Positions 1 through 64,000 of a DNA stretch of 64,000 bases are shown here, in pieces; the first letter of the stretch is position 1; each line of letters begins with the position of its first letter. The DNA lies in assembly GCA_036925085.1 (NCBI GenBank), contig JAUPFP010000016.1, forward strand, positions 3,925,903 to 3,989,902, given 5' to 3'. Under the pieces are notes generated by a model, which saw only the letters and a program-made list of their open reading frames with translations, had not been told where the DNA came from and searched no databases. The translations under genes and the position numbers were made by a program. The stretch comes from Brachycybe producta. Its lineage: Eukaryota > Arthropoda > Diplopoda > Playtdesmida > Andrognathidae.

Positions 1-361
1 GGTATTTTCATGATACCTTTCAAAATAAGGTTTTTTATGTCAGTTTAAAAATGACTCACTTTTAAATAGATAATTTTTTTAATTTTTGCTTATAAAAGTT
101 TATTTTAAAAGATACCTGCGTGAAAATACCCTTAAGAGATCGAGTTACTCTTCTAGTTTTTCTTAATTTTGCTCCTGAAAGACAGAATAATAAAAACTCG
201 AAAATCATTTTCCATAAACCATCTTTAAAAAAAACATGCAATTGAAAAAACAATGTCAATAAAGACATGAAATCCATGCAATGCAAATTACAAGCAATTT
301 TTAAAGACATTTTTTTACTAAAAGAAAATCGATACAAAAGTACATTCAAATAATAATACAA
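1..361. repeat. Family A foldback (MITE-like) element, partial, at left edge
   Basis: The block carries the core signature of family A, the commonest repeat of the window: a half reading roughly 'attttaaaagatatca', then 'cccttaagtgattgagcta', 'cccttctagtttctaaaaca' and 'gctcctgaaagacagaataa', with the reverse complement of the same string forming the other half. Here the left half is cut by the window edge (bases 1-60) and the right half runs to about 232. Family A ends in TTAAG(G/A)TGG-type termini and has no coding capacity that I can see, so it is probably a non-autonomous DNA transposon. Confidence 0.7.
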
Positions 362-393
362 GATGCAAATTGTGTTTGTTTTTCTTCTTTAGA

Positions 394-533
394 AGATGGA
401 CGTGCTTCTTTCAGAACATGATGATGACACGGAAAACGAACAAATGGTTCAAAATAGCCACGTAATCCTACCTCATACACAAATGACCATCTCTTTAGCG
501 AAGGCGACGGTTTTGTTGACAAACGGTCGAATC
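394..533 (+). CDS. Unrecognised exon of a gene that starts left of the window
   Basis: A pyrimidine-rich tract ending in TTTAG precedes base 394 and a GTAAG donor-like string follows base 533. The open frame between them reads ...MDVLLSEHDDDTENEQ..., an acidic stretch, then HVILPHTQMTISLAKATVLL and TNGRI. I do not recognise the protein. Either 534 is a true donor, which leaves little room for another exon before VPS25, or this is the terminal exon and reads on to a TAA at 594-596, overlapping the last VPS25 exon on the other strand by 42 bases. The balance of acidic and hydrophobic residues looks coding, but the call rests on splice-like borders only. Confidence 0.4.
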
Positions 534-554
534 GTAAGTAGTGCGAACGATATT

Positions 555-1830
555 TCAGAAAAATTTCACGCCTTCACTGCCATCTGTTGTAAATAACTCT
601 GCTTTTTTCTCGGTTTCCAATGTTTGAAGTGCACGAACAAGAATCCGTTCGTCGAGTCCGTGAAATTCTTAGTTAAAAAAAAAGTTAAGATATATAACTG
701 CAACCAAGCATATAAAGTAAACCTTAAAATACCTTCGTTAACGCTGTCATCACCGTTAATGATCTCGTAAAGAGTACAAACCGAGTTTGTCATACCATTG
801 TCATTAACCTAAAACGAAAATAACCGTTTTAAAGATAACGGTTTTGACACTTATTTGTGAAGTACTTGTCAAGTTACCCAACGATAGATGTGTTTTCCCC
901 ATTCTTCAGGCGTCCTCCAAAAAATATAACATCGTTTCTTTGATTTATCCAACCATTCCAAGTTACCTGAATGATTAAAGGGGAACTTGTCAGATATCAG
1001 TTTGAAATGTCATTATAACATTAGGTTCCAGTTTTGGTATGATTTAAATAGTGATTATTTTCCAATTTTTAATTTATTTTAGGTTTTTTATTACACTAAT
1101 GAAAGTATTGGCATAACTGGTGTTAAAAAATCTCGAATCCGAATATATTAAGGTGGTTTTAAAGTGCAAACTGCCTCTCGAACTCTTGAGTATTCTGTCT
1201 TTAGGTGGCAAACCGGAGAAAAACCCTGACTGTGTTTTAGAGACTAGAAGGGTAGCTAAATCACTAAAAGTATTTTCATTTATTTATTTTGAAAGCTTGC
1301 AACATGAAAATACCCTTAAGTGATTGAGCCTCCCTTCTAGTTGCTAAAACAATTTAAAGTTTCTTTTCATTGTGTACATGAAAAACAGAATAATCAGCTA
1401 TTCTGTAAATTTACGTTCTACGTATGTAAATTAGTGGATCCTTTTTTTAATAACCTTTTTGTCTCAAATCCTCCAAAACAACATAGAGTGAATCTCCAGT
1501 TAGTTTCCCTGTACAGTAAAGAACAAACATGAAAATAGGTATTGAAATTAATTTTAAGTAGAAAGAAGGATATACTGTCGAGATTTGCGTTATTGAAGAG
1601 TGGACTGTTGTGAGCTTCAGTCACATCTAAAACAAACAACTTATGAACACGATAATAGTTCAATATAAGTGACCTCCAGGCCTCCACTTGTTTCTTTCGT
1701 GTGTCAAGATTAGGTTGGATTCTAGGTAGAAAAAAAAAACAATCAACATATTAAAACAAATCGTAAATTTGCATATTTACGTGAAAAAAGGTGGAAAATT
1801 ATATTGCCATGGCCACTTATAGTCGGCCAT
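555..1830 (-). CDS. VPS25: Vacuolar protein-sorting-associated protein 25 (ESCRT-II subunit)
   Basis: Six minus-strand exons (1781-1830, 1576-1721, 1455-1508, 878-966, 733-808, 555-667) join in frame through GT-AG introns to 175 residues, the normal length of VPS25. VPS25 is present twice in the ESCRT-II complex (with VPS22 and VPS36) and recruits ESCRT-III to sort ubiquitinated cargo at endosomes. The family is two winged-helix domains; visible landmarks are the N-terminal PPFF (residues 13-16), through which each copy is known to hold VPS22 or VPS36, NLEWLDKSK and PEEWGK in the middle, and the closing EFHGLDE and EGVKFF. The start is the only ATG giving the WPWQY-PPFF opening. A 54-base exon (1455-1508) is easy to miss. 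Intron 3 holds a family A repeat. The gene is head to head with UBE2F. Confidence 0.96.
1149..1410. repeat. Family A foldback element in VPS25 intron 3
   Basis: Left arm starts TTAAGGTGGTTTTAAAGTGC at 1148 and carries 'gactagaagggtagct'; right arm carries 'acccttaagtgattgagc' and 'cttctagttgctaaaaca'. The loop is short compared with other copies. It lies wholly inside the intron between exons 1455-1508 and 878-966. Confidence 0.75.
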
Positions 1831-2769
1831 ATTATGTATATATCGCAGAATATTAGAAAACGAATAAGAGCGGACACTGAAGTTAGTTAAACGTCTTGAA
1901 GTCCAGGTAGCGCCACAATTATTTGAATCATTTAATATATTGTTAATTTAAAAACGATCGTTGCGCTCTCTAAACGTGGAAGTTATAACTAATGTAAGTA
2001 TGGACTGACCGGTCTTTTATTTTATCTTACTTGGGCTACTTATAATGACAATAAAATCAATTTGAACGTATTTTTTTGTAACTTTTAAAGCATAAAAAGT
2101 GTATAAAAGATAACACAAGAAAAGCGAATTATTCATGTTTTTATTGTTTAATGTGATTATTTTACAGATATATTGTGAGTTTTTGTTGGTGATGAGATTC
2201 CAAGGGGGCGACACAATGGGATAAATCTTGTACGTTATAGTAAGTTCTCTTACTTTCTATCCGCATTTTTACTGAATTTTCATTCCGTTTTTATATCAAG
2301 TAAAATGCGGATAAAAAGTAAAGCGTCTCGTCATTCATATGCTTTGCTGTGTGAATCTTTGTGAATCTCTTACATGATTTTCTTCAATGTCGTTTCCCTT
2401 GTGATATTTATTTTGGTGGCGCCACCTATTGGCTTTATTGTTGGTATTTTTTATTTAGATAGCTTTTGTTAGATGCGATTGAGATTTGTTTCGTTTGTTT
2501 CAGGACGGAAAAGGTATTCATGAAGGCATTTAAACGATTTTGGAGTTTGTGAGCCTCAGGTGAGACAAAAGAACCGTAATGACATGAAATTAAGAGATTT
2601 ATTCTTGCTCCGGTTTTTTTTTTGTTGATACTATTCGTTGATCACTGAAGACAGAAGTCAAAAAGTGTCAAAGGTCAATGTGTGATTCTTTTTTTTTTGT
2701 TGTTGTTATTGTTGTTATCGTAGATGTTTTAACCCCGTTTTATGAGCTTCGTTTTCATGTGATTTCGAC
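1831..2769. promoter_or_regulatory. Divergent intergenic region VPS25/UBE2F with a hairpin
   Basis: The two start codons are 939 bases apart and point away from each other, so the region must hold both promoters and 5' leaders. I see no TATA motif I would trust. An inverted repeat (ctatccgcatttttact near 2256-2272 and agtaaaatgcggataaaaag near 2299-2318) could form a hairpin in the UBE2F leader. The remainder shows nothing I can name. Confidence 0.45.
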
Positions 2770-5700
2770 ATGATTACTCTGTCGAAGAAGTTAAAGAAGT
2801 CGGCAGAAGAAAGATCAAGGAATAACAACAATATCGTCGATGGTGACGACGGATCTGTTCCTTCGCAGAGCGGAGGTGGTGGACAAATAAACGGACGCAG
2901 GTCGTCAGTCAGAGACTTTCTTCTAGTCAAAGGTCTCTTTCGTAATTATACTTGCATTATCAACGCTATCGTTTCTTAACTAGTGGGGGGATATGACTCT
3001 CATGGATGCTACAAACGGCAACTGTTTAATGTCTTAATTACAAAAGATTTCTGAAAACGGTTATTATTTCGATTAGCAGCCGCTTAGCCTTCATTCATGA
3101 GATTCTGCTCTATTCTTAGCTTCAAAGTAGAAGTTTTAAATCAGTCATTAATCTATGTGGGAGTAGACATTTAAGATCACTCTCAGGGGAGGTGAGGGTG
3201 AGGGGAAGTTAAGGACCACCACTGCTCTACGCAGTGCTTTTTTATTACTTTTTTTTATTTAATGTTATGTTTTTGTCTTTGTTTCGCAGAGGTTCAAGAG
3301 ATGGAACAGAATCTTCCGTCAACTTGTAGAGTCAAGTTTGACGATCCGAACCAACTTCATTCATTCGATCTGATCATCTCGCCGGACGAGGGTTACTGGA
3401 CCGGTGGAAAGTTTCTATTTCATGTCTGCGTCACGGAAGAGTACAACATGGTGGTCCGTTTGCGAGAACTTTTTTTCGTACTTTACGTTAAATAGTTTGC
3501 ATGTGAAAAAGAATAATCAAATGGCAGTCTGGTTATTTCTGCGTTTTAGAACCAACATTAAGAAAAAACTGAAAGTGTTTTACTAACTAGAAGCATAAAT
3601 GAATCAAAATGATTACCATGTTGATGTCATTAATAATTAAAGTTTTATGTCTTATTTTAAATTTTCAAATTTGTTTTTCTGTTCAAAATGCGAAAATATC
3701 GTCTGATAATGTCAAAAATAAATAATTTCCGAATAAGATAGAAAACTGGGAATTCTTTTGATTAAAAGTGGTTTAGCCTTCATATACGAGCTCCTTCAGC
3801 TCTTATTGTGGGTTTTTGGCTCAACTTTATACAACTTTAACATAGAGACTTGTGGGGCTTCTAATCGTAAGAATACCCAGGTTTATTTTCAAAATGATCT
3901 TAAAAGTGTTATTTTGAAAGTTATAAACGTATAAATTACTCTTACGTGATTCAATTACTCTTCTAGTTTCTAAAACAGTTTAAAGTTGTTTTCAAAACGC
4001 AGAATTCCCAAATGTCTAGCGACATTTTGATAAATTTAGCTGATCTTTTTAATGCTTTGGTCAAGTATACGCAACTTATGGTAGGGTTGATTAGTAATAT
4101 TAATAAACCTATTTAAAATAGTATTGTCATTATCCGTTTGCAGTAAACTATAATGGTTTGTTCGTTTAGATTTGACCAAGTTACGTTGACCATAGCCATA
4201 TGTCATGATTAAAAATCAATTAACCAATGTTTCGTTTTCCTGATGAACTTTACATTATGATGTTGTTTGAACGCTGTTTTAATTTTTTTTTTGTCTACGA
4301 AACAGCCTCCAAAAGTGAAATGTTTAACGAAATTGTGGCATCCTAACATTAACGAAGAAGGAGAGATCTGTTTAAGCCTTTTAAGACAGAATTCGATCGA
4401 CGGTTTGGGTTAGTAGTAGAATCGCAACTTTAATCTAATTTATTAATTTTTAATATTTAATTGAAAATAGAAGATTAAGAAAGTGGTGCATGAAAAGGTT
4501 TTTCATGATATCTAATAAAGTAAACTTTTATGGAATTTTGAAAATGAAAAAGGAATTTTTACGTCTTGTTTGTCTTTCAGGAGCAACATTAAGAGAAACT
4601 TTAAGAAACTAGAAGGGTAGGGTTGATAAATTTTTTAAAGTAACCTTTTCATTAAGTTTGAAATTGACCAAACTTTAAGCAAACAATATATCGTCGGTTA
4701 AGAAGTGATACCATGTAACTGACATTTTTGGTGTTTTTGATTTTTTGACATTAAGTGCATCGTTCGGAAAATGTCCTGAAATAAACAAAAATTTATTTTA
4801 GAAGATATTGACTGGTAGAGACATCTAGTAGAGGGTGTTCAAATGCATTTAATGTGATTTTGTGACATGTACGTAACATAATTATATTAATTATGGCCGA
4901 GTGGCGGATTTACCATTTTGCCGCCCCTAGGCAGCAACTGAAAACACATGGCCTATACTTTCTTAAAGTAATAAAGTTACTTTTGTATGCTTTTAACAAT
5001 GGTAATGTCAACTGTTTTGTCAGAAGTGGTCATTCTAGCTCTTGTTACATCAATTACTCTTGCCAACCAAGTTATATTAGGCAGTTTATTGTTTTACAAT
5101 ACTTTTTTTTCTATCCAAAACGAATTTCCAAAAAAAATTTTTTACAATTTGCCGCCCCCAAAAATTTGCCACCCTAGGCAGCTGCCTACTCTGCCTATTG
5201 GTAAATCCGCCCCTGATTATGGCTAAAAAATGTCAAAATCATTTTTTTTAGTAGAAAATGGTGTAACACAACCTCAAATTTGCATTACGACGTTTTTTGT
5301 TCCTTAAAAAAGGAACAAAATTATATTTTGTTAGTTTACCTGATATCACTTCTTAAACGACGATATAAATTTTTGTTCATAAAAAGTTTATTTTAGCAGA
5401 TATCAACGGGAAATTACTATCGATTCAGCTACTGTTCTAGTTTCGAACACACTTTTAATTCTTTTTTAGTTGTTGCTTCTGAGACTTAGAATAACCAAAG
5501 TTTCAAAACAAGTTTCATATTAAAAAAGTTTTATTTTCAAAGATCTGAAAATCATTTATAGACTTTTATTTTACTCTTCTAGTTTTGATTAAATCTACCT
5601 CTTCTTGTTAAAAGAGGTTATTATCCTTTTGCGATTCTCGTAAATTAATGGTTTTTATATTCTTTTTAAGGCTGGGCTCCGACGAGGAGGTTAAAAGATA

Positions 5701-6401
5701 TCGTTTGGGGCTTAAATTCTCTATTCACGGCAAGTGCTTTTTACCTTCAAATAAGGGGGATAGTCATTAAGGTCAAAACGTGTATGCAAATATGTTCATA
5801 AAAATAACATATTTTTAGCAAAAGCACAATTAATTAAATGCCTGACGCAATGATAAATAGCTATAATTATAAGAAGCTAGAACAGAAAATACAAAACTCG
5901 AAACGATCTGGTTTAACTAACATTTGGTAGATTTTTTTTTCCGACCTAAAAATGCGTTTTTGAAAGAATTAAGTGAAATTGTTCGACTTTGTGCCAAAAA
6001 AAAAATTATACGAGTTTTGCGTTTTAGCGTAATTTTTTTTTTTTAATTAAACAGATTATTATTGCACATATGGCACTCATAGGTTATCATAGAGTATATC
6101 TGAAAGGGTTTAATATGACATTTTATGCAGACTTTTTTGGCATTAATAATCGTGTTTATCTTTTAACATCTTGTTTGTTTAAACATTTCTTTCAGGATTT
6201 ACTGAACTTTGACGATCCATTGAACATCGATGCAGCTGAACATTATCAAAAAGACAAGGTACGTAACAAGGTTTGTTTTCTTAATGTCTTTTGTATTCAT
6301 ATTCTGTACTTAAAGGGTTATTGTTGTTGTTGTGAACGTAAATTTAGGAAGCCTTTAAAGAGAAAGTTCGTGATTACGTTCAAAGACATGCTAAAAGATA
6401 A
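2770..6401 (+). CDS. UBE2F: NEDD8-conjugating enzyme E2 F
   Basis: Six exons (2770-2932, 3290-3453, 4306-4408, 5671-5729, 6196-6258, 6348-6401) join to 201 residues. UBE2F takes activated NEDD8 from the UBA3-NAE1 E1 and, with RBX2, passes it to CUL5. The protein opens with a basic N-terminal tail ([10 protein letters not shown]), which in the family docks on UBA3, then a glycine/serine-rich insert not in human, then the UBC fold. HPN is at residues 121-123 and the catalytic cysteine is Cys131 in [24 protein letters not shown] and the end [11 protein letters not shown] are typical. Family choice over UBE2M rests on the N-terminus and LLNFDDPLN. Intron 4 appears to start with GC (ACG|gcaagt). 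Intron 3 contains a repeat with a nested hAT-like element. An AATAAA lies at 6833-6838. Confidence 0.96.
3895..4010. repeat. Family A half-element in UBE2F intron 2
   Basis: Only the right half is clear: 'ttattttgaaagttat', 'acgtgattcaattactc' and 'ttctagtttctaaaacag'. Just upstream (3752-3875) is a weaker pair, 'gattaaaagtggtttagcc' against 'ggggcttctaatcgtaag', that matches the small TTCGATTA foldback described at 19023-19097. Confidence 0.5.
4590..5560. repeat. Family A foldback interrupted by another element
   Basis: Left arm about 4590-4720 (agaaactagaagggtag; atatcgtcggttaagaagtg) and right arm about 5337-5560 (cacttcttaaacgacgatat; gattcagctactgttctag) are inverted copies. The roughly 600 bases between them hold the hAT-like element at 4898-5215, which therefore entered an older family A copy. 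All of it is in UBE2F intron 3. Confidence 0.65.
4898..5215. mobile_element. Non-autonomous hAT-like element with 8-bp target duplication
   Basis: ATTATGGC occurs at 4890-4897 and again at 5216-5223, flanking 318 bases whose ends are inverted: GGCGGATTTACCA on the left against TGGTAAATCCGCC on the right, followed inward by cccctaggcagc and gctgcctaggg-like strings. An 8-bp duplication is the hallmark of hAT transposons. The short open frames inside are not transposase. The outermost left bases (CGAGT) have diverged from the right end (CAGGG). Confidence 0.8.
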
Positions 6402-7578
6402 AAACAACTCTTCTTTTTGTTTGTTTTTTGGTTATATATCGGAAATTCTCCAACTCGTCTTCTCTAATTATTTCTCTAACCTCAAACCCTCCCATTTTTT
6501 TTGTTCATATGTAAAAAAAAAAACCTACAGTAAACGAAGGAAGAAGATTTTTCTTGTATTTATACAGTTTAAAATTTGACTTATTTTGTGTGTCTTTATG
6601 TGTGTGTGTGTGTGTGTGTGCGTGTATATATATACATATATGTATAATATAAAAACAGAAGCTGTTCACTTTTCTCTCTCTTCCTCTTTACGAATAATAT
6701 CATGAAAAAAAAGTGTATCTCAGATTCGTAAATTAAATTAGCCTCTTTCTAATTTCTATCTCTTTTGAAGTAATATTATATGATTGTGATGTTCAAAGTG
6801 GTGGAAAAACGTTTGTTTTGTAAATAAATTTTTACTTTTAAAACTATTAATTGACTCTTAACGTAAGAACACGAGTAAAATTTACTTGAACATATAAATT
6901 CAGGTGAATACCTCGCTTTACGTTACTTCTGATAACGGTACCTCTCTATATAGCTTAGTTAACCCAAAGTCATTGAAAAATCTTTTGTGGTGAAACCGAC
7001 ACTAATTGGTAGCTTTTTTTCCTTCAAAACTTTATAAGTCCCTATTTAGGCCATATTTATTTTATTGCAGATCAGATATTTGAATCGGAATATTTTCATA
7101 ACAAGCATTTCAATGGACCTCCACACACTAGCTTGGATCGTAAACGCCACGCCGGCGGGGTTCCATTGAAATGCTTATTATAAAAATATGCCGATTCGTT
7201 CTTTTCGGATGCGATCTAGTGTGTGGCAAGCTTATGCAGTCTTTTTATATAAAAGAAAAAAAGCAAAATTCATTTCTGCCTTATACAGTGGAATTCTCAT
7301 ACGTGGTACAATGAAAAAAACTGTTTTCGTTTCTTAATTAGCTTTTATTTGGCATGAAAATGATCTAATAGCAATCAAGAGGTTAAAGAATACAAACGAA
7401 GAAGAAAACCAGATTCTACTTTTCTGATATCCAACTAGAATACAGATTTAAACAAACCAAAAAAAATAAATTCTTCATCCAATTTATCTTGCAAGAAAAA
7501 AATAACAAAAATACCAAAAAAATACGCTATTCGGGCTAAATGTCAGCCACATCTTTTTAATCAAACGATTCTTAAGTT
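6402..7578. other. Convergent intergenic region UBE2F/DNAAF2
   Basis: Both 3' ends face this stretch. It contains a dinucleotide run of TG followed by TA (about 6599-6640), the probable UBE2F poly(A) signal at 6833-6838, a foldback at 7081-7226 and a TTTATT (minus-strand AATAAA) at 7344-7349 that could serve DNAAF2. I see no gene. Confidence 0.6.
7081..7226. repeat. Interlocked pair of inverted repeats
   Basis: Arms of about 39 bases at 7081-7119 and 7159-7198 are inverted copies (catttcaatggacc against ggttccattgaaatg). A second pair, ccacacactag at 7121 and ctagtgtgtgg ending at 7226, interlocks with the first, so only one hairpin can form at a time. No coding content. Confidence 0.7.
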
Positions 7579-10500
7579 TCAGTTATCGGATAACGAAGAC
7601 GGTTTATTGTTATTGTCGCAAGAAACGACATTCTTTTTCGTTTTCTTTATTTTACGTCGATTGTAGTTGACTTTCCATCCTTGATACTGCTCACTGTTAT
7701 CATTCTTTGGCCATTGTTTCGTCTCTTGAATGACGTTATTCGGATTTGATACATTTCCGTTCAAGTTATCTAAATCGTTATTGACGTTATTTAGATTCTG
7801 TCGAGTTCCTTCGACGATGTTATTTGTCATCGTTTCTCCTTCGCTACAATCACTTTCGCTGTTTTGTCTCTGTGCCATCAAATGTTTCTTCCTCAGGTTA
7901 CGTTGATGTTTCTTTCCTTTCGCTCGTTCTCGTTGACGTGCAATTATTGAGTTCAATCTGAGAGTAAGAGACAAAAAATGAAACAAAAGGAAAACGGTAA
8001 TCATATTTAAAACGTTTTATGAACAGCTAATTTTCGAAAATTCTTGTTTATTCTGCGTTTCATAAGCATAAAACTAATGAGAAATTTGAATGTGTGTGAG
8101 AAACTAGAACGTTGTCTTAGTATTTTCATGTTTGCTATCTTTCAAAATAAGCTTTTTATAGACAAAAATTATAAAAAATGTCGTCTGGGTCATTTCTTCA
8201 AACTGTCATAAAAAGCTTATTTTAAAAGATATCAAAAAATTGAAAATAATCTTCAAGTGATTGAGCTAGCCGTCTAGTTTCTAAAACATTTTCAAGTTTC
8301 TCTTAATTTTGCTCTTTGGAAAGACAGAATAATCAAAGAGTTCAAGGAGCATTTTAACCCTTTTTTGTTTCATACCTGAATACGTTTTTCATTACAACAC
8401 TGTTAAAATGTACAGATTTTTTGACGGTGGATCGTATTTCTCCAGTTAGACCTTCCTCCTCTGGAATATCCGAATCGACGGTCGTGTATTCAACCGACGA
8501 TGAGTAATTGACATCGTCGCTAGATTCGGATAATGTCTTACGACGTAAATGTTTCAGGATTCCTTTCGGACGGTTACTCGGACTCTGGCCGAGATCTTCG
8601 CAACCTCCGTCGCTCGATTCGGAAATGCTACGTAGTTTATTTAACTTCTGTCTCTGACGCTTCGACACTATTTTAAAAACGTAAAACAGAAAACCAAAAG
8701 ATTAAAACATATAAATTTCATTTAAAATGATCAATTCAAAAAACAGGATTTTAACATTTTATGTTTCCGGTTTTGCCGTTTTGCTCCTCCGCTACTATGG
8801 CCATTTCATTATCGGTATTTTGCGTCACAACTACTTTCTTTTCTTCGTCTTTTGTTTGTCTCTCTTCGTTAAACTGTTAAAAGAAAACGATAGTAATCAA
8901 TGAAAACAATGAGATTTCAAAATCAAATTGAATTTTTTTTATGTTGTTTTTTGCTTTTTTTTTAATGTTTTCAAATTATAGAAGCAATAATAAGAAGAAA
9001 TTAAGTGTTTTAGAAACGAGAAAAGTAACGGAATCACTTATGGGTGGTTTTAAATGCAAACCTCCCTTGAAATCTTGGTTATTCTGTCTTTTCAATAATA
9101 AAATTAAGAGAAACTTGAACGTGTTTCAGAAACTAGAAAGGGTAGCTCAATCACTTAAGGGATATTTTCAGTAGAACGTCTACTATCCATCATCTATCGG
9201 ACTGGATTGTTGGTTGGAACGCAATAAAGGTCTGATAATTATTATCAAATTGTACATATAATAATTTATTAAATTGTACAAATAATACTTTATCGTACGA
9301 TAAAATAAAATGTATTAAACATGTGCGTATATTTGATCGCAAAAAATTTTAATTTTAAAAAAGTCAGTAATATTAAAAGTAATAGCAAAAGTTAGTTAAT
9401 GTTTTATATGGAAGAAATGAGCGCGGTGCCGGTCGGTTAACCCAATGAGTTAGTTCATCAGAGGTCGGATAATCGAAGATCTAATAAACGTTTTTTTTTT
9501 GTTATTTTCAAAATGAACCAACTTTAAACAGATGACATTTTTTTTAATTATTTTTGCCTACAAAAAAAAAGTTTATTTTGAAAAAATTTCAACGTGAAAA
9601 TAGTAAATATTATCAAGTGCTAATATTATCAAGCTACCCTTCTAGTTTATAACATATTATTCAATTTCTCCTTAGTGTTGTTCGTTCTGAAATGGAAGAG
9701 TTCAAAAACATCTTATAAGAATATTTTTATAAACGAAAATAATTTAAAATAAACTTACTTTTATAATTTCTAAATTATTTTTTTTTTTAAAAAAGTCAAA
9801 ACACCATTTGATAAACCATTTTTAACTTTTAAAATTTATTTCATTTTCAAAACATCCATAAAAAAAGGTTAATTGTTTTTTTTTTAAGAAATCATTCTTT
9901 CTTTTTTATGATTCAGTTACTCTTCTAGTTTCTTAAACACGTTTTAATATCTTTATATTGTTTTTGAAATATAAAAATAACCAGAGTTCTAGAAAGTTTT
10001 TTTCATTTTTAAATAAAAGTGAAATTTACAATTTCTAAATAACGGAATAAATGAAAAAAATTCAAAGTTTTACTTGAAACTAGACTATAAGAGTAAATCT
10101 TATAGTCTAGTTTCAAGTAAAACTTTGAATTTTTTTCATTTATTCCGTTTTGTTGTTGTTCAAAATTTATTTAGAAATTGTAAATTTCACTATTTCACAT
10201 ATGTATAATATTCATGATATAGCTTTTAAAATAAACCTTTTAATTTATATTTACTTAATTAATATTATAATTTAATATTAAAGTTTATTTTAAAAGATAT
10301 CATCATGAAAATTATCTAAACACCATTATTTACTCGTCTAGTTTTAAGAAGCAACGTTTTTTTTTGCACAATTTCCAAAAAATTAAGAAATAAATAACAT
10401 TTTTTTTTGGAAATTTTCATCTTTATTTTTCAACTCTGATAATGAAAACTCGAAATCTTTTAAGGACCACACATTACTTTCACATCAATCACGAGACGAT

Positions 10501-12130
10501 CAGCATTGACTTCAACGATGCTGACTGGAAGTGGATTCGTAACCATCTCGGAAGCTTTCTTCGAATCGTTCTGTAAAAAAAAAAGTAATAGAAAAAAAAA
10601 GGTCGATTAGAAACACGCCAAGACCACTTCGGTGAAAAACCTCTCGTGAGTTACCCATAATGCATTTAGACTTTCCTGAAGCGAACTAACTTCAATTTTT
10701 GCTTCTTTCAACTCTTGTTGTCCATCAATTTCATAGAAATAACTCATCCAGTTGTGTCGTGCCGTAAGACACTTCTTAAAGATGACCACAACGCTGTCTT
10801 CGTTAATACTGACCGATGTCCCAGCTTCTTCTACTTTACAAGGACAAGGGAAGCGCAAGAATAATGAATAAACGATTGGAACTTCATCTTGGAAGCAACT
10901 TTTAGATAAATAACGGAACTGGCAAGCCATTCCATCGTGAAGATGTTCAACTTTCATCGTTTCAGAAGCTACGTTCTCGGTTTTAAGTACGAAAACTATC
11001 TCTTGATCATCTTGATGACACGAGAACTTTGGTAACAACAAAATCGAACGGTTTTCATTTGATTTCGTTTCGTTTTTAGCTATGCAAAGCTTCGAAACCT
11101 CATTTTCGAGTTGTTTCGTATTGAATTCTACTGAATTCTCCGTTACGAGACTCTCGTTATCTTTGTATGTTGGCAGTAGGACAGTTAAAGTCTTCTGTTC
11201 TAAGTCAAATTTTGCAGTTCCTTCATCTTCGCGAACTGCACATGGCAACTTAAGATCAAAATCGTAACAATGTTTTGAAGAATTGATGGATTTTAAGAAA
11301 AGTCCGTTTGGTTGTACATCCAAACGTACTTCTTCGCTCGACTCGATCAACGGCAACTTTATTTCGACAACTAACTCGTGAGGACGTTCGTTATCCATCA
11401 TTTTATTCGTATTTGGACTGTAAGCGTAGTCCTGAATGTCAAAATGATGCCGATATTTAATGTTATGATCTGGAATAATTGGCAACAGAGGTTTCTCGTC
11501 ATTCTGAGACACCTTTTTACGTATCAAAGTAGGAATTTTAGGTCCTTTGAACGTCTTTTTCGAATGTTTAACGTTTGATCTGTCAAAAAGAACCTTGAAA
11601 TTCGTTTCTATTCCATTCAGAGCAATGTTTTCGACCATTGTTTTGATCTGAGGGTCACTTAGAGCCAAACTAAGAGTGTGAGGATGAAAAATGCAATCGT
11701 AAACAATGCAGAGGAGCCCCTTTTTGTCTAAATCTTGTCTCTGTGGTGAAAAAGAATGAGGAATTGACAACGACAAGCCGTTTTCTCCATATTTCGAAGG
11801 TTCGCATAAAGTATTTTCAATGTTTTCGTTACTTGCGATGTTGATAAAGACCTTTTTAGGTGTTTTTTCCACGCATTTATCGTCCAGAAACTGAGATTTT
11901 AAGACGTAACAAGGTTCAGGGTGAACGAAGGTCACGTCATAACCACGTTCTTTCTCTACTTTAATAACTTCTTCCTCGTATTTTTCACGATTTTTTGGAT
12001 CGTTCACATCGTTAACGTAATCGACAAGTAATTGACGGAATTCTGGACATTCAAAAGCGGTGTTTAAACGACTAATTTCATCGTTTGTTAAACCGTTTTC
12101 AGCATCACCGTTAATAGCATTGGAAGCCAT
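7579..12130 (-). CDS. DNAAF2: Kintoun, dynein axonemal assembly factor 2
   Basis: Five exons (10655-12130, 10478-10570, 8756-8873, 8376-8667, 7579-7957) join in frame to 785 residues, close to the vertebrate protein (about 840). Kintoun works with HSP90/HSP70 in the cytoplasm to pre-assemble axonemal dynein arms, so it marks an organism with motile cilia or flagella. The N-terminal PIH1 domain (about residues 25-200) shows CPEFRQLLVDY, GYDVTFVHPEPCYV and VYDCIFHPHTLSLA. CS-like beta-sandwich segments follow (about 250-335 and 385-470). The C-terminal exons are serine/lysine-rich (ISESSDGG, SVHFNSVV, SESDCSEGE), as in other Kintouns. An upstream in-frame ATG at 12149-12151 would add seven residues; I prefer MASNAING by comparison with the family opening. 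Introns 2 to 4 are packed with family A repeats. Confidence 0.93.
8090..8350. repeat. Family A foldback element in DNAAF2 intron 4
   Basis: Left arm begins with 'gagaaactagaac' and 'atctttcaaaataagc'; right arm reads 'gcttattttaaaagatatc', 'aagtgattgagctagc' and 'gtctagtttctaaaaca', ending near 'gacagaataatcaaag'. It stops 26 bases before the exon at 8376. Confidence 0.75.
8985..9180. repeat. Two tandem left halves of family A
   Basis: Two copies of the same half follow each other in the same orientation: 'gttttagaaacgagaaaag' near 9008 and 'cagaaactagaaagggtagct' near 9127, with a full terminus-like 'gggtggttttaaatgc' between them. A head-to-tail pair rather than an inverted pair suggests insertion of one copy next to another followed by loss. 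Confidence 0.6.
9500..10370. repeat. Cluster of family A fragments around a perfect palindrome
   Basis: Right halves can be read near 9590-9740, 9895-9990 and 10270-10345 (each with a version of 'cttctagtttctaaaaca'). Between the last two lies a long inverted repeat, listed separately. The cluster fills most of DNAAF2 intron 2. Confidence 0.6.
10019..10190. repeat. 51-bp perfect inverted repeat with 7-bp spacer
   Basis: Bases 10041-10091 and 10099-10149 are exact reverse complements, separated by agtaaat. Outside them, 10019-10040 and 10169-10190 are again exact complements (gtgaaatttacaatttctaa and its complement), but the right side carries 19 extra bases. Perfect arms imply a very young event or an assembly fold-back artefact. 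Confidence 0.9.
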
Positions 12131-13162
12131 CGTGTTATATAATATATTCACATCTCGTTGCTAGGAAGATAAACACAATACACATACAGGTATCTCAACT
12201 AACAGCTATGACTTTAATAAAATGCTGCGTATGTAGTATTCTATGTCATAGCTGAGTGTAGCCCATAGATGGCACAACTGTTACTTAGAGCTAAATATCT
12301 TCTATCATCCTATGAGCCAAGAAGAATAAGTGACGAAAGTAATGTTTTGAGTAAATTGAGTTCAAAGTAAGAAACCTCCTTAGATATCAATAGTTACAGT
12401 TCAACGTTTTGACACTACAAAGCAGCAATTAGCAACTTTTTCATTTATTTCTGTTGTCCACGAAATTCTGTATGATTTCATTGTCAAAATGTGGAACTTC
12501 TGTTTTATAAAAATGTCACTTATCGCTCTTGGTGTCTACTGTAAGCTCTTTTCTATAATAATTATATGAGTAAGTTACAGTTTGTGACGTCAGAAGGGTT
12601 GACAAGAGTTTACGTTGTAAGTTTTTAACGCGTTTAGTCTGATAGAAAACGAATAATAACAAACATTCTCAACGGTTTAAACAAAAGGATTCTTGCATTT
12701 TTTTGATATTAGCCCTTCTTATCAAACAAAATGACAAAAACAAAATTTGTTTGTTAACCTTTGACGTCACTTGCTTCATCTTATGGCGGGCAACTAACAA
12801 CGATTACACAAAGAGTGAATGGTCTTGTAAAAAAAGATTCAAGTTCTTTTTATTTAGATTAAAATTAATTGAAATATAAGCGGCAGCAAGAGTGAAAAAA
12901 CAAACCATGGAAGAGAGGCATTACAATTAGAGCTCACTCACTCAATATATTTTATCTCTAACATGTAGTTGAGCTACCTCCATGTATATAACTTGGTTGT
13001 TAGGTTTCTTTTCGAAAAAGAGTGTTTAGATTCCCGTAGAATACGATATATTTAACTTACTCTTTGCGCTCTACGGTTTTTTATATGAAAACGACGTATG
13101 ACGCCATCTAGTGAGTTTGAGCGGAATTATTATAGTTATTTAGGTTGCATCATTGAAAAATC
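12131..13162. promoter_or_regulatory. Divergent intergenic region DNAAF2/DNAJC19
   Basis: DNAAF2 starts at 12130 on the minus strand and DNAJC19 at 13163 on the plus strand. The 1 kb between holds both promoters. An inverted repeat (cagctatgac near 12203 and gtcatagctg near 12245) lies just upstream of DNAAF2. Otherwise I see only unremarkable AT-rich sequence. Confidence 0.45.
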
Positions 13163-14703
13163 ATGGTAAGGAAACAGTTTTTACTTTATTTTAATAATTT
13201 TAACTCATTTATTTTATTGAAATATGAACAGACTAGTACCATTATAATTGCTGGATTAGGCTTAGCAGCTGTTGGATTCGCAGGTAAAGTTTTTTTTGGC
13301 ATTTTATGTTAAAATTATTTGCGGATTTTAGGAGGCGCATCACATGGAGACCATACCTCCTAATGCTCCGGCTAACTATAACCTTAATAAGTGAGAAGGT
13401 AAAGTTAAGGAAGAGGAGTGACGTAATGAAAGGAATGCATTGTTATGATAAATAGTGGTAATACACAATCCACATTTAATTCATTCAAATTTAATTGTGG
13501 TCATGTTTACTTCAAGGATTGTTTTTAACTTTGCCTTCTCACTTCTCCAAGTTATAGTTAACTAGAGCATGAGGAAAACCGTACGGAAAACGTAGCCTAT
13601 TATTTTTTTTTTTATTTTCTGAACCAGTTTTTGTTATTTTTTTCACAGGACGTTATGCGGTACGAGCTTCAAGAATCCTCTCGCAATCAGTCAAACAACA
13701 CATATCGTTTCCCACAGTCGAAGTATGAGTTAATTTGAACGGTTTTTTTTTAATAGAAAAATATATAAAAGAATATATTCAGACCAACGGTATGGTTTCT
13801 ATAAGAATCCATTGTAAAATATACAAAATAAAACAACTCTGAAACATTAACATGTTTTACGAATAGCCAGAAATTAATCAAAATCGGAGTATTCTGATAT
13901 TCAGAAGCAACATTGACCTTTATATTTAAAAAACGTTACGTATAATAACGTTAAGCTTAAACAATGATGCAAAACAAAACTTTCTATAGCAAGGCTATGG
14001 AGAGTTTTTAAGTTTAGCCTTGTTTAAGTTTCACTTTGGTTTAAGTAACGTTCTTGAATACTACTGTAAGAAAAACCTAAGTGTTTATATTTCGAAATAA
14101 ACTTTTATAGTCGTTTAATTTAAAAATAATCCAATTTTAAGCAAAATGTTTCTTTTGAAATACATTTATTTGAGTTGTTTTCAAAACAAATCCTTTTTTT
14201 TATTATTATAATTTTAAAATGGAACTTATTTTAAAATTTAAAATATATACAGGTTTAGACATTTTTCATTTTAATAATAAAAAAAAAATTTTAATTTTTT
14301 ATCAAAATAAATTATTAACGATTTATTTTGTAGTCTCTGGGGAACAGTAAATACTATCGTGGCGGTTTCGATCTGAAAATGACACGAAGAGAAGCGGGAT
14401 TGATTCTCGGAGTAAGGTAAAAAAAAAAAAAACGTCCGAATAATTCATATCGCATTTCGTCTACCGTTGACCAACCGTTAATGTTCTAATTTTTAGCCCT
14501 TCGGCCAGCAAATCTAAAGTTAGAGATGCACACAGACGAATCATGATACTGAATCATCCAGACAAAGGTTCTCTCATTCGTTCGTAACTTTGATTCAAGG
14601 ATTTAAAGTACGATTTTATTTTTTTAAAAAAATTGCAGGAGGATCTCCTTACATTGCGGCAAAAATAAACGAAGCAAAAGATTTTCTTGACAGTGGAAAA
14701 TAA
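13163..14703 (+). CDS. DNAJC19: Mitochondrial import inner membrane translocase subunit TIM14
   Basis: Six exons (13163-13165, 13232-13283, 13649-13722, 14334-14416, 14497-14567, 14639-14703) give 115 residues, as in human (116). The first coding exon is only the ATG, followed at once by GTAAG. The protein is the J-domain partner of mitochondrial HSP70 in the PAM motor at TIM23. A single membrane helix spans about residues 4-19 ([16 protein letters not shown]); the J-domain follows with [18 protein letters not shown] and the HPD motif at residues 91-93, then [17 protein letters not shown]. All junction phases agree. An AATAAA is at 14712-14717. Convergent with RFC4, the stops 63 bases apart. 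Intron 2 holds a foldback. Confidence 0.96.
13362..13572. repeat. Foldback element in DNAJC19 intron 2
   Basis: Arms of about 44 bases: ctccggctaactataacctt / agtgagaaggtaaagttaa on the left, and ttaactttgccttctcact / aagttatagttaactagag on the right. Moderately diverged; no coding content. Confidence 0.75.
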
Positions 14704-14711
14704 TCGTAAAG

Positions 14712-14736
14712 AATAAAGTAACAAGATTTTTTTATT
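14712..14736. terminator. Overlapping poly(A) signals of DNAJC19 and RFC4
   Basis: AATAAA at 14712-14717 serves the plus-strand gene and TTTATT at 14731-14736 is the same hexamer for the minus strand. Since cleavage normally falls 10-30 bases past the signal, the two transcripts should overlap tail to tail by a few tens of bases. Confidence 0.6.
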
Positions 14737-14766
14737 TAGTTGGAAAACAATTTGAATATAACAATT

Positions 14767-17386
14767 CTAGTTTTTATTCAGCAATTGCTGTGCAATTGTA
14801 GTGCAAACGACCATCAATTGTAAATACTCGTCGGCTCCTTCGATTAAACGATGTTCCGATACCTGGTTTGATTTTTAAATTTTTTTAAAAAAAAAGAAAC
14901 ACACGTTATTTACATTTCAAATATGATCTTGGCCTTTCCTTTTTCTTCTTCCAAACTTACGGCAATGGATTCTAGAACGACGGCCTTCTGATTATCACTC
15001 AAGTTATCACAGGTCAGTATTTTATCGTGTAAGTCGTTGTAAATCTGATTCACAGCAAATCCTTCCAAAATAACATCCTTTTTTTTTTTAAAAAGGGGGG
15101 GCGGGAATGAGAAAATACATTTTTTAGTCTAATTTGTAACAAAGATCGATTTTAACCCATACTTGAACATATTCTTCGAGCTTTTCGTACGAACTAGCGC
15201 AAACTTCTATCAGTTTATCCAACCATTTATCGGGAACGATCTGAATGAGACAAAAGCAAATTTGAATTCCTCACCACCATTTAAGCTGGTTTTAAAATGT
15301 AAACGCCTTTTAAACTCTGGTTATTCCATCTTTCCGAAGCAAAAATAACAGAAACTTGAAAGTGTTTTAGAAACTAGAAGGGCAACTCAATCACTAATGG
15401 TTAATTTCATGTTGCAAGATGGGACAGATTTTAGTCTAAACACTTCTAAACAAATAATACTGTGAACTGATTCAGATGCCTTTCTAGTTTTTAACATGCT
15501 TTCCATTTTTACTTAAGTGTTGCTCTTCTGAAATGCAGAAAACCAGAGTGCGATTCCGTTGTTCGTTGCAATTGCTTTTTAAGTTCTCTTTGTTTCAAAA
15601 TGTTGAGATTACCCCAGCAATCTCATAAATATCTTCCACTTGTATCTCTTCGCTCTGTTTGAGTGTGTGACCACTCTGAAGCGTCGTAATCGCTTTTCTT
15701 AAATCGCCATCGCTCGTATTAATCAATACGTCTAAAGCTTTCTTATCGCATCGAACGTTCTCCAGTTCGCAGATTTCTCCGAGTCGTTTCACGAGAATGT
15801 CGTGACTGAGCTGTTTGAAACGGAACTTTGAACATCTGGATGTCAAAGGTTCGATAATCCTACTGATGTAATTGCATATCAAACAGAATCTCGTCGTTTT
15901 AGATTCCTTTTCCATTATTCGTCTTAAAGCGGCCTAGAATTTATTTTAAAAACCGACAGTCAACTACTTAAATAATATTCAAAAGCAATTGTATCTACTG
16001 CACCTGAGCAGCTGGAGTCATGGAATCGGCTTCATCGAGAATTATAATCTTCAACGGTAGACAGGGACGGCCACTTTTAACACAAAATATAACAAATCGT
16101 GAGATTATTGCACGAGATGAGATATATATACGAGACGTACTCTGGTCGATAGCCGCTAGCTGTCAATTGAGCAAACTTCTTTACTTTATCGCGAACCACT
16201 TGAATTCCTCGTTCGTCCGAAGCGTTCAGTTCCAAGATGCGAGCTCGAAATACATCTCTGACGACAATGAACGTAGTTGTGTATTAGTTTTCTCACTTAA
16301 GGTGGTTTTTAAAGTGTTTAAACGGCCCTCAAACTCTGGTTATTCAGTCTTTCAGAAGTAAAATTAAGAGAAGCTCAAAAGTGTTTTAAGAACAATCACT
16401 TAAGGATATAATCACGTTAATATATTTTAAAATAAGCTTTTTATGGCAGTTTATAAACGACCCAACTTTAAGCAGATGAATTCTGCTTAAATAATTAATT
16501 TTTGTACCTATAAAATTTATGTAGAAATAATGTATATCACCATCAAAATAGTATTAATTTTATTAAGTGATTCAGCTGCTGTTCTAGTTTCTAAAACACT
16601 TTCAGTTTCTTCTTAAGAGTTCCTTCTGAAACGCAGAACAACCTGAGTTTCGAAATCATTTGATTAGATTAGGTGATTAGAAGAATACCCAAATAACTGT
16701 CTTCCCATTGCCAAGATCGTAGACGTTTTTCCCGTACCAGGTGGTCCATAAAATAACAAATTCGGTAACTATAAAATTATATACATAAATGTAAATTATA
16801 CAGACGTGGTTGAGACAACCACGTTGATCGACCAAAATTGAACGGTGTAAATTGTGCTTTATGCTTATTCTTCAAATGCCATGCATTAAATGCTTCTTCT
16901 TTTATATTACAATTAATTATTTCACTGGAATTGGAATTTTACAATCCCTTTACTTTTTTTTTTTTGTGATAGACACAATTTATGATTAAAAAGCCAGGAT
17001 GGACAAGCCAGAATTGACAATCTGTACCCGTCATAATACAATGGCACATCTGTTATCGTTGAAACCGTGAATACAAACAGCTTTAACTGAATTTTAACAA
17101 CTCACATCCGCTCCTTGAAGGACTTTCTTTAAAACAGCAACTACCTCATCCTGTTGAACAATATCATCCACTGTTTTCGGGCGACTAAAAACAAAAGAAT
17201 GGATTATTATTGTGGTAAGCAAATTCTGCAAATATATAAATTGTCAAATATAAATTCTATATCACGCTATTTCTCAATCCATGGTGTATTAGCTTTTACA
17301 GTAGATCCTGTTGTTTCTTTTGAAGTTGAAGCAACAGCATCTGATTGGTTTTGCTTTGGTTTAAATCCTATCAAGAAGTTTTCCAT
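14767..17386 (-). CDS. RFC4: Replication factor C subunit 4
   Basis: Nine exons (17268-17386, 17106-17184, 16689-16768, 16141-16257, 16004-16073, 15613-15933, 15163-15240, 14961-15077, 14767-14862) give 358 residues (human 363). RFC4 is an AAA+ ATPase of the RFC1-5 clamp loader that opens PCNA on primed DNA, and also of the checkpoint and cohesion variants. Walker A GPPGTGKT is at residues 74-81, Walker B DEAD at 145-148, and the arginine-finger SRC at 187-189. [18 protein letters not shown] and the collar helices at the C-terminus (GADEYLQLM) fit RFC4 rather than RFC2. Exon 1 can only be joined to exon 2 with the conserved Tyr-Arg-Pro-Lys intact if intron 1 begins with GC. Two family A repeats lie in introns 6 and 4/3. 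Confidence 0.95.
15270..15590. repeat. Family A foldback element in RFC4 intron 6
   Basis: Left arm 'taagctggttttaaaatg', 'agaaactagaagggcaactc'; right arm 'tgattcagatgcctttctag'. It ends about 20 bases from the exon that stops at 15613. Confidence 0.65.
16285..16670. repeat. Family A foldback element in RFC4 intron 3
   Basis: Left arm 'taaggtggtttttaaagtg' and 'gaagctcaaaagtgtttta'; right arm 'taagtgattcagctgctg' and 'ttctagtttctaaaacact'. The left arm has lost the central 'actagaagg' motif. Confidence 0.7.
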
Positions 17387-17503
17387 TGTTTTGTGAAAAC
17401 GAAAACTGAAATTCGATCGAAATTTACAAAATTAGATGTGTAAATTGTAATTGTTTCCTCACAATTTGGCGGGAAAAACAGCATTGCAAGTTGGCAACCA
17501 GAT

Positions 17504-17700
17504 ATCAGGCAAGTGTGCGCAGCAAGATACAGTCGTTTGCCCCGCCCCTTTTATGAGGAACAGCAACTTCGAATTGGTTTGTTATTTTGTCTGACGTCAC
17601 ATGCCCCACCCTTTTCAATTTTTAATCGGTTGATATTTGGTATGCCGCTCATTAAAGAGGCGGGGCAAACGACTGTATCGTGCTGCGCACACTTGCCTGT
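17504..17700. mobile_element. Foldback element with 7-bp target duplication
   Basis: ACCAGAT at 17497-17503 is repeated at 17701-17707. Between lie 197 bases whose arms of nearly 60 bases are inverted copies: aggcaagtgtgcgcagcaag / cgtttgccccgcc against ggcggggcaaacg / cgcacacttgcct. The GC-rich arms contrast with the AT-rich surroundings. It sits about 110 bases upstream of the RFC4 start codon, so it may be in the RFC4 promoter. Confidence 0.8.
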
Positions 17701-17769
17701 ACCAGATGTTTGCTGCCATCTATTAGTAACATTCTCATTAATATTAAAAAAAAAATTAGCCAAATTTGC

Positions 17770-18440
17770 ATTATTTAAAATGTTTTATGAAAAGCTGATT
17801 TTCAAACTCGAGCTATTCTCTGCGTTTCAGAAGAGCAACACTTAAGAGAAATTGAAAGTGTTAGAAACTAGAATCCTCAATCCCTTAGTATATTTCACAA
17901 AAATTGAAAAGAAAAAAAAAATCTCTGCTTGAAGACAAGTTGAAGTTGACTATTTTTAAACAAGCGATAAATAATTTGTTTTGAAAGATATCAACGTGAA
18001 AATATTCTTAGTTGATTAAACTAGCTTTCTAGTTTCTAAAACACTTTCTAGTTTCTCTTGACTTTTCAGAGTTCGAGAGACATTTTCACTTTAAAACAAC
18101 TTTACGATGATTTTATGAACAGCTAGCTGATTTTCAAACCCTGGTTATTCTATCTTTCAGGCGCAAAATTAAAAGAAATATTAAAAGTGTTTTAGAAACT
18201 AGAATTGTAGCTCAATCACTAATTAAGAGTATTTTTATGTTCATTTCTTTCATAAACTTTTTATAGACAAAAAAAAATCGTCGATTTAATGTTAGGTCAC
18301 TTATTTTAAAAGATATAAATATAAAAATATCCTTAAATGATTGAGTTACCATTCTAGTTTCTAAAACACACAAGGTTTTTTTTTAAATTTTGCTTCTGAA
18401 AGACAAAATAATAAAAGGGCTTTAAAACCACAACTTAAAA
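17770..18440. repeat. Two adjacent family A elements between RFC4 and TMTC4
   Basis: First copy: 'gttagaaactagaatcctc' (left) with 'gattaaactagctttctag' (right, about 18015). Second copy: 'tagaaactagaattgtagct' (left, about 18195) with 'aatgattgagttaccattc' (right, about 18335). Apart from these and the TTTATT at 18492-18497 (minus-strand AATAAA, 53 bases past the TMTC4 stop), the gap holds nothing I can name. Confidence 0.7.
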
Positions 18441-18549
18441 TGTTTTATTTTAATGAAATAGTAAAATTGAACGAAATGCATAAGTAGTAATTTTATTAGC
18501 TGTTAAAACTGATTGTATATGAGTAGAAAAAAAATTTGATTGAAATAAT

Positions 18550-21500
18550 TCATATGGATGTTGATGCTGATCGTCCGAGTTTTGCTTTCATTTCTAAAAG
18601 TTGTAATAAATTATCTCTAGCACTTTGCATTGATGGATTCAACTTCAGCGCGCGTTTATATGCTTCTTCAGCTTTGCTGTACCTTTTCCAACGATGATAC
18701 AAAACTCCTGTAAATAAGAAACGAATTTAAAGCCATTTTTAATTGCTCATCACAACGAATGTATCGTACCCAGATTTGTATAATAAGACGAATTCTCGGG
18801 ACTGATTCGTATTGCAGTTAGAAAATGGTTTTCCGATCGTTCGAACTCGCCAAGTTTTCCTAAAACATTAGCCATATTGAAATGGATCGAAGATTCGTGA
18901 GGAAGAAGCCGAATTGCTTCTTCAGCCATCGATCTTGCGCCATCAAAGTCACCTTTTTGTGTAAAGAAGAAGAAAAAAAGACAACTTGTTTCAATTTAAT
19001 GGCAGCATAATAAGTATGAAAATGCTTTCGATTAACAGCCACTTAATTAGCCTCCACATCTTTAGCTTGGAGGCTAGCGGTTTCTAATCGAAAGAATGGC
19101 CAAAAGTATTAATGTGGTTTTAAAAATGTAAACGCCTTTTGAAACTTTAATTATTCTGTCTTTTAGTTGCAAAATGAAGAGAAAATCGAAAGCTTTTTAG
19201 AAACTATACGGGTAACTCAAGATCGTGGTAGCAGGTCGATCTTGTATTTTCATGTTAAATATTTTTTCAAAATAAGCTTTTTTACACGAGTTTGAAAATG
19301 AAACAACTTCAAGCAGACAATATTTTGTTAATTTTTGTCTATAAAAAGTTTATTTTAAAAGATATCAACATGAAAATATCCTTAAGTGATTGAGCTATAC
19401 CCTTCTAGTTTTTAAATCATTTTCTAATTTCTTTTAATTTTGCTTTTATGAAAGACAGAATAATTTTGAGTTCATAAACCATCTTAACGAATACAGATAC
19501 GAATTGGACATATTAACGAAACATATGTTGTGGTGATCAGCAGTTATTCATTTTCTCTTTTAAAACCATTTTCAGTAACTTGGTGCATGACTGTGCATGT
19601 TTACAACCGCGCACACATTATTTAATGTAAATATTGATATGTCTTAACTTATGTGTGCGCGGTTGTAAACATGCACGGTCATGCACCAAGTTACTGAAAA
19701 TGGTTTTAAAAGAGAAAATGAATAACTGCTGGTCACCACAATGTATTTATGGAATTATGACTCGAAACCTTGATTGTCGAGCATTATGATCATGTTATTC
19801 CACGATACGTAATGCGTCGGTTTCAAAGAGGTTGCATTTAACCAAGCACGAAGTGCATCGTTGTACTGCTTCTTCTCTAAATACTAGAAAGCAAAAAAAA
19901 AAAAAAAAAAACGAATAAAATATATTTGTACTGTTTGAATGTTATATCCTTAAAGCGTATTTCTATAAGATTACCAGATTTCCCAAATTGTAGTAGCAAT
20001 CTGGATATTGTTTGCGATGAGACAGAGCTGTCCAATAACTGATCTCAGCTTCGTCATATTTTCCAAGACTTGATTGAACGATTCCAAGATTCATCCAAGC
20101 TGCTGCAAAATCCGGTCTACATTAGAAATAAACGAAACGTCAGAACCCCCTCGGCTTTCGTTCAGTAATATCAAATCATTTATAACCTTATACGAACGGC
20201 CGAAACTAACAAATCCTCCGCTTCCCAAAGTCTTCCTTGATCTTTTAGTATGTTGGCTAAGTTGTTCATCGCTTGATCGTACTGTGGAAACAATCTAGAA
20301 AGGTGTAAAGTTAATAAAAAGTCGGTTAAGATTTTTTATGAACAGATGATTTTTTAAAAACTTTAGTTGTTCAGTGTTTCCGAAGAGCAACACTATGGAG
20401 AAATTAAAAGTGTGTTGGAAATCAGAACGGATAGCTGAATCAATTAATAATATTTTCATGTGGATATCTTTCAAAATAAACTTTTTAGGGACAAAAACGA
20501 AAAAAAAAAAATATCATCTGTTTTAAGGTGGCTGAATAGATGTTTATTTTGTTTTGTCCTCGCAGATGGCCCGCCTGCAGGGGCTATTATGTTCTATAGG
20601 GAGGTCTCTTCCCGCACCCTACGGTTTTCAGAAAATTTTAGATTTTTCAAGTGAATGGTTTTTCAGTAGAAACATTACAAAAAAAAAAATTCAAAGTGTT
20701 TCAGAAACTAGAATAGTTGGTGATACTGAATGCTAAGTATTTTTCGTGACGATTATCATTAAAAATAAACTTTTTATGAGTTTGAAAAAGGTGAAAATAG
20801 TTTTTTTAATGAAATTTCAATGAAAAAAACATAAAAACGGGTCTTATTTTCAAACTGAACTATAAAATGTTTATTTTGTAAGATATTGCCATGAAAAAAA
20901 ATTTTAGCATAATCTTTTACCATTCTAGTTTTAAAAACAATTTGATTTTTTTTCCATAACATTGTTTCTAAAAAAAAAGTCTGCTTCACATTTTTATGTC
21001 CAAAAACATCTATGAAGCCATTGAAAAAATTGAAGTTATAGATAAAATTGTGACCTTAACGCTTCATCATACTGTTCAACGGCCGCTTCGTAATGACCAG
21101 CATCTGCTGCCTTTTTAGCAATGTTATAGTGAACTTTCGCATTCAATGGACAAATGTTCAATCCGGATTCGAATAAACTTGCTTCCGATAACCAATCGTA
21201 ACTCCGCTTAAAAAATAAACAAACAGTTCCAAGTTAAAACTTAAGTCTAAAGGGTAAAAAGCACTATTTATATTTTAAGATTGAACTCTTTTCTAACTTG
21301 TCGACTTCTTAAAATGAACACAACAATAAAAGAGGCTCCTAAAACTTTAAACATCTGCATAAAAAAAAGATCATCATTAGTTTTTTTTTTATTTTGTTAC
21401 TTAAATAATCTCGATCGTAACTGACCCAATTGTATTTCGAAAATACAAAGAGAATCCGTTCGTAACCGACTGCAACTAAAAGACAGAATCCACTACTCGG

Positions 21501-24500
21501 AATGAAAAGAACTCGTTCTGCAACGACAAAACCGACTCGAAAGAGCAAATTAGTAGCAGGAAGAAATGGAACGACGATCAGAGAGAGCGACATTGCAATA
21601 ATCTGCGATCGACACTTGAGATCTCTGACTGCGACGAAGACGAGAGCTGAAACGATCGTCCACATTATAACGATTGGAACGGTTCTCCAATCTGTCGCTC
21701 CGTTCTCAATCGATGGAATACAACCCATGGACCAATCGTAACAAAGCCACAAAGGATGAATCAGAATCCAAGCGTTGATGGAGTAAATGTAATTATAATT
21801 CAATGCCTGTTAATGGAATGCAGGTTTTTTAAGACCAGAAAATTATGGTATTTTTTTTTTTCATTTTTGACATGGCACGAAAGCACGACGAGAACCCTTT
21901 TTTTAAAGCAACTTTGAAACTAAAAAAGAAACAAAGGGGTGCACTGAGAAAACTCTTTTAAATTGTCAGAAAAAGTTTAACTTTATGATGTGTTTTTTTT
22001 TTTAAAAATCTGGTTATTCTGGATTTTAGTAGCAACATTAAAGAGAAATTGAATGGTAGCCAAATCACTTTTCACTCTTGATTATTCTGTCCTTCATGAG
22101 CAAAATTAAGACACACTGAAAAGTATTTTAGAAACTAGAAGGGTAGCTCAATCACTTAAGGATATTTTCAAAATAAACTTTTTATAGACAAAATTTTTTT
22201 TAAAAAATATCGTCTGCTTAAAAGTTCAGCCATTTTCAAGCTGTCATAAAAAAGCTTATTTTAAAATATATCAAAATGAAAATACCCTTAAGTGATTGAA
22301 CTACCTTTCTAGTTTCTAAAACACATTCAAGTTTCTCTTTAATTTTGCTCGTGAATGACAGACTTTAAACTTAAAAGCTTTAAGCTGTTGACAAAATTTA
22401 AGCAGTTGACACATTTTTCTATAAAAAAAACGTTTATTTTGAAAGATATTAAAATAAAATACCCTTAAAGTGATTGAGCTACCCTTCTAGTTTTTAAAAC
22501 ATTTTTAAGTTTCTCCCGAAAGACACATTAATCAAAGTTTGAAGCGCGTTTTTACACCTTAAACTTTTATGTTTTCTACATATTTACATTTTGCTTTTTC
22601 TAGTTTCAAATAAAACTTGGAATTTCTTTTTATCATAAGGTGCTTTAAAAAAAAACGCGTTTTTGTAGTTCTGCGCATCATGACTAAAAATGAAAAAAAA
22701 ACCCAAAACTTAATTAACGTTTTATACTCTTTGCAGCCGAGTTTCAAGAAAGGAATTCGGATTGTCCATTCTTTGAAAAATGGGAGGACTTGAACCCATA
22801 ATCCACCATCGAAAACTAAGAATAAAACAACCAACGCTGACGAGAAACGTGCAACGGCGACGAAACTGAGACGATTTGGCCGTTTGTTTCGATCCGAACG
22901 TGTGAAGGACATCGTAAACGAAGCAAATACCCTATTGACCGATAAAAGGGACAGTTTTAGTTTATAATATTGTATTAACAAACGTTAACAGTATAGTTTA
23001 CCAGTACGGTAACCCCTTGTTCTTTGAATAACATACTAACTGCAGTTGAAATAATGCAAACAATCACAGGAAATGAACGTATTCGAAACGAATAATCTAA
23101 AACCAAACGTATATTGACCATTAGAAAGATTTCTTTCAAAAGATTAAAAAATTTTGCAACCTTTTCCATTTTTGGATGTATTATAGCTTCTCGTATAAGC
23201 GAGAAACGCAAGGAAAAAGAATAAAGCGCATAGAATATCAGCACGACCAACGATACCAGCAACCTAACACAGGAATTACTCGTTTATTTGGAGATGATTT
23301 TAAAGCTTCTGTAATCAGGAAATTCTCACGTTTTCTGTGTGTATGGGATGAGCAGCAAATAGTAAACCAGCGTAAAATGCAACATTCGACACATCGGTCA
23401 TTCGCTTGATCGAAGTGTCGAATGTTGCGCGTTGCGTGCGACTAACGCTTCGTGTTACAATGAAATTGAAGGTGTATAACATTAAGAGACAGCTGATTAA
23501 ATGCAAACCAACGTTGACCACGTGAAAACCGAATGGTTCGCTTTTTCCATTGGCCCACATCGAATGAAGCCTGTTATGAATTTAAAATTTAAACCAGTGT
23601 TTTTTATAACAGAATTCACTAAAATGCAGAAATCTGCGGGGAGAAAAAATCAATAGAAAACTGCATAAAGATGCAAAATCTGTAAAGAATTTTAAGAAAC
23701 CAGTGAACAAATACAGATAAAGTCGCAAAAGAATCAAGGAACAATAATAGTATATTAAATAAAAGTACAGCTCGTTGGAAAAATCCCGTCGAGCTGAGTA
23801 CAAATATGCAATGTTTTTGGACGAAATACGCAAATGACTACATTTAAGTTATGGCATTCAAATGGTTTATGGACAGCCAATTTACGAACTCTTCATTATT
23901 CTGTCTGAGAGTAAAATTAAGAGAAACTAGAAAGTGTTTTAGAAAATAGAAGGGTGACTCAACCACTTAAGGGTATTTTCATGTTGATATATATTTTTAA
24001 ATAATTTTTTTTGTAGACAAAAATTAAAAAAATATCATCTGCTACGCATCTTCTGTTTTAAGCTTATTTTGAAAGATACCATCATGAATGAAGTTTAAGC
24101 TTTAGGTGCTTGAGCTACCCTTCTAGTTTCTAGAATGCTTTCCCATTTCAGTAAATTTTAGTAGTTTCTATACAGATTTATGTGTCCTAAACATTCGTTT
24201 GTCTCGTTTTAAAAAGTTGAGTTTAAGCCTGACCTAAACGTGAGAACTGTGAGAGGTCTGTACGATTTGTGGCTTGTGTTGGAAACTAATAGTTTTCCCC
24301 AGAAATCATTGTGAAATGCCTGGTACCAAGGAGATGTCATTTGTACATCTGCATTGTTAACTATTGCCTCAACGTCATCAAAGACGAAATCACCGTCTAA
24401 ACTGGGTGAGAAACTAATCAAAGCTGTCACTGAGATCAATAAAGATGCTAAGAAAGCATTCATGATGTCGCAATAATCAAATAAAACCTTAATTCGACGC

Positions 24501-24505
24501 AACAC
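18550..24505 (-). CDS. TMTC4: Transmembrane O-mannosyltransferase TMTC4
   Basis: Thirteen exons (24234-24505, 23330-23570, 23161-23263, 23002-23096, 22728-22931, 21426-21806, 21298-21354, 21055-21206, 20187-20294, 19975-20116, 19769-19883, 18770-18952, 18550-18707) give 736 residues (human 741). TMTC1-4 are polytopic ER proteins that O-mannosylate cadherins. The N-terminal half is GT-C-like: an acidic pair at 43-44 in [60 protein letters not shown] and [10 protein letters not shown] are all visible. The C-terminal half is TPR repeats ([44 protein letters not shown]). TMTC4 is preferred over TMTC1-3 from the HHDFWG-like and [17 protein letters not shown] motifs. The start could also be the ATG at 24461-24463 (MNAFLASLL). 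Tail-to-head with RFC4, head to head with GTF2F2. Confidence 0.95.
19023..19097. repeat. Small TTCGATTA foldback in TMTC4 intron
   Basis: The left side 'gctttcgattaacagccac' and 'agcctcca' pairs with the right side 'ggaggctagcggttt' and 'ctaatcgaaagaatgg'. The same terminus-like strings occur near 3068-3095 and 3752-3875, so this is probably a small dispersed family. Confidence 0.55.
19100..19500. repeat. Family A foldback element in TMTC4 intron
   Basis: Left arm 'aatgtggttttaaaaatg' and 'tttagaaactatacgggtaac'; right arm 'aaagatatcaacatgaaaat', 'cttaagtgattgagctatac' and 'cttctagtttttaaatca', ending in 'gacagaataattttgag'. Confidence 0.75.
19529..19740. mobile_element. Near-perfect foldback element with ATGT duplication
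   Basis: Arms of about 90 bases differ at only about two positions (gtgatcagcag against ctgctggtcac; catgactgtgc against gcacggtcatg). ATGT at 19525-19528 recurs at 19741-19744, consistent with a 4-bp target duplication. The 30-base loop is AT-rich. The high arm identity suggests recent mobility. Confidence 0.8.
20330..20520. repeat. Family A half-element in TMTC4 intron
   Basis: Left half only: 'aagattttttatgaacag', 'gttggaaatcagaacggatag' and 'atatctttcaaaataaac'. It runs directly into the family B copy that follows, whose terminus begins at 20523. Confidence 0.6.
20523..21025. repeat. Family B foldback element, copy 1 (truncated right end)
   Basis: The terminus TTAAGGTGGCTGAATAGAT is followed by a 'tgtttattttgttttgtcc' string and a gcctgcaggggc segment that match the copies at 47320 and 52034. 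Internal 'cagaaactagaatagtt' and 'ttttaccattctagtt' are shared with family A, so A and B are related. The right terminus seen in the other two copies is missing here. Confidence 0.65.
21940..22560. repeat. Cluster of family A elements in TMTC4 intron
   Basis: A left half near 22050-22200 ('tagaaactagaagggtagct', 'cacttaaggatattttc'), a right half near 22250-22350 ('cccttaagtgattgaactac') and a further right half near 22440-22550 ('aaagtgattgagctaccc') stand in series, so at least one and a half copies are present. Confidence 0.7.
23865..24170. repeat. Family A foldback element in TMTC4 intron 1
   Basis: Left arm 'gtttatggacagccaattt', 'ttagaaaatagaagggtgac'; right arm 'ttattttgaaagatacca', 'ggtgcttgagctacccttc'. 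It lies just beyond the first exon (24234-24505). Confidence 0.7.
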
Positions 24506-24986
24506 GCGTAAAAGTCAAACTTATCTGACATAACGCACATGGCCAATATAAACACAGCGCTGCCATTGTTAAGTGACTAACGGAATTATTAACTGCCGCT
24601 GACAAAGAAAGTACTAGCTGATATACTTTGTGAAATTACCAACAGTTTAAAATTTATATTTAAACATTTTTTTTTTAAATTTTATTGTAAAAGTTTAACA
24701 TTAATGTTAATTATGTGTAAAATAAGTAGTAATTTTAGAGAAATATACTATTAGCAAAGCGCTTCAATACAATTAGAAGCGCTTTGCTATTAGCTGCTAA
24801 CGACCGGCGTGAAAGCCGTATATTTTGCAGCGGCTAATACCGGAAGTTGTTACTTTTCTTTGCAGAAATGGCGCCACTTAAGTTTGGTGATGTTCTTTGT
24901 ATTTTCTAGTCTTATATTTGTGAATTTTGCGTCGTAATTGACATTATTTATTATCGTATTTGATATTTAAGCTAAATATTTTTGAA
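24506..24986. promoter_or_regulatory. Compact divergent promoter region TMTC4/GTF2F2
   Basis: Only 481 bases separate the two start codons. A short palindrome (gcaaagcgcttc / gaagcgctttgc, about 24757-24790) lies in the middle and could be a protein-binding site or a hairpin. No TATA box is obvious. The head-to-head layout suggests shared control of the two genes. Confidence 0.5.
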
Positions 24987-26433
24987 ATGACTACTGAAAT
25001 GGATACGACAAATGCTCCGAGGGGTGTATGGTTGGTTAAGGTAATGTTTCAATGGGTTGTCGTGGCGCGAATGAAACCGGACAGGCCATTTAAAATTAAT
25101 AAATTCATGAAAATTACGGCGAAAAAAACGGTTGCCCGTAATTAAACCAAGTAATATGTGTTTTCATTTTTAAAGGTACCAAAGTATATTTCGACTAGAT
25201 GGAATAAAGCGCAGAATTCGGAAGTAGGACGCCTTAAAATTACAAAGTAATGATTATAGTAAGATTTTATGTTTTATGAGTACTAATTAGGTTTTGAATT
25301 GTTTCAGAGGTTCCGGAGGAAAACCGGACGTTGTTTTTACTTTAAACGAGAGCCTCTTGAAGTCAACTGCGGACGTGGATGGAAACCATTCGATTCCGAA
25401 AGACCACAAATTTGTGATTTCTACTATTTCGTCACAATCTTTAGCCGTCTTTTCCCACTCTCAAGGTTTAAAGCAATAATTATCTAATTTGAGGTGGTTC
25501 GAATTAAATATTTATTTTTATTTTAGATAAGCTTACGATGGAAGGAAAAGTCATTCAGAAGGCTGAATGTCGTCCTGTTGCAAATGACGCAAACTATTTA
25601 ATGTTGAAGAAGTAAAGTGATTTGAATTCGCTTTGGTCTTTTTTTTTAAGTGGTTAACTGATTAGATATTTCGTAGACGTTGCATAATGCAAGCGAGTAA
25701 ACCAGTAAGGTTGGTAAAGCAGTTGGACCAAGTCGTCAATTCTTATAAGCCAGTGTCGGATCATAAGAACAACGTACGTTTACATAAGAATTTTCAGCTT
25801 GTCTCTTCTATATAACTTCGGTTTTTAATCGTTGTTTAGATTGAGTTCGAACAGCAGAAGAAATCTGAAGGTAAGAAGTCAAGGGAGGACAAGGAGAAAG
25901 TGATGGACATGTTGTTTGCTGCGTTCGAAAAGCATCAATATTACAACATCAAGGATTTAGTTCGGATAACGAGACAACCAGTCGTTAGTATTTTTTATTA
26001 ATTTCTTTTAAGGTTGAATTTTTATTGAAATGATTTTTGTACGGATTGAAATTTCACTTTATTCACAATAGAAATTGAAACAAGCTAAATTATGAGCAAA
26101 AATTTGTGGGAGAAATTTAGATTTTGGCATTTGAGTGATTATTATGTAAAATTGACAACACTGTCGTTCTTTTATAACAAATTTAGCGGCACGCGACTGC
26201 AATAAAACTGTCATCCTGCTTTGTAATGGATAGGCAGTGTTGCCAGCTACTGATTTTAATCGCTAATCTTTTTATATTTTAATTGGTTTTCTGATTGTAA
26301 GTTTTGTTATTTTCAGACGTATCTTAAGGAGATATTAAGGGAAATTTGTGCGTACAATTTAAAAAATCCTCACAAAAACATGTGGGAGTTAAAGCCAGAA
26401 TATCGTCATTATAAAGAAAGTGAAAACGACTAA
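24987..26433 (+). CDS. GTF2F2: General transcription factor IIF subunit 2 (TFIIF beta, RAP30)
   Basis: Seven exons (24987-25040, 25176-25246, 25308-25465, 25527-25611, 25677-25773, 25840-25983, 26317-26433) give 241 residues (human 249). With GTF2F1 it forms TFIIF, which escorts RNA polymerase II to the promoter. The N-terminal dimerisation region shows VWLVKVPKYISTRW and GRLKI, the middle GGKPDVVFTLNE and MEGKVIQKAECRP, and the C-terminal winged helix MDMLFAAFEKHQYYNIKDLV and ITRQP, ending HKNMWELKPEYRHY. A nearer ATG than 24960 is chosen because the family begins just before the WLVK motif. The AATAAA at 26433-26438 overlaps the stop codon. Introns are short (53-343 bases) and free of family A repeats, unlike most genes here. 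Confidence 0.96.
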
Positions 26434-28072
26434 ATAAACGTTTTTTTCCACCTCTTCGTTGGAATCATGGATAAATAGTGAAATTGAAATACATTTAAAA
26501 GTACAAACAAAAACAAGTTTTGTGTATTTTTATTTAAAAATATATTTTATTTTCTTCTTGTTTTTTTTAAAAATATCTTGTTTGTGTGCGTGTTGAGAGG
26601 GGAAGTTTCTCATTCTAGGAAGTTAGAAAGAAAGAAAGATCCAGGAAAGTTGAATTTCCTGTTGTTAGAAATTTCTTTCTAATTTAAAATTTGTTAATTA
26701 GAAGGCCATAACCTACTTTTAACCCCTTGTTTTTTTAAAATATTTTTTCTCTGCTAACTGAAGCTTGAAATTAATTGTTGGGTCACGTTTGGCTCGCGAG
26801 CCATATTTTGAACACCCCTTTAGGTATTAAAATATTTGACAAGTGATGACGCCACCGTGATGACATCATGACGACTGTCCAAAGTTTGCAAACTTTATTT
26901 TTTTAAAAAAAAAACGTGTAATTAATATTAAACTAAATCATAAGAATTAAAGTGCATTGTGCTCTCTTCATTTCGCTAGCAACAACTTTTAATCAAGGAC
27001 GTGAAAAATGTCAAAACATTTTTTGGGGGACGAAACATGAATAAATGACACCGGGTGAAAATGAAAATGGGGTGTTGACATGACGTTATTATTTTTATGG
27101 GCGCCTGTTTTAGATAATGGGTATTCTAAGATGGCGCGTTTAGACTTAAGATTAATGGTCAATACGCCATGTTGGTCTACCCTTTATTAATAATTTTACG
27201 TCCTGTCGTAACATTCAAAACGTTACTGTTTGAAGGTTACCTCCTGTTCCCCTTTTTTTTTTCTTCTAAATAAATGAAAGGGGACTGACTGAAAAGGACG
27301 TTAATTAGAGGGTGTTGGAATGTGAAATTGTTTAATTTCTTTTTTAACTTTCGTTACGTTAGGATATGGATGTTTTATTTTTTACTTTATAAAGTCAAAC
27401 TGATGTGTCATCTCAAGTCACAGAATATGCCAAAAATTGTAATTTTGATTGAAATGTGAGAGGTGGGTGGAAGTTGCAAAAAGTATCCCGTAAAAAAGGA
27501 AATACTTTCTTCTTCCTCGCTTATGGCGCTATAGTAGTCTACCAGAAGTGTAACCACCATATTGTGTTCACAGTGTAATTCGAAGTGTATCCTTTAGTGA
27601 CACAAAATGGCGGACATGATAAAATGTTAGCAGAGTCTAATTCAATTAGGGTGGTTAAAAAGGGAGTGAATATTGTATCACGTGACGACGATGATGTCAT
27701 CTTTTTAACCCACCATCTCTGTTTTTCTTTGATTGAGTTTTGTATCTATCCGCGACGTCAAATAGTACGTGATATAAATTGACGATTTTTATCAATCACA
27801 AAGGTCAGTATTTTATTCGTATCTTTAGGTAAAACATCTTCTTTACAAAAACATGTTTTTAATTTATTTAAATTTATATTTTTAAGATACTTTTATGTTT
27901 TTATGTTAAGGGGGTGGAGGGAGACGATATAGAGGGGTTTCGGGTTTTTTTGAATGAGTGATGCGTCTCTTGAAGGCGGCGTATTGATTCTGGTTGACAT
28001 CATTCGGCTTTTGTCTGTCGTTTAGGTTAGGTCTTATTATTATTGAAGGAAAAAAAGCGGATTTTAGCAGTC
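26434..28072. other. Intergenic region GTF2F2 to profilin
   Basis: Holds the GTF2F2 3' end and the profilin promoter and leader. I see AT-rich sequence, a few GATGAC/ATGACGTCA-like strings (about 26845-26880), and no convincing gene or repeat arm pair. Confidence 0.4.
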
Positions 28073-30864
28073 ATGAGCTGGCAAGAATATATCGACAAGC
28101 AATTAATGGCTTCTGGAGTCGTTATGCATGCGGCCATAGCTGGTCACGATGGAAATATTTGGGCGAAAGATGAGAACTTTCACGTAAGTGTGAAGCGGTC
28201 TTTCTTTTATCTATCTCTGTCCTCGTTCCACGAGCTCTTGTTTCTCTCTCTCTCTTTCCATAGACTCCGCCTTCTTTTTTTTATCAACCGGCGTCGCTTA
28301 ATATTTATTTCTAGCAAAAATTGCTACCCTTTTTCATCATTTAATAACCTGTGACCTTTAAAAAATTATTCTTTCTAACCGTTTACTTATAATAATCTTA
28401 AAATTGGTTTTAAAAGGGAAATATATTGACCTAAAGGTCATTGAAGTCCACGTCAAAAAAAAAAAATGTGATTTCAAAATGGCGGCTCTCAAAATCGTCT
28501 CTCACTAGAGAAAGTAGTTCTTTACATGTAATCTTACGCGCCATTTGAGAGCCGCTTCACTTTAACTAAATTTTTTTTTTCCGGCCGGTTTTTTTTTTTA
28601 AATACAATTTCTTGTCTTTTTTTGGCCTCTTTTTCACCTACTTTAAGGAGAATGAACTTAAAATATATCCAAATAAAGAATCCCGCTAGCTTATATTTAG
28701 AATTTACCTGTTTTTTATACTTATGATAGAAAAGTGAAACACATTTTACAAAAGGGGGGAGGTGATTTTTTTTTTGTGATAATCTAACGCGATGAAAAAT
28801 AGATCTTTTATTAAATCATTTTTATTAAAATAACTTGTTTTTCGTTTTACGAAATAAATTATTTGTATTGTTTCATTTTTATTTCGGTGAAACACAAAGC
28901 AGATTAATGGCGGTTTGCTTAGTTTTTTTTTTTTTTTCGTATTTATAAACTTAAACTTAAGTGTAATTTCCCATGATGCATCTGCGTTTTCTACCTCCCC
29001 CCCCCCTTTTGGTGTCTGACCTTCTTAATTGACAATTAAGTTTTTAATTGGTGGTTACATAGTTGTTTCTACCTTTTTAATATCATTTAGTTGAATCATT
29101 TTTTAATAAAACTTTTTTTCGGAGATTTTATTGAAGTTTTCTTTGACTTAATGCAAATTTTAATTATTCGAAAATTAAGGATCGTTAAATTGAGTTTATT
29201 TAACGCTTTTTATTTAATGAAGGCTAGTTTTTAGTTAACAGTTTTGTCTTCTAATTTTTCTAGATTTTATTAGACGGAAATTTTTTTCTAATCTATTAAG
29301 TAACTAATGACAATTAAGTAGTTAATTGATTAATCATTTGTTTTTTTGTATATTTTAATCGCAGTTTTATACTCAGTTTTTTCTTCTTCATCTGAAATCT
29401 AAATCCAGTGTTAAAATCCAATTTATTCATTAATATATGATTAAAAAACTGCTAAGTTTACCTCCTGAGTTGCTAATTAGGAATAATGGTAATAAATTAA
29501 ATAAACAATTGGTTCTCGTGTAAATTTCCAATATATTTTTTTTGGTAATACTCGATTAAATTGTTAATTGACGTTTAAATGCATAATTTTGAATTTTGTT
29601 TTGTAATTATTTTTTAATTCTGAGAAATTTGTTTTTTTCTTTTTTTTTTGTAGCCAACCGAAGATGACCTTTTAAAGTTGTTCAAAGGTTTTTCTGACAA
29701 AGTTCTTTTACAAACGTCCGGTTTGACCATTGGTGGTGAACGGTACATATATTTATCCGGTGACGAAAAAATCATCCGTGCTAAAAAGAGCAAAATTGGA
29801 TTGCACTGCATGAAAACCAAACAAGGTGATTGAATATCTTAACTTTGTTTAGATTTGATCGGTCATCATCTTCTCTTGATAGGTTCAAAGGTGGACACAC
29901 AGAAAGAAGCTAAACAACAATATTTTATTTAAAAAAAAATACATTGTTGAAAAAAGGGTCACAAAATACACAAAACAATGATCTGAAAACGACGAAACTC
30001 GTTTGAAAAGGAGTTTGAAACTTGATCATGAGATGGTGATATAAAAAGTTTGAAGATGCTGAAAATTCAAGGACTTAATTGAAAACAAAAATCTTAAAAG
30101 AGCTCAAAACTGAGCAAAATTTCAGAAGAAATGTGGAAAATCAATTAAATCAGTTTAAATCTCAATTCACGTTTAAAAAAAAATCAAAAGAAGCTCAGAA
30201 AGTAATAAAAACTGTATGAAAATTAGGTTGAGGAAGCAACGGAAATAAGTTAACTCTTCTGTAACGTGATCAAAACGGAAATTCTGTAAGGTTCTCAATT
30301 TTATTTAGATTGCGAAATCGTTTACTGAATAACCAGGTAGGAATTCCTGAGATTGTTAGAAAGGTGGAGTTATTCGGAAAAAAAAAGGGTGTAATCTAAT
30401 GAAACAACGGGGAAAACTATGAAATACTAGAAATATTACAGTATTGGTTAAAAAAACTGAGAATTTTTATCAAAGCCATTTGAAAGTGCTGTAGTTTCAC
30501 AACATTAAGTTTAATTCTCGCCACAACTGAAGTTTTCCGAACTTGATTACTTCGCTCTAACTGCTCTTATAAGATAAACCCTGGAACGAACTTGAGCACG
30601 AAATAGCAACTTAAAAATGACGTCACAGCAAGAAATTCTTTGATACACGGCGTTGGCTGTGACGTCATTTTTGGGTTGCTATTTTGTATTGCCGTTTGTG
30701 TTGTTGGCTGTTAACCGTTATTAATTAGAAGAGCCTTATTCCTAAACCGAATTCGTTGTTTTGTAGCGATTGTTGTGGCATTATACGAAGATCCAGTTCA
30801 GCCTCAGCAGTGTGCGACCGTAGTTGAAAAATTGGGAGATTACCTAGAAAGTTGTGGTTATTAA
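28073..30864 (+). CDS. Profilin
   Basis: Three exons (28073-28183, 29654-29825, 30767-30864) join to 126 residues, the usual invertebrate profilin length. Profilin binds monomeric actin, poly-proline ligands such as formins and Ena/VASP, and phosphoinositides, and feeds ATP-actin to filament ends. The opening [55 protein letters not shown] and the end [13 protein letters not shown] are diagnostic; the form is closest to arthropod profilins as I remember them. The two introns are large (about 1.5 and 0.9 kb) compared with the coding exons. A poly(A) signal is at 30885-30890. The proline-rich product of the converging gene (32497-38632) could in principle be a profilin ligand, but nothing shows that. 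Confidence 0.95.
28475..28565. repeat. Short inverted repeat in profilin intron 1
   Basis: aaaatggcggctctcaaa near 28478 pairs with tttgagagccgc near 28544. The rest of intron 1 (28184-29653) is AT-rich with homopolymer runs and shows nothing else I can name. Confidence 0.55.
30598..30690. repeat. Foldback in profilin intron 2 containing TGACGTCA
   Basis: atagcaacttaaaaatgac / gtcacagc on the left and gctgtgacg / tcatttttgggttgctat on the right. Both arms contain a TGACGTCA octamer, the consensus of CREB/ATF sites, though here it may be only part of the repeat. Confidence 0.7.
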
Positions 30865-32496
30865 ACGGAACAAAACAAAAAGAAAATAAATAAGGTAAAT
30901 TACACTATTCGTTATTTTTTTGGGGGGGGGGGGGGTTTTGTATAAAGACAAAACTTAAATATTAATTTTTGTTGTTTCTGTAGATCTTTCAACAGTTTTT
31001 TGTGGACGGACGATCGGTCGGTGTTTTTTTTTTTTTTTCAGTTTTGTCTTTTTTATTTTTTTGGAACAAATTTATTAATATTTGATTTAGATATCCTAAA
31101 AAATTTAAAAAAAAATTAACTCTAAAAATGTGGAAATCCATTTCGATTTTTCGGATGATTATGATGTGATGATGATGAAAAAAAGACAAAAAATTGACCA
31201 ACAAAACACACAGAAGAAAAACCCCTGGGCATATTATTATTAAAAATGAAATTACGACAGTCTTTTTTCTCTTATATTTCTCTCTTAATCTCGTCTTTTT
31301 TTCGTGGTTCTGTTTTTTTATTACGAGTCTCTTACCTTATATCGAAAAGAGATCGAAGACGAGCGAGAGATTTTTTTTCTTCCCCGAGTTCCGATGATTG
31401 CCTCTTTTTCTCAGTTTCTCTTCCTTCCTGTTTTTCTCTATCCCTTTTTTTTTTAAAAAAATGCCTATCCTTTTATATAAATATCTCTTTAAAATCCTCT
31501 TTCCCCCTTCACCTTTTTTTTTTTTTGCTGCTTTTTTATACTATAAACAAAAAAAATTAAAAATCAACAAACATAATAATAATCGAAACGGAATCGTGCT
31601 CATTATCTAGTCCTAATCATTTTTTTGTGACGCGTCGTCGTAGTTAACAATTGTTATAATAAAAAAACATGAGGATTTGAGGCAGCCCTTGTTTTGTTTT
31701 GCTTTTTTCTCTTCTCCTCCTCCTCCTCCTCCGTGGTCGTTTTTTTTTTTTTTCGGGGGAAAAAAGGGCCTCGGACGCGCATCCTCTCCCTTCTTCTTCC
31801 TAACAGCGATCAAGGGATTCAGGAACGAAACATTTAAAAAATAAACAAGGAACACTTTTCAGTTTTCAATCGGACTTCCATGCAGGACTTTTCTTTATAA
31901 ATATATATTATATACTTATAAATATCGATGTCGAGATCACGATTCCTTTCATTTTTTTGACTTTAAAAAAAAAAATTAAGATTTTTCTTATTGAAAGTTG
32001 CGAGAGTTTTTCTTTTCTTTGGTCTGACGCGTCCACACAATTTATTAATTATTACACTTTTTTGCATTGAACGTTTTTTTATACATATGAAGAAGAAAAA
32101 AAAATTTCAAGAAAACTTTTGTGCCAATTTCACTTTGTGTCGACTAAAAAAAAAACAAAAGGAAATTAAACTCTTATGTATGAGAGTTGATTAATGTTTT
32201 TGCATGGCCCCAAATAATAAAACAAAAATTGCGATGAAAATAATCAAATTCTAAAATAGCGAGATATTTATTTCTTGATAGGCCTTATTTCCACTAGGGG
32301 TCAAAATTTCAACTTTTTTAAAAACTTCTACTTGTGGTAAATAAGAAGAAACGTGACCTTTGCCTTTAATAGAGTAGGCGGAGGGCCACACGTTTCTTTT
32401 ATTTTTCACCAGTTGAAATTTTCAAAAAGTTCAAATTTTCGCCCCAATGGAAACAAGGCCTTAGGGAGAATTTTAAGTCAATTGTAAAATCTTTTT
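30865..32496. other. Convergent region between profilin and the proline-rich gene
   Basis: Contains the 3' ends of both genes, a poly-G run (30921-30936), long T-rich and CT-rich low-complexity tracts (31240-31560, 31700-31760) and the foldback at 32279-32463. Open frames in the low-complexity tracts are compositional artefacts. Confidence 0.6.
32279..32463. repeat. Foldback element with AGGCC termini
   Basis: taggccttatttccactagg / ggtcaaaatttcaactttt at the left and agttcaaattttcgcccc / aatggaaacaaggcctta at the right are inverted copies of about 38 bases. AGGCC-type ends recur at 32705 and 45749, so these may be related families. Confidence 0.7.
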
Positions 32497-35400
32497 TTAA
32501 TTGTCTTCCGTTGTTTTAGGTCCGATCTGTCTTTGTTTAATGGCCGCTCTTATTTCGGCGATTAAGGCGTTGTAAGCTTCTTGTTGGTTGTTATTCGGTG
32601 CATCTAGTAAAAACAAAAGATGTTGAATTTGTTGGGTTCTCAATGAAAAGGGGTGGGGGCGTGACCAACTAAAACCCATATTACACAAGCAATTTTTCGT
32701 GCTATAAGGCCCGTAGCAAATTAGGCAACAAAATGAGCTTGTAACCAGCAACAGTCTCCAGAGACTGTTGCTGGTGATGCTACACTAGCGCCACCACTGC
32801 AGTTGCAGGCACCAAAATGGTTGCTTGCAACAGTAGCAGGTGGATGTTGCCTCTGCTCAGTATAGTGAGCAGAGGGAACAAGCAACCATTGTGTGCCAGC
32901 AACTACTTTCTTGTCACGTGATCATAATTCGGTTGCTGGTTGCTCGCTCCTTTGGTTCCCTAATTTGCGCCAGGCCTTAGACCGGCCCTAGACGTAGGCT
33001 TTCCACCTGTGGAGGACAGTCCACCATTCGGAAGAACTGTCCTCTGGTCAGAACCATCCTCCACGAACCTATTTAAGTTTTTGTACAATTTATTGTGTAG
33101 AGGACATTTTTGCCTTCGTGGAGGACGGTCCTGGTCTGAGGACATTTCCTCCGAATGGTGGACTGTCCTCCACAAAGGAGGAAAGGTGGCAAGCCTACCT
33201 AGACGTAAATGTTTAACTGTAGATGTCTACCATTCTATGGCGCGCAGTTCATGACAAAAATACCCCCGAATTAGTGACACCATAAATTGAATCAGTGACA
33301 ACAAAAAATGAATTTGGGATCACTAATTAGGAGTATTTTTTGACATATGGCGTAGAATGTTAGATGATCAATTGTGACCTGTCTATTATTTTGAGTTTTC
33401 TATTAAAATTTTGTGAGTGGTAGCATCTCATTTTGATAAGCTAAAATTGATCGTTTGTATCCAGCTAAGGAATGTAGAAAAAAAAAACCCCACAAAAGAT
33501 AAGTTTATGGTGTTGAAACAGGAAATGGAGAAAAGCCTACAGACTTCCATCGAAAACGATAGAAAAGCTGAGTAATGTTTCCCATATAGGATGGGAAATA
33601 AAAATGATCTATAGGCAGTTCCAACAAAGTAGTAAATTGACTAAAATTTCTGCAGTATTTTGGTAATTATAGTCTGGACGTGTTTTTTTCTTTTCTTGTA
33701 ACTTTTTAAGATTGTCTCAGCTGTTGGGTCTTTTGTTGTAATGTGTACCCAGCTTTTAGTACAGCGTGACTTGACGCTTGATGAATTTTTACTGCGTGTA
33801 CTAGCGTCTTTAATAAGTCAATAATATTGAAGTCTTGATTAGTTTGGGTATTTTAACGTATCATCAAGTGGTGATTGTCAAATAGTTATTTTAAATTGAG
33901 GAGACTCAAAGAGGTTTCATGAAGAACCAGTTTTTAAGAATTTGAATGCTTAACATTTGTGGGAGGCAAATATTCGGCACGTCATGAGATGTTATCTATT
34001 CAAATTGGAGGTGGGGGTTTGAAAATGAAATTGTTTTTGTTTCTTACCTGGTGACAAATGGGTTATTTCTTTGACTTTATTTTTTGGTACTGGAGAAGCG
34101 TGTGGGGGTGAAATAGATGGTAATGATCCCATAGAAGGAACCGGTGAACCACATGGTGATTGTCTCTGAAATTTCAACAGAAAAAAATAGAATTTATTAC
34201 TTTTATAGGAGGGTAACGTTCCGTTGGTCTCGTTTGAGGGGGAATAATGATTTTTAAATGATTTTTTTCTTCTTCTAGCTTTTATTTGTATTTTCGTTAC
34301 ATTTAAAAAAATTCTGAAATTTCTGGTAGTCTTCAGATTTTTATTTTAGCCTTTAATTTTCTGAAATCTTGATGTTTTCATTTCGGTTTAAGTTTTTAGA
34401 AGTGAACAGTAAATACTGTACTTTTACAGAACTTTCAAAATAAAAAAGTAGTGTTTTAGAAACTAGAAGAGTAAGGGGAAGCATTTCACACGTATAATAA
34501 AATTCCACAGAATTTCACTTTTTAATTAATTTTACTAGTAGAAATGCTATTTATCTTTATAGTGCAATGGGCCATATAGAAATATTCTGCTTTTTTAAAT
34601 TCTGTTTCGAATTTTTGCTGGTTTTTCATCATGTGTGATTCTACCAAGTCGTTCACTTTGAGGGGGGGGGGGGGGGGGTTTAATTGATAAGTTGATAACT
34701 AAAAAACAAGATAAATTTTAATCTCTATAAGAAGTTTTAAAACAGCTCAAAATTTTAAGGAAATCTGTTAGTGGAGTGTCTGTTACTAGTAGTTTTCTTT
34801 AATTTGTTTATAAAACGCGATTATTCCTTTTCTTGTATATATTTTTAAAGTAATAATTCTTGGGTACCCTTTTTTGCAGTGTTGGGTAGCAATTTGCTAA
34901 AAGTAATGAATTACTGTAATTAAATTACTTTTTCAAGTAATTTATTGCATTATTTCTGAAACTATAATTGTAATTATCTTGTGAGAAATGCAAATTACTT
35001 CCAATTTTGCTTTGCAATTGAATTTGTTTTTAAAACTTTTAAAACTTTTTAATTTGTAATTAGTATTAATTACTTTTTCTTAATGAAAGTGCAATTTAAA
35101 TTTCTTTTTAATTACTTCAATTATGCAATTGAATTAACGTTTTTTAAGTAATCAGATTGATGATGCTGATGCATTTCTTTTTTGTCAAGCTTTGAGAAAT
35201 TTGAGTAATTGTAATTAAATTTAAATTTTTCATTGTTGTAATCAGTAATGTAGTTAGTTTTGAAAAGTAATTTGTCTTAACACTGCTTTCTGGGTGGTTT
35301 ATAAGGTGGTTAAAATTGGTTTTCACCTTAAGACAGAGACAAGAGCAAGTGGTGCCACACGATGAATTCTGCCTGTGTTTTGAATTTGGGACTTCAACCA

Positions 35401-38294
35401 CAATTTTAGGTGGTGGGTCTTTACAAGAGGGTGGTGGAGGTGGTGTACGCATAGTGTGGCGTTGCTTCTCGATCAGAGCCGGAGAAAGACGTTTACGAAT
35501 ACAGCGATCGACCGTGGCCGACTTGGATGCCATGTTCGAAGTATTTGGTTGTTTTCTACGTTTCTGTTCTACAATAAGCTCTCTTTCCATTTTCATCTGT
35601 GGTTCCACAGTCAACTGTGTGGTCTTCATCGTAACTTTCTTTTTTCTCGATGCCATCGTTGCAGTATCGATCTTTCTGGCCTCTTTGTTGTTTTTTATCA
35701 GAGGTTCCGTATTATTGGAAGGTTCGAAAGTGGATAGACAACGACGGACTCTTGGTCCCAAAGTGGAAGTGTGAATGTCGCTACGGGCGACGACGTTCGA
35801 CTGTTCGATACGTTGAACCGGTGGAGTAACCGGAGGTGGAGGAGGTTTAAAAACGGGAGGATCGTCTTCGATTCCTTCAATACTTCCTTCTTTAAGCATT
35901 TTTCTTATTTCTCTAAAGGCTTTATTTGAATCTGGAGATGTGATCATGTTTCCATTGTTTTCTTCTAGCTCGGGAGTGTTTGTTTTTGTTACTTGAACAC
36001 CGATGCTAACACCTTCCGATCCACTTCTCGGACGAGTGACATTTCTCTTCAGTTCGGTTTCTTCCTCCTCTTCCGTTTGAATGGCCACCGATGACTGACT
36101 TCTGGAATATGGCCAACTACTTCTCATTGGAAGTCTGTGCGTTGCCTCTTCGAATGACGATACTTCTGTGAAGGAAGTTTCGGCCATCAGTTCTTGCGTG
36201 AGTTCGGAAATGTAATTGAGCAGTTCAGTGCACACGTCCAACCTCTTATGGCGTCTCGGTAAAGTTGCGTTGATTTGCCGGTGATAATAACTAGACTTTC
36301 TGGCCTTCTCATGGTCCAGTGGTCGGAGTAATGTTGTTGTTGGCGTGTGGCTTGACGTACTTAAACAAGTGTTTGGGTTTCTTTTTGGAATGGGTGGAGG
36401 TGGCTTTCTTTTCGAAAGGTTCTGGATTGTAATTACAAAAAAAAAAAACCAAGTGATGATACGATTTTTTTTAGTTATTATTTAGGTAAAAAGTGAAATT
36501 GCAACAAATTAGTGTTACGAATGAGATAATCGTATTATAAAATATTTTTTGGACACGGTCAGTAGGATAACAATGAGAACACTTTTTTTTCAAAGCAAAT
36601 TTCGAAAGAATTTTTAAGGTTTTTTTGTTAAACTAGAAGTGTAAATGAAGCTTTACTGATTGTTTTTTTTTTTGTAATTTTATCTTTCAAATTATACTTT
36701 TTTATGACAGGTTGTTGAATTTATTTCTCTACAATTTTTCATTTTTATTGTTCAGTTTTAAGAAAATAATGACCATTTTAAAATTTTAATAAGAAATTTA
36801 TTTTTAATTGATAATAATCATAAAAAAACATTTCTGCATCTTAAGTTTACTCTTCTAGTATCATGTAAATCTTGAAATTATTATGACATCTTTTGAAAAA
36901 ACGTTCTGATTGTTTTATGTGCAACTGCATAAATAGAAATAGTGGATGGAATCATAGTAAGATAAAATTCAAGGGGAGGATCATTAAAGAAAGATAAGAC
37001 TGCCATATGACAATAAATTGTCATATCTAACTTATAACCTTTTTGACAGTCACAAAAGCAAATTACACAATATTTCATCCATTCATTTCAATATATCATT
37101 TCATATTATCATGTGACAAAATTTTGTCACATGACTGCCATTGACTGGTGTACAGGGGTCTCATTACAGAAATTCATAAAATTGTGACAATCATACCTTA
37201 TGATGTCACTTTTTGTGTGATATTATTTTATAACTATCATATTGTGTTGTATACAAGCCAACGGCGGTCATATGACGATATTTCTCATAATAATATTTTG
37301 TAATTTGCATTTGTAACGATTAAAGATAATGAGCTAGATAGGACAATTTACTGTCATAAGAAACCCGTTGAATAATAATGACACTCCAGAATATTATGCT
37401 AATCATGAAAGGAGTGACATCATAATTTATGATTGTCACAATATTAGGATTTTTTTATGGGATGAAAGCTTAGAAATCTTTCATAGTCTGGTTACATAAG
37501 ATTTTATAGGTTGATCGTTTAAGCTTAGCTTTATTTTAAGCAACAATGTTTGAAATTGTTTTAAGAATGTAAATTTTGTAGGTGGATTTGACCATGCGGC
37601 CATCTTTTTAAGATGGCTTATGATCAGCTGATTTTTGAACTTTGATTATTCTGTTTTTCAGGAACAAACTTAAGAGAAACTGGGGAAGTGTTTTAGAGAC
37701 TAGAAGGGTAGCTGAATGATTTAATGGCATTTTTGTGTTTGATATCTTTCAAAGTAAACATTTTACAAACAAGCTTATTTTAAAATATATCAACATGAAA
37801 ATACCCTTAAGTGATTCAGCTGCCTTTCTAGTTTCTAAAACACTTTCAAGTTTCTCTTAATTTTGCTTCTGAAATCCAGATTAACCATAATGCAAAAGGC
37901 ATTTTAAAACAAGCTTAAGTAGACTAAATGGTAATTGTTGTTTTTAAAATTCTAAATTAAAGATGGATGAATTCATCTTCTTTACCTCCTTTTCCATTGA
38001 GTTGCTACTGGCTTTAAAACTAGACTACGAAGAGTCTTCCCGTCTTTCGTTTTTATATGTAATCAGTTATAATCACTGTGCAAAAAAATCGTCCTAATTA
38101 ACCACAGCAGTTAAATGAAATTCAACAATTAAGCAAAATGTTTAAGGAATTTTGAAATAATTTCAAAATTCTTCATTTTTTTTCACATTGTGCAGACAAG
38201 CGAAAAGATCATTTTCATTTAAAATTAGCTTATGAAAGAATTTCAAGATTTAATTAAAACTAGAAAAATAAATGAAAATGCTTAGTATATTTTC

Positions 38295-38325
<31 letters not shown>

Positions 38326-38632
38326 TTAAAATACGCTTTTTGCGCCTGTTTTAAAATGGCGAAATTTACGTTTAAGAGAGCCATCTTTAATTATTTTAAA
38401 ATAAAAATGAAAATTGTACATTTTTTTAAAAAAAAATTACCATCAAAAGATGAACTTTCCTAAGGTTTTCAATTTGAAATATATCTTTTAAATTATTTCA
38501 CGAGTTATTTCGAAAAACGGTTCTGCACAATATTGAAAAATAAAAGATTTTTTTGTGCCAACAATAAACATGCATAATAATAATTATGTAAATTTAATAT
38601 AATGTATGTATATATACCGTGATAGAATCCAT
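32497..38632 (-). CDS. Unrecognised proline-rich protein
   Basis: Four exons (38618-38632, 35327-36421, 34048-34165, 32497-32603) join in frame to 444 residues. The first coding exon is only MDSIT; its call rests on a clean donor and on phase. Visible features: KRKPPPPIPKRNP near the N-terminus, a possible helix VCTELLNYISELTQELMAE, two similar strings SVAIQTEEE and SIGVQVTK that resemble dynein light chain LC8 ligands, a PPVFKPPPPPVTPPV run, a basic stretch SRKKKVTMKT, RTPPPPPSCKDPPP, a cysteine cluster TTCSCLCLK, a serine/proline stretch in exon 3, and an amphipathic end AYNALIAEIRAAIKQRQIG, vaguely like an actin-binding WH2 helix. No enzyme domain. It looks like a cytoskeletal or signalling scaffold, but I do not know the family. 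Confidence 0.7.
32705..32979. repeat. Complex foldback with an inner perfect palindrome
   Basis: Outer arms: aaggcccgtagcaaattagg against ccctaatttgcgccaggcc. Inside, accagcaacagtctcc / ggagactgttgctggt (about 32743-32774) is an exact palindrome, and caccaaaatggttgcttg pairs with caagcaaccattgtg. It lies in the last intron of the proline-rich gene, 100 bases from its last exon. Confidence 0.75.
32995..33197. mobile_element. hAT-like foldback MITE with 8-bp target duplication
   Basis: CCTAGACG at 32987-32994 recurs at 33198-33205. The 203-base element has long inverted arms: TAGGCTTTCCACC against GGTGGCAAGCCTA, then tgtggaggacagtccacca / ttcgg against ccgaatggtggactgtcctc. The 8-bp duplication points to hAT. 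Its insertion site, ggccctagacgtaa...gtttaact, matches the terminus of the element at 45749-45932, so it landed in an older repeat. Confidence 0.85.
34870..35290. repeat. AAGTAATTAC-rich element with CAGTGTT-like ends, extending to the exon border
   Basis: Starts cagtgttgggtagcaattt (34878) and ends aagtaatttgtcttaacactg (35284). Between them the strings aattact and gtaatt recur many times in both orientations. Such ends and internal repetition are seen in some hAT-derived elements. It ends about 40 bases from exon 2 of the proline-rich gene. Confidence 0.6.
36975..37225. repeat. Dispersed repeat D, copy 1
   Basis: Landmarks: 'aagactgccatatgacaa', 'taaattgtcatatctaactt', 'agcaaattacacaatattt', 'ttgactggtgtacag' and 'gtgacaatcat'. 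The same ordered landmarks occur in the copies at 37255-37470 (inverted) and 47030-47240. There are no long terminal inverted arms, so this is a different kind of element from families A and B. Confidence 0.7.
37255..37470. repeat. Dispersed repeat D, copy 2, inverted
   Basis: On the reverse strand it reads 'cttatgacagtaaattgtcc', 'atgcaaattacaaaatatta', 'cgtcatatgaccgcc' and 'gtatgattgtcac', matching copies 1 and 3 in order. Copies 1 and 2 face each other around about 37230 and could form a large hairpin. Confidence 0.65.
37600..37920. repeat. Family A foldback element, well preserved
   Basis: Left end tttaagatggcttatgatcagctg, arm core 'agactagaagggtagctgaa'; right arm 'aatatatcaacatgaaaat', 'cccttaagtgattcagctgc', 'ctttctagtttctaaaacac' and 'gtttctcttaattttgctt'. 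One of the clearest full copies. It lies in intron 1 of the proline-rich gene. Confidence 0.75.
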
Positions 38633-40044
38633 AAAAATGTGTCCGAAAATAAGACGAGGAAAAACTTCATCTGGACTTATTTGCACGGTTTAATGGGTAA
38701 ATGCTTCGAGGCCCGTGCAGTAATCGTTGATAATGATGTTATATGTTATTAAACTTATTAATAAATAGTATGCAGGTTCGGAAAAGACGATGATTTACAA
38801 TGGTAATAATTTTCACATTGTGATTCAGGCTTCTTATTTTTTGGCGTTAAAAAATTACGATACTTATTTTTCTGTAAAATATTTCAATGTTTACTAAAGA
38901 ACATGTAGGAAAAGAAGAGGAAGAAGAAAAAAATTGTGTAACTACGATGCAGGTCGACGAAATATCGGCTAAATGTCTCGACGCATGCTCTATATAGTTG
39001 AAATTATTGATTTTTCAATTGTTTCTATCTCCATAGCATCATCGGATTCTCGATTCAGCGCAATTTGTGTCAGCCTACTTTTTTTTTATTTTTCCTTCTC
39101 TAAAGAGCACTTTTCACGGCAACCTTTTAATATTATTTTGAACATCACCTAGATTCAGGGTTTTTTGTTCATTTTTTTTATTATTATTATCATAAGTTGA
39201 TCTTGGTAATCTGAATACGAACACAAACATGAAAATTGTCATATCGAGATCTTTTCCGTATTTACGAAAAAGGTTGCATGAAGTCATCTTTAAATTTATG
39301 GACGCCGTTAGAATAAATAATAAATATCTGTTTATTGATCGGAAAGTTAGGTTAATTTTCAAGAGGCAAAATTCGAAAACAAAAAAGCATATTTTAAAAA
39401 ATGTAACTGATGTTACATTTATTTTATAAGTGGACAGTTACTTTTCAAAAATAACTAATCTTAGTACAATTTTATTATTTTTGAAAGGAACTTTTAATAC
39501 GGTAGTTACAATTATGTTATAAATTAACTGGGATCTGGTCGAAAGTTACACTGTATAGTTACATTTAAAGTAACTAATGGCATACTCTACACAATTAACT
39601 AAAGTTGCAGTTACTCTACAAAAGTTAATACAGTTGCATGTATTTTTTTTATTAAAAATCAAATACTGTAGTTAAGTTTTATTAATTTTTATTTAAAATG
39701 TTTAAAAAGTAACTGCAATTATTTCTAAAAGGAGTTTATGTGGCAATTGCCTTTTTTAATTTTCACAATTTAAATTAAAAGTCAGCGATTAAATAAAATA
39801 ACAATCAAAGAAATCGTAAGAGCCACAAGTTCGTAATTACTTAATCCAATATTTGCATAAATACTAAAAAAATTCAAATATTTTAATTTGAATTTTTTTA
39901 GTATTTATGCAAAAATTGGTGTTATATTTAAAAAAAATCTTTTGAAAGTCAATGAAGAACAAGCAAAAAATAGTGAAAAATACACAATTTGGCAAAACAC
40001 TTTTATTGCAATTAGATTACAAATAACTTGATTGTTACGATCGC
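38633..40044. other. Intergenic region upstream of the proline-rich gene
   Basis: Should contain the promoter and any untranslated first exon of the proline-rich gene and the 3' end of NUDT9 (TTTATT, minus-strand AATAAA, at 40002-40007). The stretch about 39395-39720 is rich in repeated gtaact/agttac strings in both orientations, similar in style to the element at 34870. No gene is recognised. Confidence 0.45.
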
Positions 40045-43001
40045 TCACCAGTGTGCTTTATGAAATTGAACAACCTTTTCCAAAAAGTGGATGTGGCTCG
40101 CGTACAGCTTCAGGCTTTGATCAATGTCCATCCATCGAACTTTGGCTGCGTCGTCACCAGCACACAAGTTAAAACGTCCTACTACCGATCCCTCCTCATC
40201 ATGGAAATTCATGGCCACTGTCTCCATCCAAGAGTTATCGGTGTTACGAGGATCATCAACGTATCCTTTATAAACCTGTAACGAAATAATAATGAACACT
40301 TAGCAATCTCATTCCTTTCAAATCGAATTTTTACGACGTTAAAAACCTCTTTTCCTTTAGAGAAGAACTGTTTGAGTTGTTCGTGTAACTCTGTTCGCCG
40401 TTCCGAATCCATTTCGATCGAATTCATCGCTTCTTCTTCGAATTCACGCTGTAGAGTTTTACTCACTACCTCTCCAGGATCGACCATTCCCTATAAAGGG
40501 AAGAGAAATAGAACAAGATCAGAATCGAAAGATTCTTTTCGATCTATCGAGAAGGTAAAATTCCAGTTACGCCCGGTAAAGCCCATTCTTTAGTGTCTCT
40601 TCTTTGAATTGCAACGAATTGAAGAATTGGTAGATTAGTTTCTTCGTGAAGACGAACGGTTTCATTCTCTTTAACTCTCTTCCATCTTTAAAGTAAAAAG
40701 AGAAAAGTCGTTTTATTTTGTCTCTAGACACGATGTAGAGAAAATAATTGAAGATGCTTTTTTGAAGCACAACTCCTGAATTAATTTCATGATTTATAGG
40801 GTAAAATATTGAGCTAATTAAGAGGATGGATGGTAGATGGCCTTGAAACCAGTAAAATAAATCTTGGTTTCTTATATCTGACTGAACTCGACTTGCATTT
40901 TGTCTTTTTTAACCTTTCTGCCCCCTCTCCCAATCTCATATATTAATTCTCACTGAGTCAAAACTTAAATCTAGTTGAACACATCAATACCAACGTTTAA
41001 AATTCCAAAATTACTTCCATAAAATAGCCGCAGTCCATATCAATGCACAGAAAAAAAATTCATGATCGAATGTTTAAAAATAAACTTTTTTACAGCATTT
41101 TTTAAAGATGGTCACCGTTTTATTTTTCTTTTCTTCTGGATTTGTGAAAAAATGCATATATAATCATTTATACGAGCGTAAACAGCCGTAAAAAGTTTAT
41201 TTTAAAAGATATCAACATGTAAATTACCCTCTATGATTCAGTTACTCTTTCAGTTTCTAAAACAGTTTCAAGTTTGTTTGGATTTTTTTAAAAAAAAAAA
41301 AAGTCGTTTTCGACAAATGATATTAAATATTAATTAATAGTAACTCTGTATTATTAATTAATATTGCTCTGATTAAGTATACACCACTTACGTTAGACGA
41401 ATGATCATTTCAAAACTTCCATAAAAAGGTTATTTTAAAAGTAGAACGCCGAATCGTCGCTAACTGTTAATAAAAATCATTTTCATCGTAGAACTACTGG
41501 TTCTATGATGGGCTATGATGTATTTGTGACCATTTTCATCACAAATTCTACTTTAAACTTCACTGGTCAAATATATTAATGTTTCATTTTTTCGTTATTT
41601 TAAAAGTTATCATTGTTTCAAATGAATCTTTGGAATTCTTTTGTAAAATTCAAACTGGACCTATAATTAATCGTTTTGCCACACCCCGCTACAATGAAAA
41701 ACCCTCTTAACTCAAACTACAGAAGAAGCCTCTCAAAGAGACCTTGTTACGATGGGATCTGCAGCATGATTTGGACCCCAACGACCAAGGACACCTCTTC
41801 CTTGAAGTCCAGTTCGTCCGATAGGATTTCTAAAAAGATAAATAAAGCTTTTTAAGTTACTCACGAGAAGGTTTCATATCGTTCATACCTTTTTTTTTTT
41901 TACCTTGGAATGTTGTTTATTATTTCGTAAGGACTCTGTTGGTGGCTACGACGATCAACTAGATCGACGTCATCCAAACAGTTCCACTTCGGATGAAATT
42001 TTGGATTTCTGTAATTGACGAACAGGTTCGAGGCTGTAAGTATTATCAACCGGATGCATTAAGTGATGGATTAAGTTTACGATATGTCTGAATCCGCCCA
42101 CGGTTTATTCATTGCAGATGTCGAGGTGTATGTTGGTGGGTCGTATTCGTTCCATTCGACGTCCCAGGACACTTTATCATTCGGAACTGTTTGTCGCGAG
42201 ATCGTTGATTGTGGATACACGGTACCATTACGACATTTCTCGTGTGACATCATAACCTAAAAACGTCAGAAAACGTACATATTTTAATGTTGTTTTTCCC
42301 CCACAAAACCTTCGAGTTAAGTGTTTGGTTCTCAACGTTTCTATGAGCTAGGGCCACAGAATAATTTTAACTACATAATTATGAATAAAAATGTTTTAAT
42401 AATTTAATGAAGTTCGAATATATAAATTTTGTTAGAAACTAGAATAGCAGGTCAATGCATTAAAGTTATTTTCATGTCGTTTATCTTTTTAAAAAATAAA
42501 CTTGTTAATACATTTTGAATATTTTTGTTAATTATCAGTTTACACTTTAAAGCCCGGTTCAGACCATGACCTTAACGCAGGTCAAAGCAAGCTCGCTCTC
42601 AATTGCGCCAGTGCAGAACGGTTCAGTTTAAACAGTGCACAAGCTTGTGCATTGCTTAAACTGAACCGTTCTGCACGTGTGCAAATGACAGCGAGCTTGC
42701 TTTGACCTACGGTTAAAGTCATGGTCTGAACAAGCCTGATCCGCCCCCTTTTTTTTTTTTTTGTTAAAATTTGATAAAAGGTTGTTTTCTGTGTTAAATT
42801 TACTTTTCTAGTTTCTAAGTAATTTTCAGTTGCTTCTAAATAACTGAAAGAAAGTTCAATCCGTGTTGACATGCGTGGGCCACAAGTTGAGAACCACTGA
42901 GGGCCGCTCACATTTACTCCTTGTAAACGTCTAGTTGTGATTTGATTGTAAATTGACTTTGACGACGATATACGAAGAAATTGACGAAGAAATGCAACCA
43001 T
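40045..43001 (-). CDS. NUDT9: ADP-ribose pyrophosphatase, mitochondrial
   Basis: Seven exons (42918-43001, 42081-42256, 41904-42008, 41743-41829, 40571-40685, 40347-40490, 40045-40275) give 313 residues (human 350). NUDT9 hydrolyses ADP-ribose to AMP and ribose 5-phosphate. Exon 1 encodes [16 protein letters not shown] and more, with several Arg/Lys and no acidic residue, a good mitochondrial targeting peptide. Then come [40 protein letters not shown], and the Nudix box GX5EX7REUXEE at residues 190-209 (G190, E196, R204, E205, E208, E209), ending [18 protein letters not shown] and [13 protein letters not shown]. The trailing Gly of the general Nudix signature is absent, as in other NUDT9 proteins. 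Intron 1 carries a hAT-like element with another foldback inside it. Confidence 0.95.
41035..41300. repeat. Family A right half and AT-rich remnant in NUDT9 intron 4
   Basis: 'gtttattttaaaagatatc', 'aacatgtaaattaccct', 'tgattcagttactctttcag' and 'tttctaaaacagtttcaag' mark the right half; the left half is degenerate. The rest of this intron (to 41742) has no other feature I can name. Confidence 0.6.
42320..42899. mobile_element. hAT-like element in NUDT9 intron 1, with nested insertions
   Basis: The right end, read outward, is CAGTGGTTCTCAACTTGTGG, a terminus widely seen in hAT elements; the left end, gtgtttggttctcaacg / tatgagctagggccacag, is a diverged inverted copy. No 8-bp duplication could be recognised. 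Inside are a foldback (42551-42735) and family A fragments (about 42420-42480 and 42790-42830). Confidence 0.65.
42551..42735. repeat. Foldback element nested in the NUDT9 intron 1 element
   Basis: Arms run almost the full length: ggttcagaccatgacctta / aggtcaaagcaagctcgct against agcgagcttgctttgacct / aagtcatggtctgaac, and inner gtgcagaacggttcagttt against aaactgaaccgttctgcac. The centre is gcacaagcttgtgc. The transcript through here would be one long hairpin. Confidence 0.85.
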
Positions 43002-43809
43002 AGAGGTGAAAATTGAAGCTGTAATTCACATTATCTTGTTATACGTTTCAAAAACAAATCCATGGATTGCTAATTTGCTACTCACTATTGTAATTCTACG
43101 TTCATTGGATTACTGTTCTAAGTGTACTTCATCCTTGGATGACAAGTAGTGGATTTCATTACGGAACGCACGTTCTATCAATGTATATCTGTCGCATTCA
43201 AAGAAGAAACTTGTGACGTCACAGAGGTAGCTGTAATTTAATTTGCGATTGTGTCATTATAGGTTATAGAGAGGCGACGACATTAAACGTTCCTAATAGT
43301 TTAAATGAAATTATTTCGTTATTAGCCATTTTTTATTAGACAAAATAAAGGAAGTTTAAATTTTGGTCAACCCTTCTGACGTCAGAAGTTTCTTTTTTAT
43401 GATCAGGTAGGTATATGAATAAGTATTTGGATTTTCTCACAGTACTTTGTAGTCCTAAAGTGACGTCATAAACGCTCCTCGTGACTGAGGCTATTATTGA
43501 ATTCTCTCTCGTATTGCTTTAGGCAATGAATCAATGATGCCGCAGTTCTCTTGGAAGTAGCCTCTACGAGATACCTCAAGAACAGCTGTTTTGTTCATGA
43601 CTTGTGTTCTGTTGTATAGGTATATTGTCACTAGATGGCGTTAGTTATCTTGAAAAGTGAATTTTAATTTTTAGCTGGAAATATTTTTTGTTATAGAAAC
43701 AGGTGAAAATAGAAAATACGTATTAAAATATGTGCGTTTATTTATTGAAATGACTTATTTTCTTTATTGTTTTTTTCAGATTAAGCTTCTGATGACCTGT
43801 ACGTGATAA
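43002..43809. promoter_or_regulatory. Divergent region NUDT9/UBAC2 with a UBAC2 5' leader intron
   Basis: Start codons are 808 bases apart and divergent. A pyrimidine tract ending in TTTCAG at about 43780 precedes ATTAAGCTTC, so the UBAC2 leader is probably spliced, with its first exon somewhere upstream. Nothing else is recognised. Confidence 0.45.
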
Positions 43810-46800
43810 ATGGCGGCAATTTTATCACCTTATAGCACAGTTGGCTTCTGTAAGTTGAATGGAAAAGTTACTTTTTATTATGAAGGACAACATAATTCCC
43901 ACGTTTTGGACGAAAACGATACCCGGGGGAATTCCTAGGGACTTATTACACATTTCTCAATGTTGTCCTTGAATTTATTAAAGATCTATGCAGATATTTG
44001 CGAATTTTATACGGTTTACTTTGAAATTTGTGCAAATTTTTAACACATTCTTGCAGTTTGTTTTTGCATTTAAAAAAGATTTTTGTGAACTTCTTCTTTT
44101 ATTAATTTCCATCAAGTTCTTGCTAATTTTTGTTCATTTCTCCTGTTTTTGGTAGATTTTTTTTTGCAATTTTATGTTTTGTAAGTCATGTATAGGTTAT
44201 TGCATGTTATTACATATTTTTGCAAGTTTTCTGTAGATTTTTGTAATTTATCTGCGGTTTTTCATTTGTTTCTTGTAATTTTCGTTAGTTTACGCATTTT
44301 AGGTTTTGACAAATGTTAACAAACTACATGTAAATTCTGCCTGAAACTTTATTTCGAGCAAACAAGTTAAACGACTTCGAATATGTATTCATTTTCTCTC
44401 TCATTTGTGATTTTCAGATCGAACGCCGGTTACGAAATGTTTACTCTGTTCAATGCTCGTCTCATCGTGTTCGTTGAATGTTCCTCATTTCGCTCCTTTA
44501 AAGAAATACTTCACTTGTAACGTGTCGGATGTTTTAGACCGTTTTGATGTTTGTATTTCGGAACTGGTTTCAGTGCCAAAAAAAAAAAAATGTAGCCTTT
44601 TCTTCATTTTTGTCGATTTTCTTTTTTTTTTCTTCGAATCTTTAGATCTTGCAATTTTTAAGTTCAAGATCGACTTTTTTGGATTTAAAGGATCTCATAT
44701 GTGGCGCTTTGCTTCTTTATTACTTTCGAGTTTTTGAACGACGTTATGGAGCTCACAAATTTGCAGTTCGTTTTAAAAAATCTCGTGTAATCTGTTTTTA
44801 CAATGCAATTTTTTTTTTTTGCAGTCTTTCTTGTTTGCGACTGGTACGATATCGATTTTGCTCGAAGTATTGATTCTTGCCACTTTGAATCGATTCGATG
44901 CGAATATGTTTTCCGGATCGCTCGGTTATCTTTCGTCTGGACCGTTAGTTTTTTGTTTTGTTCTTAAAACGAGATTTTTTTTTGGATTTCTGAGACAAAA
45001 GTTCGAATTTTTTTCATTCTTTAGGTTTGAGCTTGTCTTTCCGTTGTTCGTAAGTTATTTCTTCGATATTCCTCGCGTTGCTCATTCTAGTATAATGGGA
45101 GTTCCCATCACTGGAAAGACGTTAACATATCTTCTAGGTTTGCAGGTGATTTGATTTTTTTTAAAAATATTTTTTGTAATATTATAGTGGATGTTCATGA
45201 AATTTAGAGACTTTTTTGGAAAAATTGATCTTTTTTATGTCATAAGAATCAAGAAGAGATTGTCAGTTTGTAACTAGAGGGGTATAAATAACTTGGAAAA
45301 TAACAAATATTACTTCCACTTATGTCAGCGGTAATGTTGAGTGTTTGATTTTGTTGCAAACTGAAAATTACGTTAATGGTGAAAGAAAGTGTTTACTTTT
45401 TATGAATGTAATAGACCGTTAAGAGCCTATAGAATCTAAAGTTGTCGTACGTAGGACGTGGTTAATTTGGCATTTTCGAAGTTTTTTTTATTTGAATTTG
45501 AAAATGTACTCTGCAAGCAGCCATAAAGGCCTATGGCAGAGGGACAAGAGTCCAAGTGTAGCATAGAAAATGCATTGTCAAAACCAGAAAATATAAAACC
45601 CTATTGATATAAACCCAACAACAATTTCAATATTTTTTTTTAATGCTGCAAATATATGTATTGTCAAAACAAAACAAAATTATGACTCCCATAAAATACA
45701 TTTTCCCTGCACAAAATCGCCGGCAAGCGAGTTTGCTCAAACGGCTCTAGGCCAGCCATAGATGTAACGTTTAACTACACAATATTAAGTACACATGTTT
45801 ATCATTGCAAATATACTTGAGTTGGGTACACTCTGTAGTTTCACTTGGGAATGGTTTGCACAAATCTTGGACCTGAGCGGTAGACGTGTGCGGTTATATT
45901 GCACAGTTAAACGTTACGTCTAGGGCAGGCCTTATTATACATGAAGTTTTTGACGTCAGAGGGGATTAATGAAAAAATTAAGATTGTCTGTAATAACAAA
46001 TGTTTTCAACAATTTAAACAAAAGAGTTTTTGCATTATTTTTGATTATACTTATGCTGTAACAGTAAATGAATTTGTTAAAAAAATGTAAGAACATTATC
46101 ATTTTTCTTTACTAGATGGTTGCTTCTTCGCTGTCATCTGCAATTTGTGGCGTTAGTAGTATTGTGAGTGCAGTGTTGGTTTTTTAAGACACTTGTTTAG
46201 TACCATTTTGATGTTTATTTGTACTTTTCATGTGCAGTTGGCTGGTCTGGCGTATAGATATAACATTCTAAACATTCAGAATTGGCTTCGAATACCAAAT
46301 TTTATTGCAAAGTTGTCTGCTATGACTCTCGGTAGACTTGCAAAATCGTCTCCACCGCAAGATGGACTCATTCCTATGGGTGCAACTTTGGAAATCCAGC
46401 GTACGCAGCAGTTGGAAGTATTAGAACAACAGATGTTGTTTAATCGTACGAGAGACGCTAGAGCATTCGGACAAGTGAGACGACTTTGCAGAAGTTCAAA
46501 CACAAGTCTGAACTTAATTTAAGAGAGTTTCATTTTTAAATTTCAGTTGTATGAAAACATGGTTAATCATAATATTTATCAGGAACAGGAAGGAGCTGCG
46601 GGTGTTCGACGAAGAAATGTTGCATCGAATTACAGCGACGATTCGGGTAAAGGTTTTCGTTCAACTTCAAAATGGGCTGACAAAGGTTTAGAAAAGAAAA
46701 AAAAAACAAGAACGCGTTTAAGAAATTGAATGAGATTTAGAAACTAGAATTAATGAATCTTGTAAAGAGATTTTAAAATACGCTTTTTATTGCAGTTTTA

Positions 46801-48136
46801 TGTTTTTTAACGTTACAACTTACAAGATATTTTTGCTTTTCGGTCTAACTTGAATGGCAAAACGAAAATCGAAGCTTGGATGTTTTTTTTTTGGTTGATG
46901 TCAACGAGGAAAATTCTCTTTAAAAAATGCATTTATTCTTCTAGTTTGTGAATCACCGGCAATTTCTTTTTCTTGTCGGTTCTCAAATGCAAAATAAACC
47001 AAACACATGGATTATAGAAAGGCAATAAGACTGTGTTATGATAGTAAATTGTCGCATTTAGCTTATAACTGTCACAACAGCAAATTACAAAACATTATTA
47101 TGGCTAATGCTGTCATATGTGTATCATATCTTTGCAGCTACCATTTATTGGTGTACAGTATAATATGGCAGTCATAAAATCGTTTATTGTTAGCTGTGAC
47201 CTCATAAGATATGATTGTCATATTTTTATGTTTTTTTTTTTTAAATGAAAACCCAGAGTTCTATTTTATTGTTTTCTTTCCTTTGCATATTTTGCAAACG
47301 GCTCCCGTTAGAAAATGGCTTAAGGTGGCTAAATAGATATTTCTTTTGTTTTTGTTCCCCTGGATGGCGCCACTGCAGTGGTTAATGCTAAGCTCCATAG
47401 ATGTTCGAAACCTCTGGACGCAAAAACGTCAAGCAAACTTTTATTTTTGAAACAACATTACGAAAAAAATTGAGATTGATTTCAAAACTAGAATGGCAAA
47501 AGATTTTGCTAGAAGTTTTTTCATGGCAATGTCTTAAAAAATAAACATTTTGTAGTTCAGTTTGAAAAATGACCCATTTTTAGGTTTTTCCATTGAAATT
47601 TCATGAAAAAGTATTTTCGTTTTTTTTTCTCTTCAACTGTCATAAAAAGTTTATTGTTAAATATATTATCATGAATTTTTTTTAACATTATCACCAACTG
47701 TTCTAGATTCTAAAACACTTTGAATTATTTCGCAATGTTTCTCCTGAAAAACGTTCGCTTGACAAATATAAATTTTCTCAAAATGGCGGTTGAGGAGGAA
47801 GAAGGGGGAAATAAATACAAAATAAATATCTATTCAGCCACTTTAATTCAATTGACATTTAATTTTTAAATTCCAGATGAATCGGCTGCTGCTAACAATG
47901 TTTCAGGAGATGGAGAATCGAGCAACAGTTTGAACGAGAGTAAGGTAAGAAAGTCATCAAAGGATTTTGTTTTTTTTTTCTCCTGAAAGCTGAGAAGTCA
48001 ATCGAATGCGAATTGTTGTCTTCAGGTTCAAACATTAGTGGAAATGGGGTTCGAAAGACACAAAGTTTTGACGGCTTTGCGTAGTTCGGGGAATGACGTT
48101 CACGTGGCCACATCCCTTTTGTTACGCGACAGTTGA
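43810..48136 (+). CDS. UBAC2: Ubiquitin-associated domain-containing protein 2
   Basis: Ten exons (43810-43849, 44418-44548, 44646-44765, 44825-44943, 45025-45145, 46116-46163, 46238-46474, 46547-46646, 47877-47944, 48026-48136) give 364 residues (human 344). UBAC2 is a rhomboid-like, catalytically dead polytopic protein of the ER linked to ER-associated degradation and lipid-droplet trafficking of UBXD8. The N-terminal part shows TPVTKCLLC, LKDLICGALLLYYFRVFERR, DIPRV and KTLTYLLGLQ; GMGATL-like IPMGATLEIQRTQQLE follows; the C-terminal UBA domain (about residues 326-362) reads TLVEMGFERHKVLTALR. Junctions hold frame throughout. Intron 8 (46647-47876) holds three different repeats and intron 5 a foldback. 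Confidence 0.95.
45749..45932. repeat. Foldback element with AGGCC termini in UBAC2 intron 5
   Basis: aggccagccatagatgtaac / gtttaact at the left pairs with agttaaacg / ttacgtctagggcaggcct at the right. The same terminus is found around the hAT-like insertion at 32995. The remainder of intron 5 shows no other feature. Confidence 0.75.
46735..46990. repeat. Degenerate family A element in UBAC2 intron 8
   Basis: 'tttagaaactagaattaatg' with 'aaaatacgctttttattgc' forms the left side and 'gcatttattcttctagtttg' the right side. Arms are more diverged than in most copies. Confidence 0.55.
47030..47240. repeat. Dispersed repeat D, copy 3
   Basis: 'taagactgtgttatgatagt', 'aaattgtcgcatttagctta', 'agcaaattacaaaacattat', 'attggtgtacagtataatat' and 'tatgattgtcat' follow in the same order as in copies 1 and 2 near 37 kb. 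Confidence 0.7.
47320..47845. repeat. Family B foldback element, copy 2
   Basis: Left end TTAAGGTGGCTAAATAGATA / tttcttttgtttttg, then tggcgccactgcag; right end ...aaataaatatctattcagcc / actttaa. Internal 'aaaactagaatggcaaaaga' and 'caactgttctagattc' resemble family A. The element ends about 30 bases before exon 9 and so abuts its splice acceptor region. Confidence 0.75.
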
Positions 48137-49408
48137 TGATGAGCTTCAAAATGTTGTTGCGTTTGAAGCAACGAGAGTTAATATATGCATCTATTTAAAA
48201 AGGACTTTTTTTCTAATTTTATCGGGAATATGTTAGTTTGAGGGGTTTTGAATGGTGTTTTTTTTCCTTCTCGTACAAACGGACAGACACATGATACTAG
48301 TTGTGAAACAGAACTTTTCTAAACTTAAATTTCAGAAATTTTTTTGGTAAATTTGTCATCGAATATTTTTTAATGGTGCTTACAACACGCACCTCTTTTT
48401 TAAGGTAATTGTTCTTTCTCTTGCATAGTTTTATACTTTTAAGATGGGTGGGGCATCAAAGGGAGTTCTTTTAGGTTTTGATAAACATATCTATCATGGG
48501 CTTCGAGTTTAAATTTACGGAGATGAGTCTGTTTGAAGTTATTCTTAGTGTCTGGAATTTCAGGAACGGATTTTACCTTACCATGTTTTTCATAGAAATT
48601 TCTAAACTCGAACTTGAGGATTCTTTTGCGAATCTTGAACGGCCTCTAGGTGCTGTGAGATTTTTGGTAGGTTCCTGGTGTTTGACATTTTTTTTTTCCA
48701 ATTTAGCCCTGTAAATTGTGGGGCCTGGCCGAAAACTGGCACTGATCTTTAAAAAAAATGTAAGAGTCATAATGAGCCATATTTTGATTGAGACGTTGTT
48801 AGTCGATTTTTATCTAACACGTACGAGGCTCGTATTTACTAGCGAGCTTCGAAGGAGAAAGCGTGTGACTTAAGGGGTCACCATACAGTGCCACTTAAGA
48901 AGGAACTAGAGTTTTTATGGATTTTCTTAGACATCATGGATGGATGGTTTTAAGATAGATGATTTTCATTTAAAAAAAGCATCTTTTGATAGAAATTTGA
49001 AGTTTATTGAAATATAAAAATAAAAGTTATAAATCAACCAAGTGATAAGTATCTTTTGGCAATATCTTACTAAAATAAACTTGTTATGGCAGTTTGAAAA
49101 CGGCAATTTTTGTTTTAATATCTTTTGTTGCCAATCAGACTTCGAAAACCTAAGATGTTCATCTTTTTCAAACTTGATGTAAAAAGTTAATTTTGAAAGA
49201 TATCAAACATAAAAAGACTACCTCCAACTCAATTCCTTTTTTATTTTTAACTTTCAAATACATACTGAATTTGTTTTTAAAGATGCTTCTCGTAAAATAG
49301 TTTAAAGATTGAAAGAAAGATTGTGCAATATTCGAGGTCTTATTTCTAAAATGGGGGTGTGTTTTTCCATTTAGATTTGCGCCTCAACCTGCGTTTACAT
49401 AAAATATA

Positions 49409-49556
49409 CAAGTGGAAAACTGTTTTAACACGAAAAATCGGATAACACGAAATATATTTTTCGGTCTTGTCCATTAGAATAGTATGAAAACATAGCAGAA
49501 ATGACACGAAAAAAATATTCTGGTTCCTTCTATTTCGTGTTAAACAGTTTCCACTG
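49409..49556. mobile_element. TA-flanked MITE resembling Tc1/mariner or pogo ends
   Basis: TA precedes 49409 and follows 49556. The inverted ends are AGTGGAAAACTGTTTTAACA / cgaa and ttcgtgttaaacagtttcca / ctg, about 25 bases. A TA duplication and CAGTGGAAAC-type ends fit the Tc1/mariner/pogo group. 148 bases, no coding capacity. Confidence 0.7.
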
Positions 49557-50020
49557 TAATAATGCAAAAGAAACGAATTCATCGGTAAAGAATAACAGTA
49601 TTAATTATTTAATTATTTTAATAATTAATATTGGAACTATTTTAAAGAAATCGGTTTAATTAATTAATATTTCGAATTCTGTACATAATATTTTTAAGAA
49701 GAATTTCTTATTTGTAATTTTTATAGAACTTCATTCACATGCTTATTATTATTATTATTATTAATGTTTGATGATTGTTTATGGATGGAACTTATTTGAG
49801 GTGTTTATTAATGAAATCATTTACACTGAAAATATTAAAAGAAAAACGAAATCATTTTTCTCAATATACATATTATTTAATTAAATTGCATATTTAATTA
49901 AACTCGCCCAATTTATATTAGAAAACCAACTTTTTTTTTTCATAGAAATTACTTATTATTGCTAATATTACATAAAAGAAAAACCATGTTCCTTGTAATA
50001 TACGTTTGCATGTTTCAGTA

Positions 50021-50292
50021 AAGGTGGATAGTCACCAAAAGAGCAAACATTTGCAAGTGCTCGCCAATGTTTGCTCATGTTCCTTTGACAGGCTCACCAT
50101 CTGGCCATACCAGAGCGAATATGTTCTTGTTCGCAGTTGATACATCGTTTATAGCGAGCAACTGCACTACAGGCATTTCAACCATACAGTAATCTCCGTC
50201 CACACTAAAAGATCACGAACAAGTTTTTTCAACGGGACTCACGAGACGATCATTGAATGAAAATGTTTGCTCTTTTGGTGAATACTCACCTT
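50021..50292. mobile_element. TA-flanked foldback with AAGGTG ends
   Basis: TA|AAGGTGGATAGTCACCAAAA / gagcaaacattt at the left and aaatgtttgctcttttggtg / aatactcaccttTA at the right. Inside, cgccaatgtttgctcatg offers a further copy of the same motif. 272 bases, no coding capacity. Confidence 0.7.
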
Positions 50293-50479
50293 TACATTGC
50301 ATAAAACATGTCGAGAATGAAGACTGGAGGAAATCATTTCATTTTTTATCATTATTTTACATAATGCAGAAAAACTACCAGATCGTTTTTTAAAACGTCT
50401 TTTGAATGAATTTAAAAGATTTATTTGAACCTAGAAAATGGATGAATTTGTGTTATCAAAATTAACTTTTATGGTCAGT

Positions 50480-50765
50480 TTGGAGCAAAATTTAAAGAGA
50501 AACTTGAAAGCGTTTTTTTTTAGAAACTAGAAGAGTAGCTCAATCAGTTATGGGTAATTTGATGTTAAAATAAGCTGTCTTTATGTGAGTTTGAAAATGA
50601 TACAATTTTCAGCAGACGACAGTTTTATAATTGTTTTCTATAAAAGTTCATTTACAAAGATATCAACATGAAAACACTATTAATTGATTCAGCTATCGTT
50701 CTAGTTTCTAACGCACTTTCAGTTTCTTCTTTGTGTTGCTCCTGAAATGTAGGAATGACCAGAAA
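50480..50765. repeat. Family A foldback element
   Basis: Left arm 'agcaaaatttaaagagaaac', 'tagaaactagaagagtagct'; right arm 'aaagatatcaacatgaaaac', 'attgattcagctatcgttct', 'agtttctaacgcactttcag'. About 300 bases past the 3' end of the MFSD6-like gene. Confidence 0.7.
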
Positions 50766-51071
50766 ACTTAAATCACCTTCAAACAGACAACAAAGTTTAT
50801 TTTCAGTAAAAAAATATATATGTATCTCCAAACAGTCTTTTTGTTTGAGAACATTTGCATCTTCATTTAGTCCTCCAGTTTCATTTGAAATTTAACATTT
50901 TCATAAGTAGTTTTCACCATTGTTCTCATGGTTTTTATGTTTTCATGCATCATGTTCTAAATTATTGTTACCACTTATACTCATGAGTCTTGAGTGGAAA
51001 CGTACCTTTAAAATGACAAAAAATGAAATAAATTTCTTCAGGAATTTTTTTTTTCGTAAAGTCTTTAGAAG

Positions 51072-54000
51072 TCAGCAGTGGACAATGTCTGCTTCAAATG
51101 CTACGTTCTGTGTTCCGTTAACTCTTTCCTCTGCTTTCTTATGTTTTCCACTTTCTTGATACTCGATCGAACTCTCTGATTCTTCCGTTTGTACTGCATT
51201 TTCACTATTTTGTACTTGATTGTATTTATGATCTACTTCTGCCTGGATTACGTGGTGATCCTCTTTGGCACCTGATGGAGTAAGTAATGATTGCAAATAA
51301 TAATGAGAGAAATGGTTCTTTTTTTGTTGTTGCTAGTTATTTGTTCGTATATATATAGATGGTCTTAACTGAATTAGAACACACATCGCCACTTGAATTA
51401 AGTTAGTTGTAACGCCAATTACACGGGAGCAAATAATAATAAAAATATATATATATAAGCTCTCTCTCGGCATCTTCGAATTGTGTCATCGAAGTAGCAG
51501 CGAAGCATGTTCTAGATTTTGATGGATCACCTGCCAGATCAACAATCTCACGGTTGATTGTCTCTTTGTCAGGCGTCCAAAAACTTTGGACTATTATGAC
51601 GTAATGATGTCTACTTTTAGTGACCTAACCTTTGTTAGCGAATTCTACCTTAAGCCTTCTGTTTCTTCTTTTCAAGAACATATGAGAAATGATGAGATAA
51701 ATGGAACCGATAACAAGGCACGCTACACCCATCACTTGAAAACTTGTTCTCGAACCGACGAAAGCCATGAGGTAGCCACCGACCAAACTTCCTGCTCCTT
51801 TGCCTAAGGGGCGAAAAAAATATGAATGTCATAATTTTATTGATTTATTTCACTGTCTTCTTTCGAAGTACTTTTTTTAAGGTGGCTCAATAGTGATTTC
51901 TAGGTGAATAAAGTAAACATAAACTTTGTTTAGAAGCAACTTTATAAGAAGTTTTCGGGGTTGTTTTGTGTTTCAGAATTAACACTAAACAGAAATTGAA
52001 AGTGTGTTAGAAACAAGAATGGCAGTTGAATTACTTGAGGTGGCTGAATAGATATTTCTTTTGTTTTTGTCTCTTTATGGCGCCATTCCAATGGCTGATG
52101 TTATATAGAGCTTATAACAATGGCTGATCTTCTCCCCCCACTTTCAGTTTTGAGAAAGTTTTCTTTTTCAAGCGAACGTTTTTCAGGAGAAACATTACAA
52201 AAAGATTCAAAGTGTTTTAGAAACTACAATAGTTGATACTTTATTTTAAAAAAAATATACTTTTTACGTCAGTTTCAAAAAAAGGTGAAAATAGTTTTTC
52301 GTGAATTGTCAAACAAAAAAACCTAAAAACGGGTCATTTTCAAACTGCTATAAATTTTTTATTTTTTAAGATACTGCCATGAAAGAACTTTTATCATAAT
52401 ATTCTACCATTCTAGTTTTGAAAACAATTTGAATTTTTTTTATAATGTTGTTTTTTTAAAAAAAGTTCGCTCGACGTTTTTGCTTTCAAATTTTCCAAAA
52501 ACGTCAATGGAACTTAGCTTATATTGCACTGTTGAGGCGCCATCTGGGTGGGACAAAAACAAAATAAATATATATTCAGCTACGTTAAGATGGTTTATGA
52601 AGAGCTGAATTTCAAACTGTAATCATTCTGTCTTTCAGAACCAAAATTATGAAAAACTGGAAAGTGTTTTAGAAACTACAACAGTCAGGTCAATCACTTA
52701 AGATTATTTTCACGTTGATATCTTTCAAAATGAACTTTATATAAACAAAAATTAATAACCATCATATGCATTTCAAACATACATAAAAATTTATTTTAAA
52801 GTATATCAAACATGAAAATACTCTTTAAGTGATTGAGCTGCCTGTTCTAGTTTCTAAAACACTTTCAATTTTTTCTTAACTTTGTAAAATTATAACTTAG
52901 CAAATTTACTGATGAGCCAGTTTAAGATTGTTTTTGTCATTTTTACCAATGCCATATTGCATTCCTGTCATGATTCCTTGAGCACTGGCTAAAATGCTCG
53001 TCGGTGCCAATTGAGCCGTGTAGGTGACGGCGGCCACCGATTGAAGGCTGTTCGTAAAAGCTTCCAGGCTTTCGAAAGGCAGACAGAGATAGGGATTTCT
53101 TACGAATGAATATCCTGTATGTCGTATTACATTTAATTAGTTTTCGACAATATCTTTACTTGTCTATCGTGCGACACTTACCAAAAAAGCGAACTCCGTA
53201 AAGAAAGAAAGCTAAGATGAATACATTGATGTGACCAATTTTCTTGAGGATGACTCCAGAAAAGATAAGCATTGGTATACCAGACATTGCACCAACCGTT
53301 ACTGTAAGACCCATTAGTGATTCTGTTGCATTCATTTCTTGCAGAAACCAGAAGAGGAATCCTTCCAAATAACCCCAGAATGAACCTGGAAGATAAAAGT
53401 TTCGACATAACATTAATTTTAATTAAATTCTTTAATGAATAATGGGGAGTATCCAAATGCTTGGAAGTTTTACTCACTGTATCGAGGGGGGGGGGCATTT
53501 TTCCAGAAGATTCTTTTTTAGATGAAGACTTTGAAGAGAGATGAGTGAGAAATTGAGAGTGAGAGAAATTAAGAGAAAGAGAGAGATAAATTGAGAGGGA
53601 AAGAGAGTGTGTGTGTGTATGGTACGATTATGAGTCCAGTTTACGTTCCGTGGATTCTTGGGGGGGGGGGGGGGAAATACTCTGCAGCGGTGATGACACT
53701 ATATAGCAGTTGACGCAACCACGAGGGGCTAAGGGGCTGAAGCCTCCAGGACTTAAACCCCCCTTTAGCTCTTCAGATCTCCCGGAAATATCAAATACTT
53801 TTTTGATATTTAATTAGCCCCCCCCCCCCCCGGGTCCAGAATCGCGGTTGCTCTACTGAGTTGGATACTCCTACCTTCATTAGGATTTTCCTGCTAACGT
53901 TTCACATGAAAAAGTTTCACGAGAATTCTGGTTGAAAACAACTTTTAAGAAGAAAAAAACTAAGCTTTTTTATATACTAGAAGAGTAAAACCTAAAGGTA

Positions 54001-57000
54001 TTCTCATATTGATAATTTTTCATTAAAAAAAGAAACGTTTATATCATTTTTATAATCACTAAGTTTTTGGAAATTATCACTAGATTTTCGGTCCAACTTG
54101 AAGTGAAAAACAAGAATCGAAACTTTGGAATTGCCATAAAAGGTTTTATTTTTTTGAAAGATACGGTATTGCAACTTCGATTATTGTTCATAACTCAGTT
54201 TGAAGAAAATAAGCTGTACGGAAAATCGAGACCGTGTTTTTGGCCTCACATCAAATTTCACTTAACATTGCGCCTATGGTATCATATAGCACGTGCACGC
54301 TATATAGTGTTTAGACCAGGTGGGTTCTTAACCTTCATATCATTACAGAGACCCCTGATGGATTGCCCATTTTGTCCTCATACCCCCTTTGCTAGACTGT
54401 TCAAATCATCATCATCATCACCAGTTCTATTTACAAATTACCAGTATGTCAGAGAGGTCGAGTTCCGAAACCGCCATTATTTGGTTTCCATACCCTCGGT
54501 TAAGAACATCCTGATTTTAGGTTCTTAAAAATGGCAACAATTTTGATAATAATTGTTCTCTTTTTTTCTGCTTACCCATAAAGAACATCATAAGCACAAA
54601 GATAATGAATTCCACATTGCTCAAAAGTGTCTTCACTTCGTGGCATAATGTCTGTGTCGGCATTTTGAAGTCCATATCGAAGAAAGGCACAATCATGACA
54701 ATAAGTATTCCACATGTTGAATATACGTAGAATGCCACGTTATAATTCGGTTTTTTGCTTTCGACACTGGTGTGATCGATGAGAGCTCCGGTCATCGGAG
54801 AGAAAATGCACATGGCAACAGCTCCCAAAAGTTTCTGATGTCCATAATCTGCTTGATGAGTTTGCGTCACTTGCAAAATGATGGCTTCCAAGAGTACATA
54901 AGTGGAGGAAGACAAAAGAGTCCACACTGATCGTACGACCAGGTAAATCCAGAAGGTAGATTTATTATGTTGCTCGATGTTTTGACACAGTGTCTCACTG
55001 GACAGATGACCGCTGCAGCTTATGGAACATTGGACGTCACTCGAGGAAGAACTGCAAGAGAGACCATCGAACTTGGAGCCATTGATCTCGATGGCTGTAT
55101 ATTCGAACGCCGTGTTTACGACGATCGCGCCGATTTGCGTTTGTTTCGTCGGTCTCAATCCAACGAACTTCATCGAGTTCGAATCGGACTCGTAGGCACG
55201 TAACGATACACAAACACGTTTGATTGATTCTCTACCCTGAAAACACGCTTTGTTTTCATAGTTTGGTATTCCACTCCAACATGTCTTCGAACACTGACCA
55301 ATTGTGAAAGTAACGTTGGCACCGTGAGGAGTTTGAAGCGTACATGGCTCAGTAAAGTCTTGAACGAGTAACTGAGGTGACGGTTTCCTCTGATGTGGAC
55401 ATGGTAGAGACCAGGTTAGAGGAAATTGGTAAGGAATACCACTTCTAGTTGGAGGAACTAATATCAGACAGTCTGCTGAAATTATGTTTAATATGCAAGT
55501 CACAATGAAGATCACCTGAAAAGAAAAATTAATGATTATATTTTTTGCGTTGTTTCGGTTGGTTCAAAAGTAAGTTCGCATAAGTTTCAAATTGCAAATT
55601 TACGCAATTCTTGCAAAAAAATTTTTTACAATCGAAACTTATTATGCGTTTGGAAAAAATAACTTTTAAGAATAATGTGAATGTGTTTTAGAAACTAGTA
55701 AAATGGTTTTCAAAGTTGGCACAGTAAGACCGGGTTCACACGGACCACTTTGTGACGCCACATAAAATAGTCGTTTTTAGCCAGACCATTGATTATTACA
55801 GTAGGGCAGTGGTTAGCAAACTTTTTTTGCTCACGGTACAGTATTTTGTGTCGGAAGAAATTGTGGTATGCCTTGAAAACCTCATGGCACGCTAGTGTGT
55901 CACAGTGTTTTGTACGGGACTCAGGTCTCGATTCTCTTAGTTTGGGGCGCGTACCGCCTTAAGCTGAGAGAGTGTATGATTTAGACCTGATTCCGTACGG
56001 TGCCGGGGTCGTTCTCATTGGTATTTCCTGTTGAACGCAATTGTAAATAAGAGAATGTTAATGAATAGACGTGATGAATGCAGGTTGACGATGTTACTGA
56101 TTTAATGCACACAACCATTAGAGTACACTAAACAGAGAAGAGTTACAGAGTGTGGCGTTGCTGAGCCACCGGACCATTGAATGAGTTATTTCATATTTCG
56201 ATATCAGAGAATGGACCCCGAATCAATGAAGACACGGACCTTTATACCTTGGACCTGTGTGCACCTACACAAGTACACCCATGCCAAGGAACCGTGCTTT
56301 GATGGGTATCCATCTGGCCTATTCCGGAACCAGGATGTGATTTACTTTTGCTGGTCTCCTTAGTAGAGAAAAGTGGCGGAAATGTGTCACTTGGGGAACA
56401 AGGGAAGATGAAATACAGGGTGTTATTTAATTATAAAGTAAAGCTGTTTTCAAACATAATCGAATTTCCGGAAGTGTAATTTACTAATTAAACGCTATGC
56501 AACTTCAAAGTTTGCATTTTGTTTAGCGTTATTGATTAGAATTTCAAACGTTTTAAGTACTGTACTAAAGCCAGCTACAGATTTGCATATTTTTTCCAAA
56601 CATAACCATGTCATGTAACGCAATACTCTTACTGTTGCGTGTGGACGCGATTGCAGAAGAGCAACAACAGTAAAAACTTAAGTCTTTTAGAAACAAGAAT
56701 GGTACCTGAATCACTTAATATTTTTTTCCATGCATGATATCTTTTAAAATAAACTTTTTGTCACAAGTTTGAAATATGACATTTTAAATTGTGTTCATAA
56801 AAAAATTATTTTGAAAGATGACATAAAAATGAAAATACTATTTAGTGATTCTAAATTTACAACACTTTCAGTTCCTTCTAAGCGTTGCACCTGAAACCCA
56901 GAGTATCGAATTGTTTACACAAAACATTTTAAGAAGAAATGCAAAAAAGGGAAATCTTATCAACTTTAAACTCTTATGGAAAGTTGTATTTTTAAGGATA

Positions 57001-60000
57001 TTATCATGAAAATACTTTTAGCTTATTCATCTACTATTCTAGTTTTTTAACATGCTTTTAATTTTTTTTTCCGTATAATGTTACTTCTGAAGTAGTTTAC
57101 GTTCACTTCATCATTTCATCGCTCTACCATAATAACATTAAATTTTAATCTGCGTAAAGGCTTTATTTAGTAAACTGCTTTAGGCCACTTTTGAAACTTT
57201 GTGTTTACTTATGAGCTATTTTTCTACTAATATTATGAATTGTTTAATATTAGTTGTGTAAGAAGATATTAAGTTATGCATTCATTGCATAATATATAAG
57301 GTAAAATTAATTATGTATAAACTGCAGAGCCTACTAATTTGTTAAGCGTTAATTAATAATAACTTGAATACACATTTTGATTATAATTATTGTTTGTAAC
57401 ACATTTTTATTATATTGTGTGTCTTAATTTGATTTCACTTTGATACTAAATGTGAAAGCATTTCTTATTTTGCAATTATGTGTCTATACATTACATCATA
57501 TGTGGCTTCAAAAAACGTAAATATTTGATAGAAACTAGAATATTTGCCGAATTACACTGAGCGCAAAATGAGCCGGGTCCACATCAAGCTGACAAAAGGG
57601 CAACATGGGTTCGAGACAAAAACACAACAAATATGCCAGAAAAAAACAGGGTTTGAAAATAAAACAAAATTGAAACAAATGTCAGCAGTACTCACTGTGA
57701 CACAACACGAACAAATTGGTTTTTGTTTTTGTATCTGATCTACGTAAACTACCGTAACTATGCAACTGTTCTGTTGTTGTTTTAATACTACTGTCCACAC
57801 TGCACAGACAGAGTTGACAAAATGTTGCTTAGTATCGAGGCAAAACAAAAACAGTTTAATGTTTACCAACTTGAGCAGGGACATGGAAATGTTTGTGTAA
57901 TTGCAAACAAAAACAAAACACAAAAGTCGCAGAAATGTTTTAGAATTGTCGCCAGTTTATTTCGAAACACTTGAGTTTTTGTTTTGTTTGTGTTATGTCA
58001 GCTTGATGTGGATCCAGCCAAAGACTAATTCTTTAGTTCTGTGAAGAAGAATGATTGATTGCTCCACCTCCTAGAATTTACGGATTTCCTTGATTTTGCC
58101 ATTTGCGTTTCAAGTATGAGACAATAAAAAGTCTGGTATGAGGAGGCCATGGTGCAAACATGACGTCCACAAACAGTTTGTTTTTTTTTCTTGCACGAAC
58201 TTTTAGGAATGAATGTAAGTTAATATATTCAATTTTCTATATAAAAAGTTTATTTTGAAATATATCAGTATGAAAATACTACTATTCTGTCTCAAAAATT
58301 AAAAATAATGTCGTCTGCTTAAAGTTGTGTCTGTTTCAAACTCACATAAAAAGCTTCTTTTGAACGATATCAACATAAAAATTCCGTACTCTTAATTGAC
58401 TCAGCTGACCTTCTAGTCTATAACACTTTTCCAATTTCTTTTTAGTGTTGCTCTTCTAAAATGCAAAATAACCAGCATTCAAAAATCAGCTGTTTATAAA
58501 ACATTTTAATTTATTTACTACACATATTTTGATGGCACAATTTTTTTTGTTTGGTTCAGTGTGATTGTGTAACAAGTTCACACCAACACAAGACTAAAAA
58601 AAAGAAGAAGGTATGCAAATAATTTGAACAATGGTTTAAATTCCGACCTTGACGTGTCCCAGTTTATCTGCCAAGATGCCCATGACAGGTGGTGCCAAAA
58701 AGGCGATTATTGGAAGTAATGCATAGATGAGGGCTGTTTCAGCAGCTGTTACTCCCAACGACCTCAGATGGACTGTCAGGAAGGGGAAGAGACTGTAAAC
58801 AGCTAAAAATGGACACATAACATTAGTTGCAGCACACACACACACATTATTGAAGGAAATCTTTTGTCTTGTGATTTCCTCAAGGCATTTGACAGAGTAA
58901 GAAGCAAAAGTGGTGGAAGCAAAAAAAGGAAGGTGAAGTATAATAATAATTGTGGGGTCTTATTGCTATTTATTTCTAACAATGAGTCACATTGGTTGAG
59001 CAATTAGGGTCGAATTCTTAGTGATTGCTAAGTCAAAGGTAGTGCTCAACGCAAGAACTTTTCATAGGAAGTTTTATGTAAAAGTTAATGAGTTGAGCAT
59101 TAGCATTGACTTAAAACCATTAAGAATATGACCCTTATAGTTTTGCGAGAAACTTTCTAAATTTATTTCATATAACTTGAATTTGGAGAGGAACTTGATG
59201 GTTGCTTTATTTGTGAATTTTTTAAATGTGTCTTTTATTTTTTACATCATTTTTAAAATTGGTAATGGACACAAGACTTTTATGCAAATCAACATAAGAA
59301 AGGAATGTGAAACTATGCCTGTACCTTTTTTTAAAAAATGTTTTCATAATTACTATGAAAATCATTTGCATAATTTGTAAAAACAAAAAACAAAAGGAAA
59401 TGCTGCGAATTAATACGCGAATCTTTTTTGATGCAAACACCAAGCGCGCGCCAAAAACGCGTGCAAAAGTTAAAATTTACGTAGAAATCTATGGCAATTT
59501 AAAAAGTTTTTTTTTTGTAATTGCTAACATGGGTGCAGAATAATTAGTAATTTTTAAATAAAATGAGGTGATTTTTTTTACAGACTGAGAGCTATGCCCG
59601 CAGGATCCCTGCAACAAGCCTAAATTAACCTAACCAAACTTATGATAACCAAACCCAACCTAACCTAGGTTAACCTAGTCCACCCATACAATGCATAGGG
59701 AAAAAAAACTTTGAAATGTCATAGACCTCCATGTAAATTATTAACTTTTGCCCACGTTTTTGTACGTGTTTGGTGTTTGTGCCAAAAATTTTTTACATAG
59801 ACCTATTCATACTCGTCTCGACAAGCTCTTTTCAATGAGGTCAAGTAAATAGCTTCTAGAATATTCTAGAATTATACCCAAAAATTTGTACATTTTGTAA
59901 CATTTGTACAAATCAAGCTGAAAAAATAAAATGAATTTGAAAAACTGCAATTTCTTTTAAAAAAACGTCTTGACCAATTTTCATTAAAATTATTTTTGTA

Positions 60001-63000
60001 TAATTTCTAATTAAAAAAAAACAAATGCTGCAAATGATTTTTAATACTTTTAACACTATTTTTAAATTTTAATACTAATAATTTTAAGTTAAGAGAAGAA
60101 AAAAAAGGATTAATTTTATAATGAAAAAAAAAGTCACTTTTGTGTTTTGAGATGACTTGTCAAGTTTGTTTCATTTGTATATAAAGAAGTGTTTCTTTCA
60201 ATGTTACCTTACGGACCCCCTCTGGCCATTCAATCTTCTGAAACATGGGTTGTTGTGTATTTTTTTTTTCAAGGGTGAAAGCCCTCTCTCTCTCTATGTA
60301 GTTTTATGAAACACATCATAACTTCTTTTTTTTTTTTACCATAAGTCAAAATCCTTTTTATCCTTTCAAAGCACTCTCTCTTAGTATTCATATTATTATT
60401 ATTATTATTATTACATGTATTATCTTTATGGTATGTTTCATTTTAACACTTTTTGTACCATGACAACATTCAATTTTTGAAAACAATTTCTTATATAAAT
60501 AAGTTTATGTCATTTATATTTGTGGTTATATTGTTTGTCATCTATGTAAATTGTCTTTTTTTTTCATATAAGTTTAACAAAATTTTTTTTTACTTAAAAG
60601 TTTAGCTTTTTAATAAAGCACTTACCTGCCATTAATAGAGCATAAATTAATTTGATGGGTAACAATTGTTTCTTGCATAAATCTGTCCAAACTTCCACAA
60701 GTAAATTTGGTGGATACATTGTTTTTTGATGATGAAGCACAACATTCATTTAAGGTGTCTTTAAAAGGGCCCCTCTCTATGATGTCCTCAATATGGCCTG
60801 GTGTATGTGTGTAGTGTCTACGTGGTAAAAAAAAATGTTCGTTCATCTAAAGGAATGTATTTTTTTACAGGATAGTTAAAGTTGCATACATTCATACATA
60901 GCTCTATCTCTTTTCTCACACATGATGCACAACATACACATACTTACTATGTGCATATGTGTTTTTTTTAAAAACCTGTTTGATCACATGACTGGCCATG
61001 TTTTATTTTTTTGTGGGTGATTGAATGAGGAAGCTGGACTTCCTGTCCTGGCTACTACCAATTGTGTTATATCGATGTTTAATTTAATTCGTATCATTAA
61101 TTAAAAATTTTACATGATGGTTTTTTTAAAATTTCTGTCACATCTGTGGTTACAAATACATAATTATGAGAAATTATACCTGATATACAGGTTGCATGCT
61201 TTTTGTTTTTGGTTGGGGGATTTTATTAAACAAAATTAAATTTTTTTTTTAGTTTATTATTTAAAATTTTAAGTTTTCATTAATTTGTTAAAATAAATAT
61301 TAATGAAAACTTATTCAACCATTGTAAATGTATATTTCAGTCGGTATTCTAAGGAGGACGTAGCCCATTCAGTCTCTAGGACATTGATCCTTAACCCTTT
61401 TTTTTCTGGTCTGTAGGGAATCAGGTATATTGGCAAAAGAAGATTGAAGAAAAAGTTCAATGTACACTGCCAACCAATATCAAAGTGGGCCCACTTAAAC
61501 AAAACTGTAGAGAAACCTATATTTAAATATGTTACCACATCACTGTGCATAAAATTAGTCATAATTCAATGACGAATGTGTATGGAAGAAAGATGCAAAT
61601 GAGAGACATTTGTATTTTTTTTTGGAGAACTCATTTGAATAATGTAATTTTATGATGAAATTTGTTATTTTTTTTTCTTTCTTCTTCAAAGTATTTATGT
61701 TTTGAATACAATGAATATTTTAAAAGGTTATAAAAAATACACTAAAAATGAAATCTGTGACAAGATGAACAAATTGTTATAGATTATTTTAATGACATTT
61801 GACTAAAAAAAAGATTGTTTTCAACTTGTGAGGATTATATTTTTTTTCTGTGTTTTTTGAAGCTTCAAATTCAATAATGGCATTTTTGTATTAAAAATCA
61901 TAAATAGACATTTTAAGAAGAGAGATGTGTTTTTCTAATGTAATCAGAAGAAAATTTAATTATTGTTACGTGTTTCTTCCTTTTCTTTTGTTTTATTATC
62001 TCTTTATATATGAGTTTTATACTTTCTCCTCTCTCTCTCTCTCTCTCTTTTCTGTGTCTATGTGTTTGTAAGGTGAATAACACTTTCTCGTATTTGATGC
62101 CATCGTTCATTGACGTCAAATATTTTAAATCACTTATTCAATGAATGCAAAACAAAATTCAATATACTTAAACATTCACTCAAGTGGTCCACATTATGAC
62201 GTGTATTAAGTAAACTAGGGGACAGGAAGTTAATATACTTTTTTTTCATCACACACATACCCACACACAAACATATACAAAATGCTTATAGTTTTATTTC
62301 CAGTATTTATGTCATAATTCATAACTTATTTCTTTTGGCAATAGTTTTTGCATTGTGAAGGAATTGGATTAGCTGTCATATGATAAACATAATACTTTTC
62401 AGTAATAATGAATGACCCCTTCTTCTACAACTTAAGTTGGTCTAAATTGCAAACGGCCTCTCGAACTCTTGATTAGTCATTCTGTCTTTCAGGTGCAAAA
62501 TGAAGAGAAACTTGAATATGTTTTAGAAACTAGAATGGTACCTCAATCACGATAATGCTGATATTTTTTTCAAAAGAAGCTTTTTATGTCAGTTTTAAAA
62601 TCACCTAACTTATAGCAGGCGACATTTTATAATTTTGCTCTATTAGAAAGTTTATTTTAAAAGATATCAAAATGAAAATGTGTTTGAGCTAAACTTTCTA
62701 GTTTCTCTTAATGTTGCTCCTGAAACAACAAAATAATCGAGAGTTCAAACATCAGCTGTTCATAAACCATCTTAAATGCATTTAAATGTTAAATATGTTC
62801 TGCATAGGTTTATTAAGAGGCCTTATACACACATGAGTTAAATGATTTCAAATTAAATGTGTTTAGATGAATTATACGAAATCCAGTTAAGGACATGAAC
62901 CCAAATAAAAATTGACTTTACTATTAATATTTTAAATTTAAATACTAAATCAATAATTTGTCAATAGTTTCTATCTTATATTTAAGTATTAACTCAATAT

Positions 63001-63751
63001 TTTGATATTATTAACTAAATAAATGGAATTCGCCATATTGTTTGTTTGTCCTTCGCAGGGCTCTGTAGACCACATTTATCATTTAAATGCATTTAAATTA
63101 TCAAGTGTGTACTAGGTATTAGTCAATATGTATTAAATTCACTATAGTCATTTAATATCTAAGTATATATTGAGTTAATATTTAAATATATTCAATTTCG
63201 TATGTCAATAAAATGAATCAGCGTAACAAAACATTAGTTTAGTATTTCAATATTTTCAGATAAGAATGAAATCTGGACTCCCGAATAGGTCACCCAGGTT
63301 AGGATTATAATTATCTTGATTTCATTTAGCTAAAGTGTAGACTAGGTTTTTGTCCATTTCTCATTGAGAAATGGTCATTTTTTATTTTAAGCTGGTTTTA
63401 AAGTGTAAACTCCTCTCGTAATCTTGATTTATTTGTCTTTCTGAAATAAAATTAAGAGATACCAGAAAGTGTTTTAAAAACTAGAAGGGTATCTCAATCA
63501 ATTAAGGCTATTTTCATGTTGATATCTTTTAAAATAAGCTTTTGTTGTCATTTTAAAATTGTATATTTAAAACTATATTTTTTTAAATTTGTGTCTTTAA
63601 AAAGTGGATTTTGAAAGATATCAACGTGAAAATGCTCTTAAGAGCCTACAGTGAAAAAAAACTTACAAAAATCTTCGCATGTAGGCGCTTCTGTAGCTGT
63701 GACGTCAACATGTGGCAAAAAAATCAATTTTGATACACTTTTGTCCGCCAT
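51072..63751 (-). CDS. MFSD6: MFSD6-type major facilitator superfamily transporter
   Basis: Seven exons are secure: one ending at 60626, then 58648-58802, 54576-55515, 53182-53385, 52947-53114, 51630-51803 and 51072-51271. Phases agree at every junction. The start is less sure. An exon at 63667-63751 (MADKSVSKLIFLPHVDVTA...) ends in phase 1 at a good GTAAG donor and can join an acceptor at 60682 or 60691, giving about 660 residues; otherwise an ATG at 60747-60749 gives 654. Landmarks: KKQLLPIKLIYALLMA (helix 1), FLTVHLRSLGVTAAET, PPVMGILADKLGHVK (MFS loop), a large cysteine-rich loop in exon 3, FWGYLEGFLFWFLQEM, IPMLIFSGVILKKIGH, QLAPTSILASAQGIMTGMQY, GKGAGSLVGGYLMAFVGSRT. Substrate unknown. 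The last exon is hydrophilic. Symbol given at family level. Confidence 0.85.
51885..52034. repeat. Family A left half abutting a family B element
   Basis: 'tgtgtttcagaattaacac', 'aaattgaaagtgtgttagaa' and 'caagaatggcagttgaatta' run straight into the family B terminus at 52034. Confidence 0.6.
52034..52587. repeat. Family B foldback element, copy 3 (most complete)
   Basis: Left end cttgaggtggctgaatagat / atttcttttgtttttgtc, then atggcgccattcc; right end ggcgccatctgggtggg / acaaaaacaaaataaatata / tattcagctacgttaag. Arms extend about 60 bases before diverging. Internal 'gttttagaaactacaatag' and 'ttctaccattctagttttg' again match family A. Confidence 0.75.
52585..52905. repeat. Family A foldback element joined to family B copy
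   Basis: Left end taagatggtttatgaagagc / tgaatttcaaactg, 'tagaaactacaacagtcagg'; right arm 'aaagtatatcaaacatgaaa', 'taagtgattgagctgcctg', 'ttctagtttctaaaacact'. It shares its TTAAG with the right end of family B and ends about 40 bases before exon 5 of the MFSD6-like gene. Confidence 0.75.
53455..53900. repeat. Low-complexity tract: GA-rich, GT run, poly-G and poly-C
   Basis: GA-rich 53520-53610, GT repeats near 53605-53618, poly-G near 53660-53674, poly-C near 53820-53832. A small hairpin (ggggctaaggggctgaagc and ctttagctcttcag) lies near 53728-53776. Such homopolymers are likely sequencing trouble spots. Confidence 0.7.
54312..54517. mobile_element. Short element with hAT-like ends
   Basis: caggtgggttcttaaccttc at the left and cctcggttaagaacatcctg at the right are inverted with a few mismatches. 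CAG...CTG outer bases and TTCTTAACC motif fit hAT-type ends; I could not find a clean 8-bp duplication. It is in the intron before exon 54576-55515 is reached on the plus strand. Confidence 0.55.
55560..58500. repeat. Repeat-filled intron 3 kb long in the MFSD6-like gene
   Basis: Family A fragments at about 55640-55710, 56640-57120 (left arm 'ttttagaaacaagaatgg', right arms near 56840 and 57000) and 58220-58480 ('ctgaccttctagtctataac'). A string cagtggttagcaaacttttt / ttgctcacggtac at 55826 resembles a hAT terminus without an obvious partner. An inverted pair around gtacgggactcaggtct (55913) and agacctgattccgtacgg (55982) follows. The foldback at 57571-58019 is listed separately. Confidence 0.55.
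57571..58019. mobile_element. Foldback element with 23-bp ends
   Basis: gccgggtccacatcaagctg / acaaaa at the left pairs with gtcagcttgatgtggatcc / agcc at the right, with two mismatches. The interior is rich in caaaacaaaa/ttttgtttttg strings. A 123-codon open frame across it on the minus strand is low-complexity and not supported as a gene. Confidence 0.65.
58850..60600. other. MFSD6-like intron with a short CCTAA-rich stretch
   Basis: Mostly AT-rich sequence with no gene. Around 59620-59675 the string aacctaacc recurs (taacctaaccaaac, cccaacctaacctagg, ttaacctag), reminiscent of the arthropod telomere unit TTAGG on the other strand but too short and irregular to be telomeric. An ATT microsatellite is at about 60386-60411. 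Confidence 0.5.
60760..62430. other. Upstream part of the MFSD6-like gene, mostly featureless
   Basis: AT-rich sequence between the probable first exon (63667-63751) and the second. A CT dinucleotide run is at about 62029-62049. An open frame at 61311-61504 is phase-compatible with the first exon (see findings) but I do not accept it as coding. Confidence 0.4.
62440..62780. repeat. Family A foldback element with mosaic ends
   Basis: Left end ttaagttggtctaaattgca / aacggcctctcgaac is the 'TGGTTTTAAAGTGCAAAC' subtype, while the right end catcagctgttcataaacca / tcttaa is the 'GGTTTATGAACAGCTGA' subtype. A mosaic suggests recombination or template switching between subfamilies. Confidence 0.75.
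63380..63650. repeat. Family A foldback element next to the right-edge exon
   Basis: Left end taagctggttttaaagtgta / aactcctctcgtaatc, 'taaaaactagaagggtatct', 'atcaattaaggctattttc'; right arm 'gattttgaaagatatcaacg', 'tgaaaatgctcttaag', truncated after that. It ends about 15 bases from the splice donor of exon 63667-63751. Confidence 0.7.
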
Positions 63752-64000
63752 TTTCTCTCTTATCGATGGATAAAAGTGGGTATATTTTAATAACGACTCT
63801 TTTTTGGGTAAATATGCACTACTGAAAAAAGGAAGAGCAACTTTTGATCTACAATGGTGAGTAATTTGAGTCGTATACAATTAGTGGTCAAATTTTAGGG
63901 TATCATGAAACTTATGGTTAGTGGGAAGTTTGATCCTATAAAATGTATAAACGGAGGAGCGTTTGTCGCCTATGGGATTTAACATGAGCTAAAAAAATAC

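Follow-up and report, generated by a model that had tools for sequence, protein, structure and literature searches.

An abundant, decayed TTAA-flanked MITE family, probably of Kolobok type, in Brachycybe producta

Foldback (FB) elements in the strict sense have arms built of tandem subrepeats, and Sola3 has a TTAA target and a terminal motif of its own. Kolobok elements are described as producing TTAA duplications and as carrying 5′-RR and YY-3′ termini, a feature that sets them apart from piggyBac (PMC9587614; PMC6004289), and the insect survey, with its 6,012 MITE families, gives an average length of ~386 bp for Kolobok MITEs (PMC5199201). The terminal motif reported for piggyBac is CC[C/T]T, and the piggyBac/TTAA MITEs of corals (CMITEs) are characterized as ~100 bp units with a conserved core and varied ends (PMC2872659). 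Here we examine a repeat family in 64,000 nucleotides of Brachycybe producta DNA (assembly GCA_036925085.1, contig JAUPFP010000016.1, positions 3,925,903 to 3,989,902), referred to below as the window. The family is probably an old, non-autonomous TTAA MITE of Kolobok type, mobilised in trans; we place this reading at a probability of about 0.72, the filing being based on the target and termini.

The preliminary description of this DNA had reported two strings recurring several dozen times. Allowing up to three mismatches, these strings have 27 and 36 matches in the window, against 0.03 and 0.04 expected from shuffles. Comparison of the window with itself yields 843 local matches covering 10,827 bases, a figure for all repeats of the window together. 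An arm model, consisting of a 161-position profile of one arm built by iteration, detects 63 arms in the window (7,364 bp, or 11.5% of its length) and 157-158 in the window plus 28 sampled loci. Of neighbouring arm pairs lying within 200 bp of one another in this combined set, 51/76 are convergent, in agreement with the inverted pairing first noticed. The family is also not rare beyond the window. In the whole assembly (295.3 Mb, 442 contigs), a family 20-mer has 19,612 forward and 19,801 reverse matches at up to three mismatches, 39,413 together, against 6 + 11 = 17 for its reversed control. Twenty pre-set 10-kb stretches (L009-L028; L001-L008, which were chosen by motif, are left out of this abundance sample) hold a further 68 arms, or 3.9% of their 195,000 bases without N. 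Scaled to the genome, this corresponds to about 103,000 arms, the bootstrap interval being wide (48,000-165,000). The copy number is probably in the tens of thousands, and both the 20-mer count and the scaled estimate represent the high copy number characteristic of a MITE.

The element is ~290-380 bp long and is organized as TTAA, a left end, inverted arms of ~160 bp, a right end and TTAA, the copies being decayed pieces of this plan. Read inward from TTAA, the consensus arm runs GATGGTTTATGAACAGCTGATTTTCGAACTC...GTGTTTTAGAAACTAGAAGGGTAGCTGAATCACTTAAGAGTATTTTCATGTTGATATCTTTCAAAATAAACTTTTTATAG. The strings agatatcaacatgaaaat and atctttcaaaataagc, initially taken for a loop, are in fact the inner part of the arm and its complement. 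The terminal ~25 bases exist in two forms, L (GGTGGTTTTAAAGTGTAAAC..., also GGTGGTTTTAAAGTGTAAACG) and R (GATGGTTTATGAACAGCTG...), and the flanked termini can be written TTAA-GGTGGTTTTAAAG and CTGTTCATAAACCATC-TTAA. Both forms begin with a common outermost GRTGGTTT, differ over the next ~20 bases, and then enter the shared arm. All seven pairs of L/R-type ends, measuring 288-379 bp end to end, combine one L with one R, never two alike. L and R are therefore the two ends of one element, which replaces the earlier proposal of two end subtypes. A G-type relative of ~530-550 bp (window 47320-47846 and 52035-52588) has different ends (TTAAGGTGGCTGAATAGATATT) and aligns with the arm model over the inner two thirds of that model. 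Copies in the window are given below.

87..222, reverse strand: single arm, R end near 227
1153..1398, forward strand: element whose L end is at 1148 (TTAA); the other end unrecognised
8007..8354, forward strand: paired element, R-type end at 8007 (TTAA)
8977..9170, forward strand: nested pair, host arm broken at its internal TTAA by an element with L end at 9039
15281..15553, forward strand: paired element lying between RFC exons; L end (TTAA) at 15281
16297..16664, forward strand: paired element inside or next to the RFC gene; L end (TTAA) at 16297
17775..18105, forward strand: element, R end (TTAA) and L end (read from this side, its target is now GTAA), directly adjoining the following element
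18102..18420, forward strand: element adjoining the 17775..18105 element via a shared target (TTAC)
19109..19487, forward strand: element in a TMTC intron flanked by Pfam-matched exons; both ends, L and R, with TTAA
20326..20494, forward strand: R-end half element, followed by a G-type element starting at TTAA at 20523
20523..21018, forward strand: G-type relative (starts TTAAGGTGGCTGAATAG...), nested, right end unrecognised
22001..22363, forward strand: arm cut near its internal TTAA (now TTTT), then an end-truncated second element; TMTC intron (exons by eye)
23857..24159, forward strand: paired element in a TMTC intron (exons by eye); R-type end at 23857
37608..37904, forward strand: among the 18 paired elements of the window, the one with the strongest hairpin (z -15.8, longest helix 34 bp); R end with TTAA
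47320..47846, forward strand: G-type relative, TTAA at both ends
50482..50779, forward strand: paired element
52035..52588, forward strand: G-type relative in the internal TTAA of an arm (51958-52040), right TTAA common with the next element
52585..52884, forward strand: element with R end, directly adjoining the G-type relative; next to an MFS exon and in an intron (further exon by eye)
56652..56909, forward strand: paired element between Pfam-matched MFS exons
58345..58509, reverse strand: single arm, R end and TTAA at 58509
62432..62775, forward strand: element, L end (TTAA) and R end (TTAA)
63387..63645, forward strand: element, L end (TTAA), right arm truncated

Judged by the length of the 51 paired elements (189-372 bp arm to arm, too short for a transposase gene), the units are short and lack coding capacity. 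Terminal inverted repeats are evident from the convergent close pairs and from the common GRTGGTTT. With TTAA insertion sites, defined ends and many short non-coding units, the family deserves the label 'MITE-like' under which it was first described, the point against this reading being that ~160-bp arms are long for a classic MITE. The companion term 'foldback' does not apply in its strict sense. A tandem-repeat scan of the window returned 13 rows, none of them constituting arms (a weak 2.3-copy row at 18009-18053 overlaps one), and a strict foldback element, which would need arms made up of tandem subrepeats, is rejected.

To avoid bias in assessing the insertion site, 50 ends were located by queries that start just inside TTAA and leave the flank unused, omitting rows with start >3, end <18 or E >1. 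An exact TTAA precedes 27/50 ends (L 8/17, R 13/23, G 6/10), where the background rate over all positions is 1.24%. Conservation is strong at each of the four TTAA bases and at background from base -5 outward. The other 23/50 ends have no intact TTAA, which counts against the insertion model; among the 14 of these misses that were listed, 8 are one base away from TTAA. Only 4/11 end pairs carry TTAA on both sides, one of the four overlapping another pair, which likewise counts against the model. The TTAA at the 27/50 ends and on both sides of these pairs is taken as a target site duplication of fixed sequence. A separate BLAST set of 57 ends (rows with query start >6 or end <24 set aside) was obtained with a query that included TTAA, so that its 33/57 TTAA ends are biased and the 27/50 figure is used instead. 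The 57 still count one 'G' end at L004 that is an internal core match and no end.

There are several TTAA-inserting superfamilies to which such a family could belong. Directly inside TTAA, the consensus termini are GG (L and G-type) or GA (R), with ends GGTGG and GATGG, and thus follow the 5′-RR...YY-3′ pattern (GG/GA...YY). The combination of a TTAA duplication with these termini, and with no CC[C/T]T, therefore makes a Kolobok-type MITE the most likely assignment. TTAA and RR alone are also compatible with another TTAA-inserting superfamily such as Sola3, and the possibility that the family is a non-autonomous member of Sola3 or of piggyBac is one we consider unlikely. The TTAA observed at the ends fits Sola3 as well as piggyBac. 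For piggyBac there is the further likeness that it has known MITEs, the coral CMITEs, described as having a conserved core and varied ends (PMC2872659); however, CC[C/T]T is absent beside TTAA in the consensus ends, and piggyBac is rejected by this terminal motif.

Counting against the Kolobok reading, neither a Kolobok transposase nor a full-length partner was found among ORFs of the sampled loci. Pfam detected no DNA-transposase domain in 45 ORFs, out of 104 that passed the filter, or in two sets of 60, partly the same ORFs. The domains recovered were reverse transcriptases and an integrase zinc-binding domain, and 1/45 ORFs has its match in the family of haemolymph juvenile hormone binding proteins, a pointer to an arthropod that comes from this single ORF. 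By eye, long frames at L012:661-3663 and L014:1-4008 resemble a non-LTR and a Gypsy-like retrotransposon respectively, and L010:4405-6051 holds a tandem-like array, rich in G+C, in which several frames of either strand are open. A search for longer copies at single-arm loci led, in the 3-kb locus L003, to an R end and one arm with no second arm; beyond this arm lies host sequence with glycine- and tryptophan-rich frames. Five family words retrieved no paper from open-access full texts, a result of little weight for the suggestion that the family is undescribed, since repeat libraries seldom appear as printed text.

Self-nesting at TTAA sites inside the arms is the most unusual trait of the family. 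The arm model has internal TTAA sites at positions 109-112 and 59-62. In the 57-end set, four ends (window 9039 and 52035, L010 2058, L028 1435) adjoin another copy's arm cut at 110-111, inside the 109-112 site, and a fifth (L004 1686) adjoins an arm cut at position 61, in the 59-62 site. Counting against this pattern, L009 1389 adjoins an arm whose cut is at position 73, a point without TTAA in the model. An element start at window 20523 sits in the loop of another copy, and one target site is common to two elements at 18102/18105 and again at 52585/52588. Nested copies act as empty sites for the family's insertions. At L010:1391-2136, a G-type element lies between two outer main-family arms, both cut at the same internal TTAA, as if the centre had been replaced. 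One may conjecture, with considerable doubt, that reuse of internal arm TTAAs by the family and its G-type relatives bred new landing sites and let nested composites grow (L010:1391-2136, window 51958-52884), a process possibly begun as a palindrome inside a palindrome.

Such a beginning would be a composite 'matryoshka', in which the central TTAA of an outer palindrome once received an inner TTAA-GGGTATTTTC...GAAAATACCC-TTAA unit and the pair then spread together. We judge this origin very improbable. The TTAA at 109-112 of the arm is followed by purines, other elements occupy exactly this site in the four cases above, and both outer arms around the L010 G-type element are cut there; the strings that bear on the question are AGCTCAATCACTTAAGTGATTGAGCT and lone TTAAGGGTATTTTCATGTTGATATC units. 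An uninterrupted outer palindrome, however, is absent from the window at up to three mismatches, and a looser search of window and loci gave two six-mismatch matches, neither a clean palindrome. The outer arm is missing for only 2/30 inner-unit matches, one of which starts mid-unit while the other belongs to an element with a whole left arm. Additionally, TTAA is self-complementary, so that any TTAA within an arm also appears in its partner.

The family appears to be old, because its arms are only 80.2% identical to the consensus (118 arms). The two arms of one element are 72.6% identical (range 64-84%; 34/52 pairs, those with fewer than 90 shared positions being set aside), against 70.4% between elements (746 comparisons; resampling p 0.019). 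With within-element identity barely above that between elements, both sides have decayed almost independently, close to the outcome of neutral decay. Strong maintenance of the hairpin is rejected on these values, and the sequences give little sign that pairing was maintained over time. RNA folding of the 51 paired elements, each compared with 20 dinucleotide shuffles, gives a median z of -5.4, with 30 elements below -5 and a longest unbroken helix of 16 pairs at the median and 34 at the maximum. Folding thus predicts the long hairpins that had been anticipated for transcribed copies, and hairpins in transcripts are likely under this model. A host-maintained hairpin RNA family, its arms kept by selection or gene conversion as, for example, small-RNA or editing substrates, is nevertheless a highly improbable explanation. 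It could draw on the folding in excess of shuffles and on the slightly greater likeness of arms within elements, but this excess of ~2 percentage points is explicable by subfamily structure, z lies above -5 in 21/51 elements, and the arm identities are low. A search of the window against Rfam families gave no match, by which a known structured RNA is rejected as well.

Several genes of the window carry copies in their introns. Genes for RFC (14.9-15.9 kb), TMTC (18.8-21.8 kb) and an MFS transporter (52.9-59.0 kb) are defined by Pfam-matched exons; for TMTC, inspection by eye alone adds more exons as far as 24.5 kb. One RFC exon (14913-15128) and one TMTC exon (21039-21233) score below the Pfam cut-offs. 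Copies lie between Pfam-matched exons of RFC (15286-15553), TMTC (19116-19485, 20332-20975) and MFS (56652-56909). GTF2F2 is represented by one exon, which matches PDB chain 1f3u_A (E 6.8e-5) and falls below the Pfam cut-off, and profilin is recognised by Pfam. The 24.2-34.4 kb stretch that holds these two genes has no arm. At 40.0-40.3 kb lies a nudix-type exon, with a match to ADP-ribose pyrophosphatase (1q33_A).

Density across the genome is uneven. That the family 'saturates' its surroundings is a fair account of the window but not of the genome, since arms are absent from 9/20 sampled stretches, half of one of these nine being N; the family share is 8.8-13.4% of bases in five stretches and 0.9-5.3% in six. 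With the element bases taken out, the five family-rich stretches are also the five lowest in G+C (Spearman -0.57, p 0.009). The window, itself family-rich, has 31-39% G+C outside arms in 14/16 blocks of 4 kb, and G+C alone is therefore no explanation of density. The idea that element-rich means gene-rich finds no support: among the 60 longest filtered ORFs per set of five loci, a Pfam domain occurs in 0/60 for the rich and 1/60 for the poor. Family-rich and family-free stretches can share a contig, as do L019 and L020 on contig C4. Other inverted repeats, with words in common among L020, L022, L026 and L027, are found in stretches without this family, and inverted pairs within 1.5 kb account for 18,727 of 200,000 sampled bases overall. 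The window also contains four better-preserved palindromes that match only themselves, at 19528-19741 (92% self-complementary), 42557-42731 (89%), 10015-10194 (78%) and 32999-33185 (76%).

Under the Kolobok-type reading, a two-ended (L, R) MITE with ~160-bp arms would have inserted at TTAA, moving by cut-and-paste in trans through a Kolobok-type transposase encoded elsewhere in the genome. Its amplification would be old, with copies later decaying almost independently and serving as mutual targets through the TTAA sites inside their arms. Hairpins would be a by-product of the long inverted arms, and copies within introns would leave pre-mRNA with imperfect double-stranded stretches. The mechanism and the kind of element are ordinary; its number of copies is unusually high. 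A single decayed MITE family accounts for ~4% of the genome as sampled and for >10% of a gene-bearing window, with some of its copies between exons. It illustrates the way introns can be shaped by a TTAA-inserting MITE, and offers a well-populated case for testing the effect of hairpin-forming introns on editing or splicing.

Much like FB elements, the family has long inverted arms able to fold back; unlike them, it has defined, TTAA-flanked ends and no tandem subrepeats forming the arms. The coral CMITEs, as described (PMC2872659), share with it the TTAA target, a conserved core with different termini, and tandem or nested copies, whereas they are given as ~100 bp with CC[C/T]T and this family is ~290-380 bp with GGTGG/GATGG. 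There is also a likeness to Kolobok MITEs, in the accounts available for insects (iMITEdb) and for the Xenopus T2-MITE: TTAA, 5′-RR...YY-3′, a length of a few hundred bp and high copy number. By description, those MITEs end in AGGRR, whereas the present family ends in GGTGG/GATGG and has, in addition, ~160-bp arms and distinct left and right ends.
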